Source: Accumulibacter sp. (GTDB taxonomy: Bacteria > Pseudomonadota > Gammaproteobacteria > Burkholderiales > Rhodocyclaceae). From it: a stretch of 64,000 nucleotides of DNA. The stretch covers positions 28,425 to 92,424 of the forward strand of contig NZ_JAMTDQ010000064.1 in assembly GCF_023806635.1 (NCBI RefSeq), given 5' to 3'. Numbering within the stretch: the first letter of the stretch is position 1; the number at the start of each line of letters is the position of its first letter. The notes beneath the pieces are model-generated. The model did not search any database and was not told where the DNA came from. It saw only the letters and a program-made list of their open reading frames with translations. Positions 1 through 64,000 of this stretch are shown one piece after another. The translations under genes were made by a program, and so were the position numbers.

Positions 1-1
1 G

Positions 2-727
2 CATGCCGCGACGCTGCAGCGCGCCGAGGCGATCCATGGCGTGCCGGCCGAGGTGATCGTCGCCATCATTGGCGTCGAAACGATATATGGCCAGCACATG
101 GGCAGCTTCGGCGTCCTCGAGGCACTGGCCTCGCTCGCTTTCTTCTACCCACCGCGCTCCGAATTCTTCCGCGGCGAACTCGAGCAGTTCCTGCTCCTCG
201 CGCGCGAGAACGGCATCAGTCCGCTCAGCGTCAAGGGCTCGTACGCCGGCGCCATCGGCATCCCGCAATTCATGCCCAGCAGCCAGCGCCGCTTTGCCGT
301 CGATTTCGACGGTGATGACCGCATCGACCTGCGCCAGAGCTACCCGGACGCGATCGGCAGCGTTGGCCGCTTCCTGCAGCAGCATGGATGGCAGACGGGC
401 GAGCCGGTCGCGGTACCGGCGACGGTCAATGGCAATCCCGCCGCCCTCCTCGCCCTCGGCATCAAGCCGTCGTTGAGCGTCAGCGAATTCGCCGCGCAGG
501 GGGTTGCCGCGGTGGCCGACGGCGACCGTGCCGCCGCCCTGATCGACCTCGTCACACCCGGTGCCGCAACCGAGTACTGGCTTGGCTTCAACAACTTCTA
601 CGTCATCACGCGCTACAACCGCTCGAGCTTCTACGCGATGGCGGTCTTCCAGTTGGCCGAGGAACTGCGGCTGGCGCAAGCGGCGCGCGCGGCGGCAGCC
701 CCGGTCGCCCGTGGCGGCGCGCGTTAG
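2..727 (+). CDS. mltB: Lytic murein transglycosylase B (5'-truncated by window edge)
   Basis: This is a periplasmic or lipid-anchored enzyme that cleaves the MurNAc-GlcNAc bond of peptidoglycan with formation of 1,6-anhydro-MurNAc. The frame is open from the left edge, so the signal peptide and first part of the protein lie outside; 241 residues are visible. The motif IIGVETIYG carries the glutamate that is catalytic in the MltB family, and GAIGIPQFMPSS followed by a D-x-DGDD-like acidic loop (FDGDDRIDL) is the family's core signature. The C-terminus FYVITRYNRSSFYAMAV is also typical. A GTG at 41 is in frame, but the conserved sequence continues upstream of it, so it is not the start. The short Ala/Arg tail after residue 220 is not conserved. 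Confidence 0.93.
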   Translation, partial: HAATLQRAEAIHGVPAEVIVAIIGVETIYGQHMGSFGVLEALASLAFFYPPRSEFFRGELEQFLLLARENGISPLSVKGSYAGAIGIPQFMPSSQRRFAVDFDGDDRIDLRQSYPDAIGSVGRFLQQHGWQTGEPVAVPATVNGNPAALLALGIKPSLSVSEFAAQGVAAVADGDRAAALIDLVTPGAATEYWLGFNNFYVITRYNRSSFYAMAVFQLAEELRLAQAARAAAAPVARGGAR

Positions 728-847
728 CGGCGGTCGAGCGGCGAGCGTCTTCGCCATCGCGCCGGCAGCGCAACGCTGCCGGAAGCGCCTGCAGAATCGG
801 CTGGCTCGCCAACGGGTGGCCGCCACCACTACGCACGCCGGACACGC

Positions 848-2677
848 TCATTCGCCGCCGGCGACGAGGGCGAGCAACTCGTCGCCGTAGCGCTGCACCT
901 TGGCGAGACCGATCCCGGGTACCGCGAGCAGCTCCTGCGACGACGCCGGCAGCGCTGCTGCGATCTCGAACAGCGTCCGGTCGTGCAGGATCACGTAGGC
1001 GGGAACACTCTGCTCGCGGGCCTTGGCGCTGCGCCACTGGCGCAGCCTGTCCACCAGAGGGGAGTCCTGCTGCCGATGCGGCCGCGGTGGATCGGCAGCG
1101 CCACCGACGCCACTCCTGCCGCGGGCAGCACGGCTCCCGGAAAGATCGGACCGCCGGCGCAGCATGAGCGCCGCTTCGCCGCGCAGGACAGGGCGGGCGC
1201 CGTCGGTCAGCTTGAGCGCTCCGTAGGCCGCGGCATCGGCTTCGAGGACGCCGGCGGCGAGCAGCTGTCGCAAGACGGAACGCCAGCCCATCTCGTCGAG
1301 TTCGCTGCCGACACCGAAGGTCGGCAGGCGATCATGACCGAACTGCCGCACCTTGTCGGTGCTCTTGCCGCGCAGAACGTCGATCAGGTGGCCGGCACCG
1401 AAGCGCTGGCCGGTACGCAACGCAGCCGAAAGGACCTTTTGCGCCGCAACCGTGCCATCCCACACCTGCGGCGGATCGAGACAGACGTCGCAGTTGCCGC
1501 AGGGCAGCGCGTCCTCCCCAAAGTAGTTGAGCAGGATGACGCGGCGGCAGGTCGCCGATTCGCAGTAAGCGAGCATGCTGTCGAGCTTCTGTCTTTCGAC
1601 CCTCTTCTGCTCGATCGGCGCCGCCGAATCCTCGATCATCTGGCGGTGGATCACGACATCGTTCAGGCCGTAGGTCATCCACGCCTCGGCGGGATCACCG
1701 TCACGTCCGGCGCGACCGGTTTCCTGATAATAGGCCTCGAGGCTCTTCGGCAGGTCGAGATGGGCGACGAAACGGACATCCGGCTTGTCGATGCCCATGC
1801 CGAAAGCGATCGTCGCCACCATCACGACGCCCTCTTCGCGCAGGAAATTCTGCTGGTGCCGCTGCCGGTCACCGGCGCCGAGACCGGCGTGATACGGCAG
1901 GGCACGGATCCCCTGCGCCAGCAGCCAGGATGCCGTCTCGTCGACCTTGCGCCGCGACAGGCAGTAGACGATTCCCGCCTCGCCCCGATGCTGGCCGAGG
2001 AAGCTCAGCAACTGCCTGCGTGGATTGTCGCGCTCGACGATCTGGTAGCGAATGTTCGGGCGGTCGAAGCTCGCCACGAACAGGCGTGCCCGCTCGAGAT
2101 GCAGGCGGGTGATGATTTCCTGCCGGGTCAGCTGATCGGCCGTCGCCGTCAGCGCGATGCGCGGCACCCCCGGGAAGCGCTGATGCAGCTCGCCGAGCTG
2201 GATGTACTCCGGGCGAAAGTCATGTCCCCATTGCGACACGCAGTGCGCCTCGTCGATGGCGAACAGGGCGACCCGCTGCCGCGCGACCAGTTCCGCGAGG
2301 ATGCCGAGGAAGCGCTCGCCGAGCAGCCGCTCGGGAGCGACGTAGACCAGATCGAGTTCACCGGCCGTCAGCTGGCGCTCGGTGTCAACCAGCGCACGGA
2401 AGTCGAGCGACGAGTTGATGAAGGCTGCGTTGACGCCAACCTGGCGCAACGCCCCGACCTGGTCCTGCATGAGCGCGATCAGCGGCGAGACGACGACACC
2501 GACGCCGCTGCGCAGCAGCGCCGGGATCTGGTAACAGAGCGACTTGCCGCCACCGGTCGGCATCAGTACCAGCGCGTCGCCACCGGCAACGAGCTGGTCG
2601 ACCACTTCCTCCTGCTGTCCGCGGAAGGACGGATAGCCGAAGACCCGCGACAGAATCTCATGCGCCGCGGCACTCAT
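848..2677 (-). CDS. recQ: ATP-dependent DNA helicase RecQ
   Basis: 3'-5' DNA helicase of the RecF recombination and repair pathway, cytoplasmic. From the chosen ATG the protein has 609 residues, the usual length. Walker A GGGKS is near residues 42-46 and the DEAH box near 142-145. The helicase C domain contains GRAGRDG, followed by the zinc-binding cysteines (CESATC and CGNCDVC), a winged-helix RQC region and a C-terminal HRDC domain ([13 protein letters not shown]). An upstream in-frame start at 2719 would add 14 residues; 2677 was preferred because the conserved N-terminus ([18 protein letters not shown]) begins right after it. The linker before HRDC is Arg/Gly-rich and low in complexity. 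Convergent with the mltB fragment. Confidence 0.96.
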
Positions 2678-2786
2678 CGTCCCGCTACCTGCCGCGACCG
2701 GTGGCGAGACGGCAGGCATTGCCAGCCGCCAGGGCGCGTGACAGCCATCTGGCGGGAACGCGGCTGAGGCCGCGTCATGCTGCGCG

Positions 2787-3524
2787 TCAGTTCAGGCACT
2801 CGCGAGTCAGGCGCTCGCCATTCCAGCACAGGCATTCGCCACGGTTCGCGTGCCAATCGGCCAACACCCAGCGCTGGACGTGGATGCCATCGACGAGGTG
2901 ATCGTGTACCGCCGGACGATGCGTGTGGCCGTGGATCAGTCCGACGTAGCCGTGGGCGCGCAGGAAGTCATCGGTCTCGACCGGATTGACATCCATCAGG
3001 TACTGCGCCTTGTCTCGCTTGGCCGTCTCGCTCTGCTGCCGCAAAGCCGCGGCGACCGCCTTGCGCTCGCTCAGCGGACGGGCAAGGAAGGCCTGCTGCC
3101 AGTCGGGACGGCGAACCAGTGCGCGAAACGACTGGTACTCGCGGTCATCCGAACACAGGGCGTCACCATGCGCCAGGACGAACTCACCGCCGGGCAGCGC
3201 CAGCAGCCACGGATCGGGCAACAGGCGGGCGCCGCTGGCAGCGGCAAAACGCTCGCCGAGCAGGAAATCGCGATTGCCGTGCATCACCGCCAGCCCGACT
3301 CCGGCGGCGACCAGCTCATGCAGGGCGGCGACAACCTCGACGGCCAGACCGTCGGCGGGGTCGTCCAGGCAGTCGTCGCCCGGCCATGCCTCGAAGAGGT
3401 CGCCGAGGATGAACAGGCTCTCCGCCGCCCGCGCCCGCCCGCGCAGGAAGTCGAGAAAAATCCGCGTCACCTCCGGCTCCTGGGGCGCCAGGTGCAGGTC
3501 GGATATGAACAGGGTCGGTCGCAC
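2787..3524 (-). CDS. lpxH: UDP-2,3-diacylglucosamine diphosphatase LpxH
   Basis: Calcineurin-like metallophosphoesterase that hydrolyses UDP-2,3-diacylglucosamine to lipid X and UMP, the fourth step of lipid A synthesis, at the inner face of the inner membrane. The 245-residue protein has the metal-binding blocks in order: SDLHL near residues 9-13, GDLFE near 41, GNRDFL near 82, HGD near 118 and the terminal HGHTHRP. It is the distal gene of a minus-strand group with the two cyclophilins, an arrangement common in beta- and gammaproteobacteria. No unusual features. Confidence 0.95.
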
Positions 3525-3558
3525 GCGTTACCTGCTGCGCTCGTCTACGGACGCGGCA

Positions 3559-4050
3559 TCAGCAGACTTCCGCCCGCTCGATCAACACGTCCTCGACCGG
3601 CACGTCCGAATGAAAACCCGAGGTTGCGGTGCGCACGGCCTTGATCCGGTCGACCACCTCGCGCCCCTCGACCACCTTGCCGAAGACGCAGTAGCCCCAG
3701 CCCTGCGCATTGGGTGCACGGAAGTTGAGGAAGTCGTTGTTGACGACGTTGATGAAGAACTGCGCCGTCGCCGAGTGCGGCTCCGCGGTGCGTGCCATCG
3801 CCACCGTGTAGGCCTCGTTCTTCAGCCCGTTGTCGGCCTCGTTGCGGATCGGCGGCCGGCAGGGCTTCTGCTTCATGCCCGGCGCGAAACCGCCGCCCTG
3901 CACCATGAAGCCCGGGATCACGCGGTGGAAGACGGTGTTGTCGTAGTGGCCGGCGGCAACGTAGTCGATGAAGTTCTGCGCCGACAGCGGCGCCTTGTCG
4001 GCGTCGACCTCGATGGCGATGACGCCCAGGCTGGTATGGAGCTTGATCAT
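3559..4050 (-). CDS. ppiB: Peptidyl-prolyl cis-trans isomerase, cytoplasmic cyclophilin
   Basis: Cyclophilin-type prolyl isomerase of 163 residues with no signal peptide, so cytoplasmic and PpiB-like. The active-site block FHRVIPGFMVQGGGF (with the catalytic Arg) is near residues 41-55, and AQFFINV near 97 forms the other side of the proline pocket. Its start ATG overlaps the stop of the upstream cyclophilin by 4 bp (ATGA), which implies translational coupling. The two adjacent cyclophilins are closely similar, as expected for a tandem duplication in which one copy kept the export signal. Confidence 0.94.
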   Translation of the reverse strand: MIKLHTSLGVIAIEVDADKAPLSAQNFIDYVAAGHYDNTVFHRVIPGFMVQGGGFAPGMKQKPCRPPIRNEADNGLKNEAYTVAMARTAEPHSATAQFFINVVNNDFLNFRAPNAQGWGYCVFGKVVEGREVVDRIKAVRTATSGFHSDVPVEDVLIERAEVC

Positions 4051-4616
4051 GGTTTGCCTTTCTCGGAGAGGATCCTGACCGACTGGATGGTGACCGGCTC
4101 AAGAGGAACGTTCTGATGCATCGCGCGGTTGCCCGTCGCCACGCCGGCGATCCGGTCCACCACTTCGATACCCTGCGTGACGCGGCCAAAGACCGTGTAG
4201 CCCCAGCCATCGGGCGACGGATGGTTGAGCGACGCGTTGTCGCGATGATTGATGAAGAACTGCGCACTCGCCGAATGCGGATCGGCGGTACGCGCCATGG
4301 CGATCGTCCCGCGGTCGTTCCTGAGCCCGTTCTTCGCCTCATTCTCCACCCGCCGCGGCGCCGGCTTCTGTTCCATCTCGACCGTGAAACCGCCGCCCTG
4401 GATCATGAAGCCAGGAATCACGCGGTGAAAGACGGTGCCGTTGTAGAAGCCCTCATTGACGTACTGGAGGAAGTTGCGCACGGTCTTCGGCGCTTTCTCG
4501 GAATCGAGTTCGATGACGATGCGCCCCATGCTCGTCTGCATCTCGACGCTGGGCGCCGCCACGGCCACGACCGACAACAGGGCGCCGGCAAGCGCGAGAA
4601 GGATCTTTCTCAACAT
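4047..4616 (-). CDS. ppiA: Peptidyl-prolyl cis-trans isomerase, exported cyclophilin
   Basis: Periplasmic cyclophilin of 189 residues. The start at 4616 was chosen because it gives a classical signal peptide (MLRKILLALAGALLS, then AVAAPS as likely cleavage region) and is preceded by AAGGAG at good distance; a longer in-frame version up to 4709 lacks these. The active-site segment FHRVIPGFMIQGGGF and the AQFFINH segment match the family. First gene of the ppiA-ppiB-lpxH minus-strand group, overlapping ppiB by 4 bp. Confidence 0.93.
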   Translation of the reverse strand: MLRKILLALAGALLSVVAVAAPSVEMQTSMGRIVIELDSEKAPKTVRNFLQYVNEGFYNGTVFHRVIPGFMIQGGGFTVEMEQKPAPRRVENEAKNGLRNDRGTIAMARTADPHSASAQFFINHRDNASLNHPSPDGWGYTVFGRVTQGIEVVDRIAGVATGNRAMHQNVPLEPVTIQSVRILSEKGKP

Positions 4617-4756
4617 CGGGCTACTCCTTGGCAAGCAATTCCCGGCGGGCGGGCGAAAGGTGGCGGCAGGCAGCGGCCAGCCAACAGCCGTCGCCGCGAC
4701 GGGCGGCAACGAAATGGCCGGATGCGGTGCCGGATGGCCGGTGCGGCACTCCGCGA

Positions 4757-5710
4757 TCAGCCGACACGTTCCTCCTGGATCAACCAGCGGCCACCGGACC
4801 TGACGAGGACCAGCGTCTTGGCCACCGTCGAGGTGAGCGCCGGCGAAGTGAAGGTCTGCCGGAAACGTACGGTGGCCTTGCCATCAGCGAAAGAGACGCG
4901 GATGTCGTCGACCTCGACGAGCAGGCGGCCGGGCTTGCGCATCGGCCGCAGGCGCCCCTCCTCCCAAGTCTTGCGCGTCATGCCGCGCGGCGGGCGGAAG
5001 TCGGTGGCATAGTGGGCGAAGTACGCCTTCGCGTCCTTGCGCGACCAGGCCCTGGCCCAGCCCTCGATCATCTTCGCCACTTCCTTCTCGTCCGCAGTAA
5101 CAGCCGCGACGGACGCCCTGTCGGCCACGCCGGCAGCCGGCGAATCCGGGGCCGCAGCCAGCCGCGCAGTGCTCGCGCCGGCATCGCCCAGGCCACCGCT
5201 GCCGACCTCGCGCACGCGCGACAGCTTCCGCTGCGCCGCCTTCTTCGCCGGGTCGATCTGCAGCGCCTTCTCATAGGCCTGGCCAGCCAGCCGGGCATGG
5301 ATGTCATCAAGGTTCTCGTAGGCGGTGGCGTAGGTCGGCTGGATCCGGATCGCCATTTCGAGCGCCGTCCGCGCCTTGTCGTACTGTTTCTGCTGCGCGT
5401 AGAGAACGGCCAGGTTGTTGTACGGCTCGGGCAGTTCCGGATAGTCCTCGATCAGCTTGCTGAAGACGGTCATGGCATCGGCGGGACGACCCATCTCGAC
5501 GAGGATCAGGCCCTTGCTGAAGCGTCCGCGCGCATCCGCCGGATTGCTCGCCAGGTGCTCCTCGATCATTTCGAGCGCCGCCGCCGCCTGGCCCTGCTTG
5601 AGCAGCCGCTGGGCATCGGCGAGGTTGTCGGCAAACGCCACGGACGCCGCCCCGCCGAGCACCCAGACGAGGAGCGCGCAGCGGAGGGCTGGCAAGGGGC
5701 TGGCAAGCAT
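4757..5710 (-). CDS. Exported TPR-repeat protein with C-terminal NTF2-like (Cds6-type) domain
   Basis: Unnamed 317-residue protein. The start at 5710 was chosen because it begins a signal peptide ([20 protein letters not shown], ending near AFADN); a longer frame up to 5791 adds a basic leader with no function I can see. Residues of about 30-170 form TPR helices (for example [20 protein letters not shown]). A low-complexity linker follows, and the last 110 residues ([20 protein letters not shown] onward) resemble the NTF2-like/SnoaL fold found at the end of some L,D-transpeptidase-associated proteins. A role in the cell envelope is inference. It lies between ppiA and cysS, on the strand opposite to cysS. 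Confidence 0.8.
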
Positions 5711-5715
5711 CGGTG

Positions 5716-5724
5716 TGGTATACT
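5716..5724 (+). promoter_or_regulatory. Extended -10 promoter candidate for cysS
   Basis: TGgTATACT is an extended -10 match: TG, one base, then a hexamer differing from TATAAT at one position. No good -35 is visible, which is acceptable for this class. A transcript starting near 5731 would have a leader of about 115 nt before cysS. Confidence 0.4.
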
Positions 5725-5846
5725 GGGCCACGCGCGGTCGGAGGGCAGCAGGAACAGGAAAGCGGCCGATTCTAGCAAGAACTCCCGCCAAACCAAAATC
5801 CTCCGCCGCTGGCAGCCGCTCACGGCACGTTCCCGCAGACCCGAAG

Positions 5847-7223
5847 ATGCTGAAGATCTACAACTCGCTGACCAGAGACAAGCAGGAATTCGTCCCCATC
5901 GTACCCGGCGAGGTACGGATGTACGTTTGCGGCATGACCGTCTATGACTACTGTCATCTCGGTCACGCGCGCGTCCTGGTGGTCTTCGACATCGTCCAGC
6001 GCTGGTTGCGGGCGAGCGGACTGAAGGTCTGCTACGTGCGCAACATCACCGACATCGACGACAAGATCATCCGCCGCGCAGCGGAGAACGGCGAGACCAT
6101 CGGCGAGCTGACCGCGCGCTTCATCCGCTGCATGGATGAGGATGCGGCGGCGCTCGGCGTCGCCAGGCCGGACCATGAACCGCGCGCGACCGACTACGTG
6201 CCGCAGATGCTGCGCCTGATCCGGCGGCTCGAGGAGAATGGCCTCGCCTATCGTGCGGCGGCCGGCGACGTCAATTTCTCGGTGCGTCGCTTTCCCGGTT
6301 ACGGCAAGCTCTCGGGCAAGTCACTCGACGACCTGCGGGCTGGCGAGCGCGTCGACATCGACAGCGCAAAGGAAGACCCGCTCGACTTCGTGCTCTGGAA
6401 AAGTGCCCGGGAAGGTGAACCGTCGTGGGCTTCGCCCTGGGGAGACGGCCGTCCGGGCTGGCACATCGAGTGCTCGGCGATGAGTTCGGAGCTGCTCGGA
6501 GCGCACTTCGACATTCACGGTGGCGGGCAGGATCTGCAGTTCCCGCATCACGAGAACGAGATCGCCCAGTCCGAGGGTGCGCACGGCTGCCGCTTCGTCA
6601 ACTACTGGATGCACAACGGCTTCGTCCGTGTCGATGAGGAAAAGATGTCGAAGTCGCTCGGCAACTTCTTCACCATCCGCGAAATACTGCGCCGGTACGA
6701 CGCCGAAGTGCTGCGCTTCTTCATCCTGCGGGCACACTATCGCAGCCCGCTGAACTACTCCGACGCCCACCTCGACGATGCCCGGCACGCGTTGACCAGG
6801 CTCTATACCGCACTGAAGGCGCTACCTGTGGCAGCGGCGGCGGAAGTGGACTGGAGCGAGCCGCACGCAGCGCGTTTCGCGGCGGCAATGAACGACGACT
6901 TCAACACGCCGGAAGCCTGCGCCGTGCTCTTCGACCTCGCAGCCGAAGTGAATCGCAGCCAGTCGGCGCCGCTCGCCTGCCAGTTGCGCGCACTGGCCGG
7001 ACTGCTCGGACTGCTCGGCCGTGAACCGCAGGACTTCCTGCAGGCATCGCCGGCGCGCGATGGCGAGACGACGGCCGAGACGATCGAAGCGCTGATCGCC
7101 GAACGGGCTGCCGCCAAGAAGCGTCGCGATTTCACTGAAGCGGATCGCATCCGCTCCGGACTGCTGGCCGCCGGAGTCATCCTCGAGGACAGCGCCAACG
7201 GAACGAGCTGGCGTCGCGCCTGA
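5847..7223 (+). CDS. cysS: Cysteinyl-tRNA synthetase
   Basis: Class I aminoacyl-tRNA synthetase that charges tRNA-Cys, cytoplasmic. With the ATG at 5847 it has 458 residues, the standard length, beginning [15 protein letters not shown]. The zinc-site cysteine is in YVCGMTVYD, the HIGH-type motif is HLGHARV near residues 37-43, [10 protein letters not shown] carries further zinc ligands, and [10 protein letters not shown] is the KMSKS loop. The C-terminal DALR-like anticodon region is present. The frame is open further upstream (to 5457), but that stretch is antisense to the TPR gene and not conserved. The ribosome-binding site is weak (GAAG). Confidence 0.96.
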
Positions 7224-7253
7224 GCCCGGGCCGGTGCGGCAGACGCCCGGCTT

Positions 7254-7741
7254 TCAGAGATCGACCAGCCGCGCCCGCCGGCTCGAGAGGCCGTCCTGCT
7301 CGCCAGCCGCCTCGTCGCTCTCGGTGGCCGCAGCCATCCGGCAGTTGGTCGCCGCCCACTGGCGCAGCGTCTCCATCTGGCGCGCCCGCGAACGCGACAG
7401 CGGGATGATTTCCCGCGCCGCGTTCAGCAGATGCGCGGTCTTCAGCGTCCGGTCCTTCTCGTCGTACGCCTCGAAGAGCGCATTGATCACCACCTCTTCG
7501 GGGTCGGCGCCGCTGAAGCCGTCGGTCGCGCGCGCCACCGCGGCGATGTCGTAGTCGGTCGGCGACCGCTGCCGGCGGGCCAGGTGGATCATCAGGATCT
7601 CGGCGCGATTGCGGGTCGTCGGCAGGTCGACGAAGAAGATCCCGTCGAGCCGGCCTTGCGCAGCAGCTCCGGCGGCAACTGCGAAATGTCGTTCGCCGTC
7701 GCCACGACGAACACCGGCTGTGTCTTCTCCTCCAACTCCAT
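7254..7741 (-). pseudogene. Remnant of Ycf46-like AAA+ ATPase (C-terminal part, frameshifted)
   Basis: On the minus strand from 7741 the reading [20 protein letters not shown] then QLPPELLRK is the end of an AAA+ domain. After LLRK the match continues one frame over as [12 protein letters not shown] and on through ATDGFSGADPEEVV and NAAREIIPLSRSRARQMETL to the stop at 7254. A single lost G in the LLRK-GRLDG codons explains the break. The Walker A and B regions are absent: homology stops abruptly near 7735, where an unrelated gene fragment begins on the other strand. The pattern resembles the Ycf46 group of AAA proteins. It cannot encode a working ATPase. Confidence 0.7.
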
Positions 7742-7951
7742 ACCGAAAAGCGGTGGGAGCTACTGAAGGCATTGTGTGGAGCGGGTCCAGTATCAATTCG
7801 CCAGGCTGCGCGTCGCGTTGGCCGAGACGTGAAGGCCGTTCACGGTGATGTAACTGCTTTGCTGAACGCTGGTGTGCTCGCCCGCACAGAGGACGGCCAG
7901 ATCGTCTTCCCGTTTGAGGCCGTGAAGGTCCAGTTTCTGTTGCAGGCCGCA
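7742..7951 (+). pseudogene. Remnant of a winged helix-turn-helix regulator (C-terminal part)
   Basis: The plus-strand reading starts at [20 protein letters not shown] and continues through an HTH (QAARRVGRDVKAVHGDVTAL) and wing (LLNAGVLARTEDGQIVFPF) to FLLQAA. This resembles the small MarR/HVO_A0114-like DNA-binding proteins often found as antitoxin-type regulators. The first 40-50 residues expected for the family are missing, because the match begins exactly where the AAA remnant on the other strand ends. A TTG at 7772 could start a shorter product, but it would lack the first helix. The frame stays open past 7951 into sequence I do not recognise. Confidence 0.6.
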
Positions 7952-8159
7952 TGGAGCGGGCTCAACGCCAACCACGTTCCGCTGCACTCAGCGCTCGAAC
8001 GGGGCCCTTTCGGCAGCTTGCGTGGCTACGCCGCCCGCGCCAATCCACTTTTGAAGGACATCAACGGCAACACCGAGGCCCTGGGCATGTTCCATGGTCC
8101 TGATTCTGACGTTACCCCGTCCTGGTGTCCCACCAAGGCGGAAACTGGCACGCCGCAAG
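7952..8159. other. Unassigned stretch after the HTH remnant
   Basis: About 210 bases between the HTH remnant and the 3' end of the ABC substrate-binding gene. The plus frame of the HTH fragment remains open through it (residues such as ERGPFGSLRGYAARANPLL), but I recognise no family. It may be part of the same decayed insertion. No repeat ends or target-site duplications are visible. Confidence 0.5.
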
Positions 8160-9302
8160 TCAGCGCAGCACCCGTCCGCCGCTGCCGATGACCGTCAGGT
8201 CGACGAAGCGTGAACCAGCGCGCTCGGTCGGCGAAAAGCTGACCCGGTATCCGCCAAGGTCGTGGTTCTGCATGCTCTCGAGCGCGGCCACCAGCTTCTC
8301 GCGCGTCGGTTCCTTGCCCGCCTTGCGCAGCGCGTCGACCAGCACTCTGGCCATGGCGTAGGCTTCGATCCCATAGTACGAGGGCTTCGCCTGCTTGCCC
8401 AACAGGCGGTGGTACTCGCGCACCATCGGCAGGGTGTCGTTCCAGGGGTAGGGCATGACCTGCGAAATGCCGATGCCGCGCGCCTCGTCACCCAGTTCCT
8501 GCACCAGCAGATCGGCGCCCACCGGCGACAGCGTCATGAACTGCGGATTCTGCTTCGCCTTCCTCATCTCGCGCACGAAGGCGGCGCTGGCCTTGTACAG
8601 GGTGACCATGATCACCGCCTGCGGGTTGGCCCTGGCAATGGTCTGCACGGCGCCACCGACATCCACCGAGTTGCGCTCGACCGTGGCCACCGCGACGGGC
8701 ACCTGATTGTGCTTCCTGAGCGCCGCCAGGACACCCTCGAGACCGGACTTGCCGAAGCCGTCGTTCTGGTAGAAGACGGCAATGCTCTTGAACCCGAGCG
8801 AGGCGAGCTGGTTCACGATCGCCTCGGTCTCGTCGGCGTAGCTCGCACGGACGTTGAACATGTAGCGGTTGGGCGGGTGGTCGCGCGGCGAGTGACGAAG
8901 CGAGTCGGCGCCGGAGATCGTCCCCACCAGCGGCACCCTGGCGATGCCGAAGACATCGTTCATCGCCGCCGTCGTCGGGCTCGAGCCGTAGAACGCGAGA
9001 AGCGCGAAGACCTGCTCCTGGGCGATCAGTGCCTTGGTGTTGGCGACCGTGCGCTCGGTCTCGTAGCCATCATCGAGGCTGCGCAGGTCGAGCCGCCGGC
9101 CATGCACGCCGCCGGCGTCGTTGATCTGCCGGAAATAGGCGTTGATGACCATCTTCATGTCCAGCCCGTACGGTCCGCTGGGACCGGAAAACGGCGCCGT
9201 CATGCCGATCAGGATGCTCTTGTCGGTGACGCCTACCTCGCTCGCTGCAACCGCTCCACCCCAGATCAGGGCTACCCACAACAATGCTCCGGCCAGCTTC
9301 AT
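8160..9302 (-). CDS. ABC transporter substrate-binding protein (branched-chain amino acid type)
   Basis: Periplasmic binding protein of the Leu/Ile/Val (Peripla_BP_6) family, 380 residues. The start at 9302 follows a GAGGAGG Shine-Dalgarno and opens a signal peptide ([20 protein letters not shown]). The mature N-terminus GVTDKSILIGMTAPFSGPSG is characteristic, as are GGVHGRRLDL and the segment FYGSSPTTAAMNDVF. The ligand is not predictable from sequence; members of this group bind amino acids, amides, urea or aromatic acids. No permease or ATPase genes are beside it, so it either serves a transporter encoded elsewhere or works as a sensor component. The last codons abut the decayed patch. Confidence 0.88.
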   Translation of the reverse strand: MKLAGALLWVALIWGGAVAASEVGVTDKSILIGMTAPFSGPSGPYGLDMKMVINAYFRQINDAGGVHGRRLDLRSLDDGYETERTVANTKALIAQEQVFALLAFYGSSPTTAAMNDVFGIARVPLVGTISGADSLRHSPRDHPPNRYMFNVRASYADETEAIVNQLASLGFKSIAVFYQNDGFGKSGLEGVLAALRKHNQVPVAVATVERNSVDVGGAVQTIARANPQAVIMVTLYKASAAFVREMRKAKQNPQFMTLSPVGADLLVQELGDEARGIGISQVMPYPWNDTLPMVREYHRLLGKQAKPSYYGIEAYAMARVLVDALRKAGKEPTREKLVAALESMQNHDLGGYRVSFSPTERAGSRFVDLTVIGSGGRVLR

Positions 9303-9653
9303 GCCGCCCTCCTCGCGTGACGCCCCGGGCGCCACCCAATGGCGGCGACCCCGACCACCCGCGCAGGATGGCGAAGCTTGCTGACACGGCGCTTACGCGG
9401 GTCGACCCGCTTTCTCCGGAACGGCGTCGGCGGTCGCTGCCAGTCGCGACCGTTCCGGCCAGGGAGGCCACGCTGTGGCGTGCCTGCAGGCAGCCCCGCT
9501 GTGCCAGACTAGTTGCCGCCTCGATAGGATCTGAGACGAGGGGGCGACAAGGAGAAGACCGAGATGGCGAGGTACGGACGGAGGCAAGCCCGACTTCTCC
9601 CTCGACGCCTGGGCAGGGCCTGGGGTCGGGGATGATGACCGGCAGTTGCCCGC
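9303..9653. other. Non-coding stretch upstream of the substrate-binding gene
   Basis: About 350 bases with no convincing gene on either strand. It should hold the promoter of the minus-strand binding-protein gene and the left boundary of the ATPase remnant that begins near 9654. I see no clear promoter hexamers, inverted repeats or mobile-element ends in it. Confidence 0.5.
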
Positions 9654-10121
9654 TTCGTCGCCAAGGGTACAGCGCCGAATCAGCTCTTTCTACACGAAGC
9701 CATGGACCGCAACCTCGGCCTGCTGGCACCGGTTTTCCCCTGGTTCCGCGACCAGTTGATCATTTTGGAACCTGGCGCCCCGTATGTCTCGCTCGAACTG
9801 GAAGGATCGAATAGGCGCGACTTGCGTGACCATACGATCGATCTGCTCAGCCGTTCTGGCACGGGCGTCACAGGTGTCGAACTGCGCGAACAGCCACTCG
9901 CAAGCAGCCGCATGGGTGCCGAGATGACCGAGGAACTGAGCACGCTGCGCGCCGACAGAGACATTCGAAAAGCCTATCTGGAAGGTCGCTTTTCTGGCAT
10001 CCCGCACCTAGCACCGCTACGAGCGCGTGGCCGCCGCGCATCAATAGCCGCGGTCGACGGCGAGACGCAGCCTCCCAGTGATCCGGTCGCTGTGTCAGCA
10101 AAGACCAGAGGTGGCACTTGA
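9654..10121 (+). pseudogene. C-terminal remnant of an AAA (RloA/AbiLi-type) ATPase
   Basis: The frame is open from a stop at 9636-9638 and conserved-looking sequence begins near 9654 (FVAKGTAPNQLFLHEAMDRN). It continues through WFRDQLIIL and the end motif ELSTLRADRDIRKAYLEGRF, which resembles the tail of the AAA_15/21 ATPases that pair with RloB. The Walker A, Walker B and signature regions are absent, so ATPase activity is lost. An internal ATG at 9702 could start a 139-residue product. The stop TGA overlaps the TTG start of the RloB gene, as in an intact two-gene operon. The last 30 residues after the YLEGRF block are low in complexity. Confidence 0.62.
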
Positions 10122-10705
10122 TCTCCCGGCGCAGCGCTTTCAGAAGGACCAAGCGCCTGTTCGTCATTGCTGCCGAGGGCGATGCGACGGAGCCGTTGTA
10201 CTTCGCCGCCTTTCAACCTGGACGTCACGGGACCTTTCGGTTGAAAGTCCTTGACAACCCAAGGCACAAGACCAGCCCGCTTGAGGTCGGCGAGCGCCTC
10301 ACGGAAAACGAACGCCGGTACCAGCCCGGTCCAGACACCGAGTATTGGGTGGTCGTCGATCGCGACACTTGGAGTGAGGACGAACTCGTCGCCGCTTGGG
10401 CGCTGATCGGCAGGCAAAGAAGCCGCTACCACCTAGCACTGAGCAATCCGTGTTTCGAACTCTGGCTGTGGTTGCCTCTCTTGCCGAACCGCCCATTTGC
10501 TGACTGTCAAGACTGTTGTCGCTCTTTGGCCCGCGAATGGCCTGGATTCCGCACCAAGAGCCATTTCGACGTAGCTGCGCTCGTAACCAACGGCAACATC
10601 GCGGATGCCTGCAAGCGTGCGCGTGAGCTCGATACCGATCCGAGAACACCTTGGCCACGCGATCAGACGACACGCATACATCATCTCGTCGAAAGCCTCC
10701 GCTGA
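10118..10705 (+). CDS. RloB-family TOPRIM protein (abortive-infection type)
   Basis: A 195-residue protein of the RloB/AbiLii family, which pairs with an AAA ATPase in anti-phage systems and in some restriction-modification islands. The TOPRIM-like metal site is visible: the glutamate in IAAEGDATEPLYF near residues 18-30 and the DxD in VVVDRDTW near 70-77. SNPCFELWLWLP near 108 is the second family block. The length is that of a complete family member. The start is TTG, overlapping the stop of the ATPase remnant by 3 bases. Because the partner ATPase has lost its catalytic domain here, the protein is either a leftover or works with a partner elsewhere. The surrounding DNA is visibly richer in A/T than its neighbours. 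Confidence 0.75.
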   Translation: MISRRSAFRRTKRLFVIAAEGDATEPLYFAAFQPGRHGTFRLKVLDNPRHKTSPLEVGERLTENERRYQPGPDTEYWVVVDRDTWSEDELVAAWALIGRQRSRYHLALSNPCFELWLWLPLLPNRPFADCQDCCRSLAREWPGFRTKSHFDVAALVTNGNIADACKRARELDTDPRTPWPRDQTTRIHHLVESLR

Positions 10706-10812
10706 CGGCGGAGATCTGCGGCAGCAACCCTGCTCACGAAAGCCTCGACCACTGGCCGGCTGCAGTCCGCCGTCGACACCCATGGCCATGGCGTCGCCGC
10801 CGCTGGCTTCGA

Positions 10813-11673
10813 CTACCCGGCCGCCTCGGCGAGCACAGCCCTGGCGCTCATCGCCAACGTGCCGTCGGGCCCCTGCGCCGCGAGCGCATAGCCGCCATCC
10901 TCCTGGGTGCACACCAGCCGGAAGGGCGCCAGGTCGAAGAGCGGCGCCAGGCCGCGAAAACTGTATTCCTGCACCGGGCGTGTCACCTGATGTCGCAGCA
11001 GGTCCAGCAGCAGCACGGCGGTCAGCGGACCGTGCACGACGAGGCCAGGGTAGCCCTCCTCGTCGATCGCGTACGGACGATCGTAATGGATCCGGTGGGC
11101 GTTGAAGGTCAGCGCCGAGAAGCGGAAGAGCAGCCTCGGATCGGGCGTGACGATACGTGCGCAGGCTGCCGCCGGCAGCGGCGGCCAGTCGACGACCGTC
11201 GGCGCAGGCAGCGCCGGACCCGGTTCGCGGTAGACGATGTCCTGCTCTTCGTCGATGCACAGGCGATCGCCCTGATGGTAGCCGTGGTGCAGCGAAACGA
11301 AGGCCAGTGAGCCGGAGCGTCCGCTCTTCAAGCGTACATCGAGAATGGTGGTGACGCGTCGCGCCGACTGGCCGAGCAGCAACGGCGCGTGAAAGCGCAA
11401 CCGCGCGCCGGCGAACATCCGTCGCGGGAAAGGAATCGGCGGCATGAAGCCGCCGCGCTGCGGATGCCCGTCGACACCGAGGTGCGCCTGCGGCACCTGA
11501 GGCAGGAAGTAGAACCAGTGCCAGAGCGGCGGCAGCGCACTGCCGCAGGTAAAGCTCTCAGAGCCATCGCCGAGCGTCGCCGCGGCCGCCAGCACTGCCG
11601 CCAGCCCGAGATCGTCGTCAGTGCTATGCTGACGACCGATCCAGGCACTGAAGTCGCTGCCGGGGTTGCTCAT
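10813..11673 (-). CDS. Mesaconyl-C4-CoA hydratase-like protein (FAS1/HTD2-type dehydratase)
   Basis: A 286-residue protein of the MaoC/HTD2 family with an N-terminal FAS1-like dehydratase region. Diagnostic segments are LPPLWHWFYF, the GGFMPPIPFPRRMFAG block near residues 74-90, KSGRSGSLAFV, and the hydratase motif FNAHRIHYDRPYA with the conserved Asn/His pair. This family includes mesaconyl-C4-CoA hydratase (Meh) of the 3-hydroxypropionate bicycle and itaconyl-CoA hydratase; both form citramalyl-CoA. Proximity to ccr, ecm and mcd on the same strand and to mct and mcl across the intergenic region favours the Meh role. That is inference; generic 3-hydroxyacyl dehydratase activity is the alternative. 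Confidence 0.72.
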   Translation of the reverse strand: MSNPGSDFSAWIGRQHSTDDDLGLAAVLAAAATLGDGSESFTCGSALPPLWHWFYFLPQVPQAHLGVDGHPQRGGFMPPIPFPRRMFAGARLRFHAPLLLGQSARRVTTILDVRLKSGRSGSLAFVSLHHGYHQGDRLCIDEEQDIVYREPGPALPAPTVVDWPPLPAAACARIVTPDPRLLFRFSALTFNAHRIHYDRPYAIDEEGYPGLVVHGPLTAVLLLDLLRHQVTRPVQEYSFRGLAPLFDLAPFRLVCTQEDGGYALAAQGPDGTLAMSARAVLAEAAG

Positions 11674-11675
11674 CT

Positions 11676-11801
11676 ACTTGCACCCCGCCATTCGCTTGCC
11701 GAGCGAGGTGGGCATCAGGACCGCAGCGGCGATCTTCTCCGTTGCCGCACTGATGTCGATCGACAGCGCTTCGACATCCTGATGGTTCTGGGGATTCATG
11801 G
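11676..11801 (-). pseudogene. Duplicated, truncated copy of the phaJ 5' end (41-codon ORF)
   Basis: A small frame starting MNPQNHQDVEALSIDISAAT and ending GKRMAGCK. Its first 20 residues align with the start of the phaJ gene next door (MNPQNGYDIEDLSVGMSAET). The similarity also covers the DNA just upstream of both ATGs (each has CAGCAG, an AAGGACTG-type ribosome-binding site and GATGAATCC-like context). After about residue 25 the similarity is lost and the frame stops at 11676. This looks like a tandem duplication that was later truncated. It may still be translated because the ribosome-binding site is intact. It sits 2 bp upstream of the start of the Meh-like gene, so translation of it could feed into that gene. 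Confidence 0.55.
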
Positions 11802-11952
11802 CAGTCCTTCCTGCTGATCATCGGCACGGTTCCCGCCGCAGCAGGACGAAGGACGCCCGCTGCTGCCGGCACAGGCCGATTGTCTCGCGCTTTGTCGCTG
11901 CCGTGTACCTGTTTCGTCGCGAATCGATCTTCTGTCTGCCTGTCGACGCAGA

Positions 11953-12001
11953 GCGGCCGCCGCTTCCGGCTTCGCGCGAGACGAAACCGGAAGGCGGCCG
12001 C
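11953..12001 (-). terminator. Hairpin downstream of phaJ
   Basis: Two arms of about 20 nt (11953-11974 and 11982-12001) are inverted repeats with one 2-nt bulge and one mismatch, around a 7-nt loop. The hairpin lies 28 nt past the phaJ stop on the transcribed strand. There is no T-run, so it is either a Rho-assisted terminator or an mRNA-stabilising structure. Confidence 0.5.
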
Positions 12002-12028
12002 CGGCACGCGCTCGATCGCTGCAACCGA

Positions 12029-12475
12029 CTACTTGCCGGCCTCGCGCTTCTTGCGGGAGGTCGCCATCAAGGTGGCTTCGCCGTCGATGACCACCTTGTC
12101 GCCGACGGTGCACACGGTATCGAGCACCACCCGGCACTTGTCTTCGATCACTTCCTTGACGGTGACCCTGGCGCGCACCGTGTCGCCGGGACGAACCGGG
12201 GCGCGGAAGCGCAGCGACTGATTCATGTAGATCGTTCCGGGGCCGGGCAGGCGATTTCCCAACACCGCCGAGATCAGGCTGGCCGACAGCATGCCGTGCG
12301 CGATGCGGCCGCCAAACATCGTCGTGCGACCGAACTCCTCGTCCATATGAACCGCATTGACGTCCGTCGATACCCCCGCGAAGAGCACGAGATCGGCATC
12401 GGTGATGGTCTTGGCAGTTTCCGCGCTCATTCCGACCGACAGGTCTTCAATGTCGTAACCGTTTTGTGGATTCAT
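12029..12475 (-). CDS. phaJ: (R)-specific enoyl-CoA hydratase, MaoC family (PhaJ-like)
   Basis: Single-hotdog MaoC protein of 148 residues. The catalytic Asp/His pair is in STDVNAVHMDEEF (near residues 36-48), followed by GGRIAHGMLSASL near 54-66. PhaJ enzymes interconvert crotonyl-CoA and (R)-3-hydroxybutyryl-CoA, linking polyhydroxyalkanoate turnover to enoyl-CoA. Here the product crotonyl-CoA is the substrate of Ccr, encoded 1.4 kb upstream on the same strand, which fits an assimilatory direction from stored polymer. A good AAGGA ribosome-binding site precedes the ATG. The 5' end has a truncated duplicate at 11676-11801. Confidence 0.85.
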   Translation of the reverse strand: MNPQNGYDIEDLSVGMSAETAKTITDADLVLFAGVSTDVNAVHMDEEFGRTTMFGGRIAHGMLSASLISAVLGNRLPGPGTIYMNQSLRFRAPVRPGDTVRARVTVKEVIEDKCRVVLDTVCTVGDKVVIDGEATLMATSRKKREAGK

Positions 12476-12705
12476 GACAGTCCTTTCTGCTGAACATCGG
12501 CGCGGATTTGGCCGCGCCTGGGAAAAAGGCGCTCGCGACTGCCAGCGCCCGTCTGATCATCCCGCGGGTCCTGCCGTGCGCCTGGTCTCTCGCCAGGACG
12601 ACGATCACAACCGCGGGAAGCAAAGCATTGTCGCGGCGGACCGCTCCTCGGTGAGCCGGCAGCACGCAGCACGGTCGGAAGGCCGATCGGCGCTGCCGGC
12701 CATGG

Positions 12706-13683
12706 CTAGTTCATCACAATCACGACTTTACCCGTCGACTTGCGGCTGAGCACCTGATTCAGGGCCTCGACCGCCCGTGCAAGTGGATAGGTCGCGGAAA
12801 CATGGGGCCTGATTGCGCCGTCGACCACCCACTGCATCAGCTTGCGGAAGCTCTCGCCCATCAGCTGCGGGTGCATCTCGGCGTAGGCGGGCCAATTGAC
12901 GCCGATCACGTCCACGTTCTTGACGAGCAGGTGATTGGCGGGGATCTGCGGGACGCCACCGCCCGCGAACCCAATTACCAGGATCCGGCCTTCAAAGGCC
13001 ATGCTGCGCAAGGAGGCGGTGAACAAGTTGCCGCCAACCGGATCATAGACCACGTCGGCACCGCGACCGCCGGTCAGCTCCCTGATCCGCAGGCGGACAT
13101 CGTCCACCCCACTGTCGATCAGGTGGTCAGCGCCGTGTTCGCGCGCCACCTGCAGCTTCGCCTGCCCGTTGGCGGTGGCAATGACCCTCGCCTGCAACAG
13201 CTTGCCGATGGCGACGGCAGTCAGACCAACACCGCCCGCCGCGCCATGCACGACCAGCGTTTCCCCGGCACGCAGGCGCGCCCGATGCCACAGGGCGACA
13301 TGCGAGGTGCCGAAGACCACCGGAAACGCGGCAGCGTCCTCCCACGACATCGCTGCCGGCATCACCACGCAGCGGTTCACATCGGCCACCAGTTGCTCGG
13401 CGTAACCGCCGTACGGTGTGAGGGCGATCACCCGGTCGCCGACGGCGAGACTCTGCACGCCGGCGCCACTTTCGACAACCTCGCCGGCCACTTCAAAACC
13501 CGGGCTGAACGGCGGCTGCGGCTGCTTCTGGTACTGGCCGCGGGTGACCAGGCTGTCGGCAAAATTGACACCACAGGCGCGAACGCGAATCCGCACCTGC
13601 CCAGGACCGGGACGAGGCTCGGGAACATCGTCGAGGCGCAACGCGTCGGGTCCGGTGAGCGCATGGCAAACGATGGCTTTCAT
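12706..13683 (-). CDS. Zinc-independent MDR oxidoreductase (NADPH:quinone oxidoreductase family)
   Basis: A 325-residue medium-chain dehydrogenase/reductase. The N-terminal GroES-like domain has no structural-zinc cysteines. The nucleotide-binding motif is HGAAGGVGLTAV near residues 145-156, and VVYDPVGGNLF and KSTGKVVI are typical of the quinone oxidoreductase branch. Members reduce quinones or, in related branches, enoyl-CoA double bonds, using NADPH. Placed between phaJ and ccr it might act on an acyl-CoA or a quinone; the substrate cannot be told from sequence. It is a separate family member from Ccr and shares only the MDR fold. Confidence 0.82.
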   Translation of the reverse strand: MKAIVCHALTGPDALRLDDVPEPRPGPGQVRIRVRACGVNFADSLVTRGQYQKQPQPPFSPGFEVAGEVVESGAGVQSLAVGDRVIALTPYGGYAEQLVADVNRCVVMPAAMSWEDAAAFPVVFGTSHVALWHRARLRAGETLVVHGAAGGVGLTAVAIGKLLQARVIATANGQAKLQVAREHGADHLIDSGVDDVRLRIRELTGGRGADVVYDPVGGNLFTASLRSMAFEGRILVIGFAGGGVPQIPANHLLVKNVDVIGVNWPAYAEMHPQLMGESFRKLMQWVVDGAIRPHVSATYPLARAVEALNQVLSRKSTGKVVIVMN

Positions 13684-13786
13684 GGCTGGGGTTCAGGTGG
13701 TCCGGAAAACAGGCCGCCCTTCCCTGCTGCGAGGGCAAGGAAGGGTGCCGGCAGGATCAGGGCGACGTCGCCGTGACTCGTGCTCA

Positions 13787-13813
13787 TTCCCCTCCCCGGC
13801 GCAGGGAGGGGAA
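13787..13813. terminator. Perfect 10-bp hairpin between ccr and the MDR gene
   Basis: The arms TTCCCCTCCC (13787-13796) and GGGAGGGGAA (13804-13813) pair perfectly around a 7-nt loop. The hairpin lies about 35 nt beyond the ccr stop. It lacks a T-run, so termination is a suggestion. It might reduce read-through into the MDR gene while leaving some co-transcription. Confidence 0.45.
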
Positions 13814-13847
13814 GACACGACATCCGATCAACGCGAACAAGCGCAAC

Positions 13848-15602
13848 TCATTCGCCGATGATCTTGCGCACGACATCGGTCATCGAGATGACCCCAACCG
13901 GTTGATCCTTCTCGGTGACCACCAGGCGATGCATCCGCCGTGCAGTCAACAGGCTGACCGCGTCGCTCAACAGCATGTCGGCGTCGCAGGTCGCGCAGCC
14001 GGGCGTCATCACCTCGCGTGCCAGCATCGACCGCGCCTGCTCTGGCGTCCTCCCCTGCCGCGCCAGCACCATGTCGGTTTGCGACACGACCCCCACCGCG
14101 TTGCCTTCGGCATCCATCACCACGACCGCGTGAATTTCCTTCTCGACCATCAGCCTGGCGACCACACCAACGGTGTCGTCCGGAGTGCAGGAGATGATGC
14201 CGCGATGCATCAGGTCGCGGACACGGGTGCCGTCGTCGGCGATGGTGATCGGCTCGCCTTCGGCGATGCTCGGCAGCGGAACCGACATCGGGTACGGTGC
14301 CGGCGTCGTATGGACGTCGCCCTTCGGCAGCGTCGGGTGAACGATGGTCACCGGCGCCTTGCCGCTGACGCCGAGACCAAACTGCGTGGCGCTGATGAGA
14401 ACGGACATGTTGCCGTGCGGGTGCCTGTTGTCGTGCATCAATTGATGGGCAAGCGGCAGTTCCTCGTAGGCGAAGGCACGCGACATGCAGGGATCGAGCT
14501 GGCCACGCAGCGCCAGCTGATTCATCTCGTTGGACTGCACGGCATTGGCGAAATGCGATCCCTGCAGTCGCTTCTGCCGCATCCAGAGGTAGCGCAGATC
14601 GACCGTCGCATTGTAGCCGGTCGTGCCGGCGCAGACCACGACCATGCCGCCAGTCTCACAAACGAAAATCGAAGTCGGAATGGTCGTCTCGCCGGGATGC
14701 TCGAAAACGACGTTGGGTGCCCGCCGCTCACCCAGGATCTCCCAGATCTTCGAACCGAAGGCGCGCACTCCCTTGAGCCACTTGGCGTAGCCGGCGTTGT
14801 CCTTCCAGTGTGGCAGCATGCCCCAGTGGTCGAAGTCGTTGCGGTTGATGCAGCCCTTGGCACCGAGCTTCATGCAGTAGTCGTATTTGTCCTCGCCCGA
14901 GACGACGGCGACCGAAGTGGCGCCGACGGCCTTGGCAATCTGGATCGCCATCGAGCCGAGTCCTCCCGCCCCCCCCCAGATCAGCGCCACATCACCCTTC
15001 TTGATCGAACTGGCGCCCCAGCCGTGCAGCATCCGCCACGCGGTCGCCGCCACCAGCGTGTAGGCTGCCGACTCTTCCCAAGTCATGTGCTTGGGCTTCG
15101 GCATGCACTGATGACCCTGCACCCGGGTGAACTGGGCAAAGCTGCCATAGTTGGTCTCATAGCCCCAGATACGGAAGCTCGGCGAGTACATCGGGTCGCC
15201 GCCGTTCCTTACCCACTCGCAGTTGCGGCTCCACTGACCGCAGTGCATGACCACCTCGTCACCGACCTTGACATTGGTGACGTCCTTGCCGACCCGGTAC
15301 ACGATGCCCGAAGCATCGCTGCCACCGATGTGGAAATCCTCGGGTTCACCCGCCTTGTTGCGGGCGGCAATCACGTTGACCGGAATTCCGAGCGCGGCCC
15401 AGACATTGTTGTAGTTGATGCCGGCCGCCATCACAAGGACCAGCACCTCGTCGTCGGCAATCGCCGGCGTGTTGACCACTTCCTGCTGAAATGCCTCGGT
15501 CGGCTTGCCAAAGCGCTCCGGGCGGATCAGCCAGGCGTGCATCTTCTCCGGGACTTCGCCCAACGGAGGCAGTTCGCCAAGTGCATACAGTTGCTTGCTC
15601 AT
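13848..15602 (-). CDS. ccr: Crotonyl-CoA carboxylase/reductase fused to a CBS-domain pair
   Basis: Ccr reductively carboxylates crotonyl-CoA with NADPH and CO2 to (2S)-ethylmalonyl-CoA, the committed step of the ethylmalonyl-CoA pathway. Residues 1 to about 417 are a full Ccr: [27 protein letters not shown], the nucleotide motif [13 protein letters not shown], the [12 protein letters not shown] block and [14 protein letters not shown]. Normal Ccr proteins end soon after, near 430-450 residues. This one continues through a Pro-rich linker (about 418-460) into two CBS motifs, VRDLMHRGI to SQTDMV and AREVMTP to SMTDVV, ending at residue 584. No stop or frameshift separates the parts. CBS pairs usually bind adenine nucleotides, so energy-state control of carboxylation is a plausible inference. 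First gene of the EMC group after meaB-ecm, preceded by GAGGAG. Confidence 0.94.
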
Positions 15603-15614
15603 CAGATGCTCCTC

Positions 15615-16631
15615 TTATGGTGAAAGGGTCGGTTGGTTGACCGACAGCAAACGGGAAAGAATATGCTCTCGCATACGCTCGTACTCCTCGAACTGACTCG
15701 ATCGACACGCGCCCAGCCGCTCCTCGATGGTGGTACGGCCGCCGAGCAGCCCCAGGCCGAAAGTGCCGAACTCCTCCTTCAGCAGCCGCAAGACCCAGCC
15801 ACTCTGGTGCTGGCTGCGCTGCCGCTCGAGGAGGCCGGCCGCGACGAGGAAGCGTCGGTGTCGATCGAAGTGCGCGTGAAACTCCTTGATACCTGTCTGC
15901 ATCGTCGCGCTCAGCAGGCAGACCGGGTAATCCCAGCCCTCACGGCGATCCTGCCGCGGGGCACTGCGACCGATCTCGCTCGCCGTCTTGCGGGCTGCGG
16001 CGCCGAGGTCGGCCTTGTTGACGGCGAAGATGTCGGGGATTTCGATGATCCCGGACTTGAGATACTGGATCGTGTCACCGGACGCTGGCTGCGCCACATA
16101 GCAGACGGTGTCGCCGATCTCGGCGATGTCGATCTCCGTCTGGCCGACGCCGACGGTCTCGATGACGACGACGTCGAAACAGGCCAGCAGCAGCCAGCTC
16201 ATCGGCCACACCTCGCTGGCGACGCCGCCCAGCTGGTTGCGATTGGCAAGCGAGCGGATGAAGAGCCCCTCGTCCTGCCCGACGCTCTTGATCCGGATGC
16301 GGTCGCCGAGCAGCGCGCCACCACCCAGTTCGGGCCGACTCGACGGATCGACCGCCAGAACACCGACCGTCCTGCCGGCGAGCCGCCATTCGCGGATCAT
16401 CGCCGACACCAGCGACGACTTGCCGGCACCCGGCGGTCCGGTGACGCCAATCAGGTGCCCCGCGCTCAGCGAACGCTCTCCGGACAGGCATGCGAGCAGC
16501 CGCACCGCGTGGCTGCGCGCCGCCGGCAGGCGGTTGTCCAGCAGGTTCAGGCCACTGGCAACGGCCGCCCGCTCACCGCCCTGGATCCGGGCCGCGAGCC
16601 GTTCGGGATCGGGAAGGACCAGGTTCGTCAT
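15615..16631 (-). CDS. meaB: Mutase-associated GTPase MeaB
   Basis: G3E-family GTPase that protects and reloads B12-dependent acyl-CoA mutases, cytoplasmic. The 338-residue form starting at 16631 is preceded by GAGAGG; an in-frame start at 16652 would add 7 residues and overlap ecm. The P-loop is GVTGPPGAGKSSL near residues 60-72. The Mg-binding and switch regions DPSSR and VIETVGVGQTE and the base-specificity motif NKAD are present. It is placed directly after ecm with a 7-bp gap, so its client is most likely ethylmalonyl-CoA mutase. Confidence 0.93.
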   Translation of the reverse strand: MTNLVLPDPERLAARIQGGERAAVASGLNLLDNRLPAARSHAVRLLACLSGERSLSAGHLIGVTGPPGAGKSSLVSAMIREWRLAGRTVGVLAVDPSSRPELGGGALLGDRIRIKSVGQDEGLFIRSLANRNQLGGVASEVWPMSWLLLACFDVVVIETVGVGQTEIDIAEIGDTVCYVAQPASGDTIQYLKSGIIEIPDIFAVNKADLGAAARKTASEIGRSAPRQDRREGWDYPVCLLSATMQTGIKEFHAHFDRHRRFLVAAGLLERQRSQHQSGWVLRLLKEEFGTFGLGLLGGRTTIEERLGACRSSQFEEYERMREHILSRLLSVNQPTLSP

Positions 16632-16638
16632 CGACCTC

Positions 16639-18657
16639 TCAGGAGAGTCCACCCAGCCGCTCGAGACCGTTGGTTTCCCGCACGACGTCGACGATGTCGC
16701 CCATGATCGCGTTCAGGTTGAAGTCCTTCGGCGTGTAGATCGCGCGCACCCCAAGCGCCAGCAACCGCTCGGCGTCCGCGGGCGGGATGATGCCGCCGGC
16801 AACCACCGGCAGGCCCGCCAGATCACGGGCGCGCAGTTCCTGCAGCACCGACCCGACCAGTTCCATGTGGCTTCCCGAGAGGATCGACAGCCCGACGACG
16901 TGCACCCCTTCCTCCTGCGCCGCCTGGGCGATCTGCTGCGGCGTCAGCCGGATGCCGTCGTAGACGACCTCGAAACCCACGTCGCGTGCCTTGACCGCCA
17001 CCTGTTCGGCGCCGTTCGAATGGCCATCGAGCCCCGGTTTGCCAACCAACAGCTTCAGCGGGCGGCCCAGCGCGTTGCCGGTGCGGGCGACCCGCTCCCT
17101 GAGGTCGGTCACCTGATCCTTCCTGCCGAGCACCTCGCGACTGTCGATGGCGATGTCGACCCCCGTCGGCGGCCGGAACTCGCCGAAGACGGCGCGCAGC
17201 GAATCACCCCACTCGCCGGTGGTGACACCTGCCAGCGCGCAGCGGATCGAGTTCGGCATGATGTTGTCGCCGCTCTTCGCCGCGTCGGCCAGCCCCTGCA
17301 GGGCAGCGCGCACGTCGGCATCGCTGCGCTGCCGGCGATGCTCCTGCAGCCTTTCGATCTGCTGCCGCTCGGCTGCCGGGTCGGACTTCATGATGGCGCC
17401 ATCGCTGCCGGCAGTCAGCGGTGACTCGGCTGTCTCGTGGAAACAGTTGACGCCGATGATCTTCAGCTCACCCGCCTCGATGGCGCGCAGGCGGCTCATG
17501 TGGCTACCGACCAGTTCGCGCTTGATGTAGCCCGACTCGATCGCGGCAATGATGCCGCCCTGCGCTTCGACGTTCTCGATCTCGCGCCGGGCTCCGGCGA
17601 TCAGTTCGCCGACCTTGGCGGCAATCACCGGCGATCCGTCGAAGATGTCCTCATACTCGAGGAGATCGGTCTCGAAAGCCATCACCTGCTGTATCCGCAG
17701 CGCCCATTGCTGATCCCACGGACGCGGCAGACCCATCGCCTCGTTCCAAGCCGGCAGCTGGATCGCACGTGCGCGCGCCCGCTTGGAGAGCGCGACCGCC
17801 AGCATCTCGAGGACGATCCGCTGCACGTTGTTTTCCGGCTGCGCCTCGGTCAGGCCGAGCGAGTTCACCTGCACGCCATAGCGAAAGCGACGCAGCTTCG
17901 CATCCTGGACCTGATAGCGGGTCAGTGTCAGCTCGTCCCACATTTCGCCGAATGCCCGCAGCTTGCAGCATTCCTCGATGAAGCGGATGCCGGCATTGAC
18001 GAAGAACGAGATGCGCTCGACGACCTGCGGAAACTCGTCCGGCGGGATTTCGCCTGAAGCCTTGACCCGGTCGAGAACCGCCATCGCCGTGCACAAGGCA
18101 TAAGCGAGTTCCTGCACCGGCGTCGCTCCCGCCTCCTGCAGGTGGTAGCTGCAGACGTTGGTCGGGTTCCACTTCGGCACGTTCTTCACCGTGTAGTTGA
18201 TCGTGTCGGCGATCAGCCGCATCGACGGGCCCGGCGGGTAGATGTAGGTGCCGCGTGACAGGTATTCCTTGATGATGTCGTTCTGGGTGGTGCCGCTGAG
18301 CGTCTTCGGATCGATTCCCCGCCGCTGCGCGAGACCGATGTACAGCGACAACAGCCACGCCGCGGTGGCGTTGATCGTCATCGAGGTGTTCATCTGGTCG
18401 AGCGGGATCTGGTCGAACAACTGATCCATGTCCGCGATGCTCGAGATCGGTACACCGACCTTGCCCACCTCGCCGCGCGCCAGTGGACTGTCGGCGTCGT
18501 AGCCGGTCTGCGTCGGCAGGTCGAAGGCGACCGACAGGCCGGTCTGCCCCTTGGCGAGATTCGTACGATAGAGCGCGTTGGACGCTCTGGCCGAGCTGTG
18601 ACCACTGTAGGTCCGCATCAACCACGGCTGGTCCTTCTTCCTGCGCGGGGCAACCAT
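16639..18657 (-). CDS. ecm: Ethylmalonyl-CoA mutase (B12-dependent)
   Basis: Adenosylcobalamin-dependent mutase converting (2R)-ethylmalonyl-CoA to (2S)-methylsuccinyl-CoA. It has 672 residues in one chain, the size of Ecm rather than of the longer methylmalonyl-CoA mutase. The N-terminal TIM-barrel starts at RTYSGHSSARASN with GLSVAFDLPTQTGYD; MNTSMTINATAAWLL and SGTTQNDIIKEYLSRGTYI follow. The C-terminal B12 domain carries the cobalt-binding DGHSNG (D-x-H-x-x-G) near residue 545 and GLSILSGSH further on. No epimerase gene is in the window, so that step must be encoded elsewhere. Two bases separate its start from the preceding MaoC gene, so the genes are almost certainly co-transcribed. Confidence 0.93.
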   Translation of the reverse strand: MVAPRRKKDQPWLMRTYSGHSSARASNALYRTNLAKGQTGLSVAFDLPTQTGYDADSPLARGEVGKVGVPISSIADMDQLFDQIPLDQMNTSMTINATAAWLLSLYIGLAQRRGIDPKTLSGTTQNDIIKEYLSRGTYIYPPGPSMRLIADTINYTVKNVPKWNPTNVCSYHLQEAGATPVQELAYALCTAMAVLDRVKASGEIPPDEFPQVVERISFFVNAGIRFIEECCKLRAFGEMWDELTLTRYQVQDAKLRRFRYGVQVNSLGLTEAQPENNVQRIVLEMLAVALSKRARARAIQLPAWNEAMGLPRPWDQQWALRIQQVMAFETDLLEYEDIFDGSPVIAAKVGELIAGARREIENVEAQGGIIAAIESGYIKRELVGSHMSRLRAIEAGELKIIGVNCFHETAESPLTAGSDGAIMKSDPAAERQQIERLQEHRRQRSDADVRAALQGLADAAKSGDNIMPNSIRCALAGVTTGEWGDSLRAVFGEFRPPTGVDIAIDSREVLGRKDQVTDLRERVARTGNALGRPLKLLVGKPGLDGHSNGAEQVAVKARDVGFEVVYDGIRLTPQQIAQAAQEEGVHVVGLSILSGSHMELVGSVLQELRARDLAGLPVVAGGIIPPADAERLLALGVRAIYTPKDFNLNAIMGDIVDVVRETNGLERLGGLS

Positions 18658-18659
18658 GA

Positions 18660-19847
18660 CTACCTCCTCTTCCTGATCAAGAGACGCCGCTCGATCTCAA
18701 AAATCTTCTCGTCGATCTTTTCCTTGCCGAGATCCTTCTTGTCGTTCTCCTTGATGAACAGATCGGCACCATGGCTCGCCAGCGCGACGGCGGCGCTGAC
18801 GTTCTTGACACCGATGAGCTGGAAGCTGACGACCCCGAAGCGGCCGGCGAGATCGCCCGGAGCATCCTCGCACGCCAACACGCGCGACAGCGCGGCGACG
18901 GTGTCGCCGGCGATCGACGGCTGCGTGTGGTAGCCCTCGGTGAAACCGAGTTCCCAGACGCTGTTGTCGCTGACATCGCGGCTGGCAAGGCCCTCCAGCC
19001 AGGCAAAGACGAGGCCGCCGTAGACGATCGGATCGCCGCTCATCTTTCCCGACAGTCCCGAACTGAAGACGCGGTCGAAATGCAGCGGATGGGTGTTGCC
19101 GACCGCATAGGTCAGCGCCAGGTGCTCGTCGGTGATCGTCCGCCCGTTGGCATGAACGATGATCTCGCCGACCGTGAAATCCTCGAAGCCGGAACGCGGG
19201 CCGCTGAGCCCGGCCGGCAGGACGGCAGGGAAGCGGGGCAGGAAGACCTCGGCGTCGTCGACCCAGGGGAACGCCGGCATCCGCCCGTCCGCCGACGCCG
19301 GCAACGGTGTCGTCGGCGGACGGCCGCCCTGCCCGGCAACCATGATCTTGCGCTGGTACTGGAGAACGACCTCGTCGTTCTGGTTGATGCCCAGCGTGCG
19401 GATGGTGACGATCCCCGGCTTGCCGGCGCCGCGCTCCTTGCGGTCGATGACCTTGGTCAGCGAGCGGATCGTATCCTGCGCATACACCGGCCGCAGAAAC
19501 TGCGCATCGTAGTAGCCGAGGTTTGCCATCGCCTTCTCCGAGTCGTTCTGCACGCCGAGCGAGAGAACGACGTTGAAGACCATCTGCGGCGACGCCGGCA
19601 GACCGGCGAAGCCGGTCGCACGGGCAAACTCCTCGTTCAGGTAGAGCGGATTGCACTGCATGTAGGTCCGCGCGAAGGCTTCCATCTGCGCCCGGAAGAA
19701 AGTGAAGCCACGCGGGTGGACGAAGACCTGTCCGGGCTCGAACTCCTCCAGATAACGGCCATAGTGCGGATGACGGACCTGGTCGACCGCCACCGCGAGC
19801 GTCGGCGCGAGTTCGACCTGCGGTCGGAAACGAATTGCCTGCGACAT
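18660..19847 (-). CDS. Double-hotdog MaoC-family hydratase of the ethylmalonyl-CoA cluster
   Basis: A 395-residue protein with two MaoC-like halves. The start at 19847 follows GAGGAGG; the frame extends 6 codons upstream to a TTG, but that would swallow the ribosome-binding site. The N-terminal half contains YLEEFEPGQVFVHPRGFTF and NPLYLNEEFARATGF; the second half has FEDFTVGEII, then GRTITDEHLALTYAVGNTHP and LHFDRVFSSGLSGKMSGDP. Its place between ecm and mcd suggests mesaconyl-CoA hydration/dehydration, as for similar genes in actinobacterial ccr-ecm clusters. A second, classical Mch is encoded at 29046. The C-terminal 35 residues are strongly charged (KENDKKDLGKEK) and not part of the hotdog fold. 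Confidence 0.75.
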   Translation of the reverse strand: MSQAIRFRPQVELAPTLAVAVDQVRHPHYGRYLEEFEPGQVFVHPRGFTFFRAQMEAFARTYMQCNPLYLNEEFARATGFAGLPASPQMVFNVVLSLGVQNDSEKAMANLGYYDAQFLRPVYAQDTIRSLTKVIDRKERGAGKPGIVTIRTLGINQNDEVVLQYQRKIMVAGQGGRPPTTPLPASADGRMPAFPWVDDAEVFLPRFPAVLPAGLSGPRSGFEDFTVGEIIVHANGRTITDEHLALTYAVGNTHPLHFDRVFSSGLSGKMSGDPIVYGGLVFAWLEGLASRDVSDNSVWELGFTEGYHTQPSIAGDTVAALSRVLACEDAPGDLAGRFGVVSFQLIGVKNVSAAVALASHGADLFIKENDKKDLGKEKIDEKIFEIERRLLIRKRR

Positions 19848-19890
19848 GGAAACCTCCTCTTGCAAGACGCGGTGGCGGCGCCGGCCCGTG

Positions 19891-21567
19891 TCAGACGGCG
19901 TCGATCAGTGAGCGGGCGATGACCTTGAGGGCCAGGGTTTCCTCGGCCCCCTCGAAGATCGACAGCACGCGCGCATCGAGGAAGTAGCGGCTGACCGCCG
20001 TCTCCTCGGCGTAGCCCATGCCGCCGTGAATCTGCATCGCCTCACGCGTCAGCCATTCGGCGGTGCGACAGGTGAACAGCTTGACCATGCTCGCTTCCAT
20101 CTGCCCACCGCCCTGGTCCATCAGGCGACCGACGGCATAGGTGAACTGGCGCGAGACGGTCAGCAGCGTCGCCATGCGCGCCAGCTTGACACGCGTCAGC
20201 TGGAAGTCGCCGATCGGCTTGCCGAAAGCCTTGCGCTCCTGGGCATAGGAGACCGCCCTCTCGAAGGCGGCCTGCATGACGCCGATGGCACGCGCCGCGG
20301 TCTGGATGCGGCCGCCGGCAAAGCCGGCCATGGTGAAGTAGAAACCCTTGCCTTCGCCCTCCGGCCCGCCGACGAGGTTCTCGTCGGGGACGAAGACATG
20401 GTCGAAGAAGACCTCGTAGGAGTGCATCCCGCGATAGCCGATGGTGGCGATTGCACGGCCGCTGAGAACACCTCCGCCGGGCTGGCGGTACTCGAAGTCG
20501 TGTCCCTCGTACGAATCCTTCTCGACCAGGAACATGCTGAGGCCCTTGTGGCCGAGCGAACGGTCGGGGTTGGAACGGGCGAGGACGAGCAGCAGACCGG
20601 CCTTGCCGGCCATCGTGCACCAGGTCTTGACCCCATCGAGAATCCAGCCACCCTCGCACTTGCTGGCCTTGAGGCGCATGGCCGCGACATCGGAGCCGGT
20701 ATCCGGCTCGGTGACGGCGATCGCGCACAGCGGATCGCCCATCGCCACCTTCGGCAACCATTTCCCGCGCTGCTCCTCGGTACCACCCTTGAGCAACGAA
20801 CGGCTGAGGATTTCCGGCCGCGTGATCAGGCTGCCGGCGCCACCGAGCGAGCCGCGTGACAACTCTTCGGTGACCACGATCATCCCCATGTTGTCCTCGT
20901 GGTCGTCGCTCTGGATGCCACCATAGCGCTCGGGGATCGACAGGCCGAAACAACCCATCTCGGTCAGCGGCTCGAGAATCTCCTGCGGAATGATCCGGTC
21001 GTGACGGTGAATCTCCTCGGCCAGCGGCATCACCACGTTCGTCGCCAGCTTGCGGAACGAATCCTGCATCATCGTCGCGTCGTCGCTGAGCATGTAGGCG
21101 CCGCTGGCACCGTTCAGCGCGACGACATCGCGACCGAGCGCTTCGAGATGAGCGGCATCGAGCTGCACCTGGCAGAAACGGCTGAGGCCGGACGAGGCGA
21201 GCGCGGCAACGTCCGCCTCGCCGAGACCGAAACTCTGCGGCCTCGCCCACAAGCGGTTGTGGATGTTCTGCAGGGCTTCGGCGCAGAACGCCAGCGCCAT
21301 CCGCTCCTCGAGGCAGACGCCCTCGGCCTGCTGGCCGGCAGCCACGACCCGCACCGCGTAATCGGCGGCAAAGCGCGCCGCGGTCGCCTCGGCGGCACAC
21401 CAGGCGAGATCGAAGCTGGCCATCTGCTGCGCGTCGAGTTTCTCGCCCGATACGCCCTTGCTGCCCGTGCACTGCTGCTTCATCCAGAGCAGCGCTTTCC
21501 TGATCGCCGCATCGGCGGCATCGAGATACGGCAACGCCCCCTGTATCCCGCAGTTCACCTCAGTCAT
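19891..21567 (-). CDS. mcd: (2S)-Methylsuccinyl-CoA dehydrogenase
   Basis: FAD-dependent acyl-CoA dehydrogenase oxidising methylsuccinyl-CoA to mesaconyl-C1-CoA, passing electrons to ETF. The protein has 558 residues; the roughly 150-residue N-terminal extension before the acyl-CoA dehydrogenase core is a mark of Mcd, since ordinary family members have about 380. The core begins near YMLSDDATMMQDSFRKLA; CAIAVTEPDTGSDVAAM and the C-terminal IHGGMGYAEE, then RVLSIFEGAEE, are family signatures. Start at ATG 21567 with AAGGG upstream; a GTG one codon earlier is equally in frame. Order ecm-maoC-mcd on one strand supports the pathway assignment. Confidence 0.87.
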   Translation of the reverse strand: MTEVNCGIQGALPYLDAADAAIRKALLWMKQQCTGSKGVSGEKLDAQQMASFDLAWCAAEATAARFAADYAVRVVAAGQQAEGVCLEERMALAFCAEALQNIHNRLWARPQSFGLGEADVAALASSGLSRFCQVQLDAAHLEALGRDVVALNGASGAYMLSDDATMMQDSFRKLATNVVMPLAEEIHRHDRIIPQEILEPLTEMGCFGLSIPERYGGIQSDDHEDNMGMIVVTEELSRGSLGGAGSLITRPEILSRSLLKGGTEEQRGKWLPKVAMGDPLCAIAVTEPDTGSDVAAMRLKASKCEGGWILDGVKTWCTMAGKAGLLLVLARSNPDRSLGHKGLSMFLVEKDSYEGHDFEYRQPGGGVLSGRAIATIGYRGMHSYEVFFDHVFVPDENLVGGPEGEGKGFYFTMAGFAGGRIQTAARAIGVMQAAFERAVSYAQERKAFGKPIGDFQLTRVKLARMATLLTVSRQFTYAVGRLMDQGGGQMEASMVKLFTCRTAEWLTREAMQIHGGMGYAEETAVSRYFLDARVLSIFEGAEETLALKVIARSLIDAV

Positions 21568-21606
21568 CACTCATCCCTTTCCAGTTGCGTGGTGCCGGCG
21601 CAGTGT

Positions 21607-23049
21607 CTATTTCCGCGTCCGGTCATTGACGATGCGGACGAACGAGCGCGAACGCAATTCGTCCAGCGTGATCCCGGTCGCCAGGACTTCCTGCTCGGTG
21701 ATGGCACCGCAGGCCAGGCCGCGCAGGAAGAAGTTGAGCAACCCCTGGCCCGTTGCGGCATCGTCGAAGGTGTTGCCGACGAGCGTCGCCTGCGCCGCCT
21801 TGTTGAGGAAGGCGTTCAGCCGCGCCGAAGCATCCTGCAGGCCACTGAGGAAAAAGGTGTCGACCGCCGCGTAGCGCACCGGCAACTGCCCGGGATTGAG
21901 ATCCCACCCCTGGTAGTAGGCGTGCCGTAGCGAGTGCATGATGTTGTCGTAGTGCAGCTTCCACGCACCATGCACGACGGCACGGTTCTCGTCCAGCTGC
22001 TGCGGTGAGAGGGCCGCCCCGGCGGCCGCCTTGTGCGGTCCGATCGGCATGCTGGTGGTCGCGCCATCGCTGATCGTGATGCCGGTGCCGGCGAGGCTGA
22101 CCTGCAGCACGTGGCGGGCGAAATCGCACGAGGGGTGGGTGTGGCTCTGGTGCGCCGCCGTGATGTTGCACGACGCGGTGTAATCGTAGGTACCGAAGAT
22201 CGCCGACCGACAGCGGCCGGCAGCGGCGGCGACCAGCAGCGGCACCGTATTCTCGCCGCGGTGGTTGATGATCGACTGCGTCGTTTCGATCATGATCTCC
22301 ATGCGCAGCGAGTCTTTCGGAAAACCCAGCCGCGCCTCGAGCTTCGCCAGGATTCCGGCGCAGGCTGCGACCTGCTCGGGGGTGGTCACCTTGGGCAGGG
22401 TGACGATGAAGTTCTCCGGCAGCCGGCCGCCGGTCTTCCCGGCCAGGCGGGTGAGGAAGATGTCGAGCGTGCGGATCGAACGTACCTTGCACTCGTCGGA
22501 AAAGGTCTTGATACGGATGCCGATGAACGGCGAGAGAACGTTCTCGCTCATCCCCCTGGCGATCTCGTCGGCAGCGGCGACGGCGTGACCATCCTCCTCG
22601 TCGTCCGGCCGATTGCCGTAGCCATCCTCGAAGTCGACGCGGTTGTCCTCGATGGGCTCGGTCCGCAGCTTCTTGACCACCCGGTTATAGACGGTGAACG
22701 CCAGCCAGGCCGCCTGCTTGACCTCGCGCACCTGCTCCGGGTTGCTTTCCAGCGCGCGCGTCAGGCTATCGATTTCGACGGGGTTGCTGGGCAGGGTCTC
22801 CGCACCCGGCAAACCGAGAACGCGGGCGAAGACGTGATAGTTCGGCGCAAAGGTGTCGAGGGTCTTCAGCGCCACCTCGCCGAGTTTGCCGGCAAAGCCA
22901 GCCTTGAACAGGTTGGCGCCGCCGTAAACGGTGTGCACCGGCTGCCGCTCGGAGGAATCCGCGGGGTAATGCCCCTTGAAGGCTGCATTCGCCTCGTGCA
23001 GCTCGCCATAGCAGGCGTTCAGTTCGTCAGGGGTCAGCGTGAGCTTCAT
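21607..23049 (-). CDS. HpcH/HpaI-like aldolase of about 480 residues (DUF6986-like)
   Basis: Large member of the PEP/pyruvate-binding aldolase superfamily, 480 residues against about 320-350 for classical Mcl. Acidic metal-site segments are recognisable: RVDFEDGYGNRPDDEEDG near residues 137-154, MEIMIETTQS near 260 and FGTYDYTASCNI near 290. The N-terminal 120 residues (for example YGGANLFKAGF) are specific to this subgroup. First gene of the minus-strand EMC group by transcription order, with GGAGG upstream of the ATG. The context suggests cleavage of a malyl-CoA-type substrate, but the dedicated Mcl-like enzyme at 27969 could already do that, so its reaction is open. Confidence 0.7.
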   Translation of the reverse strand: MKLTLTPDELNACYGELHEANAAFKGHYPADSSERQPVHTVYGGANLFKAGFAGKLGEVALKTLDTFAPNYHVFARVLGLPGAETLPSNPVEIDSLTRALESNPEQVREVKQAAWLAFTVYNRVVKKLRTEPIEDNRVDFEDGYGNRPDDEEDGHAVAAADEIARGMSENVLSPFIGIRIKTFSDECKVRSIRTLDIFLTRLAGKTGGRLPENFIVTLPKVTTPEQVAACAGILAKLEARLGFPKDSLRMEIMIETTQSIINHRGENTVPLLVAAAAGRCRSAIFGTYDYTASCNITAAHQSHTHPSCDFARHVLQVSLAGTGITISDGATTSMPIGPHKAAAGAALSPQQLDENRAVVHGAWKLHYDNIMHSLRHAYYQGWDLNPGQLPVRYAAVDTFFLSGLQDASARLNAFLNKAAQATLVGNTFDDAATGQGLLNFFLRGLACGAITEQEVLATGITLDELRSRSFVRIVNDRTRK

Positions 23050-24077
23050 GTGTTGCCTCCGTAATCGTTGCTGAATTCAGGGGAATACGTCATTCGCGTG
23101 CCAGTCGCGCCAGCGATGCACGAACAGCCCCCCGCCCGCGCTCGGCCGGGCAAGTGGTGATCGGGAAAGGATGTCTGGCGTCGACCGGCAGGCAGAGGCG
23201 CTTGCAGGACCGCCGTCGCAGGCGGCCGATGAGTTGGTCATGGGGGCGGCGGGCACGCCGCTGCGACAGGGAGGCGAAAGCTCCGGCAGCGACCCGGATG
23301 CGTGCGGCGCGCTCGCTTGGCGGGCGCCGTGGCCACTGGGAAACCGGGCATGCGAATGGCCACCGACACGACCGCTGGCTGGCGCCGGACCACGCCAGCC
23401 GGGTCCGTTGCAGAAGTGGGGACGACAGGCGACGGCCCGGCAACCGCAGGCTGCTCCCTGGCTTCCCCTTCGCCGGTCCCGTTCCACCTTCGACTCGCAA
23501 ATGTCGCTGTCCGGCAAACGAAACCCTCTGCGGGCCACCTGCAGCCCCGGATCCGCTCGCCCCCCGATTGCCCTTGCCGGCGCCTGAGGCGCCTGCGACC
23601 CACACCGCCGTACTTTCGCACAGAGGATGACTGCCGCCACTGCGGGTGCCACGGCCACGCCTCAACCCCACGATACAGGGCAGCCGGCCCATTCCCGCAC
23701 GACCGAAACCACTATAGCCCATCGCCGACCACTTTTCCAGCCCGCGTTCGGATGTCGGGAAGCTGCCGGCGACGGCCGTTCGGTCACTTCGCCCAATGAC
23801 CGTCCCGCCGGGCGCAAGACCGTCACCAGCAAACCGCAGACGCTGTCCGGTTGCCCGCCGCCCACTGCGACAAGGCAACGCAAGCTGTATCGGCCACTGC
23901 TTTTTGAAACTATACTTCGAGGCTTCGTTGACTCCGGGTGGCAAGTGCCTGGCGATCTGCACAACGCTCGCGCCCGGCGCGCGACGATGGCAGCGGCCCA
24001 CCGGCGACCGCGAGGGGTGGCGGCGATGGCCGGCAGAGATGGCCGGATCGCCGGAGGAACAGCAGGGAGGATCGGCA
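23050..24077. other. Long divergent intergenic region between the two carbon-assimilation operons
   Basis: About 1 kb without a gene I can support; the open frames in it show no recognisable protein families. It must hold the promoters of both the minus-strand aldolase-mcd-ecm group and the plus-strand smt-mct-mcl-mch group. A -10-like TATACT is at 23911-23916 on the plus strand without a good -35. An 8-bp perfect hairpin (GGCTGGCG, 8-nt loop, CGCCAGCC) is at 23377-23400. The size is unusual in this compact window and leaves room for a small RNA or several regulator sites, none of which I can identify. Confidence 0.5.
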
Positions 24078-25406
24078 ATGACAGTGGAGCCAGACTCGAC
24101 CAAACCTGCCAGACAGCACGCTGCGTTGACAGGTGACGCGAGGGACGAACTGGCCGCGACAGGCGGGCCGTCGTCCGAGGACGAGCGTGAACGCCCGCCG
24201 GACGGCGAGCAACTGCCGATGAGCGGCCTGCGTGTCATCGACGTCGGCACCTTCCTCGCCGGTCCCCATGCGGCATCGATCCTGGGCGAGTTCGGCGCCG
24301 AGGTTCTCAAGGTGGAACATCCGGTCGCCGGCGATCCGATGCGACGCTTCGGCACGGCGTCGAAACGTCACGACGCGACCCTGGCGTGGCTCAGCGAAGG
24401 CCGCAACCGCAAGTCGGTGACCCTCGACCTGCGGCAACGCGAAGGGGTCGAGCTGTTCCTGAAGCTCGTCGGCAAGTCCGATGTCCTGATCGAGAACTTC
24501 CGCCCCGGGACGATGGAGGAGTGGGGGCTCGGCTGGGAGGAACTGCGACAGGCCAATCGCGGCCTGGTGATGCTGCGTGTCTCGGGCTACGGGCAGAGCG
24601 GACCGTACCGCCGGCGCTCGGGTTTTGCCCATATCGCGCACGGCTTCGCCGGCCTGTCCTATCTCGCCGGCTTCCCGGGGGAAACACCGGTGGTCCCGGG
24701 CACCGCGCCGCTCGGCGACTACCTTTCGAGCCTCTATGGTGCAATCGGCATCCTGCTCGCTTTGCGCCATCGTGAAGTCAGTGGTGAGGGACAGATCATC
24801 GACATCGCCATCTACGAGGCGGTCTTCCGCCAGATGGACGAGATCGCCGCGGCCTACGGCCTCTTCGGCAAGGTCCGCGAGCGCGAAGGCGCCGGCAGCT
24901 TCGTCGCCGTGCCGCACGGACACTTTCGCACGGTCGACGACAAGTGGGTGGCGATCGCCTGCACGACCGACCGGATGTTCGAACGTTTCGCTGCCGTGAT
25001 GGGCAAACCCGAACTCGCTGCCGCCGATCGCTACGGCAACCAGCGCCAGCGCCTGGCGGCACGTGACGAGGTCAACCGGCTGGTGATCGAATGGGTTGGC
25101 TCGCTGAACCGCGAGCAGGTGATGCAACGCTGCATCGACGGCGAGGTGCCGGTCGGCAAGCTGAACAGTATCGCCGACATCTTCGAGGACGAACACTTCC
25201 AGGCTCGCGGCAACCTCGCCCGGCTGTGCGAGGAAGGACTTGGCGAAGTCGTCATCCCTGGCGTCGTTCCCACCCTCTCCGAGACCCCGGGCCGAATCGC
25301 CAACCTCGGGCCGCCGCTGGGCAACGCCACCTACGAGATCCTGCGCGAGTTGCTCGGCATCCCGGCGCAGGAAATCAGGCGCCTGCGGCAGCGCCGGATC
25401 ATCTGA
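24078..25406 (+). CDS. Type III CoA-transferase, candidate succinyl-CoA:malate CoA-transferase subunit (SmtA-like)
   Basis: CaiB/BaiF family CoA-transferase of 442 residues. The ATG at 24078 has AGGGAGG upstream. The first 47 residues are charged and Pro-rich with no predicted fold; the enzyme proper begins MSGLRVIDVGTFLAGPHAAS and continues with [40 protein letters not shown] and GYGQSGPYR. It is followed 24 bp later by a clearly related transferase. In Chloroflexus, adjacent smtA and smtB encode the two subunits that activate L-malate with succinyl-CoA beside mct, mcl and mch; the same set here supports that role. Other carboxylic acids as acceptor remain possible. The frame extends upstream to 23796 without conserved sequence. 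Confidence 0.76.
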   Translation: MTVEPDSTKPARQHAALTGDARDELAATGGPSSEDERERPPDGEQLPMSGLRVIDVGTFLAGPHAASILGEFGAEVLKVEHPVAGDPMRRFGTASKRHDATLAWLSEGRNRKSVTLDLRQREGVELFLKLVGKSDVLIENFRPGTMEEWGLGWEELRQANRGLVMLRVSGYGQSGPYRRRSGFAHIAHGFAGLSYLAGFPGETPVVPGTAPLGDYLSSLYGAIGILLALRHREVSGEGQIIDIAIYEAVFRQMDEIAAAYGLFGKVREREGAGSFVAVPHGHFRTVDDKWVAIACTTDRMFERFAAVMGKPELAAADRYGNQRQRLAARDEVNRLVIEWVGSLNREQVMQRCIDGEVPVGKLNSIADIFEDEHFQARGNLARLCEEGLGEVVIPGVVPTLSETPGRIANLGPPLGNATYEILRELLGIPAQEIRRLRQRRII

Positions 25407-25430
25407 AGCCATAGCACAGCAAGGACAGCC

Positions 25431-26660
25431 ATGCCCAAGACAGAAGACGCGGAAGATCGATTGCCGCTCGCCGGCATCCGTGTCATCGACGCGGCGACGG
25501 TGATTGCCGCGCCCTACAGCGCCAGCATCCTGGGCGAGTTCGGGGCCGAGGTCCTGAAGGTCGAGAATCCGCAGGGCGGCGACCCGATGCGCCACTTCGG
25601 CACGCCGACGCGCCGCAAGGACACGCTCGCCTGGCTGAGCGAAGCGCGCAACAAGAAATCGGTGACCATCGACCTGCGCCTGCCCGAAGGTGGCGAACTG
25701 TTCAAGGCGCTGATCGAGAAGTCGGATGTGCTGTGCGAGAACTTCCGCCCTGGCACGCTCGAGAAATGGGGGCTCGGCTGGGAGGTGCTGCGGCAGATCA
25801 ACCCGCGGCTGATCATGCTGCGCGTCACCGGTTACGGCCAGACCGGCCCCTACCGCGACCGGCCCGGTTTCGCCCGCGTCGCGCACGCCGTCGGCGGCAT
25901 CGCCTTCCTCTCCGGGATGCCGCGCGGCACGCCGGTGACACCGGGATCGACGACGCTTGGCGACTATCTCACCGGCCTCTACGGCTGCCTCGGCATCCTG
26001 ATGGCCCTGCGCCACCGTGACCGCACCGGCCAGGGACAGTACATCGACGCCGCACTCTACGAGTCGGTCTTTCGCTGCACCGACGAGTTGGCTCCGGCTT
26101 ACGGCATGTTCGGCCGCGTGCGCGAGCGGCACGGGCCGACGCACAACGATTTCGCGTGTCCACACGGACACTTCCCAACCAAGGATGACGGCAAGTGGGT
26201 GGCGATCTCGTGCGTCACCGACAAACTCTTCGAACGGCTGGCGACGGCCATGGGCCGACCGGAGCTGGCGGCACCACACGTCTACGGCGACCAGAAGACA
26301 CGGCTGGAAAACCGGCACGATGTGAACGAGATCGTCCGCGACTGGTGCGGCTCGCTGCATCGCGACGAGATCCTCGATCGCTGCTTCGCCGCCGGCGCAC
26401 CGGCCGGGCCGCTGAACAGCATCGCGGACATCTTCGGCGATCGACAGTTCCATGCCCGGCGCAACCTGGTCGCGATGGACGAGCCGGACATCGGCGAGAC
26501 GGTCATCGTGCCATCCGTGCTGCCGCGGCTGTCGCTGACGCCGGGACGCATCAAACACCTGGGACCGCGGCTGGGACAGCATACCGACGAGGTGCTGCAC
26601 GAACTGCTCGGCCTCGACGCGGCCGGAATCGAAGAACTGCGCCGCAAGCGCGTCATCTGA
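25431..26660 (+). CDS. Type III CoA-transferase, candidate succinyl-CoA:malate CoA-transferase subunit (SmtB-like)
   Basis: CaiB/BaiF family CoA-transferase of 409 residues, a close paralogue of the preceding gene: [30 protein letters not shown] and [14 protein letters not shown] occur in both at matching positions. Start ATG with AAGGA upstream. Type III transferases of this family often work as homodimers or as pairs of related chains; two tandem related chains followed by mct, mcl and mch match the smtAB arrangement of the 3-hydroxypropionate bicycle. Proposed reaction: succinyl-CoA plus (S)-malate gives (S)-malyl-CoA plus succinate, which Mcl then splits to acetyl-CoA and glyoxylate. Confidence 0.76.
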
Positions 26661-26681
26661 CACCACGGAGTCGAGCCTACG

Positions 26682-27902
26682 ATGCAGGGAATTCTCAGCG
26701 GTTTGCGAGTCGTCGAGGGCTCGGCTTTCGTCGCCGCGCCACTCGGCGGGATGACGCTCGCGCAACTTGGTGCCGAGGTCATCCGCTTCGACCCGCCTGG
26801 TGGCGGCCTCGACCAGGGTCGCTGGCCGCTGACCCTCGATGGTCGGCACAGCCTGTTCTGGGCCGGTCTGAACAAGGGCAAGCGCTCGATCGTCGTCGAT
26901 TTCCGCTTCCCGCGTGGACAGGAACTGCTGACGCAGCTGATCTGTGCTCCGGGCGAGCAGGCAGGGCTCTTCAGCACGAACTTCCCGGCCAGGGGCTGGC
27001 TGGCCTACGAGGCACTGCAGGCGCACCGCAAGGACCTGATCATGGTCCACCTCAGCGGGCGCCGTGACGGCAGTTCGGAAGTGGACTACACGCTGAACCC
27101 GCAGGTCGGCCTGCCGATGATGACCGGACCGCTCAGTTCGCCGGAGATGGTCAATCACGTCTTCCCAGCCTGGGATTTCATCAGCGGCCAGATGATCGCC
27201 GTCGGCCTGCTCGCCGCCGAGCGGCATCGGCGGCTGAGCGGCGAAGGACAACTCGTCCGTCTGGCCCTGAAGGACGTGGCGCTGGCGATGCTCGGCAATT
27301 TCGGCATGCTGGCCGAGGTGATGGTCAATGACAGCGACCGGCCACGGCAGGGCAACTATCTCTACGGCGCCTTCGGCCGCGACTTCGCGACGCTCGACGG
27401 CAAGCGGCTGATGATCGTCGGCCTGACGGCGATGCAATGGCACCGCCTGCTGAAGGCCACCGGTCTGCGCGAGGCGATCGCCGCCCTCGCTGCCCGCCTC
27501 GGCTTCGACCTCGAGAACGAGGGCAACCGCTATCGCGCGCGGCAGCAGATCGCCGCCCTGCTCGAACCGTGGTTTCACGCCCGCACGCTCGCCGAGGTGG
27601 CACAGACACTCGATGCGCATGGCGTCACCTGGGGTCCGTACCGCAGCGTGCGTGAAGCGATCGCGCTCGACCCCGACTGTTCGACCGACAATCCGATGTT
27701 CTCGCTCGTCGAACAACCGGGCATCGGCTCCTACCTGATGCCGGCAACGCCGCTCGATTTCAGCCGGGTGCCGCGCCTGCCGCCGATGCCGGCACCGCGA
27801 CTCGGGGAACACACCGACGAGATCCTGCTCGACGTCCTCGGCTTGAACGAGGCCGAGGTCGGCCGCCTGCACGATGCGCGCATCGTCGCCGGGCCGGCCT
27901 GA
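26682..27902 (+). CDS. mct: Mesaconyl-CoA C1-C4 CoA transferase
   Basis: Third type III CoA-transferase in the row, 406 residues, but clearly divergent from the first two. Its N-terminus GILSGLRVVEGSAFVAAPLG with HSLFWAGLNKGKRSIVVDFR and the segment ALKDVALAMLGNFGMLAEV (with the family's candidate catalytic Asp) resemble Mct of Chloroflexus. Mct moves CoA intramolecularly from the C1 to the C4 carboxyl of mesaconate, with no free CoA donor. It lies 21 bp after the SmtB-like gene and 66 bp before mcl. The alternative is an acyl-CoA racemase (AMACR-type), which the context disfavours. Confidence 0.82.
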   Translation: MQGILSGLRVVEGSAFVAAPLGGMTLAQLGAEVIRFDPPGGGLDQGRWPLTLDGRHSLFWAGLNKGKRSIVVDFRFPRGQELLTQLICAPGEQAGLFSTNFPARGWLAYEALQAHRKDLIMVHLSGRRDGSSEVDYTLNPQVGLPMMTGPLSSPEMVNHVFPAWDFISGQMIAVGLLAAERHRRLSGEGQLVRLALKDVALAMLGNFGMLAEVMVNDSDRPRQGNYLYGAFGRDFATLDGKRLMIVGLTAMQWHRLLKATGLREAIAALAARLGFDLENEGNRYRARQQIAALLEPWFHARTLAEVAQTLDAHGVTWGPYRSVREAIALDPDCSTDNPMFSLVEQPGIGSYLMPATPLDFSRVPRLPPMPAPRLGEHTDEILLDVLGLNEAEVGRLHDARIVAGPA

Positions 27903-27968
27903 CATCGCGGCCGCCGGCCGCATCCTGCCGCCGCATCCACACGCCTTCTTGCCACCAGGGGAAACGCC

Positions 27969-29012
27969 ATGAAACTGCCCGTCCATTTCTACAAACCGCT
28001 TGCCATCGGTGCGCCGCAACCCCTGCGTGAACTGCCCGTACGGCCGGAAAGGATGATCCACTTCTTTCCGCCGCACATCGAGAAGATTCGCGCCAAGGCG
28101 CCGGAGACCGCCCGCCAGTGCGACGTCCTGTGCGGCAACCTCGAGGACGCGATCCCGATCGACGCCAAGGAGGCGGCGCGTGCCGGTTTCATCGAACTGT
28201 TGAGCCAGCACGATTTCGGCGACACGGCCATGTGGGTGCGCGTCAATGCACTGAACAGCCCGTGGCTGCTCGACGACCTCGAACAGATCATCCGCCATGT
28301 CGGCAACCGGCTCGATGTCATCATGATCCCCAAGGTCGAGGGACCGTGGGACATCCATTTCGTTGATCAGTACGTCGCGCTGCTGGAAGCGAAGTACTCG
28401 GTGCGCAAGCCGATCCTGCTGCACGCGCTGCTCGAGACCGCGCAGGGGGTGAGCAACGTCGAGGCGATCTGCGGCGCCAGCCCGCGCATGCATGGCCTCA
28501 GCCTCGGTCCGGCCGACCTGGCCGCTTCCCGCGGCATGAAGACGACGCGGGTCGGTGGCGGCCATCCCGGCTACGGCGTCCTCGCCGACCCCGAAGCGGG
28601 TCACGATCAGCGCGCCTTCTTCCAGCAGGACCTCTGGCATTACACGGTCGCGCGCATGGTCGACGCCGCCGTCGCGCATGGTCTGCGCTCGTTCTACGGG
28701 CCGTTTGGCGATCTCAAGGACGAAGCCGCCTGCGAAGCGCAGTTCCGCAATGCCTTCCTGATGGGCTGCTCGGGAGCCTGGTCGCTGGCACCCAACCAGA
28801 TCGCCATCGCCAAGCGCGTTTTCAGCCCCGAGATCAAGGAAGTCCTCTTCGCCAAGCGTATCCTCGAGGCGATGCCTGACGGCAGCGGCGTGGCGACCAT
28901 CGACGGCAAGATGCAGGACGATGCCACCTGGAAGCAGGCGAAGGTCATCGTCGATCTGGCGCGACTGGTCGCCCGCCGCGACCCGGAACTCGCCGCCGCC
29001 TATGGCCTGTAG
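27969..29012 (+). CDS. mcl: Malyl-CoA / beta-methylmalyl-CoA / citramalyl-CoA lyase
   Basis: HpcH/HpaI-family lyase of 347 residues, matching the length of the trifunctional Mcl of Chloroflexus. Mg-binding and substrate residues lie in [17 protein letters not shown] near residues 55-71, and [15 protein letters not shown] near 155. [20 protein letters not shown] (read with MHGLS) gives the GPAD block, and the lid-type C-terminus is present. It cleaves (S)-malyl-CoA to acetyl-CoA and glyoxylate, condenses glyoxylate with propionyl-CoA to beta-methylmalyl-CoA, and splits (S)-citramalyl-CoA to pyruvate and acetyl-CoA. All three substrates are supplied by enzymes encoded in this island. Start ATG with a GGGGAAA upstream region. 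Confidence 0.88.
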
Positions 29013-29045
29013 CACACCCCATCAACGGCAGAGGGAGGACATGCA

Positions 29046-30104
29046 GTGAGCGCGAAGAACAGACTCGGCAACTTCTTTGAGGACTTCCAGGTTGGCCAGA
29101 AAGTCGCGCACGCGCCGCCGCGGACGATCACCGAAGGCGACGTCGCCCTGTACACGGCGCTGACCGGCTCACGCTTCGCGACCACCTCGGCCGATACCTT
29201 CGCCCACAGCCTCGGTTTCCCGCGCGCGCCGGTCGACGACCTCCTCGCCTTCAACATGGTGTTCGGGCGCACGGTACAGGACATCTCGCTGAACGCCATC
29301 GCCAACCTGGGTTACGCCGCCGGCCGTTTCGGCCACCCGGTCTACCCGGGCGACACACTCAGCGCCGACTCGACGGTGATCGGACTGCGGGAAAACAGCG
29401 ACGGCCGGTCGGGCATCGTCCATGTCAGGTCGTGCGGCGTCAACCAGCGCGGACAGATCGCCCTCGAGTACTGCCGCTGGGTGATGGTACGCAAACGCGA
29501 TCCCCGCTCGCCTCCCCAACCGACCTGCGTTCCCGAACTCCCCGACGAGGTCGATGTCGGCGAGCTGGTCGTTCCGGCGGGAATCCGCCTCAACCAGTAC
29601 GACACTTCGCTGTCCGGCAGCGACGAACTGTGGGAAGACTATGCCGCCGGCGAGCGCATCGATCACGTCGACGGCGTGACCATCGAGGAGAGCGAGCACA
29701 TGCTCGCCACTCGCCTCTACCAGAACGCGTCGCGCGTCCATTTCAACCAGCAGAGCGAGCGCGGCGGACGTTTCGGGCGGCGCGTCGTCTACGGCGGCCA
29801 CATCCTCAGCCTGGCGCGTGCGTTGTCGTTCAACGGGCTGGCCAACGCCTTCACCATCGCCGCCATCAATGGCGGCCGGCATGTCAGTCCGGCCTTCGCC
29901 GGCGACACCATCTATGCGTGGACCGAGGTCATCGAGCCGCTGACGCTGCCCGGGCGCAGCGATGTCGGCGCCCTGCGCCTGCGCACCGTGGCGACCAAGG
30001 ACCTGCCGTGCAGCAACTTTCCGTACAAGACGGCCGACGGCTCCCACGAGGCGGGAGTCCTGCTCGATTTCGACTACACGGTGCTGATTCCCCGGCGCGC
30101 GTAG
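29046..30104 (+). CDS. mch: Mesaconyl-C1-CoA hydratase (beta-methylmalyl-CoA dehydratase)
   Basis: Double-hotdog MaoC protein of 352 residues, the size of the characterised Mch of Rhodobacter and Chloroflexus. It begins GNFFEDFQVGQKVAHAPPRT, then ITEGDVALYTALTGSRFA; the second half has LWEDYAAGERIDHVDGVTIE and the hydratase segment NASRVHFNQQ. It interconverts mesaconyl-C1-CoA and (2R,3S)-beta-methylmalyl-CoA. Start is GTG at 29046 after GAGGGAGGA; the ATG at 29041 is immediately followed by a stop and can be excluded. Last gene of the smt-mct-mcl-mch operon, 33 bp after mcl. Confidence 0.88.
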   Translation: MSAKNRLGNFFEDFQVGQKVAHAPPRTITEGDVALYTALTGSRFATTSADTFAHSLGFPRAPVDDLLAFNMVFGRTVQDISLNAIANLGYAAGRFGHPVYPGDTLSADSTVIGLRENSDGRSGIVHVRSCGVNQRGQIALEYCRWVMVRKRDPRSPPQPTCVPELPDEVDVGELVVPAGIRLNQYDTSLSGSDELWEDYAAGERIDHVDGVTIEESEHMLATRLYQNASRVHFNQQSERGGRFGRRVVYGGHILSLARALSFNGLANAFTIAAINGGRHVSPAFAGDTIYAWTEVIEPLTLPGRSDVGALRLRTVATKDLPCSNFPYKTADGSHEAGVLLDFDYTVLIPRRA

Positions 30105-30202
30105 CGGTGCCGGTGGCGATTGCGGCGCTGCGCACGGCGCGCCGCGCACCGCCGCCTGCATCCCTCTTGCCGAAGGACCCCGATCGCCGGCTGCTGCCGC
30201 GC

Positions 30203-31207
30203 TCAGCGCTCTTCCTGTGGCAGCAGCGGCAACGTCAGGCTGCGGAAACCCTGCTGCTGCCGCGGCAGCTTCTTGCACTCCCTGCCGCCTGCGGACCTGA
30301 CCCCGCCATCATCGCTGAGCAGCTGGACGAGCCGGCCACCGGGGACCGCGAACAGGGCCTCCGGCCGGAGATCCTGCAGATCGACGTCGATCAGCGCCTG
30401 CGGCGCATCGCCTGCGACACCGGACCAGCGGAACAGCCTGAAGCTACCGCTATCGGCCGGTGGACCGGCGACGATCAGGTACGACGAGCCCACCCGTTCG
30501 ATGCTGCGAATGCCCCGCTCGGCAAGATCGAGCTCGATGGCCTGCGCCAGCTCTGCAGCCTGCTCGCCAGCCACCACCGCCGCCGGGTTGAGCAAGGGAA
30601 CGAGCAACGCACGCCGCTGCGGCAACGGGTTGCGCAGCCCGATCAGCAAACGGCCGTCCGGCGTCGCCGCCAGGCCTTCGATGTTGAACCCACCTTCCGC
30701 CTCGGCCGCCAGCCGTGCCGCGTCCCGCAAACGGTACGCCCGCAACTCGGGGGCCTTTTCCATCGCCCGCAACAGACCTGCATGGGGCGTGCCGACGGTT
30801 CGCAGATACGGCGGCCGGCCGTCCGCGGCATCGACGATGTCGGTGGCAAAGAAGCGCCGGCGGCTCTCTTCCTTGCGGCCGGCGCTGCTCCGGCCATGCG
30901 AGCTGATCCAGTAGATCCTGTTGCCGACGCGTGCCGCCGCCTCGATATCCACTTCGTCGCCCGCGGACACGTCGAGGAAGCGCGACAGGTCGAGACCACG
31001 CCCCACCGCAGTCGCCTGTCCACGTCGATAGACCCGCAGGACGGCATCCTCGTCGTTGCCGACGACGAAATGCTCGGCATCGAGGGCGACTGCGGCCGAT
31101 GCATCACAGGGTCCCCGATAGCTGAAACGCTCCGACTGGTCCGCCCGGATTCCCGGACCGACCGCTGTGAGCAGGACGATGAGGACGACTTTCAGCGCTG
31201 CCTTCAT
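30203..31207 (-). CDS. Exported DUF3616-like beta-propeller protein
   Basis: A 334-residue protein resembling the DUF3616 family. The start at 31207 has AGGGAG upstream and opens a signal peptide (MKAALKVVLIVLLTAVGPGI, cleavage near IRADQS); the longer frame to 31261 adds 18 unconserved residues. Repeated segments of the type SAAVALDAEHFVVGNDED and FNIEGLAATPDGRLLIGLR suggest a propeller-like fold. A Cys near residue 32 and one near the end (GRECKKL) could form a disulfide. Function is unknown; it is convergent with mch and divergent from the 2-oxoacid oxidoreductase operon. Confidence 0.72.
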   Translation of the reverse strand: MKAALKVVLIVLLTAVGPGIRADQSERFSYRGPCDASAAVALDAEHFVVGNDEDAVLRVYRRGQATAVGRGLDLSRFLDVSAGDEVDIEAAARVGNRIYWISSHGRSSAGRKEESRRRFFATDIVDAADGRPPYLRTVGTPHAGLLRAMEKAPELRAYRLRDAARLAAEAEGGFNIEGLAATPDGRLLIGLRNPLPQRRALLVPLLNPAAVVAGEQAAELAQAIELDLAERGIRSIERVGSSYLIVAGPPADSGSFRLFRWSGVAGDAPQALIDVDLQDLRPEALFAVPGGRLVQLLSDDGGVRSAGGRECKKLPRQQQGFRSLTLPLLPQEER

Positions 31208-31336
31208 TTGCTGGCTCCCTGGTGACGGCGCGACGGCGAGCTCGCGTACCGGCGACATCATAGCTTGGCGGCCGGTGACGCGGGCAACTGGCAGAGCCTT
31301 CGGCCGCAGCCGGCGCCGATCCGCCCCACATCGTGA

Positions 31337-31350
31337 GGTGAACTTTCACC
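31337..31350. promoter_or_regulatory. Palindromic operator candidate upstream of the por-type operon
   Basis: GGTGAA-CT-TTCACC is a perfect 6-bp dyad with a 2-bp centre. It lies 20 bp upstream of the candidate -35 element of the 2-oxoacid oxidoreductase operon, a position suited to an activator. The sequence does not match a regulator site I know with confidence. Confidence 0.35.
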
Positions 31351-31369
31351 ATACGCCGCGGTATCGTTG

Positions 31370-31398
31370 TTTTCATCGGAGTTGAACTCGGCTATGCT
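31370..31398 (+). promoter_or_regulatory. Sigma-70-type promoter candidate for the por-type operon
   Basis: TTTTCA (31370-31375, four of six matches to the -35 consensus) and TATGCT (31393-31398, four of six to the -10) are separated by exactly 17 bp. Transcription would start near 31405, giving a leader of about 35 nt that contains the GGAGGAAA ribosome-binding site. Confidence 0.4.
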
Positions 31399-31439
31399 GC
31401 GCGGACGTCGAAAGAACGATGTAAAACAATGGAGGAAAT

Positions 31440-32036
31440 ATGTTCCAGGTCCGCATACACGGTCGCGGTGGCCAAGGCGTGGTGACGGCTGCCGAGATGT
31501 TGTCGATTGCTGCTTTTGAAGAAGGCCGCCACGCTCAGGCCTTCCCAAGTTTCGGTTCGGAACGCACCGGAGCCCCCGTCGTCGCCTTCTGCCGCATCGC
31601 CGACAAGGAGATCCGCCTGCGCGAGCCGATCATGGAACCGGACGCACTGATCATCCAGGATCCCACCCTGCTGTACCAGGTCGATGTCTTCAGCGGCCTG
31701 AAGAAGAATGGGTACATCCTGATCAATACCAGCCGCAGCTTCGACGAGCTCGGTCTCGGTGATTATGTCCGCGACTGGCCGCAGGATCGCCTGTGCACGG
31801 TACCGGCCACCGAACTCAGCCGCAAGCATGTCGGCCGGCCGATGCCGAATGTGCCGCTGCTGGCGGGTTTCGCCGCCGCCTCGGGAGTCATCCGCCTGGA
31901 ATCGGTGATCCAGGCGATCAATGCCAAATTCTCCGACAAGGTGGCGAGCAACAACGTCGCTGCCGCCAGCGAGGCTTACCAGTTCGTCATCGATGAGGTC
32001 GCACACGCGCGGCACGGGGAGACTGCACATGCTTAA
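31440..32036 (+). CDS. 2-Oxoacid:acceptor oxidoreductase, gamma subunit (PorG-like)
   Basis: Gamma subunit of a pyruvate/2-oxoacid oxidoreductase, 198 residues. It starts MFQVRIHGRGGQGVVTAAEM, the family hallmark, followed by FPSFGSERTGAPVVAF. The complex oxidatively decarboxylates a 2-oxoacid to acyl-CoA and CO2, or works in reverse as a carboxylase. First gene of a four-gene operon preceded by a strong GGAGGAAA site; it overlaps the alpha-subunit gene by 8 bp. The substrate is most likely pyruvate, given ppdK next to the operon. Confidence 0.88.
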   Translation: MFQVRIHGRGGQGVVTAAEMLSIAAFEEGRHAQAFPSFGSERTGAPVVAFCRIADKEIRLREPIMEPDALIIQDPTLLYQVDVFSGLKKNGYILINTSRSFDELGLGDYVRDWPQDRLCTVPATELSRKHVGRPMPNVPLLAGFAAASGVIRLESVIQAINAKFSDKVASNNVAAASEAYQFVIDEVAHARHGETAHA

Positions 32037-33282
32037 ACAGACCGAGGGTTCACACGCCGTCGCCGAGGCGGTCGCACTCTGTCGGCCGGAGGTGATCTGC
32101 GCCTATCCGATCTCGCCGCAGACGCATATCGTCGAAGGCCTTGGCGAAATGGTCAAGGCGGGTGAGGTTGCCAACTGCGAGTTCATCAACGTCGAGTCCG
32201 AGTTCGCCGCCATGAGCGTCGCCATCGGCTCGTCGGCCACCGGCGCCCGGACGTACACGGCCACCGCCTCGCAGGGCTTGTTGTTCATGGTCGAGGCGGT
32301 ATACAACGCTGCCGGCCTTGGTCTGCCGATCGTCATGACGGTCGCCAACCGCGCCATCGGTGCGCCGATCAACATCTGGAACGACCACTCCGACTCGCTC
32401 TCGCAGCGTGACTGCGGCTGGATCCAGCTGTTTGCCGAAACCAACCAGGAGGCGCTCGACCTGCACATCCAGGCCTTCAAGCTGGCCGAAGAGGTCAGCC
32501 TGCCGGTGATGGTGTGCATGGACGGCTTCATCCTGACGCACGCCTACGAGCGTGTCGACGTACCCACGCAGGAGCAGGTCGACGCCTTCCTGCCGCCGTA
32601 CGAGCCGCGCCAGGTGCTCGATCCGAAGGAACCGGTGTCGATCGGCGCCATGGTCGGTCCGGAAGCCTTTTCCGAGGTCCGTTACCTGGCGCACGCGAAA
32701 CAGATGCAGGCGCTCGAGCGCATCCCGCAACTGGCCGAGCAGTTCAAGGCGGTCTTCGGCCGCGATTCCGGCGGTCTGACCCACAGCTACCTCATCGACG
32801 ATGCGGAGACCGTCGTCGTCGCCATGGGCTCGGTCCTCGGCACGATCAAGGACACCGTCGACGAGATGCGCCGGGAGGGCCAGCGGATCGGCGTCCTCGG
32901 CATCACCTCGTACCGTCCGTTCCCGCTCGACAGCGTCCGTGCGGCGCTGCAGAACGCGCAGCGCGTGGTGGTCCTCGAGAAGAGCCTGGCGGTCGGCATC
33001 GGCGGCATCCTGTCGACCGACGTGCGCATGGCGATGTCCGGCCTGCAGCTGCACGGCCACACCGTCGTCGCCGGACTGGGCGGCCGTGCCATCACCCGCA
33101 AGTCACTGCGCGGGCTCTTCGGCAAGGCGATCCGTGGCGAACTCGGCCACCTCACGTTCCTCGATCTCGACTGGAACGTCGTCAACAAGCAACTCGAACG
33201 CGAGCGCACCAAGCGCCGTTCGGGTCCGGCAGCCGAGAGCATGCTGCGCGACATCGGCGTCGTTGCCGCCCGCATCGGCTGA
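32029..33282 (+). CDS. 2-Oxoacid:acceptor oxidoreductase, alpha subunit (PorA-like)
   Basis: Alpha subunit, 417 residues, holding the pyrimidine-binding part of the thiamine pyrophosphate site. YPISPQTHIVEGLGEMV near residues 22-38, INVESEFAAMSVAIG with its Glu near 53-67, and TATASQGLLFMVEAVYNAAG are classical PorA segments. Start at ATG 32029, overlapping the end of the gamma gene by 8 bp; the frame is open further upstream but there it is a shadow of the gamma gene. Works with the gamma and beta chains encoded on each side. Confidence 0.9.
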   Translation: MLKQTEGSHAVAEAVALCRPEVICAYPISPQTHIVEGLGEMVKAGEVANCEFINVESEFAAMSVAIGSSATGARTYTATASQGLLFMVEAVYNAAGLGLPIVMTVANRAIGAPINIWNDHSDSLSQRDCGWIQLFAETNQEALDLHIQAFKLAEEVSLPVMVCMDGFILTHAYERVDVPTQEQVDAFLPPYEPRQVLDPKEPVSIGAMVGPEAFSEVRYLAHAKQMQALERIPQLAEQFKAVFGRDSGGLTHSYLIDDAETVVVAMGSVLGTIKDTVDEMRREGQRIGVLGITSYRPFPLDSVRAALQNAQRVVVLEKSLAVGIGGILSTDVRMAMSGLQLHGHTVVAGLGGRAITRKSLRGLFGKAIRGELGHLTFLDLDWNVVNKQLERERTKRRSGPAAESMLRDIGVVAARIG

Positions 33283-33293
33283 GGAGAACGACC

Positions 33294-34307
33294 ATGAGCT
33301 TCCAACCCGTTCATTTCTACCAGACCGGAACCTTCACCGTCGGCAACCGCCTGCTCTCCGCCGAGGAGCGCAGCGTCCAGGCCAACGTCGAACGGACCAA
33401 TTCGCTGAACTCGGGACACCGCGCCTGCCAGGGCTGCGGCGAGGCGCTTGGCGCCCGCTACGCGATCGACGCGGCGATGAATGCCGCCCGCGGGCGCCTG
33501 ATCGCCGCCAACGCCACCGGCTGCCTCGAAGTCTTCTCGACTCCTTACCCGGAGACGTCGTGGCAAATCCCGTGGATTCACTCGCTGTTCGGCAACACGG
33601 CCGCGATCGGTACCGGCATCGCCGCGGCGATCAAGGTCAAGCGACAGAAGGGCCAGATGGATGACGTCCGCGTCGTCGCCCAGGGCGGTGACGGCGGCAC
33701 CACCGACATCGGCTTCGGCTGTCTGTCCGGCATGTTCGAGCGCAACGATGACGTGCTCTACATCTGCTACGACAACGGCGGCTACATGAACACCGGCGTC
33801 CAGCGCAGTTCGGCGACGCCGCCGGCGGCACGTACGGCGACCACCATGCCGGTCGGTCCGGAACCGGGCAATGTCTTCGGCCAGGGCAAGTTCGTGCCGG
33901 CGATCGCCATGGCGCACGAGATCCCCTACGTCGCGACGGCTACCGTCGCCGACCTGCGCGACCTCGAGTACAAGGTCACCAAGGCGATGGGTCTGCGTGG
34001 CGCGCGCTACATCCACATCCTCGTACCCTGCCCGCTCGGCTGGGGCGCGGCCTCGCAGGACACCATCAAGCTGGCGCGGCTGGCGAAGGAAACCGGCATC
34101 TTCCCGGTCTTCGAGGCCGAACATGGCGAGGTCACCGGCGTCCTCAAGATCCGCCGGCCACAACCCGTCGAGGAGTATCTGAAGTTGCAGAAACGCTATG
34201 CCCACCTCTTCGGCAAGAAGCCGGCAGTGGAGACGATCGCCCGCCTGCAGGCGGCGGCAGACAAGAACATTCGCAAGTACGGACTGCTCGACCAGGAGGC
34301 GAACTGA
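33294..34307 (+). CDS. 2-Oxoacid:acceptor oxidoreductase, beta subunit (PorB-like)
   Basis: Beta subunit, 337 residues, binding the diphosphate of TPP. HRACQGCGEALGARY near residues 42-56 supplies Cys ligands to an Fe-S cluster or the TPP pocket, and GGDGGTTDIGFGCLSGM near 129-145 is the GDG motif, followed by the DNGGYMNTG segment. Start at ATG 33294 after GAGGAG. The C-terminus overlaps the start of the next gene by one base (TGATG), indicating translational coupling. PorB proteins from pyruvate enzymes show this CxxC pattern, which supports pyruvate as substrate. Confidence 0.9.
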   Translation: MSFQPVHFYQTGTFTVGNRLLSAEERSVQANVERTNSLNSGHRACQGCGEALGARYAIDAAMNAARGRLIAANATGCLEVFSTPYPETSWQIPWIHSLFGNTAAIGTGIAAAIKVKRQKGQMDDVRVVAQGGDGGTTDIGFGCLSGMFERNDDVLYICYDNGGYMNTGVQRSSATPPAARTATTMPVGPEPGNVFGQGKFVPAIAMAHEIPYVATATVADLRDLEYKVTKAMGLRGARYIHILVPCPLGWGAASQDTIKLARLAKETGIFPVFEAEHGEVTGVLKIRRPQPVEEYLKLQKRYAHLFGKKPAVETIARLQAAADKNIRKYGLLDQEAN

Positions 34308-35929
34308 TGGACAAACCCTTTGCGATCACCCTCGATCCCGGCTCATCGCTGGCCAACCGCACCGGCTCCTGGCGCACCTCGAGGCCGGTCTATCTCGACC
34401 GGCTGCCGCCGTGCAACAAGCAGTGCCCGGCCGGCGAGGACATCCAGGGCTGGCTGTTCCACGCCGAATCGGGCGATTACGAGAGCGCCTGGCGGCACCT
34501 GACGAAGGACAACCCGTTCCCGGCGATCATGGGACGGGTCTGCTACCACACCTGCGAGGGCGCCTGCAACCGCGGCCAGCTCGATGCGCCGGTGGGCATC
34601 AATTCGGTCGAGCGCTTCCTCGGCGACGAGGCGCTCAAGCGCGGCTGGAAGCTGACGCCGCCGACCAGCGAGTCGGGCAAGCACGTCCTGATCGTCGGCG
34701 CCGGCCCATCGGGAATGTCGGCTGCCTACCACCTGCGCCGCCTCGGCCACCGGGTCACCGTCCAGGAAGCCGGGCCGCTGCTCGGCGGCATGATGCGCTT
34801 CGGCATTCCCAAGTACCGCCTGCCGCGCGAGGTGCTGGAAGCCGAGATGCAGCGGGTCGTCGACCTCGGTGTCACCGTGAAGCTCGGCAGCAAGGTCGAG
34901 AACATCCTCGCGACGATGCAGGATGGGGGCTTCGACGCTGCCTTCCTCGCGGTCGGCGCCCACATCGGCAAGCGGGCGATGATTCCCGCCGGTGACGCGG
35001 CGAAGATCATCGATGCCATCTCGTTGCTGCGCAGCATGGAGGGCGAGGAGAAGCCGCTGCTCGGCCGCCGCGTCGTCGTCTATGGTGGCGGCAACACGGC
35101 CATCGACGTCGCCCGCACCGCCAAGCGCATGGGAGCCGAGCCACTGATCGTCTACCGCCGCACGCGTGAGAAGATGCCGGCGCACGACTTCGAAGTCGAA
35201 GAGGCTCTGCAGGAAGGCATCATGGTCAAGTGGCTGTCGACGATCAAGCAGGCGCACGAATCCTCGCTGACGATCGAGAAGATGGCGCTCGACAGCAAGG
35301 GCTTCCCGCAACCGACGGGCGAGTACGAAACCATCGAGGCCGACTCGCTGGTGCTGGCGCTGGGCCAGGATGTCGATCTCGGCCTGCTCGAGGGCGTGCC
35401 CGGGCTCGAGGTCAGCGACGGTGTCGTGCAGGTCAACGCCAACATGATGACCGGTCATGCCGGAATCTTCGCTGGAGGCGACATGGTGCCGGCCGAGCGC
35501 AACGTCACGGTCGCCATCGGTCACGGCAAGAAGGCGGCGCGCAACATCGATGCCTGGCTGCGCGGCGAGGAGTATGTGGCGCCGCCCAAGCATGAGGTGG
35601 CGAGCTTCGAGAACCTCAACACCTGGTATTACGCCGATGCACCGAAGACGGTGCGACCGATGCTCGACATCATCCGCCGCCAGTCGACCTTCGAGGAGGT
35701 GCAGGGCGGGCTGGACGAGAACAACGCCCTGTTCGAGGCGCGCCGCTGCCTGTCCTGCGGCAACTGCTTCGAATGCGACAACTGCTACGGCGTCTGCCCC
35801 GACAACGCGGTGATCAAGCTCGGCCCCGGCAAGCGCTTCGAGTTCAACTACGACTACTGCAAGGGCTGCGGCATGTGCGTTGCCGAATGCCCGTGTGGCG
35901 CGATCAAGATGGAGGCGGAAGAGATATAG
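34307..35929 (+). CDS. GltD-like FAD/NAD(P) oxidoreductase fused to a 2[4Fe-4S] ferredoxin domain (electron-transfer subunit)
   Basis: A 540-residue electron-transfer chain. The N-terminus has Fe-S ligands (LPPCNKQCPAGEDIQGW and GRVCYHTCEGACNRG near residues 34-90). An FAD motif follows (VLIVGAGPSGMSAAYHLRR near 126-144), then a second dinucleotide motif (VVVYGGGNTAIDVARTAKRM near 259-278) and the closing FAD block IFAGGDMVP. The C-terminus has a bacterial ferredoxin fold with CLSCGNCFECDNCYGVCP and CKGCGMCVAECP. It replaces the small delta ferredoxin of ordinary Por and would pass electrons to NAD(P). Fourth gene of the operon. Which pyridine nucleotide is used cannot be told from sequence. 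Confidence 0.86.
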   Translation: MDKPFAITLDPGSSLANRTGSWRTSRPVYLDRLPPCNKQCPAGEDIQGWLFHAESGDYESAWRHLTKDNPFPAIMGRVCYHTCEGACNRGQLDAPVGINSVERFLGDEALKRGWKLTPPTSESGKHVLIVGAGPSGMSAAYHLRRLGHRVTVQEAGPLLGGMMRFGIPKYRLPREVLEAEMQRVVDLGVTVKLGSKVENILATMQDGGFDAAFLAVGAHIGKRAMIPAGDAAKIIDAISLLRSMEGEEKPLLGRRVVVYGGGNTAIDVARTAKRMGAEPLIVYRRTREKMPAHDFEVEEALQEGIMVKWLSTIKQAHESSLTIEKMALDSKGFPQPTGEYETIEADSLVLALGQDVDLGLLEGVPGLEVSDGVVQVNANMMTGHAGIFAGGDMVPAERNVTVAIGHGKKAARNIDAWLRGEEYVAPPKHEVASFENLNTWYYADAPKTVRPMLDIIRRQSTFEEVQGGLDENNALFEARRCLSCGNCFECDNCYGVCPDNAVIKLGPGKRFEFNYDYCKGCGMCVAECPCGAIKMEAEEI

Positions 35930-35954
35930 TATCGTCAACCTTTCCCCGGTTTTC

Positions 35955-35986
35955 GCGCCGCTGAACGGCAGCATCGGCAGCGGCGC
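35955..35986. terminator. Hairpin after the por-type operon
   Basis: The perfect 9-bp arms GCGCCGCTG (35955-35963) and CAGCGGCGC (35978-35986) flank a 14-nt loop, about 25 nt after the operon's last stop. There is no T-run, so termination by this hairpin alone is doubtful; it sits between the operon and ppdK. Confidence 0.35.
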
Positions 35987-36092
35987 CGCCACACCGTGAT
36001 CCGGCACAGGCGCCCGGGTCACCGACTCTCGGGGCACTGCGAACGTGCCGTTCGAAGTGCCCTTTCATTCTCTCCTCATGAGTGGGGTTTTT

Positions 36093-40077
<3,985 letters not shown>

Positions 40078-40086
40078 TGGTACAAT
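40078..40086 (+). promoter_or_regulatory. Extended -10 promoter candidate for yajC-secD-secF
   Basis: TGgTACAAT immediately after the tgt stop is an extended -10 element with five of six matches in the hexamer. It would give a leader of about 37 nt before yajC, allowing the sec genes to be transcribed independently of tgt. Confidence 0.45.
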
Positions 40087-40129
40087 CGCCGGCTCGATTC
40101 CAACGCCACTGTTTTCTCAGGAGAATGAT

Positions 40130-40456
40130 GTGCTGATCAGCACCGCCCACGCCCAACAGGCAGCCTCTTCCGACCCGACCGGCGGCTTCATGCAGTTGCT
40201 GCCGATCATCCTGATGTTCGTCGTCCTCTACTTCCTGATGATCCGGCCACAGATGAAACGCGCCAAGGAGCACAAGGCGCTGGTCGAGGCCCTAGCCAGG
40301 GGTGACGAGGTCATCACCGGCGGCGGAATCGCCGGCCGCATCACCAGGGTCGGCGAGCAGTTCGTCAGCCTCGAAGTGGCCGAGGGCGTCGAGATCCAGG
40401 TGCAGAAACCAGCGGTGCAGCTGGTCCTGCCCAAGGGGTCGCTGAAAGCGCTCTGA
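40130..40456 (+). CDS. yajC: Preprotein translocase accessory subunit YajC
   Basis: Small inner-membrane protein associated with SecDF, 108 residues. One membrane helix (LLPIILMFVVLYFLMIRP near residues 23-40) is followed by a cytoplasmic beta-rich domain (RGDEVITGGGIAGRITRV). The start is GTG at 40130; overlapping ATGs at 40125 and 40128 hit a stop at once. The residues before the helix (ISTAHAQQAA) resemble a cleavable signal end, but YajC normally keeps them. Placement before secD is universal in this group. Confidence 0.94.
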   Translation: MLISTAHAQQAASSDPTGGFMQLLPIILMFVVLYFLMIRPQMKRAKEHKALVEALARGDEVITGGGIAGRITRVGEQFVSLEVAEGVEIQVQKPAVQLVLPKGSLKAL

Positions 40457-40515
40457 CCAGCTTCTCGTTGCCCGACCCGTGGGCAACTGGCACACACCCC
40501 TGACGGCAAGCATCC

Positions 40516-42393
40516 ATGAATCGTTATCCGCTCTGGAAATACGTCATCGTCGGCCTGGCACTGGTCTTCGGCCTCATTTACACGCTGCCGAACTTCTTCG
40601 GCGAATCACCGGCGGTACAGGTTTCCAGCGCCAAGGCGACGATCAAGATCGACGACCGGGCGCGCGAGCGTGTCGCCAGTGCGCTGCAGGCCGCTGCCAT
40701 CGCCAACAGCGGCATCTTCCTCGACAGCAATGGCGTCAAGGTCCGGCTGGCAACGACCGACCAGCAGTTGCAGGCGAAGGACGTGCTGGAAAAGCAGTTC
40801 AATCCGGACCCGGGTGACCCGCAGTACGTCGTCGCGCTCAACCTGCTGTCGAGTTCGCCGCGCTGGCTGACCAGCCTGCACGCACTGCCGATGTACCTCG
40901 GTCTCGACCTGCGCGGCGGGGTTCACTTCCTCCTGCAGGTGGACATGAAGGGCGCCGTGACGAAGCGGCTCGATGCCCTCGGCGGCGACCTGCGCAGCCT
41001 GCTGCGCGACAGGAACATCCGCCATGCCGGCATCAGCCGCGAGGGCGAGCGGATGGTGATCCGCTTCCGTGACGGTGAGACGCGCACCAAGGCGCGCATC
41101 GTACTCGAGGACAACCAGTCGGAACTGCTCCTCGCCGACCAGGGGGAAGGCGATGATCTGCGGCTCGTCGGCACGCTCAGGCCGGAGGCAATAAAGCGGA
41201 TCCAGGAATTCGCCATCAAGCAGAACATGACGACGCTGCACAACCGGATCAACGAACTCGGCGTCGCCGAGCCGGTGATCGCGCAGCAAGGGGCCGACCG
41301 GATCGTCGTCCAGTTGCCGGGCGTCCAGGATACCGCCAAGGCCAAGGACATCCTCGGCCGGACGGCAACGCTGGAAATCCGCATGGTCGAGGAAACCGCG
41401 GGGGCGATCGAAGCCGCCCTGGCCGGGCAGGTACCCTTTGGCACCGAACTGTACGTCGAGCGTGGTGGCATGCCACTGCTGGTGAAGAAGCAGGTCGTGC
41501 TCACCGGTGACCGACTGACCGACGCGCAGCCAGGTTTCGACAACCAGACATCGGAACCGGCGGTACATCTCACCCTCGATTCCGCTGGCGCGCGAATCTT
41601 CAAGGACGTCACGCGCGACAACGTCGGCAAGCGGATGGCGATCGTGCTGATCGAGAAGGGCAAGGGCGAAGTGATCACGGCGCCGGTCATCCGGGCCGAG
41701 ATCGCCGGCGGGCGTGTCCAGATATCGGGCCGCATGAGTACCGTCGAGGCCAACGACACGGCGTTGCTGTTGCGCGCCGGCTCGCTCGCCGCGCCGATGG
41801 AGATCATCGAGGAGCGGACCATCGGCCCCAGCCTCGGCGCCGAGAACATCCGCAAGGGATTCCATTCGACGATGTGGGGCTTCGCAGCGATTGCCGTCTT
41901 CATGATCGCCTACTACCAACTCTTCGGAGTGGTATCGGTCGTCGCCCTGGCGGCCAACCTGCTCTTTCTCGTCGCCCTGCTCTCACTGCTGCAGGCGACC
42001 CTGACGCTGCCGGGAATCGCCGCCATCGCGCTGACGCTGGGCATGGCGATCGACGCCAACGTGCTGATCAACGAGCGCATCCGCGAGGAACTGCGCAATG
42101 GCTCGACACCGCAGGCGGCGATCCACACCGGCTACGAGCGGGCATTCGGCACCATCCTCGACTCCAATATCACCACCCTGATCGCCGGCGTCGCGCTGCT
42201 GATCTTCGGTTCCGGACCGGTACGTGGCTTCGCCGTCGTGCACTGCCTCGGCATTCTGACCTCGCTGTTTTCCGCCGTCGTCGTCTCGCGCGCAATGATC
42301 AACCTGATCTACGGCCGTCGCCGCAAACTCGAATCCCTTGCCATCGGCCAGGTCTGGAAGCCGATCGATGGCAGCACCACGACTGCCAGATAG
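40516..42393 (+). CDS. secD: Protein translocase subunit SecD
   Basis: RND-type inner-membrane protein of 625 residues that, with SecF, uses the proton gradient to help export of preproteins. The N-terminal helix (YVIVGLALVFGLIYTLPNFF), the motif LGLDLRGGVHFLLQVDM near residues 130-146, a long periplasmic P1 region and five C-terminal helices (GFAAIAVFMIAYYQLFGV, then ALTLGMAIDANVLINERIRE) are all present. The conserved Asp in MAIDANV is essential for proton use in the family. Twelve bp before secF. Confidence 0.96.
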   Translation: MNRYPLWKYVIVGLALVFGLIYTLPNFFGESPAVQVSSAKATIKIDDRARERVASALQAAAIANSGIFLDSNGVKVRLATTDQQLQAKDVLEKQFNPDPGDPQYVVALNLLSSSPRWLTSLHALPMYLGLDLRGGVHFLLQVDMKGAVTKRLDALGGDLRSLLRDRNIRHAGISREGERMVIRFRDGETRTKARIVLEDNQSELLLADQGEGDDLRLVGTLRPEAIKRIQEFAIKQNMTTLHNRINELGVAEPVIAQQGADRIVVQLPGVQDTAKAKDILGRTATLEIRMVEETAGAIEAALAGQVPFGTELYVERGGMPLLVKKQVVLTGDRLTDAQPGFDNQTSEPAVHLTLDSAGARIFKDVTRDNVGKRMAIVLIEKGKGEVITAPVIRAEIAGGRVQISGRMSTVEANDTALLLRAGSLAAPMEIIEERTIGPSLGAENIRKGFHSTMWGFAAIAVFMIAYYQLFGVVSVVALAANLLFLVALLSLLQATLTLPGIAAIALTLGMAIDANVLINERIREELRNGSTPQAAIHTGYERAFGTILDSNITTLIAGVALLIFGSGPVRGFAVVHCLGILTSLFSAVVVSRAMINLIYGRRRKLESLAIGQVWKPIDGSTTTAR

Positions 42394-42404
42394 GAAACGG
42401 ACCG

Positions 42405-43349
42405 ATGGAATTCTTCCGCATCCGAAAAGACATCCCGTTCATGCGCCATGCGGTGACGTTCAACGTCATCTCGCTGCTCACCTTTCTGCTCTCGGTCTTC
42501 TTCCTCGTCAGCCGTGGCCTGCACCTCTCGGTCGAGTTCACCGGCGGCACGCTGATCGAGATCAACTACGAGCAGGCGGCCGATCTCGAAAAGGTCCGCG
42601 AGGGACTCGCCAAGGCCGGCCACAGTGACTTCTCGGTCCAGAATTTCGGCTCCAGCCGCGATGTGCTGATCCGGCTGCCACTCAAGGCGGAGCAGAACAC
42701 CGCCCGGATCGGCGAATCGGTGATGCAGGCGCTGACTGCCGAGGCACCGGGAGCCGACCTGCGACGGGTCGAGTTCGTCGGCCCGCAGGTGGGCAGGGAA
42801 CTGGCGGAGAACGGCGCGCTGGCGCTGCTGCTGGTGGTCGTCGGCATCGTGCTTTATCTCGCCTTCCGCTTCGAGTGGCGTTTCTCGGTCTCGGCGATCA
42901 TCGCCAACCTGCATGATGTGGTGATCATCCTCGGCTTCTTCGCCTTCTTCCAGTGGGAATTCTCGCTCTCGGTCCTCGCCGCCGTGCTGGCCGTCCTCGG
43001 CTATTCCGTCAATGAATCGGTCGTCGTCTTCGACCGCGTGCGCGAGACCTTCAAGAAGACGCGTGGCCTGACGACGCCACAGGTGCTCGACCACGCGATC
43101 ACCAGCACCATTTCGCGCACCATCATCACGCATGGTTCGACGCAGATGATGGTCCTCTCGATGCTCATCTTCGGCGGCGAGACGCTGTACTATTTTTCGC
43201 TGGCACTGACCATCGGCATCTGCTTCGGCATCTACTCGTCGGTGCTCGTCGCCAGCCCGCTGGTGATGTGGCTGGGCGTGTCGCGCGAGCAGTTCGTCAA
43301 ACCGAAGCGTCAGATCGAGGGCGCCAACGAGGAAGGTGCGGTCGTCTGA
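42405..43349 (+). CDS. secF: Protein translocase subunit SecF
   Basis: Partner of SecD, 314 residues from ATG 42405 with GGAAACGG upstream. Six membrane segments are evident: one N-terminal (HAVTFNVISLLTFLLSVFFL) and five after the periplasmic P4 region. The family motif is SVEFTGGTLIEINYEQA near residues 43-59, and LGYSVNESVVVFDRVRE near 199-215 corresponds to the SecD AxDANV segment. The frame upstream of 42405 overlaps secD and is a shadow. Confidence 0.96.
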   Translation: MEFFRIRKDIPFMRHAVTFNVISLLTFLLSVFFLVSRGLHLSVEFTGGTLIEINYEQAADLEKVREGLAKAGHSDFSVQNFGSSRDVLIRLPLKAEQNTARIGESVMQALTAEAPGADLRRVEFVGPQVGRELAENGALALLLVVVGIVLYLAFRFEWRFSVSAIIANLHDVVIILGFFAFFQWEFSLSVLAAVLAVLGYSVNESVVVFDRVRETFKKTRGLTTPQVLDHAITSTISRTIITHGSTQMMVLSMLIFGGETLYYFSLALTIGICFGIYSSVLVASPLVMWLGVSREQFVKPKRQIEGANEEGAVV

Positions 43350-43393
43350 CTGGCAACGCGACCACGGCTACGTGCAACGACGGAGGTCAGGAG

Positions 43394-44089
43394 ATGAGCG
43401 ACAGGCAGCGCATCCGCGTCTGGGATTTGCCCACACGGGTCTTCCACTGGGCGCTCGTGCTGCTCGTCGTCGCATCCTTCGTCAGCGGCAAGATCGGCGG
43501 CAACGCGATGGTCTGGCACGGCCGCTTCGGTCTCGCCATCCTCGGTCTGTTGAGCTTTCGCCTGCTGTGGGGACTGATCGGCTCGACCTACGCCCGTTTC
43601 ATCTCCTTTCTGCCGACGCCCGCCGCCATCATGGCCTACCTGCGCGGCCAGTGGCGCGGACTCGGCCACAATCCGCTTGGCGCGCTCTCCGTTTTCGGCC
43701 TCCTCGGGCTCCTTGCCTTTCAGGTCGGCAGCGGTCTCTTCGCCAATGACGACATCGCCTTCCGCGGCCCCCTGTACGCACTGGTCAGCAGCGAGCTCAG
43801 CGAGCGCCTGACCGGCTGGCACAAGCTTTCGGTCAACCTGCTCGTGCTACTGGTTCTGCTGCACCTGACGGCAATCGGCTTCTACGCGCACGTCAGGAAG
43901 GAGAACCTGGTCAGACCGATGCTGACCGGCTGGAAGGAGGTCGCTCCGGAACATGGGCCGCCGGCAACCGGAGGCGGGCCGCTGGCGTTCATCGTCGCGC
44001 TGCTGTTTGCCGTCGCGGCGGTCTATGCCGGCAGTGGGGAGTGGGTACCGCCACCGGCGGCAGCACCGGTGTCCGCTCCCGCCTGGTAG
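43394..44089 (+). CDS. Cytochrome b561-type membrane protein
   Basis: A 231-residue b-type cytochrome of the hydrogenase-b/b561 family. The start at 43394 follows GGAGGTCAGGAG. Four or five membrane helices carry candidate haem ligands: His in RVFHWALVLLVV, His in MVWHGRFGLAIL, His in GWHKLSVNLLVLL and His in LLHLTAIGFYAH. It ends with a membrane segment and a Pro/Ala tail (WVPPPAAAPVSAPAW). Such proteins accept electrons from quinol and pass them to soluble c-type cytochromes. A cytochrome c' is encoded convergently next door. 44 bp after secF. Confidence 0.85.
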   Translation: MSDRQRIRVWDLPTRVFHWALVLLVVASFVSGKIGGNAMVWHGRFGLAILGLLSFRLLWGLIGSTYARFISFLPTPAAIMAYLRGQWRGLGHNPLGALSVFGLLGLLAFQVGSGLFANDDIAFRGPLYALVSSELSERLTGWHKLSVNLLVLLVLLHLTAIGFYAHVRKENLVRPMLTGWKEVAPEHGPPATGGGPLAFIVALLFAVAAVYAGSGEWVPPPAAAPVSAPAW

Positions 44090-44115
44090 AGCCCGGCAAT
44101 CGGCAGCGCAGCGGC

Positions 44116-44148
44116 GTCGCTGCCGGCCGCACTCGATCCGGCAGCGAC
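44116..44148. terminator. Bidirectional hairpin between cytochromes b561 and c'
   Basis: Perfect 11-bp arms GTCGCTGCCGG and CCGGCAGCGAC flank an 11-nt loop, exactly between two convergent genes. This fits a shared transcription stop, though neither side has a long T-run. Confidence 0.6.
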
Positions 44149-44162
44149 GTGTGCCGCCGCAC

Positions 44163-44618
44163 TCAATCCTTGCGGAACTTGTCGTGGCAGGCCTTGCAGC
44201 TTTCGCCAGTCTTGCCGAACTGTACCTTCACCGCCGCCGCGTCGCCGGTGGCAGCCACCTTCTGCAACTCGTTGGCTTCCTTGATGTAGGCCATCGCCAG
44301 TTCCTTGACCTTCTCCTGCTCCTTGAAGAACTCCGGCTTGACTCGCGTCTTCTCGCTGCCGACGTCCTTGTCCGTACCCGCGCCAAACAAGGCACCCATG
44401 CCGGAATTGGCGGTCGCTGCGACGACGTTGGCAGCGGCGATCACCTGCTCCTTGTTGTAGGCACCTTCGAGATTGGCCTTGATCTTGCCCATGTTCCACG
44501 CCATGAAGCTGTAACCGGCCTTGCGATACTTGATCATCTCCTCCGGCTTCAGGGCCTGCTGGGCACAGACGGCCCCGGCACAGGTGGTCAGCAAGAGCGC
44601 TGCGACGACTGTCTTCAT
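44163..44618 (-). CDS. Cytochrome c'
   Basis: Periplasmic four-helix-bundle cytochrome of 151 residues. The start at 44618 has GGAGAG upstream and a signal peptide (MKTVVAALLLTTCAGAVCAQ). The haem c site is at the extreme C-terminus, CKACHDKFRKD, as in all cytochromes c'. The helix-1 segment KYRKAGYSFMAWNMGKI is also typical. These proteins bind NO or act in electron transfer; denitrifying or nitrosative-stress roles are common. The frame upstream of 44618 is antisense to no known gene and not conserved. Confidence 0.92.
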   Translation of the reverse strand: MKTVVAALLLTTCAGAVCAQQALKPEEMIKYRKAGYSFMAWNMGKIKANLEGAYNKEQVIAAANVVAATANSGMGALFGAGTDKDVGSEKTRVKPEFFKEQEKVKELAMAYIKEANELQKVAATGDAAAVKVQFGKTGESCKACHDKFRKD

Positions 44619-44649
44619 GGTTTCTCTCCGTTGTGGTTGAGGTAGGGGT

Positions 44650-44970
44650 TCATAGCGCAAAGACGTGCTTGGTGCGCAAGGTCCGCTGCTCGCTGACGAG
44701 CAGCAGCAGGCGGTCGATGTTGGGATGCCGGCCAGGGTTGGCACGCGCCTCATCGACGTTTTCGGCAAACAGTTCGAGACCCTTTGCCGCTGCCTCGGGA
44801 GTGATCGCGCCATAGGTCTGCGCAAGGTGATTGTAGATCGCGAGCGCACCCTGGCTTCCGGCACGGTTCTCGACGCTGCCGAGGAGTTCTCCCGTCGCAT
44901 CCAGCAGGTGGATGGCCTGCAGGTGCGAAATCCCCGGCAGCTTGCGCAGATTCGCGGCGAAGACCGACAC
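44650..44970 (-). CDS. DUF2322 family protein
   Basis: Small soluble protein of 106 residues resembling the DUF2322 family, found mainly in beta- and gammaproteobacteria: starts MSVFAANLRKLPGISHLQAI and ends LVSEQRTLRTKHVFAL. No signal peptide or membrane segment. Function unknown. It lies 3 bp after the zinc-ribbon membrane gene and 31 bp before the cytochrome c' start, so it is probably the last gene of a purB-led transcript. Confidence 0.8.
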   Translation of the reverse strand: MSVFAANLRKLPGISHLQAIHLLDATGELLGSVENRAGSQGALAIYNHLAQTYGAITPEAAAKGLELFAENVDEARANPGRHPNIDRLLLLVSEQRTLRTKHVFAL

Positions 44971-44973
44971 GGC

Positions 44974-45302
44974 TCAGCGTCGCCAGTTTACGGCGATGCC
45001 GATGACGATCCCCGCCGCCGCACAACCGAAGGTCGTCAGCAGCACCGGGGTCCATGTCGTCTGTTCCGGCCCGACGAAGGATGACCAGGCGGCGCTGGCC
45101 AGCCCGCCGGTCAGAAAACCGAAGATCCAGCCGAGCATGCCACCACGCACCAGCGCGCCACGGCGCCCATCCTCACCGCAGCAATGCGGGCAATAAGCCG
45201 AGTCGGCCGGTACCATTCGCTCGCAACTCGGGCAGGCGACCATTGCCGGCGCCGGCTCGCGATCCGGACCGATGCCGGCGGGCGAGTGCCGGTTGGCGCC
45301 CA

Positions 45303-45303
<1 letters not shown>
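44974..45303 (-). CDS. Zinc-ribbon membrane protein of unknown function
   Basis: A 109-residue protein. Four cysteines in CPSCERMVPADSAYCPHCC near residues 24-42 form a zinc ribbon, followed by two membrane helices (GGMLGWIFGFLTGGLASAAW and VLLTTFGCAAAGIVIGIAV). Its start codon overlaps the purB stop by one base (TGATG), so translation is probably coupled to purB. An internal ATG at residue 21, just before the zinc ribbon, is an alternative start. Role unknown. Confidence 0.68.
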
Positions 45304-46764
<1,461 letters not shown>

Positions 46765-46794
46765 CGTGCGCAGTTTTTTACCATTGGGAAACAG

Positions 46795-47403
46795 ATGAAG
46801 CTCATCGGATCACTGACCAGTCCGTACGTCCGCAAGACGCGGGTCGTTCTGGCCGAGAAGAAGATCGACTACGAGTTCGAGGTCGACTCGCCATGGCTGC
46901 CCGAGAACCAGGTGAGCCACGTCAATCCGCTGGGCAAGATACCGGTGCTCGTCCTCGACGACAACACCGTCCTGTTCGATTCGCGAGTCATCGTCGAATA
47001 CCTCGACAACGTCGCGCCCAACAACAAGTTGATGCCCGCGCCAAACCGCGAACGTTCCGAGGTGAAGCGCTGGGAGGCACTCGCCGACGGGATCTGTGAT
47101 GCTGCGGCGCTGGTGTTCCTCGAGAGGAAGCGGCCCGTCGTGCAGCAGAGCCCGGACTGGATCAGTCGTCAGCAAGCCAAGATCATCACCAGTGTGGAAT
47201 ACATGGCGAGCGAGCTCGCCGACTGCAACTGGTGCATGGGCACCCACTTCTCGCTCGCCGACGTCGCCAGCGGCTGTGCGCTCGGCTACCTCGTCTTCCG
47301 CTTTCCGGAGATCGACTGGCGTGGCAAGCACCCGAATCTCGCGCGCCTCTACGAGAAGCTGATGCTGCGCCCGGCGTTCAGCGACACCGTACCGCAGGGC
47401 TGA
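46795..47403 (+). CDS. Glutathione S-transferase-like protein (YibF type)
   Basis: A 202-residue protein with an N-terminal thioredoxin-like GST domain (MKLIGSLTSPYVRKTRVVLA with the Ser/Pro active-site region; NPLGKIPVLVLDD; glutathione-binding DSRVIVEYLD) and an alpha-helical C-terminal domain (GTHFSLADVASGCALGYL). It resembles YibF-type GSTs, which are often encoded beside purB in betaproteobacteria. SspA is the alternative, but sspB and the cytochrome bc1 genes that usually accompany it are absent. Catalytic substrate unknown. Confidence 0.82.
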   Translation: MKLIGSLTSPYVRKTRVVLAEKKIDYEFEVDSPWLPENQVSHVNPLGKIPVLVLDDNTVLFDSRVIVEYLDNVAPNNKLMPAPNRERSEVKRWEALADGICDAAALVFLERKRPVVQQSPDWISRQQAKIITSVEYMASELADCNWCMGTHFSLADVASGCALGYLVFRFPEIDWRGKHPNLARLYEKLMLRPAFSDTVPQG

Positions 47404-47495
47404 GCGGTTGCAAGGAAGTCGTCGCGAGCAGGCCGAGATGCACGGCGCGGGCGAGCGAACGACGTGACCGATCAGATGGATGGGCGAGGAGAGAC

Positions 47496-48452
47496 TCATT
47501 TCGTCGGCGCTGCCGGCGCGCTGACGGCATCCGCATCCAGTCCTTGTGCGCCGACCTCGACCGCGTCCACCTTGCCGTCCTCCTGCAGCAACGCCTCCTC
47601 CGCCTTGCGGTTCAGGACGACGATGCTGATGCGGCGGTTGATCGAACTCAGCGGATCGTTGCGATCGAAGAGGACCGTTGAAGCCAGACCGACGACTCGC
47701 AGGACCTTGTGCTCATCCATGCCGCCGGCGATCAGCTCGCGCCGCGATGCGTTCGCCCTGTTTGCCGACAGCTCCCAGTTCGAGAAGCCCTTGTCGCCAC
47801 CGCCGAACTGGGCAGCGTCGGTATGGCCGGAAAGGCTCAGCTTGTTCGGCACCGCGTTCAACGCCTTGCCGATCTCACGCAGGATCACCCGGGTATGGGG
47901 CTTCAGCTCGGCACTGCTGGTGTCGAACATCGGGCGGTTCTGCTCGTCCACGATCTGGATGCGCAATCCCTCGCTGGTCACGTCCACCAGCAACTGGTTC
48001 TTGAACTGCCTGAGCGCGGGATTGCTCTCGATCAGCTTCTCGATGTTCTGCTTCAGTTCGCCGAGCTTCACCTTCTCGCGCTCCTCGAACTCCCGGCGAA
48101 CCTGCTCGGCGTTGGTTTCCTTCAGGTTGACGGTCTTGTTCTTGGCATCGATGTCGCCGCCCTTGACCTGGCCCGACGAGCGCGTCAGATCCTTGCCGCC
48201 CCCCTTGAGCACGCTCGAGCTGTCGCCCGTTCCCGACCCCCCCTGCGAGGCGATCTTGAGCGGGTTCTGGAAATAGTCCGCAATCCCCTTGAGATCGCCA
48301 CTGGCCGTCGATCCGAGCAGCCACATCAACAGGAAGAAAGCCATCATGGCCGTCACGAAGTCGGCGTAAGCGATCTTCCAGGCACCACCATGATGGCCGC
48401 CGGCAACCTTCTTGACCCGCTTGACGACTATCGGGCGCAGATCGTCACTCAT
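47496..48452 (-). CDS. motB: Flagellar motor stator protein MotB
   Basis: Stator subunit of 318 residues that anchors MotA to peptidoglycan. A basic N-terminus (VKRVKKVAGGHHGG) leads into the single helix WKIAYADFVTAMMAFFLLMW, whose Asp (YADF) is the proton-binding residue. The plug and linker are followed by an OmpA-like peptidoglycan-binding domain (ELKPHTRVILREIGKAL, LSLSGHTDAAQFGGGDKGFS, NWELSANRANASRREL). The Ala/Val-rich C-terminal tail is not conserved. Encoded 32 bp after motA; convergent with the GST gene. Confidence 0.95.
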   Translation of the reverse strand: MSDDLRPIVVKRVKKVAGGHHGGAWKIAYADFVTAMMAFFLLMWLLGSTASGDLKGIADYFQNPLKIASQGGSGTGDSSSVLKGGGKDLTRSSGQVKGGDIDAKNKTVNLKETNAEQVRREFEEREKVKLGELKQNIEKLIESNPALRQFKNQLLVDVTSEGLRIQIVDEQNRPMFDTSSAELKPHTRVILREIGKALNAVPNKLSLSGHTDAAQFGGGDKGFSNWELSANRANASRRELIAGGMDEHKVLRVVGLASTVLFDRNDPLSSINRRISIVVLNRKAEEALLQEDGKVDAVEVGAQGLDADAVSAPAAPTK

Positions 48453-48484
48453 TCATTCTCCCCAATCGGTCGCTGCCCCGGCGC

Positions 48485-49342
48485 CTACTTGCCCTTGCGG
48501 TTCTTGAGTTCCTCTTCCAGCTCGCGGAAACTCGGGCGGACATCGGTCGCCAGGGCCTTCCTGCCAAACTCGACGGCCACCTGCGGCGCATAACCCGACA
48601 TCGACGCCAGCAGGACGACCTTGATCACCTGGTAGATCCTGGAGCCCTCGTGCGCCTTCTGCTCGAGCAGGCTGGCCACCGGCGAAACGAAGCCGTAGGC
48701 GATCAGGATGCCGAGAAAGGTGCCGACCAGCGCGCCACCGATCATCTTGCCGAGCACAGCCGGCGGCTCGCCCACCGATCCCATCACGTTGACCACGCCC
48801 ATCACGGCGACGACGATACCAAAGGCCGGCACCGCATCACCCACCTTCGAGACCACATGACCGGGCGTCTCGACCTCGTGGTGGTGCGTTTCGATCTCGA
48901 TGTCCATCAGGCTTTCGATCTCGATGGCGTTCAGGTTGCCGCCGACCATCATCCGCAAGTAATCGGTGATGAACTCGATCACATGGTGGTCGCCGGCGAG
49001 CGCCGGATACTTGCTGAAGATCGGACTCTCCTTCGGATTCTCGACATCGTTCTCGATCGACATCAAGCCTTCCTTGCGGACCTTCGCCAGAATCTCGAAG
49101 AGCATCGCCAGCAGGTCGATGTACAGCGTCCGGGTATACTTCGAACCCTTGAACAGGCTCGGCAGCGCGCCGATCGTCGCCTTGATGATCTTGATGTCGT
49201 TCGAAGCGACGAAGCCGCCAATCGTCAGGCCGACGATCGCCACATACTCGAGCGGCACCCAGAGTGCCGCCAGGCTGCCGTGAACCGCGTAGGTCCCCAG
49301 CGCCGCCGCCAGAATGACCACATAGCCAACGATCAGAAACAT
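48485..49342 (-). CDS. motA: Flagellar motor stator protein MotA
   Basis: Proton-channel subunit of the stator, 285 residues. The start at 49342 follows AAGGGGGG and begins the first membrane helix (MFLIVGYVVILAAALGTYAV); a form starting 10 codons upstream is in frame but lacks a ribosome-binding site. Four membrane segments are visible. The cytoplasmic loop has the FliG-contacting charged stretch, and the helix-3 region is VGDAVPAFGIVVAVMGVVNV with the conserved Pro. No other flagellar genes are in the window. Confidence 0.95.
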   Translation of the reverse strand: MFLIVGYVVILAAALGTYAVHGSLAALWVPLEYVAIVGLTIGGFVASNDIKIIKATIGALPSLFKGSKYTRTLYIDLLAMLFEILAKVRKEGLMSIENDVENPKESPIFSKYPALAGDHHVIEFITDYLRMMVGGNLNAIEIESLMDIEIETHHHEVETPGHVVSKVGDAVPAFGIVVAVMGVVNVMGSVGEPPAVLGKMIGGALVGTFLGILIAYGFVSPVASLLEQKAHEGSRIYQVIKVVLLASMSGYAPQVAVEFGRKALATDVRPSFRELEEELKNRKGK

Positions 49343-49598
49343 CCGCCCCCCCTTGTCTTGGCGCGTCCGCACGGTCCGGCTTCTCGAACCCGATCATAGT
49401 CGCGCATTGTAGCCACATTGCGCCGCCCCGGCATCGGCCAAAGGTCCTTATATTGGGCTCCGGCGACTCCCTTGCGAGCACTGCGCCGTGGGTCGCGGCG
49501 CAGCTGCAGGAGTCTGCAGGAGTGCCGGCAACGCCTCAGCGCAGACAAATCGTTTAAACTTGTGGCGTGCGCAGGCAGCACCCGAGGCAATCAAGAAG

Positions 49599-50162
49599 AT
49601 GAAGCATTGCAGTGAATGTGGGGCAACGGTCGAACTGGTGATCCCGGCAGGTGACAGCCTGCCACGGCACGTCTGCCGGCAATGCAGAACGATCCATTAC
49701 CAGAATCCGAAACTGGTGGTTGGCTGCATCGCCGAATGGCAGGACCGCATCCTGCTTTGCCGGCGCTCGATCGAGCCACGCCATGGGCTCTGGACCCTGC
49801 CAGCCGGGTTCATGGAGAACGGCGAATCGACGGCCGAGGCGGCGATTCGCGAAACGCTCGAGGAAGCCTGCGCACGCGTCGAGATCGAGCAGTTGTTCTC
49901 GCTCGTCAATGTGCCGCACATCAACCAGGTGCACCTCTTCTATCGCGCCCGCCTGCTCGACACCGGCTTCGCTGCCGGCGTCGAAACGCTCGAAACCGCG
50001 CTCTTTTGCGAACACGAGCTGCCCTGGCAGTCACTCGCCTTCCAGAGTGTCACCCTGTGCCTGCAGGCCTACTTTGCCGATCGCCGGCAGGGCAGGTTCC
50101 GCCTGCACGAAGACGCGATCGTGCGCCGCCAGGAGGCGCCTAGCGCGCATCGTCGAGCGTGA
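49599..50162 (+). CDS. Nudix hydrolase with N-terminal zinc ribbon
   Basis: A 187-residue protein. An N-terminal zinc ribbon (CSECG near residues 4-8 and CRQC near 26-29) precedes the Nudix domain. The Nudix box reads GFMENGESTAEAAIRETLEE (near 70-89), with the REtlEE acidic core. Zinc-ribbon Nudix proteins include NADH and ADP-ribose pyrophosphatases; the substrate here is not predictable. Start ATG 49599 with AAGAAG upstream. Its last 23 bp overlap the 3' end of the TonB-like gene on the other strand. Confidence 0.86.
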   Translation: MKHCSECGATVELVIPAGDSLPRHVCRQCRTIHYQNPKLVVGCIAEWQDRILLCRRSIEPRHGLWTLPAGFMENGESTAEAAIRETLEEACARVEIEQLFSLVNVPHINQVHLFYRARLLDTGFAAGVETLETALFCEHELPWQSLAFQSVTLCLQAYFADRRQGRFRLHEDAIVRRQEAPSAHRRA

Positions 50163-50904
50163 ATTCGACCGGCAGCAGGATGCGAAAATCCCGCCCCCTG
50201 AGTCCCGCCGGAAGAAGCGTCGCGGTCGCAGCCTGTTCGAGCATCGCCACTGCCTGCTGATCGAGCGGGGCATGGCCGCTCGAGCGAGCCAGCGACAATT
50301 GTGGACGTGGTTGCCAGGCGCTGACGCTGACGGCCACCTCGACCCGTCCCTCCCAGCCACGCTCGCGCGCCAACGCCGGATAGCCCTTGAAGCGACGCGA
50401 CGCGATCGCCAGGTCGATCCGGTACTGCCGCAGATCATCGGCACTGACTCCTGCAGACGGCGCGGCCGCAGCCGCACTGGCGTCCACCGCCGAAGTGCCC
50501 GGCGCTACCGCACCGTCACCAGCGGTCGTCACACCGCTCGCTGGCGGCGCGCTCGGCGGAGAATGTGATCGGCCCGTCCGCGGCGTTCGGGAATCGTCCG
50601 CGAAGGACGTCGCCGCCTGCTCGGGAACGGGCGATGCGGGCGCTGGCAAGCGCCGCGCCGCAGCCGCGGCGGGCCGCTCGCCGCCGGCCCCGCGGCGGGC
50701 ATCCGGCGACGCAGCGGCGCTCTTGCTGCCTGCCCCGAGATCTCCGGACAACGGCGCCGTTTCGGCAATCACGGCGATGAGCGGCTGCCCTGCCATTGCG
50801 GACGGCCGCTGCGGCGGACGAAAGCCAGGCGCCAGCACACCCGCGTGCGCCAGCAGCGAAGCCAGCAGCGCGAACAGAATCCGCCGGCGTGCCGCGTCAG
50901 CCAC
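50140..50904 (-). CDS. TonB-like protein with C-terminal energy-transducer domain
   Basis: A 254-residue protein. One N-terminal membrane helix (RILFALLASLLAHAGVLAPG) is followed by a long Ala/Pro/Ser-rich periplasmic spacer and a C-terminal TonB-type domain (YPALARERGWEGRVEVAVSV, then SSGHAPLDQQAVAMLEQA). No ExbB or ExbD genes are near, so it may be an orphan TonB or a TolA-like spacer protein. It overlaps the Nudix gene tail to tail by 23 bp. The spacer's composition makes its exact homology uncertain. Confidence 0.75.
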   Translation of the reverse strand: MADAARRRILFALLASLLAHAGVLAPGFRPPQRPSAMAGQPLIAVIAETAPLSGDLGAGSKSAAASPDARRGAGGERPAAAAARRLPAPASPVPEQAATSFADDSRTPRTGRSHSPPSAPPASGVTTAGDGAVAPGTSAVDASAAAAAPSAGVSADDLRQYRIDLAIASRRFKGYPALARERGWEGRVEVAVSVSAWQPRPQLSLARSSGHAPLDQQAVAMLEQAATATLLPAGLRGRDFRILLPVEFTLDDAR

Positions 50905-50973
50905 GAAACCTCTTTCGCCGGCGACGCGCGCCGACAGCCCCCGCCAGTCCGCGTCGAGACGCTGCCTGTGCGC

Positions 50974-51114
50974 CTACCTGCGGCTCTGCGCCTCGTCCTC
51001 GCGTATCTTCCTGCTGAAGAAGCGAGCAAACCAGAACGACATGCCGACCACGAAGACGATCACGAACAGGCTCATCAGCCCATAATCGGTCGAAAAAAGC
51101 AGATCCCAAGCCAT
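50974..51114 (-). CDS. Small single-helix membrane protein (DUF3149-like)
   Basis: A 46-residue protein starting MAWDLLFSTDYGLMSLFVIV. One membrane helix (LMSLFVIVFVVGMSFWFARF) is followed by a basic and acidic tail (FSRKIREDEAQSRR). It resembles DUF3149, a tiny family found near cbb3 oxidase genes in betaproteobacteria. A GGAGAGAGGAG-type ribosome-binding site precedes the ATG. It lies 15 bp after fixH and is likely the end of the ccoG-fixH transcript. A role in oxidase assembly is only suggested by position. Confidence 0.72.
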   Translation of the reverse strand: MAWDLLFSTDYGLMSLFVIVFVVGMSFWFARFFSRKIREDEAQSRR

Positions 51115-51129
51115 CTCCAAGCTCCTCTC

Positions 51130-51672
51130 TCAATTGGCCTGCGCCGCGGCCGTCGGCGGGCGCGCAGCCTGCAACTGCAATACCGTCTCCGGCCCGGCAA
51201 CCCAATCGCCAACCAAGCGCCACTCCTGCCGCTCATCTTCCAGGACGACATGCCAGCGCCCCTCCTGCAGCCGCCGCAGCGGACCGCCATAGACGCGGCC
51301 GCCCTCGCCCCGCAGCGACAGGTTCTGATCCAGACCCGGACGAGTCGGGTGGGCGATGCGCAGAATCAGTGACTCCGGCATGCGGACGCCTTCGCTGGTC
51401 TGCAGCAGCACCCGTATGCGCTCGCCATTGCCGCCGAGCACCAGTTCGGCGCCGATCCCGAGATCCGCGGCTCGCTGATCGCGAGCCGTGCGCTGATTGA
51501 TCCCCAGCCCTTCCTTGTAATAGTCGTCGACGACCAGCCCATCGTTGCTGACGACCGCGAGATAGGCGGTGGCCACACCGGCAATGACGACCACCAGCGG
51601 CCCGAGCATCAGCAGCCATGGCCAGGGCTCCCGGTACCACGCCTTTGCCGACGAGTTGGCGGCCCTGCTCAT
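51130..51672 (-). CDS. fixH: cbb3 oxidase accessory protein FixH/CcoH
   Basis: Membrane-anchored accessory protein of cbb3 oxidase assembly, 180 residues. It starts with a basic segment and one helix (WPWLLMLGPLVVVIAGVATA), then DDYYKEGLGINQ, the family hallmark, and a periplasmic beta-sandwich. It overlaps ccoG by 4 bp (ATGA), so the two are translationally coupled. C-terminal residues are Ala-rich. Confidence 0.88.
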   Translation of the reverse strand: MSRAANSSAKAWYREPWPWLLMLGPLVVVIAGVATAYLAVVSNDGLVVDDYYKEGLGINQRTARDQRAADLGIGAELVLGGNGERIRVLLQTSEGVRMPESLILRIAHPTRPGLDQNLSLRGEGGRVYGGPLRRLQEGRWHVVLEDERQEWRLVGDWVAGPETVLQLQAARPPTAAAQAN

Positions 51673-53081
51673 GGCTGGAAGAAACTCGTCTTCTCGCGCA
51701 CGGCGATGTCCGGATCATCGTCGGCGCGAATCTCGAAGTGGACGACGTTGGAACCCTTCCTGCCGACGCCCGGCTCTGCGCGCACCGACAGCAGGAAGGT
51801 CTTCGACGACGCCGCCGGCACCTCGACGCTGCGCTCGCCGGCGATCTCGATTCCCTCCAGCCCGCTGACACCGACCGCGTAACGGTGGTCGGCTTCGTCG
51901 GTGTTCGAAATGTGCAGGCTGAAGACGTTCTCGGTGCGTCCGTCATCCGCCTCGCGCGACAGGGTCGAACGGTCACGCAGCACATCGACCTTCAGCGGCA
52001 CACGATGCGCCAGGCTCCACACGGTCGCCACGATGATCGCCAGCAGGACGCTCGCGTAGAGCAGCGTGCGCGGCCGCAACAGGTGCGTCGCCATCTGCCG
52101 AGCCGTGTAATGCCGCGCCATGGCGTTCTCTGTCGAGTAACGGATCAGGCCGCGCGGTGAGCCGACCTTGTCCATCACCTGGTCGCAGGCGTCGATGCAC
52201 GCGGCACAGGCGATGCACTCGAGCTGCAGGCCATTGCGGATGTCGATCCCGGTCGGACAGACCTGCACGCAGATGCTGCAATCCACGCAGTCGCCGAGCG
52301 GCGCCGACTTCACCGCCCCCCCCTTCCGGCGCGCTCCGCGCGGCTCGCCGCGCTCGGGGTCATAACTGATGATCAGCGTGTCGGGGTCGAACATGACGCC
52401 CTGGAAGCGTGCATAGGGACACATGTACTTGCACACCTGCTCGCGCAGGAAGCCCGCCATCATATATAGGAAAGCGGCGTAGAACAGGATCCAGAAGGTC
52501 TCCCACGGCCCGAGGGCGAATGTAGCGATCGCTGGCAGCAGTTCCCTGATTGGAGTGAAGTAGCCGACGAAGGTGATGCCGGTCCACAGAGCGACAAGCA
52601 GCCACAGAGCGTGCTTGGTGAACTTGAGACGAAACTTGCGCGCACTCATCGGCTGTGCGTCGAGCTTCATCCTTGCCGGCCGCTCGCCTTCGATCCTGCG
52701 CTCGATCCACATCAGGATCTCGGTATACACCGTCTGCGGGCAGGCGTAACCGCAGAACAGGCGGCCACCGACGGCAGTGACAAGGAACAGGGCATAAGCC
52801 GAGATGACGAGCAGGACCGCCAGGTAGATCACGTCCTGCGGCCAGAAGACCATGCCGAAGATGTAGAAGCGACGCTCCTCGATGTGGAAGAGAACCGCCT
52901 GCCGGCCGCCCCACTCGAGCCAGCAGAGCCCGTAGAACAGCGCCTGGGTGAAGCAGACCATCGCCCAGCGCCAGTTGTTGAAGATTCCCGTGGTGCTGCG
53001 AGCGTAGACGGTGCGATGCTTTTCGTAGAGCCCGTCGACGTTGATGGGGATTGCCTTGGCCTTGCTTGCCACCTGGTCCAT
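51669..53081 (-). CDS. ccoG: cbb3 oxidase accessory protein CcoG (FixG)
   Basis: Inner-membrane Fe-S protein of 470 residues needed for copper delivery to cbb3 oxidase. Several membrane helices (for example FALGPWETFWILFYAAFLYM) surround CGYACPQTVYTEI and EQVCKYMCPYARFQG. A ferredoxin-type cluster motif follows (CVDCSICVQVCPTGIDIRNG, then CIACAACIDACDQVM), and the C-terminal third is an Ig-like periplasmic domain. It has its own upstream FNR-type site at 53150-53163, separate from ccoNOQP. Confidence 0.95.
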   Translation of the reverse strand: MDQVASKAKAIPINVDGLYEKHRTVYARSTTGIFNNWRWAMVCFTQALFYGLCWLEWGGRQAVLFHIEERRFYIFGMVFWPQDVIYLAVLLVISAYALFLVTAVGGRLFCGYACPQTVYTEILMWIERRIEGERPARMKLDAQPMSARKFRLKFTKHALWLLVALWTGITFVGYFTPIRELLPAIATFALGPWETFWILFYAAFLYMMAGFLREQVCKYMCPYARFQGVMFDPDTLIISYDPERGEPRGARRKGGAVKSAPLGDCVDCSICVQVCPTGIDIRNGLQLECIACAACIDACDQVMDKVGSPRGLIRYSTENAMARHYTARQMATHLLRPRTLLYASVLLAIIVATVWSLAHRVPLKVDVLRDRSTLSREADDGRTENVFSLHISNTDEADHRYAVGVSGLEGIEIAGERSVEVPAASSKTFLLSVRAEPGVGRKGSNVVHFEIRADDDPDIAVREKTSFFQP

Positions 53082-53149
53082 GATTTCAGCTCCGATCCAC
53101 TTGCGAATTACACCAAACTCTAATATTAGCTTGTGGCGTGAGAGCGAAA

Positions 53150-53163
53150 TTGATCTGAATCAG
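53150..53163 (-). promoter_or_regulatory. FNR/Anr-type site upstream of ccoG
   Basis: TTGAT-CTGA-ATCAG matches TTGAT-N4-ATCAA at nine of ten positions. On the minus strand a -10-like TAATAT lies at 53128-53123, which would put the start point near 53116 and the site centre close to -41, the classical class II activation position. Confidence 0.6.
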
Positions 53164-53274
53164 TCACGATGCATCGGCAACCGCAGTCAGCGACTGGCGG
53201 AGAAAGCCCGGCGCTGGCAGCGCGCCGGAACGAACGGATCGGTAAGCCTGCGGCGGCGTTCCGCCCGGAAATGC

Positions 53275-53304
53275 AAGAACGGAGCGACGATGCGCTCCGT
53301 TCTT
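53275..53304. terminator. Terminator hairpin of the ccoNOQP operon
   Basis: A perfect 12-bp stem (AAGAACGGAGCG / CGCTCCGTTCTT) with a 6-nt loop begins 14 nt past the ccoP stop on the minus strand. The 3' side ends in TTCTT followed by GCATTT, consistent with a transcription stop. Confidence 0.7.
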
Positions 53305-53317
53305 CAGCCATCAGGAT

Positions 53318-54223
53318 CTACTTGCCGCCTGCGGCCTGGCCCAGGCTCAGGACGTAGGCTGCCAGCAGATGCACCTTCTCGTCGCCGAGGAACTCCTTCC
53401 AGGCCGGCATCTGGTTGTTGCGACCCTTGGTGATGGTCTCGATGATCGTCGCCTCGGAACTGCCGTAGAGCCAGACCTTGTCGGTCAGGTTGGGCGCGCC
53501 GAGCGCCTGCATCCCCTTGCCATCGGGACCATGACAGCCGGAACAGCCGGCGCTGTTGAACGCCTCCTGGCCCTTGGCGGCACGCAGCGAATCAGCGGGA
53601 AGACCCGACAGGGAACGGACATAGCTTGCCAGATCCTTGATCGTCTCGGCGCCGAGTTGGGCGTGAGGAGGCATGACGCCGTTGCGGCCGACGGCGATCG
53701 TCTCGACGATCTGCGCCGGCTCGCCACCCCACAGCCAGTCGCTGTCCGCCAGATTCGGAAAACCCTTCGAGCCCTTGGCATCGGCGCCATGACACTGGAC
53801 GCAATAGGTCAGGTACAGGCGTTTGCCGGTTTCCATGCCGACTTTGTCCGCCGCCAGCGCCTTGAGGTCGGTCTGCAGGTACTTGGCATAGAGCGGCTTT
53901 GTCTGCTCGTCGAACCTCGCCATCTCCTTGGCCCACTGGCCGCTCGACGACCAGCCAAGAACCCCGGGGAAGCTGCCCAGCATCGGGTAGAGCACACTGT
54001 AGCCCAAGGCGAAGAACACCGTGATGTAGAACAGCCACATCCACCACTTGGGCAGCGGATGATTGTACTCCTCGAGGTTCTCGTCCCAGACGTGGCCGGT
54101 GGTGTCGAGCTTGGCTGGCGGTGGCTGGCTCTGTGTCCACAGCAGCACGCCACAGGCGATGATGCTCCCCAGTACGAGCAGAATGACATACCAGTTCCAA
54201 AACTGATTCACAAAATCGTTCAT
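53318..54223 (-). CDS. ccoP: cbb3-type cytochrome c oxidase subunit III (CcoP)
   Basis: Di-haem c subunit of 301 residues that delivers electrons to the oxidase core. Two N-terminal membrane segments (WYVILLVLGSIIACGVLLW and WWMWLFYITVFFALGYSVLY) flank HVWDENLEEYNHPLPKWW. Two cytochrome c domains carry CVQCH near residue 137 and CSGCH near 228, each with a downstream Met (GVMPPHA and NNQMPAW). Overlaps ccoQ by 4 bp. Confidence 0.96.
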   Translation of the reverse strand: MNDFVNQFWNWYVILLVLGSIIACGVLLWTQSQPPPAKLDTTGHVWDENLEEYNHPLPKWWMWLFYITVFFALGYSVLYPMLGSFPGVLGWSSSGQWAKEMARFDEQTKPLYAKYLQTDLKALAADKVGMETGKRLYLTYCVQCHGADAKGSKGFPNLADSDWLWGGEPAQIVETIAVGRNGVMPPHAQLGAETIKDLASYVRSLSGLPADSLRAAKGQEAFNSAGCSGCHGPDGKGMQALGAPNLTDKVWLYGSSEATIIETITKGRNNQMPAWKEFLGDEKVHLLAAYVLSLGQAAGGK

Positions 54224-54414
54224 GATGCTTTCCTCTGTCCGTTGCGATCCAAGCCAAGTTCGATCCGATCAGCTTCCTCATCGGTGAACGGCAGCATCGC
54301 TGCTTCTTCGAAGCGCTTCCTGTTGCCCTTGACGCCGTAGGCCCACCAGACGATCCCGAGGAAGGTCAGCAGGGAAACGACGGTGACGATGGATCGAATG
54401 TCGTTGATGTCCAT
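54220..54414 (-). CDS. ccoQ: cbb3-type oxidase subunit IV (CcoQ)
   Basis: Small stabilising subunit of 64 residues with one membrane helix (SIVTVVSLLTFLGIVWWAYG), then a charged tail (GNRKRFEEAAMLPF). Position between ccoO and ccoP with a 4-bp gap and a 4-bp overlap settles the identity. Confidence 0.92.
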   Translation of the reverse strand: MDINDIRSIVTVVSLLTFLGIVWWAYGVKGNRKRFEEAAMLPFTDEEADRIELGLDRNGQRKAS

Positions 54415-54418
54415 GCGC

Positions 54419-55033
54419 TCACCTGGCGTTCTTCAGTTCCAGGCCCATCCCCTGCAGGTAGGCAACGAGGGCGTCGAGTTCGCTCTTGCCTTCAAGCTGC
54501 TTCTTCGCGCCAGCGATCTCCTCGTCGGTGTAGGGAACGCCGACCCGGCGCAGGGCGCGCATCTTGCCCTCGATGGTGCTGGCGTCGGCCGGCGCCTTCT
54601 CGAGGAAGGCAAAGGCAGGCATGTTGGACTCGGGAACCACATCCCGCGGATTGATCAGGTGCACCCGGTGCCACTCGTCGGAGTAACGTCCACCGACACG
54701 GGCGAGGTCAGGACCGGTACGCTTCGAACCCCACTGGAAGGGGTGGTCATAGACGAATTCGCCGGCGACCGAATAATGCCCGTAGCGCTCGGTCTCGGCA
54801 CGGAACGGACGGATCATCTGCGAATGGCAGAGAAAACAGCCTTCGCGGATGTAGACGTCGCGACCGGTCAGGCGGACCGGATCGTAGGGCTTGAGACCGG
54901 TCACCGGTTGGGTGGTGGACTTCTGGAAGAACAGTGGAACGATTTCCACCAGGCCACCGACGCTGACCACCAGCAGGGTCAGCACGATCATCAACGGAAC
55001 GCTGCGTTCGATTGCATCTTGCGTGATCTTCAT
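54419..55033 (-). CDS. ccoO: cbb3-type cytochrome c oxidase subunit II (CcoO)
   Basis: Mono-haem c subunit of 204 residues. One N-terminal helix ([20 protein letters not shown]) is followed by the haem motif [15 protein letters not shown] near residues 60-74 and axial Met candidates in [10 protein letters not shown]. The C-terminal part ([17 protein letters not shown]) is as in the family. It lies 13 bp after ccoN. Confidence 0.96.
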
Positions 55034-55046
55034 TGCTTCTTCCTTG

Positions 55047-56474
55047 TCAGGCGTGGTGGGCGGCAGGCACCAGGACGCGCGCGTCGTCGACCGTCCGTCC
55101 GCCAGCCATCGTCTTGAACATGTTGTAGGCCATCACCAGCATGCCGAACAGGAACAGGACGCCACCGAGGAAACGGATCGCCCAGAAGGGGTACGAGGCC
55201 TTGACCGATTCGACGAAGCTGTAGGTCAGCGTGCCGTCGGCATTGACCGCGCGCCACATGAGGCCCTGCATGACGCCGGCGATCCACATCGACGCGATGT
55301 AGAGCACGACGCCGATCGTTGCCACCCAGAAGTGCACGGTGATCAGCCTGACGCTGAACATCTCGCTCTTGCCGAAGAGCCTGGGCAGCAGGTAGTAGAT
55401 CGCACCAATCGAAACCATCGCCACCCAGCCCAGCGCACCCGAGTGCACGTGGCCGACGGTCCAGTCGGTATAGTGCGACAGCGCATTGACGGTCTTGATC
55501 GACATCATCGGTCCCTCGAAGGTCGACATGCCGTAGAAGGACAGCGAGGTGATCAGGAACTTCAGGATCGGATCGTCGCGCAGCTTGTGCCAGGCACCCG
55601 AGAGCGTCATGACGCCGTTGATCATGCCACCCCACGACGGCGCCAGCAGGATCAGCGAGAACACCATGCCGACCGACTGCGTCCAGTCGGGCAGCGCCGT
55701 GAAATGGAGGTGGTGCGGGCCGGCCCACATGTAGGTGAAGATCAGCGCCCAGAAGTGCACCACCGACAGACGGTAGGAGTAGATCGGCCGCTCGGCCTGC
55801 TTCGGAACGAAGTAGTACATCATGCCGAGGAAGCCGGCAGTGAGGAAGAAGCCGACCGCGTTGTGACCGTACCACCACTGGATCATCGCGTCCTGGACAC
55901 CGGCATAGGCCGAGTATGACTTGAACAGGGTGACTGGCGACGCGGCGCTATTGACCACATGCAGCAGCGCCACGGCCAGGATGAAGCCGCCGTAGAACCA
56001 GTTCGCGACGTAGATGTGGCTCACCTTGCGCTTGGCGAGTGTGCCGAAGAAGACGACCGCGTAAGCCACCCACACGAGCGTGATGAGGATGTCGATCGGC
56101 CACTCGAGTTCGGCGTACTCCTTGCCCGAGGTGATCCCCAGCGGCAAGGTCACGGCGGCGAGCACGATGATCAATTGCCAGCCCCAGAAGGTGAACGCCG
56201 CCAGCCCGTCGGAGAAGAGCCGCGTGTGACAGGTCCGCTGGACGACGTAATACGACGTGGCGAAGAGGGCGCAACCGCCGAAGGCGAAGATCACGGCATT
56301 GGTATGCAGCGGGCGCAGGCGCCCGAAATGCAGGAATCCGAGGTTCAATTCAGGCCAGACCAGCTGGGCGGCGATGATCACCCCCACCAGCATCCCGACA
56401 ATCCCCCATATGACGGTCATCACGGCGAACTGCCGCACCACCCTGTAGTTGTATGTTGACTGAGTTTCCGACAT
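55047..56474 (-). CDS. ccoN: cbb3-type cytochrome c oxidase subunit I (CcoN)
   Basis: Catalytic subunit of the high-affinity proton-pumping terminal oxidase, 475 residues from the ATG at 56474, which follows GAGGTGAG. A longer frame to 56540 lacks a ribosome-binding site. Twelve membrane helices carry the haem b, haem b3 and Cu-B ligands: His in [14 protein letters not shown], His in [17 protein letters not shown], His in [20 protein letters not shown] and His in [11 protein letters not shown]. Controlled by the FNR-type site at 56580-56593. The enzyme supports respiration at low oxygen. Confidence 0.97.
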
Positions 56475-56579
56475 GGACTCACCTCGTTCCTGATCAAGAA
56501 AACCGGTTTTCACCGCCCTGAATGCCCTTGTCCCGGGCACTGAATAAACGGATGCTATTCTAACCCGGGGGTGTCAAAT

Positions 56580-56593
56580 TTGACACAGATCAA
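56580..56593 (-). promoter_or_regulatory. FNR/Anr-type site upstream of ccoNOQP
   Basis: TTGAC-ACAG-ATCAA matches TTGAT-N4-ATCAA at nine of ten positions. On the minus strand a -10-like TAGAAT lies at 56562-56557, about 18 bp downstream of the site, so the site would overlap the -35 region, as in oxygen-responsive class II promoters. Confidence 0.65.
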
Positions 56594-56764
56594 CCACTGC
56601 GCACGAGCCACCCCCGCCTGCGGACAAAAAAAGGGGTGCGCCGAAACGCACCCGAAACCCCAACAGAGAAACATCCCTGGACGCACCGGGCGGCGAATCC
56701 CGAAACATTCGCGCCGGCGACGCGCGAATTATCCCCGCTCGACAGGCCGCCGTATTGACCTGCG

Positions 56765-56974
56765 TCAAGAGTCGCATGGATCGGCCGGCGACCGGCCTGG
56801 CCGCCCGTCGCCGGCGCCCGCCGCGGGTGGGGAACGGTCGTCATCCATCAGGATGCGGTACGCCGGCCCCTCCATGTCGTCGAACTGACCACTGCGCAGC
56901 GACCACCAGAAGGCAAGCGTGATCAGGAAGACCAGGACGACGGAAATCGGGATCAGCAGGTAGAGGGTCTCCAT
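56765..56974 (-). CDS. ccoS: cbb3 oxidase maturation protein CcoS (FixS)
   Basis: Small assembly protein of 69 residues. One helix (LLIPISVVLVFLITLAFWWS) is followed by the family motif SGQFDDMEGPAYRILMDDD. It lies 6 bp after ccoI on the same strand. The last 20 residues are Gly/Pro/Arg-rich and not conserved. Confidence 0.93.
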   Translation of the reverse strand: METLYLLIPISVVLVFLITLAFWWSLRSGQFDDMEGPAYRILMDDDRSPPAAGAGDGRPGRSPADPCDS

Positions 56975-56980
56975 CGGCGA

Positions 56981-59437
56981 TCAGCCTCCGCCAGTCTTCT
57001 GCAGCCGCAACGAATTGGCCACCACCAGCAACGAGCTGCCGGACATGCCGATGCCGGCCATCCATGGAGTGATGAAGCCGGCCATCGCCAGCGGCAGGGC
57101 GACGAAATTGTAGGCGAACGACCACCACAGGTTCTGCCGGATGACGCGCAACGCGCGGCGCGACACCCGGATGCCACGACGCAGGTGATCGAGGTTCTCC
57201 GACAGCAGCACCAGGTCCGCCTGCGTGCGCGCCAGCTCCGAACCACCCCCCATGGCCACCGAAACCTGTGCCTGCGCCAGAACGGGCGCATCGTTCACGC
57301 CGTCGCCCACCATCGCGACGACCGCGCCAGCGGCCTGCAGGCGGCTGACGTGGTCGTGCTTCGCCTGCGGCGACGCATCCGCCACCACTTCGTCGATCGC
57401 CAGACCGCGCGCGATGCGCCGGGCGACCGGCTCGCAGTCGCCGGTCAGGAGCACGACCCGCCGCCCGGCGGCACGCAGATCGGCCACCAACGCGGCGGCT
57501 TCCGGCCGCACCTCGTCACCAAGGCGAAAGAGGGCGATCCAGCCCCCCTCGTCGCCAAGGGCGATTACCGTGTCGCCACTGGCAAGAACGGCACTCGCCG
57601 ATTCCGGCAACGGCTGGCCGTGCAGCGAGTGCACATACGCCGGCCGGCCGAGGCGCAGGCGGCGGCGGCCAAGGACCGCCGTCACGCCGCAACCCGGCTC
57701 GTTGCCAGGCGCCTCGACGGCGGGCAACGGGCAGCCGGCCGCCGCCACGCGCAAGGCCTTGCCAAGAGGGTGCTCCGACGCCTGCTCGAGCGCCGCTGCC
57801 AGGCGCAGGCACGAATCGGCGCTGTCGTCGGCGAGGGGCAGCACTTGCAGCACGCGCATCTCGCCGGTCGTCAGCGTACCGGTCTTGTCAAGGACGAAGT
57901 GGCTCGCCCGTGCCAGCGTCTCGACGGCATGGCTGCGGGTGACCAGCAGACCGGCGCGCGCCATGGCGCCACTGGCAACGGTCAGCGCCACCGGCGTCGC
58001 CAGCGACAGCGCGCAGGGGCAGGTGACGACGAGGACCGAAACGGTGATCCACAGCGCCTGGCGCGGATCGATGAAGCACCAGGCCAACGCCACCGCCGCG
58101 GCCAGGACGAGCAATGCGACGATGAAATGGCTGGCGATGCGATCGGCCAGTTCGACGATCCGCGGCTTCGCCGTCGCCGCCCGCTCCATCAGGCGGATGA
58201 TCGCCGACAGCCGGGACGCCTCACCCACCCGCGTCACCTCGACCAGCAGTGGGCTCTCGACATTGAGCGCGCCACCGGTCACCGCCGATCCCGGACCCTT
58301 GTGGACCGGCGCGCTCTCCCCGGTGAGCAGCGATTCGTTGGCACTGCTCTCCCCTTCGAGCACCCTGCCGTCGGCCGGGATCGTCTCGCCGGCACGCACG
58401 AGCACCACCTCGCCGGGCTGCAGGTTGGCGACCAGGACCTGTTCCTGCTGCCGCCTGGCCGGGTACTCCGGCAGCCGGGTGGCGACCGCCGGCATCAGCC
58501 GGGCGAGCGCCTCGGTGGTGCTGACCGCCCGCTGGCGCGCGGTCATCTCGAGGAAACGCCCGCTCAGCAGGAAGAAGACGAACATCGTCACCGAATCGAA
58601 ATAGACCTCGCCGCTGGCCGTCAGCGTCGCCCAGACGCTCGCCAGGAAGGCCGCGCCGACGCCCAGCGCGACCGGCACGTCCATACCCGCACGCCACAGT
58701 CGCAGGTCGCGCCAGGCGTTGGTGAAGAAGGGCGCCGCCGAATAGAAGACCACCGGCAGCGTCAGCGTCAGGCTGGCCCAGCGCATCAGCTGTTCGACCG
58801 CCGGCGTCATCTCGCCCTCGCCCGCCAGATAGACCGGCACGGCGTACATCATCACCTGCATCATGCCGAAGCCGGCGACGAACACCCGCCACAGGGCGCG
58901 GCGCCGCTCGTCGCGCGCGAGTTCCTCGCTCTTCGCCGGATCGTAGGGATAGGCGCGATAGCCGATGGCGGCGATCGCCGCCAGGATCCCGGACAGCCGG
59001 ATCCGCCGCTCGTCCCAGCGGACGCGCGCGCGGCGCGTGGCGTAATTGATCTCCACCGATGTGACGCCTGCGAGTCGCGACAGGTGCTGCTCGTTGAGCC
59101 AGATGCACGCCGAACAGGTGATCCCTTCGAGGATCAGCGAGGCTTCGCGCTCGCACCCGCCCGCCTCGTCGGGCAGGACGCGGACGAAGCTCTTCTGGAA
59201 GTCGGCATGGTCGTAGAGCTGCAGCCCATCGACGATCGCCGGCATCGCCTCGCGCGGCGCGTCGGGCAGCGCATCGCGGGTACGGTAGTAGTCGCCGAGG
59301 CCGTTGTCGACGATCGCCTGCGCCACCGCCTGGCAACCGCCACAGCACATCGCGCACGGCGCTCCGTCGATGCGCGTGACGAGGTCGACGCCCGCCGGGA
59401 TGGCCTGGCCACAATGGTAACAATTGCCGTTGTTCAT
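56981..59437 (-). CDS. ccoI: Copper-translocating P-type ATPase CcoI (FixI)
   Basis: P1B-type ATPase of 818 residues that supplies copper for cbb3 oxidase assembly, inner membrane. The N-terminus has a Cys-rich region (CYHCGQAI and CAMCCGGCQAVAQA) and a heavy-metal domain with GITCSACIW near residues 108-116. Transport motifs are LLTGES, the intramembrane TCPCALSLATP, DKTGTLTTG with the phosphorylated Asp, EHPLG and GDGVNDAPVLAQA. The ATG at 59437 was used; a GTG one codon earlier is also in frame. Encoded upstream of ccoS and ccoNOQP, the reverse of the usual ccoNOQP-GHIS order. Confidence 0.95.
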   Translation of the reverse strand: MNNGNCYHCGQAIPAGVDLVTRIDGAPCAMCCGGCQAVAQAIVDNGLGDYYRTRDALPDAPREAMPAIVDGLQLYDHADFQKSFVRVLPDEAGGCEREASLILEGITCSACIWLNEQHLSRLAGVTSVEINYATRRARVRWDERRIRLSGILAAIAAIGYRAYPYDPAKSEELARDERRRALWRVFVAGFGMMQVMMYAVPVYLAGEGEMTPAVEQLMRWASLTLTLPVVFYSAAPFFTNAWRDLRLWRAGMDVPVALGVGAAFLASVWATLTASGEVYFDSVTMFVFFLLSGRFLEMTARQRAVSTTEALARLMPAVATRLPEYPARRQQEQVLVANLQPGEVVLVRAGETIPADGRVLEGESSANESLLTGESAPVHKGPGSAVTGGALNVESPLLVEVTRVGEASRLSAIIRLMERAATAKPRIVELADRIASHFIVALLVLAAAVALAWCFIDPRQALWITVSVLVVTCPCALSLATPVALTVASGAMARAGLLVTRSHAVETLARASHFVLDKTGTLTTGEMRVLQVLPLADDSADSCLRLAAALEQASEHPLGKALRVAAAGCPLPAVEAPGNEPGCGVTAVLGRRRLRLGRPAYVHSLHGQPLPESASAVLASGDTVIALGDEGGWIALFRLGDEVRPEAAALVADLRAAGRRVVLLTGDCEPVARRIARGLAIDEVVADASPQAKHDHVSRLQAAGAVVAMVGDGVNDAPVLAQAQVSVAMGGGSELARTQADLVLLSENLDHLRRGIRVSRRALRVIRQNLWWSFAYNFVALPLAMAGFITPWMAGIGMSGSSLLVVANSLRLQKTGGG

Positions 59438-59494
59438 CACCGCAACAGACGAGGAAAAAGGCGCCAGCGCCAGCCGGCGCGGCAGCAGGCCGGT

Positions 59495-59500
59495 TATAAT
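59495..59500 (+). promoter_or_regulatory. -10 element candidate for ribF-ileS-lspA
   Basis: A perfect TATAAT lies 31 bp before the ribF ATG. No good -35 or TG extension is visible, so the strength is uncertain. Confidence 0.4.
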
Positions 59501-59531
59501 CGCACGTTTTGTCCGCTCCCACTCGCGCCCG

Positions 59532-60455
59532 ATGCTCGTCTATCGCGGATTTTCACAGACAGCGCCCAGCGCCACCGTCCTCACCATAGGCAACTTCGAT
59601 GGCGTCCACCTCGGCCATCGCGCCCTGCTCGCCCGCCTGACTGCGGCTGCCGCCAGCGCCGGGCTGCCGGCGGCCGTCCTCACCTTCGAGCCGCATCCAC
59701 GCGAGTTCTTCACCCCGCAGGATGCGCCGCCACGCCTGTCGACGCTGCGCGAGAAGCTCGAACTGCTCGCCGACGATGGCGTCGACCTGGTGCATGTCTG
59801 CCATTTCAACGCCGCCTTCGCCTCGTTGAGTGCTGCCGATTTCATCGAGCGGGTCCTGCTCGGCGCGCTGCGTGTGCGGCTGCTGATCGTCGGTGACGAT
59901 TTCCGCTTCGGTGCCGGCCGCAGTGGCGACTTCGCGCTGCTCCGCGCCGCCGGCGCGCGGCTCGGCTTCCGCGTCGAGGCCATGGAAAGCATTACCCTGG
60001 ATGGCGAACGCGCATCCAGTTCGGCGGTGCGCGACGCACTGCAGACCGGGCGGATCGAACATGCGGCGCGGCTGCTCGGCCGTCCCTATGCGATCGACGG
60101 CCGCGTCGTCCGTGGCGACGGCATTGGACGCCAGCTCGGCTTCCACACCGCCAACATCCGCATCAAGCACGAGCGCCCTCCGTTGCGCGGGGTCTTTGCC
60201 GTCGAGGTCCACGGACTGCCCGGCGGACCGCACCGGGGCGCAGCCAACCTCGGTTACCGGCCGAGCGCCAACCGGGCCGCGCGGCCCCTGCTCGAGGTCC
60301 ATCTGCTCGATTTCAGCGCCGACATCTATGGCGCGCACCTCAGCGTCCGTTTCCTGCACAAGCTGCGCGACGAAATGAAATTCCCCGACTTCGACGCGCT
60401 GCGCGCCCAGATCGCCAGCGACGTTGCCGCCATCCGGGCCCTTTTCCAGTTGTGA
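59532..60455 (+). CDS. ribF: Bifunctional riboflavin kinase / FAD synthetase
   Basis: Makes FMN and FAD from riboflavin, cytoplasmic; 307 residues from ATG 59532. The N-terminal FAD-synthetase domain shows [16 protein letters not shown] near residues 18-33 (nucleotidyltransferase HxGH-type motif), FEPHPREFF near 57 and SSSAVRDAL near 163. The C-terminal kinase domain has [26 protein letters not shown] and [10 protein letters not shown]. The frame is open upstream to 59424 but without conservation. Followed by ileS in the conserved order. Confidence 0.96.
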
Positions 60456-60463
60456 GACCCATC

Positions 60464-63292
60464 ATGTCCGACTACAGGAAGACCCTCAACCTTACCGACA
60501 CCCCGTTCCCGATGCGCGGCGACCTCGCCCGGCGCGAGCCGCAGTGGGTCGCCAACTGGCAGGAATCCGGTCTCTACGAGCGCATCCGCGCGGTGTCGCA
60601 GGGCCGCCCGCGCTTCGTCCTGCACGACGGGCCGCCGTACGCCAACGGCGACATCCACATCGGCCACGCGGTGAACAAGATCCTCAAGGACATCATCGTC
60701 CGCGCCCGCACGCTGGCCGGCTTCGATGCACCCTACGTCCCGGGCTGGGACTGCCACGGTCTGCCGATCGAGCACCAGATCGAGAAGCTGCACGGCAAGC
60801 ACCTGCCCGCCGACCGTGTGCGCGCCCTCTGCCGCGCCTTCGCCGGCGAGCAGATCGAGCGGCAGAGGAAAGACTTCATCCGCCTCGGCGTCCTCGGCGC
60901 ATGGCAGCAACCCTACCTGACGATGGACTTCATGACCGAGGCCGACGAGATCCGTGCGCTCGGCCGCATCCTCGACCAGGGCTACCTCTACCAGGGGTTG
61001 AAGCCCGTCAACTGGTGCCTCGACTGCGGTTCGGCGCTCGCCGAAGCCGAGGTCGAATATGAGGACAAGAGCTCGGCGGCGATCGACGTCGCCTTCGAAG
61101 TGCACCCCAATCATGCCGCCAGGCTGGCCCGCGCCTGTGGGCTGAGCCACCTGCGCGGTCCGGCGTTCGCCGTCATCTGGACCACCACCCCGTGGACGCT
61201 GCCGGCCAATGAGGCGGTCTGCGCCCACCCGGATTTCGTGTACGACCTGATCGAGACCGGCAAGGGAGCGCTGCTCCTGGTACGCGAACTGGCGCCGTCG
61301 TGCCTGCAGCGCTACGGCCTGAGCGGCACGGTGATCGGCTCGGCGACAGGCGCCGAACTCGAGCAGCTGCTGCTCCGGCACCCCTTCCAGGCGCGCGACG
61401 TGGCGCTGATCTGCGGCCGCCACGTCACCCTCGAGGCCGGCACCGGACTGGTGCACACGGCGCCGGCACACGGCACCGACGACTACCTCGTGGGCAAGGT
61501 CTACGGCCTGCCGATGAACAATCCGGTCGCCGACGATGGCCGTTTCGTCGCCGGCACGCCGCCTCTGGGCAACGGCGAACTCGCCGGCAGGTCGGTCTGG
61601 GAGGCCAACCCGCTGGTCGTCGAGGAACTCGCCGGCAACGGCCGCCTGCTGCATTCGGAGACCATCCGCCACAGCTATCCGCACTGCTGGCGCCACAAGA
61701 CGCCGATCATCTTCCGGGCGACGACGCAGTGGTTCATCGGCATGGAGCACCGCCCGCCGGCGCCGGCGTCGGCGCCGACGCACACCGGCGACGAGGAGCC
61801 GACGCTGCGCTGGCGAGCCGAACGTGCGGTCGACGCGACGCAGTTCTTTCCCGCCTGGGGACGCGCGCGCCTCGAGGCGATGATGCGCACCCGCCCGGAC
61901 TGGTGCGTCTCGCGCCAGCGCAACTGGGGCGTGCCGCTGCCTTTCTTCCTGCATCGCCAGACGGGCGAACTGCATCCGCGCACCGCCGAACTGATCGAAG
62001 CCGTCGCGCAACGCGTCGAACGAGCCGGCATCGAAGCCTGGTTCGCCCTCGACCCGGCCGAACTGCTCGGCGACGAAGCCGCGCACTACCGCCAGATGAG
62101 CGACACGCTCGACGTCTGGTTCGACTCCGGATCGACCCACTCGAGCGTCCTGCGCGGCTCGCACCGCGACGAACTCGCCTATCCGGCCGATCTCTACCTC
62201 GAAGGTTCGGACCAGCACCGCGGATGGTTCCAGAGTTCGCTGCTGATCGGCTGCGCGATCGATGGCCGAGCCCCGTACAAGGCCCTGCTGACGCACGGTT
62301 TCGTCGTCGATGGCAAGGGCCTCAAGATGTCGAAGTCGAAAGGCAACGTCATCGCGCCACAGAAGATCGCCGATACCCTCGGTGCCGAGATCCTGCGCCT
62401 GTGGGTGGCGGCGACCGACTACTCGGGCGAACTGTCGATCTCGGACGAGATCCTCAAGCGCGTCGTCGAAAGCTACCGCCGCATCCGCAACACCCTGCGT
62501 TTCCTGCTCGCCAATACCGCCGACTTCGACCCCGCGCAGGACATGCCGGCGATCGCGCAGTGGATCGAGATCGACCGCTACGCGCTGGCGATGACGCGGC
62601 AGCTGCAGAGCCGGTGCGAGGCCGACTACGAGCGCTTCGAGTTCCATCGCGTCGTACAGGCACTGCAAACCTTCTGTTCCGAGGATCTCGGCGGCTTCTA
62701 CCTCGATGTCCTCAAGGACCGCCTGTACACCACGGCTGCCGCCTCGCCCGCGCGCCGTTCGGCACAGGGCGCCCTGTGGCACATCCTGCAGTGCCTGGTC
62801 CGGCTGATGGCACCGATTCTCTGTTTCACCGCCGAGGAAATCTGGCAGCTGCAGAGTGGTGACCGCAACGATTCGGTGATGCTGCACACCTGGCAGCCGT
62901 TGCCGGCGCCCGCCGGCGAAGCGGAACTCATCGAGAAGTGGCGCTGCCTGCGCGACTGCCGTGGCGAAGTCATGCGCGCACTCGAGGAACTGCGGATCGC
63001 CGGCCGCATCGGCTCGTCGCTGCAGGCCGAGGTGCGCATCCACTGCGCTGGCGAGAAGTACGACACGCTGGCATCCCTTGGCGACGACCTGCGCTTCGTC
63101 CTCATCTGCTCGCAGACGACCCTCGTACACGACAGCCGGGAGGAACTGGTCTGCGCGCCGCTGCCGCACGCCAAGTGCGAACGCTGCTGGCACGTGCGCG
63201 CCGATGTCGGCAGGCATGCCGAGCACCCCGGGCTCTGTGGCCGCTGCCTCGACAACCTCTTCGGCGCGGGCGAAGAACGTGCCTTCGCGTAA
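60464..63292 (+). CDS. ileS: Isoleucyl-tRNA synthetase
   Basis: Charges tRNA-Ile with proofreading of valine, cytoplasmic. From ATG 60464 the protein has 942 residues; a GTG four codons earlier overlaps the ribF stop and is an alternative. The HIGH motif is in [17 protein letters not shown] near residues 65-81. The CP1 editing domain includes [14 protein letters not shown] and [29 protein letters not shown] is the KMSKS loop, and the C-terminal zinc site is CERCW with CGRCLDNL. Overlaps lspA by 14 bp. Confidence 0.97.
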
Positions 63293-63773
63293 CATCGACC
63301 GCTGGCTCTGGCTGGCGGGTATCGTCGTCGTCCTCGACCAGATCAGCAAGTGGCTGGTCCTCGGCTGGCTGCGGCCGGGCGACAGCGTCTACTTCGCCCC
63401 ATTCTTCAACTGGGTACTGGTCTTCAACCCGGGCGCCGCGTTCAGCTTCCTCTCGGATGCCGGCGGCTGGCAGCGCTGGTTCTTCACCGCGCTGGCGATC
63501 GCCATCGCCGCCTGGATCGTCAGCATCCTGCCGCGCCACAGCGGCGAGTTCCGGCTCTCGCTGGCGCTCACCATGATCCTCGGCGGCGCCGTCGGCAACG
63601 TCATCGACCGCCTGCGCTTCGGCGCCGTCGTCGATTTCATCCAGTGGCACGCCGCCGGCTTCTACTGGCCGGCCTTCAACCTCGCCGACGCGGCGATCTG
63701 CCTCGGTGCCGGGCTGTTGATCTGGGACCAGTTCGCCAGCGGCAGCACCCGAGGCCAGGGCAGCCCGCCCTGA
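63279..63773 (+). CDS. lspA: Lipoprotein signal peptidase (signal peptidase II)
   Basis: Inner-membrane aspartyl protease that removes signal peptides of prolipoproteins, 164 residues from a GTG at 63279 inside the end of ileS. There is no better start further in. Four membrane helices are visible. The two catalytic aspartates are in [16 protein letters not shown] and [16 protein letters not shown], and [16 protein letters not shown] is the family's second conserved block. Placement between ileS and fkpB is classical. Confidence 0.94.
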
Positions 63774-63830
63774 GCAGGCGGCGGCCGCCGTGCCGCAGCC
63801 ATTCCATCGCCACCACGCACGGGAAAACGC

Positions 63831-64000
63831 ATGCCGCCCACCGCCACACCCGCAGCCGCCAGCGTCGATCGGGACAGCTACCTGACGCTGCACTACAGCC
63901 TCGCCGACCTCGCTGGCAACGAATACGTCAGCACCTTCGGGCTGTCGCCCGCCACCCTGCAGATGGGTAGCGGCCAGCTTGCCGAGACCCTCGAGGAGTG
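63831..64000 (+). CDS. fkpB: FKBP-type peptidyl-prolyl isomerase, SlpA/FkpB-like (3'-truncated by window edge)
   Basis: Only 56 codons are in the window. After an Ala/Pro-rich start (MPPTATPAAASVDRDSYLTL), HYSLADLAGNEYVSTFGLSP and LQMGSGQLAETLEE match the N-terminal part of SlpA-type FKBPs, in which the GxGxLxxxLE segment forms the substrate pocket. It follows lspA by 57 bp with GGGAAAA upstream, and ispH is expected next, as in the usual ileS-lspA-fkpB-ispH order. Confidence 0.85.
   Translation, partial: MPPTATPAAASVDRDSYLTLHYSLADLAGNEYVSTFGLSPATLQMGSGQLAETLEE

What the first reader, a model, noticed from the sequence alone, without database searches (positions are those of the whole stretch)
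10813..30104. Two pathways meet at mesaconyl-CoA: ethylmalonyl-CoA genes beside the second half of the 3-hydroxypropionate bicycle
The sequence shows phaJ, ccr, meaB, ecm, a MaoC hydratase and mcd on one strand, with SmtA/SmtB-like transferases, mct, mcl and mch on the other and a Meh-like hydratase at the far end. From known chemistry, Mcd makes mesaconyl-C1-CoA, which is also the substrate of Mct. Mct, Meh and Mcl would then give citramalyl-CoA and split it into pyruvate and acetyl-CoA. My inference is that crotonyl-CoA plus CO2 can be converted to pyruvate plus acetyl-CoA without passing through free glyoxylate, so net acetyl-CoA plus CO2 gives pyruvate. PhaJ would let stored polyhydroxybutyrate enter directly. 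I do not know a described route with this exact wiring.
Basis: partly seen in the sequence, partly recalled or inferred. Interest (0 to 1): 0.9.

Follow-up and report, generated by a model that had tools for sequence, protein, structure and literature searches.

The report
Pyruvate-making carbon-fixing gene cluster
A wastewater bacterium carries, side by side, two known gene sets that meet at one chemical, so it could build pyruvate from acetate and carbon dioxide by a route that has been drawn up on paper as an artificial design; similar gene sets occur in other bacteria, but the flow has not been measured here.

Summary
The genes are as described, with additions. The genome is a Ca. Accumulibacter. 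One strand carries DUF6986-mcd-MaoC hydratase-ecm-meaB-ccr, then qor, phaJ, meh; the other smtA-smtB-mct-mcl-mch, then por and ppdk. Mct passes its curated model and has the published catalytic residues. Propionyl-CoA synthase was not found, so this is not the autotrophic bicycle.

Comparison supports the inferred join at mesaconyl-CoA. (1) SmtB, part of the malate entry, is missing genome-wide in 10 of 10 genomes lacking smtAB beside mct; 9 of the 10 have mcd. (2) Two other Mct clades carry mcd in 9 of 9 tested members each; of these 18 loci, 9 have meh and 6 a CitE-like lyase near mct. (3) In 398 sampled Pseudomonadota, mct is moderately enriched with ccr plus mcd (8/58 against 16/340; p = 0.014).

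The same overall route was designed on paper in 2021 (PMC10521678); my searches listed no paper describing it as natural. Against: the operon has its own hydratase and a lyase-like protein, so flow through glyoxylate is not excluded; 50 of 58 ccr+mcd genomes lack mct; I found no expression or flux data for mct.

The parts
10813..11673 (-). meh, mesaconyl-C4-CoA hydratase candidate (286 aa)
   Evidence: 65% identical to the gene beside smtA in a Chloroflexus cluster (L028); 244 bits to solved itaconyl-CoA hydratase 8khg; a homologue at E <= 1e-10 in 44 of 50 mct genomes
12029..12475 (-). phaJ-like MaoC hydratase (148 aa)
   Evidence: PF01575 89.5 bits
12706..13683 (-). PIG3-like NAD(P)H oxidoreductase, substrate unknown
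   Evidence: TIGR02824 254.7 bits, under its cut-off of 296.8
13848..15602 (-). ccr, crotonyl-CoA carboxylase/reductase
   Evidence: TIGR01751 569.6 bits, cut-off 378.55; 494.5 bits to solved Ccr 4gi2
15615..16631 (-). meaB, mutase-associated GTPase
   Evidence: TIGR00750 224.8 bits, cut-off 240.75
16639..18657 (-). ecm, B12-dependent acyl-CoA mutase, ethylmalonyl-CoA mutase by context
   Evidence: TIGR00641 445.6 bits and TIGR00640 117.4 bits, both over cut-off
18660..19847 (-). MaoC hydratase of the ccr operon, divergent from canonical Mch
   Evidence: PF19315 81.4 bits; only 120-130 bits to solved Mch
19891..21567 (-). mcd, (2S)-methylsuccinyl-CoA dehydrogenase
   Evidence: 621.8 bits to 8ciw over residues 21-557
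21607..23049 (-). DUF6986 protein, CitE-like C-C lyase candidate
   Evidence: PF22484 581 bits; hhalign probability 94% to an Mcl/CitE alignment over 86 columns; 1 of 398 sampled Pseudomonadota genomes, the own one
24126..25406 (+). smtA-like CoA transferase (start uncertain)
   Evidence: 77% to Chloroflexus L028; Asp at the Mct Leu43 column
25431..26660 (+). smtB-like CoA transferase
   Evidence: 74% to Chloroflexus L028; Asp at the Mct Leu43 column
26682..27902 (+). [quoted passage not shown]
   Evidence: TIGR04253 832 bits, cut-off 725; 735.8 bits to 8apq; Leu43, Arg47, Asn100, Asp165
27969..29012 (+). mcl, malyl-CoA/beta-methylmalyl-CoA/citramalyl-CoA lyase
   Evidence: 666.9 bits to 4l7z; malyl-CoA lyase 4l9y only 190.9; 83% to Chloroflexus L028
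29046..30104 (+). mch, mesaconyl-C1-CoA hydratase, canonical type
   Evidence: 544.5 bits to 4e3e and 443.4 to 8hgn
31440..34307 (+). porG, porA, porB: pyruvate:ferredoxin oxidoreductase subunits (31440-32036, 32029-33282, 33294-34307)
   Evidence: PF01558, PF01855/PF17147, PF02775; downstream of mch in 13 of 21 related loci listed, some of which end early
34307..35929 (+). flavin/iron-sulfur oxidoreductase beside por
   Evidence: PF07992, PF14691
36093..38825 (+). ppdk, pyruvate phosphate dikinase
   Evidence: PF01326, PF00391, PF02896

Best explanation
This is a central-carbon gene cluster of Ca. Accumulibacter in which the ethylmalonyl-CoA pathway is extended from mesaconyl-CoA to pyruvate. 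Ccr carboxylates crotonyl-CoA (made from two acetyl-CoA or, through PhaJ, from stored PHB). Ecm and Mcd give mesaconyl-C1-CoA, Mct moves the CoA to C4, Meh hydrates the product to citramalyl-CoA, and Mcl splits it into pyruvate and acetyl-CoA. Net: acetyl-CoA + CO2 + 2 NADPH give pyruvate plus one reduced electron carrier. Ppdk could pass the pyruvate on to glycogen. Shown here: gene content, family membership of Ccr, Mcd, Mct, Mcl and Mch by sequence, catalytic residues of Mct, and conservation. Inferred: the substrate of Meh, the direction, simultaneous expression and the real flux. The route probably runs alongside the conventional split to glyoxylate and propionyl-CoA, which the same locus can make and rejoin.
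For: Mct passes TIGR04253 and keeps Leu43, Arg47 and Asp165, the residues named in PMC9813914 (which lists the Ca. Accumulibacter phosphatis Mct among the intramolecular ones) and PMC9196870 (passages read; alignment). SmtB is absent genome-wide at E <= 1e-80 (five genomes) or only a 43-44% paralogue is found (five genomes) in 10 of 10 genomes lacking smtAB beside mct, with 3 of 3 controls positive; L004 keeps a partial smtB-like stretch. 9 of the 10 have mcd (8; L003). Of 50 tested mct genomes, 33 have mcd and 44 a meh homologue. The Mct tree has a mostly alphaproteobacterial clade and a clade of Contendobacter plus unnamed families, with mcd in 9 of 9 tested members each; of these 18 loci 9 have meh and 6 a CitE-like lyase near mct. 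Even sample: 8 of 58 ccr+mcd genomes have mct against 16 of 340 others, one-sided Fisher p = 0.014; genus level 7/43 against 9/170, p = 0.023. Propionyl-CoA synthase not found here. Free energy favourable in PMC10521678.
Against: The ccr operon carries its own hydratase and a lyase-like DUF6986 protein, which suits the conventional end products. 50 of 58 ccr+mcd genomes lack mct. In the sample 10 of 24 mct genomes lack mcd, 7 of them one genus, and the one looked at (L164) keeps mct with meh, mcl and mch. Dechloromonas SSD3 (L020) keeps meh-mct-mcl-mch with no mcd or ccr match and only a 44% SmtB paralogue, so the module has another use there. mct-mcd adjacency in three genomes (G429, G120, G264) lies in clusters that look catabolic and lack ccr, so it gives no support. 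Three mct+mcd genomes (L064, L065, L067) lack both ccr and meh matches. The transcript paper on Accumulibacter (PMC12604563; passages and one section read) reports EMC genes up under low phosphate; its main text has no hit for mesaconyl, malyl-CoA or 3-hydroxypropionate.
Confidence: 0.52

Rival explanations
1. Two pathways in series through glyoxylate: the ccr operon with its own hydratase and DUF6986 lyase makes glyoxylate and propionyl-CoA; the mct operon then joins these (Mcl, Mch) and converts them to pyruvate and acetyl-CoA. The net product is the same, but glyoxylate and propionyl-CoA are free intermediates and propionyl-CoA can be drawn off for polyhydroxyvalerate.
For: Gene sets for both halves; the MaoC hydratase and DUF6986 sit in the ccr operon (gaps of 2 to 43 bases between neighbours in the window, from the coordinates; similar in relatives); PMC12604563 and PMC8956781 read the EMC pathway in these organisms as a source of propionyl-CoA (passages and one section).
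Against: The two halves share the mesaconyl-C1-CoA pool, so if both are on, the short cut exists. DUF6986 is a lyase only by weak profile similarity.
Confidence: 0.27
2. The module assimilates glyoxylate and propionate from other sources (fed propionate, glyoxylate from malyl-CoA through SmtAB) and its closeness to the ccr operon is shared history, not joint use.
For: Dechloromonas SSD3 and three Accumulibacter-like genomes (L011-L013) keep it without mcd or ccr matches; Kentron keeps it without the EMC pathway (PMC6593406, passages); the Accumulibacter Mct lies inside the clade that holds the Chloroflexi and Burkholderiales sequences; an operon of L166 puts meh and mct with malate-CoA ligase genes and a glyoxylate-aminotransferase-like gene.
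Against: SmtB lost in 9 genomes with mcd; other mcd-bearing clades also carry mct and meh homologues.
Confidence: 0.13
3. Reverse use (citramalate-cycle style): pyruvate from glycogen plus acetyl-CoA is turned into mesaconyl-CoA and on to propionyl-CoA plus glyoxylate as an anaerobic electron and propionyl-CoA outlet.
For: Citramalate cycle reported for Rhodospirillum rubrum (PMC8307300, passages); the organism alternates glycogen breakdown with acetate uptake (general knowledge).
Against: Joining pyruvate and acetyl-CoA to citramalyl-CoA is thermodynamically uphill (general knowledge); it would not need Ccr, Ecm or Mcd.
Confidence: 0.06

Closest known systems
Reductive citramalyl/ethylmalonyl-CoA pathway (design, PMC10521678, 2021)
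   Same: Same overall chemistry and net reaction: acetyl-CoA + HCO3- + 2 NADPH + quinone to pyruvate
   Different: A computed artificial design; here the genes occur together in a natural genome, with SmtAB, DUF6986, por and ppdk added
Ethylmalonyl-CoA pathway
   Same: Ccr, B12 mutase with MeaB, Mcd
   Different: Canonical pathway ends in glyoxylate and propionyl-CoA; here Mct, Meh and a Chloroflexus-type Mcl add an exit to pyruvate; the hydratase in the operon is divergent
Second half of the 3-hydroxypropionate bi-cycle (Chloroflexus; partial in Kentron, Accumulibacter, Competibacter)
   Same: smtA-smtB-mct-mcl-mch with meh, 65-83% identical to a Chloroflexus locus
   Different: Propionyl-CoA synthase not found; mesaconyl-CoA can come from Mcd
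Itaconate/methylsuccinate degradation cluster (PMC12290011, passages)
   Same: Ends through mesaconyl-C4-CoA and citramalyl-CoA in acetyl-CoA and pyruvate; Meh resembles itaconyl-CoA hydratase 8khg
   Different: A C4-specific methylsuccinyl-CoA dehydrogenase acts there; the passages seen name no Mct step and no carboxylation

Membership tests
[quoted passage not shown]
   832 bits, cut-off 725
[quoted passage not shown]
   Leu43, Arg47, Asp165 present; SmtA and SmtB have Asp at column 43. Of 100 homologues, Arg47, Asn100 and Asp165 in 100; position 43 is Leu in 90, Pro in 6, Met in 2, Ile in 1, Val in 1
Ethylmalonyl-CoA pathway | Crotonyl-CoA carboxylase/reductase | tested here: met
   TIGR01751 569.6 bits, cut-off 378.55
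Ethylmalonyl-CoA pathway | (2S)-Methylsuccinyl-CoA dehydrogenase with N-terminal extension | tested here: met
   8ciw 621.8 bits over residues 21-557
Ethylmalonyl-CoA pathway | Ethylmalonyl-CoA mutase specificity | tested here: inconclusive
   General acyl-CoA mutase models only; assigned by operon context
Ethylmalonyl-CoA pathway | Canonical mesaconyl-C1-CoA hydratase in the ccr operon | tested here: inconclusive
   Only 120-130 bits to solved Mch; PF19315 81 bits
Ethylmalonyl-CoA pathway | Ethylmalonyl-CoA epimerase | not tested
   None among the proteins sent; genome not searched
3-Hydroxypropionate bi-cycle | Propionyl-CoA synthase | tested here: not met
   Own genome (99.99% complete) has only a 40% match to the query's 408-849 stretch; full length in Chloroflexus (63%), in L050's genome (74%) and in the query's own genome, in two pieces in Roseiflexus
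3-Hydroxypropionate bi-cycle | Malonyl-CoA reductase | not tested
   No query at hand
3-Hydroxypropionate bi-cycle, second half | Chloroflexus-type Mcl and canonical Mch | tested here: met
   4l7z 666.9 bits; 4e3e 544.5 bits; sequence only, activity not tested
Mesaconyl-C4-CoA hydratase (Meh) | Activity on mesaconyl-C4-CoA | not testable with these tools
   Sequence and context only
Glyoxylate cycle | Isocitrate lyase | tested here: inconclusive
   PF00463 at E <= 1e-60: 0 of 39 genomes, own included; 3 of 14 control genomes positive. Weaker or split matches would be missed, and PMC2289847 mentions isocitrate lyase in this system as unpublished (passage)

The most novel reading that the evidence does not exclude
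A natural, ferredoxin-independent route from acetyl-CoA and CO2 to pyruvate (Ccr-Ecm-Mcd-Mct-Meh-citramalyl-CoA lyase) operates in several separate bacterial lineages (Accumulibacteraceae, a mostly alphaproteobacterial clade, and Contendobacter with related unnamed families). In PHB-storing bacteria it turns polymer plus CO2 into pyruvate and glycogen, needing neither glyoxylate nor pyruvate synthase.
Probability: 0.38. Interest if true: 0.8.

Novelty: new variant of a known kind. Interest (0 to 1): 0.62.

Why it matters
If real, nature already runs a carbon-conserving acetyl-CoA to pyruvate route that engineers proposed as artificial, in a bacterium central to biological phosphorus removal. 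It would change how carbon and redox balances of PHB- and glycogen-cycling bacteria are modelled, give synthetic biology natural enzyme sets, and help explain why mct and meh occur in bacteria without propionyl-CoA synthase.

Tried and rejected
Direct mct-mcd adjacency (G429, G120, G264) first looked like strong support. The neighbours examined in L149-L151 (3-hydroxyacyl-CoA dehydrogenase, acyl-CoA ligase, thiolases, a short-chain dehydrogenase) look catabolic and ccr is missing, so I dropped these as support. A first association test with mcd alone gave p = 1.7e-6 at genome level; it was replaced by the stricter ccr+mcd test, p = 0.014. Dropping the 5 genomes whose hits all carry Pro43 (G264, G291, G309, G361, G426) gives p = 0.0026, but that filter was chosen after seeing the data; G330, with Leu43 but 47% identity, was kept, and so were genus g102 (the one member read, L164, has Met43) and G341 with Val43.

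The AlphaFold model of DUF6986 had mean pLDDT 51 (9 close sequences), so no fold search was made; the lyase reading rests and on CitE-like motifs that I recall. Upstream alignments of the two operons showed a TATACT-like element before mct and smtA but no shared operator that I could see. The isocitrate lyase search is inconclusive because I set the threshold too strictly and no search was left. The autotrophic bi-cycle was rejected for lack of propionyl-CoA synthase.


Full report
WHAT IS THERE. The window (66% G+C) lies in contig 64 of a 4.47-Mb genome, 99.99% complete. Its Mct is 96% identical to those of Ca. Accumulibacter iunctus, adjunctus and conexus, so the source is a Ca. Accumulibacter. 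The minus strand holds DUF6986, mcd, a MaoC hydratase, ecm, meaB and ccr, with gaps of 2 to 43 bases between neighbours (from the coordinates), then a PIG3-like oxidoreductase, phaJ and meh. The plus strand holds smtA, smtB, mct, mcl and mch, then porG, porA, porB, an oxidoreductase and ppdk.

HOW SURE THE NAMES ARE. Ccr and Mct pass their curated cut-offs (569.6 against 378.55 bits; 832 against 725). Mcd matches a solved (2S)-methylsuccinyl-CoA dehydrogenase with 621.8 bits. Mcl matches entries 4l7z/4l80 with 666.9 bits but malyl-CoA lyase 4l9y with only 190.9; that 4l7z/4l80 is the trifunctional Chloroflexus aurantiacus enzyme is from general knowledge and the title of PMC3832036 in a search listing. 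Mch is canonical (544.5 bits to 4e3e). The hydratase inside the ccr operon is not (130 bits). Meh is 65% identical to the gene beside smtA in a Chloroflexus locus and resembles itaconyl-CoA hydratase 8khg (244 bits). Mct has Leu43, Arg47, Asn100 and Asp165. PMC9813914 (passages) ties Leu or Ile at 43 to intramolecular transfer and names the Ca. Accumulibacter phosphatis enzyme among these; PMC9196870 (passages) ties Asp165 and Arg47 to catalysis. SmtA and SmtB have Asp at that column.

NOT THE AUTOTROPHIC BI-CYCLE. A Burkholderiales mct locus (L061) carries next to mch a long reading frame that I take for propionyl-CoA synthase (the name rests on size, position and its match in Chloroflexus). 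Searched in 15 genomes at E <= 1e-50, it is full length in its own genome, in L050's genome (74%) and in Chloroflexus (63%), and in two pieces in Roseiflexus. The four Accumulibacter genomes searched, the own one included, give only a 40% match to its part from about residue 407 to 867. One gammaproteobacterial MAG (G031) has a 59% identical fragment. PMC9802188 (passages) reports the bi-cycle in Burkholderiales.

DOES THE JOIN MEAN SOMETHING? First, input loss. Of 21 Accumulibacter-type loci set out, ten lack a full smtAB beside mct (L004 keeps a partial smtB-like stretch). In all ten genomes smtB is missing genome-wide (five no match at E <= 1e-80, five only a 43-44% paralogue), while the own genome and two controls have it. 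Nine of the ten carry mcd (eight; L003 in its locus); the tenth, Dechloromonas SSD3, does not. Three Accumulibacter-like genomes without mcd (L011-L013) keep smtAB. So the malate entry is lost mostly where the ethylmalonyl-CoA genes can feed the module; the sample is small and the genomes are related.

Second, other lineages. One search found 408 stretches encoding relatives of Mct and kept the best 80 loci; I could test 50 of these 80 genomes (cap). Of the 50, 33 have mcd at E <= 1e-80, 44 a meh homologue at E <= 1e-10, 30 a ccr homologue at E <= 1e-60, of which three are 42-44% actinobacterial matches, and 47 some Mch-like hydratase at E <= 1e-15. In the Mct tree (71 tested rows) a mostly alphaproteobacterial clade (9 rows, among them one MAG labelled Gammaproteobacteria and one labelled Anaerolineae) and a clade of Contendobacter/Competibacteraceae plus unnamed families f38, f42, f55 and f76 (9 rows) consist only of genomes with mcd. 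Of these 18 loci, 9 have meh and 6 a CitE-like lyase near mct. 'EMC' in that tree means mcd: ccr was not found in L056, L075 and L080, nor in the three Myxococcota-labelled genomes (L064, L065, L067), and these last three also lack a meh match. A Contendobacter locus reads smtA-smtB-meh-CitE-like lyase-mct (L136/L080). Three loci of the unnamed family f55 (L154, L165, L166) hold lyase, meh and mct in one run; in L166 the run is a BhcA-like aminotransferase, CitE-like lyase, malate-CoA ligase beta, a succinate-CoA-ligase-type alpha subunit, meh and mct, beside a divergent RamB-like regulator (regulator, aminotransferase and lyase score under their curated cut-offs). That setting fits glyoxylate handling too. 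The Mct of L166 scores 505 bits, under the TIGR04253 cut-off, but has Leu43.

Third, an even sample. In 398 Pseudomonadota genomes mct was found in 24 (E <= 1e-100), mcd in 66 (E <= 1e-80), ccr in 61 (E <= 1e-120), and ccr plus mcd in 58. mct occurs in 8 of 58 such genomes and 16 of 340 others (one-sided Fisher p = 0.014); by genus 7 of 43 and 9 of 170 (p = 0.023). Leaving out the 5 genomes whose hits carry Pro43 gives p = 0.0026 and 0.003, but that is after the fact. The link is moderate: 50 of 58 genomes with the ethylmalonyl-CoA genes do without mct. Near relatives are not fully independent in any of these tests.

MECHANISM. Two acetyl-CoA give crotonyl-CoA (or PHB gives it through PhaJ). 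Ccr adds CO2, Ecm and Mcd give mesaconyl-C1-CoA, Mct moves CoA to C4, Meh adds water, and Mcl gives pyruvate and acetyl-CoA. Net: acetyl-CoA + CO2 + 2 NADPH to pyruvate + CoA + 2 NADP + one reduced carrier (my stoichiometry from known chemistry; it agrees with Table 1 of PMC10521678, -39 +/- 9 kJ/mol). The por genes beside it would catalyse the ferredoxin version of the same net step, and ppdk would lift pyruvate to phosphoenolpyruvate (inference). Free glyoxylate is not shown to be avoided: Mch, the second hydratase, Mcl and perhaps DUF6986 connect the same pool to glyoxylate plus propionyl-CoA. Ethylmalonyl-CoA epimerase, ketothiolase and electron-transfer flavoprotein were not searched for.

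PRIOR ART. PMC6593406 (passages) lists the partial 3-hydroxypropionate cluster in Accumulibacter and Competibacter and says the Kentron symbionts lack the ethylmalonyl-CoA pathway. PMC8956781 (passages) reads the ethylmalonyl-CoA pathway in Contendobacter as a propionyl-CoA source and remarks that mesaconyl-CoA also takes part in glyoxylate and dicarboxylate metabolism. PMC12604563 (passages and one section) reads it so in Accumulibacter; its main text has no hit for mesaconyl, crotonyl, malyl-CoA or 3-hydroxypropionate. PMC10521678 (section 15 in full, passages elsewhere) designs the joined route as artificial; the word Accumulibacter does not occur in it. PMC12766714 (2025, Accumulibacter genomics) has no hit for any of six terms. 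Searches listed no paper whose title or opening abstract lines describe the joined route as natural; the lists were cut (20 of 45, 40 of 55, 4 of 4, 25 of 34, 23 of 23, 15 of 98 and 30 of 148 papers shown), and subscription papers are mostly not held. Zarzycki 2009 and Zarzycki & Fuchs 2011 are not held and may discuss it.

VERDICT. Observation confirmed; interpretation partly supported and strengthened by comparison; novelty is a new combination of known enzymes, a natural counterpart of a paper design, still without biochemical proof.

Noticed in passing
window 21607-23049: A DUF6986 protein (PF22484) is the first gene of the ccr operon; it was found in 1 of 398 sampled Pseudomonadota genomes (the own one) and in the loci of related Accumulibacter and Propionivibrio; it may be an uncharacterised C-C lyase.
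   Followed up: partly
window 18660-19847: The hydratase inside the ccr operon is far from canonical Mch, and the same divergent type sits beside mcd or ecm in Contendobacter and several other proteobacterial genomes.
   Followed up: partly
window 31440-38825: Pyruvate:ferredoxin oxidoreductase genes follow the mct operon in 13 of 21 related loci set out, mostly with pyruvate phosphate dikinase after them.
   Followed up: partly
L166:2396-10423 (also L154, L165): In L166 a RamB-like regulator stands beside an operon of BhcA-like aminotransferase, CitE-like lyase, malate-CoA ligase beta, a ligase alpha subunit, meh and mct, in an unnamed family (f55). L154 and L165 show matching gene order by size and by lyase, meh and mct hits.
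   Followed up: partly
L149, L150, L151: mct-like and mcd-like genes lie close together in clusters that look catabolic, in genomes without ccr; the substrate is unknown.
   Followed up: partly
L061:13461-18950: A probable propionyl-CoA synthase lies directly after mch in four Burkholderiales-type mct loci (L057, L061, L062, L070).
   Followed up: yes
L043 and L042: A MAG labelled Anaerolineae carries an mct locus nearly identical to that of an alphaproteobacterial MAG, probably mis-binned.
   Followed up: no
L008:3992-5432: The DUF6986 gene of Ca. Accumulibacter contiguus is matched in two pieces, as if frame-shifted or mis-assembled.
   Followed up: no
L119:4046-11348 with L046 (genome G031): A gammaproteobacterial MAG holds a second, more distant mct beside two mcl-like genes and meh, together with an ethylmalonyl-CoA operon (L120) and a fragment like propionyl-CoA synthase.
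   Followed up: partly
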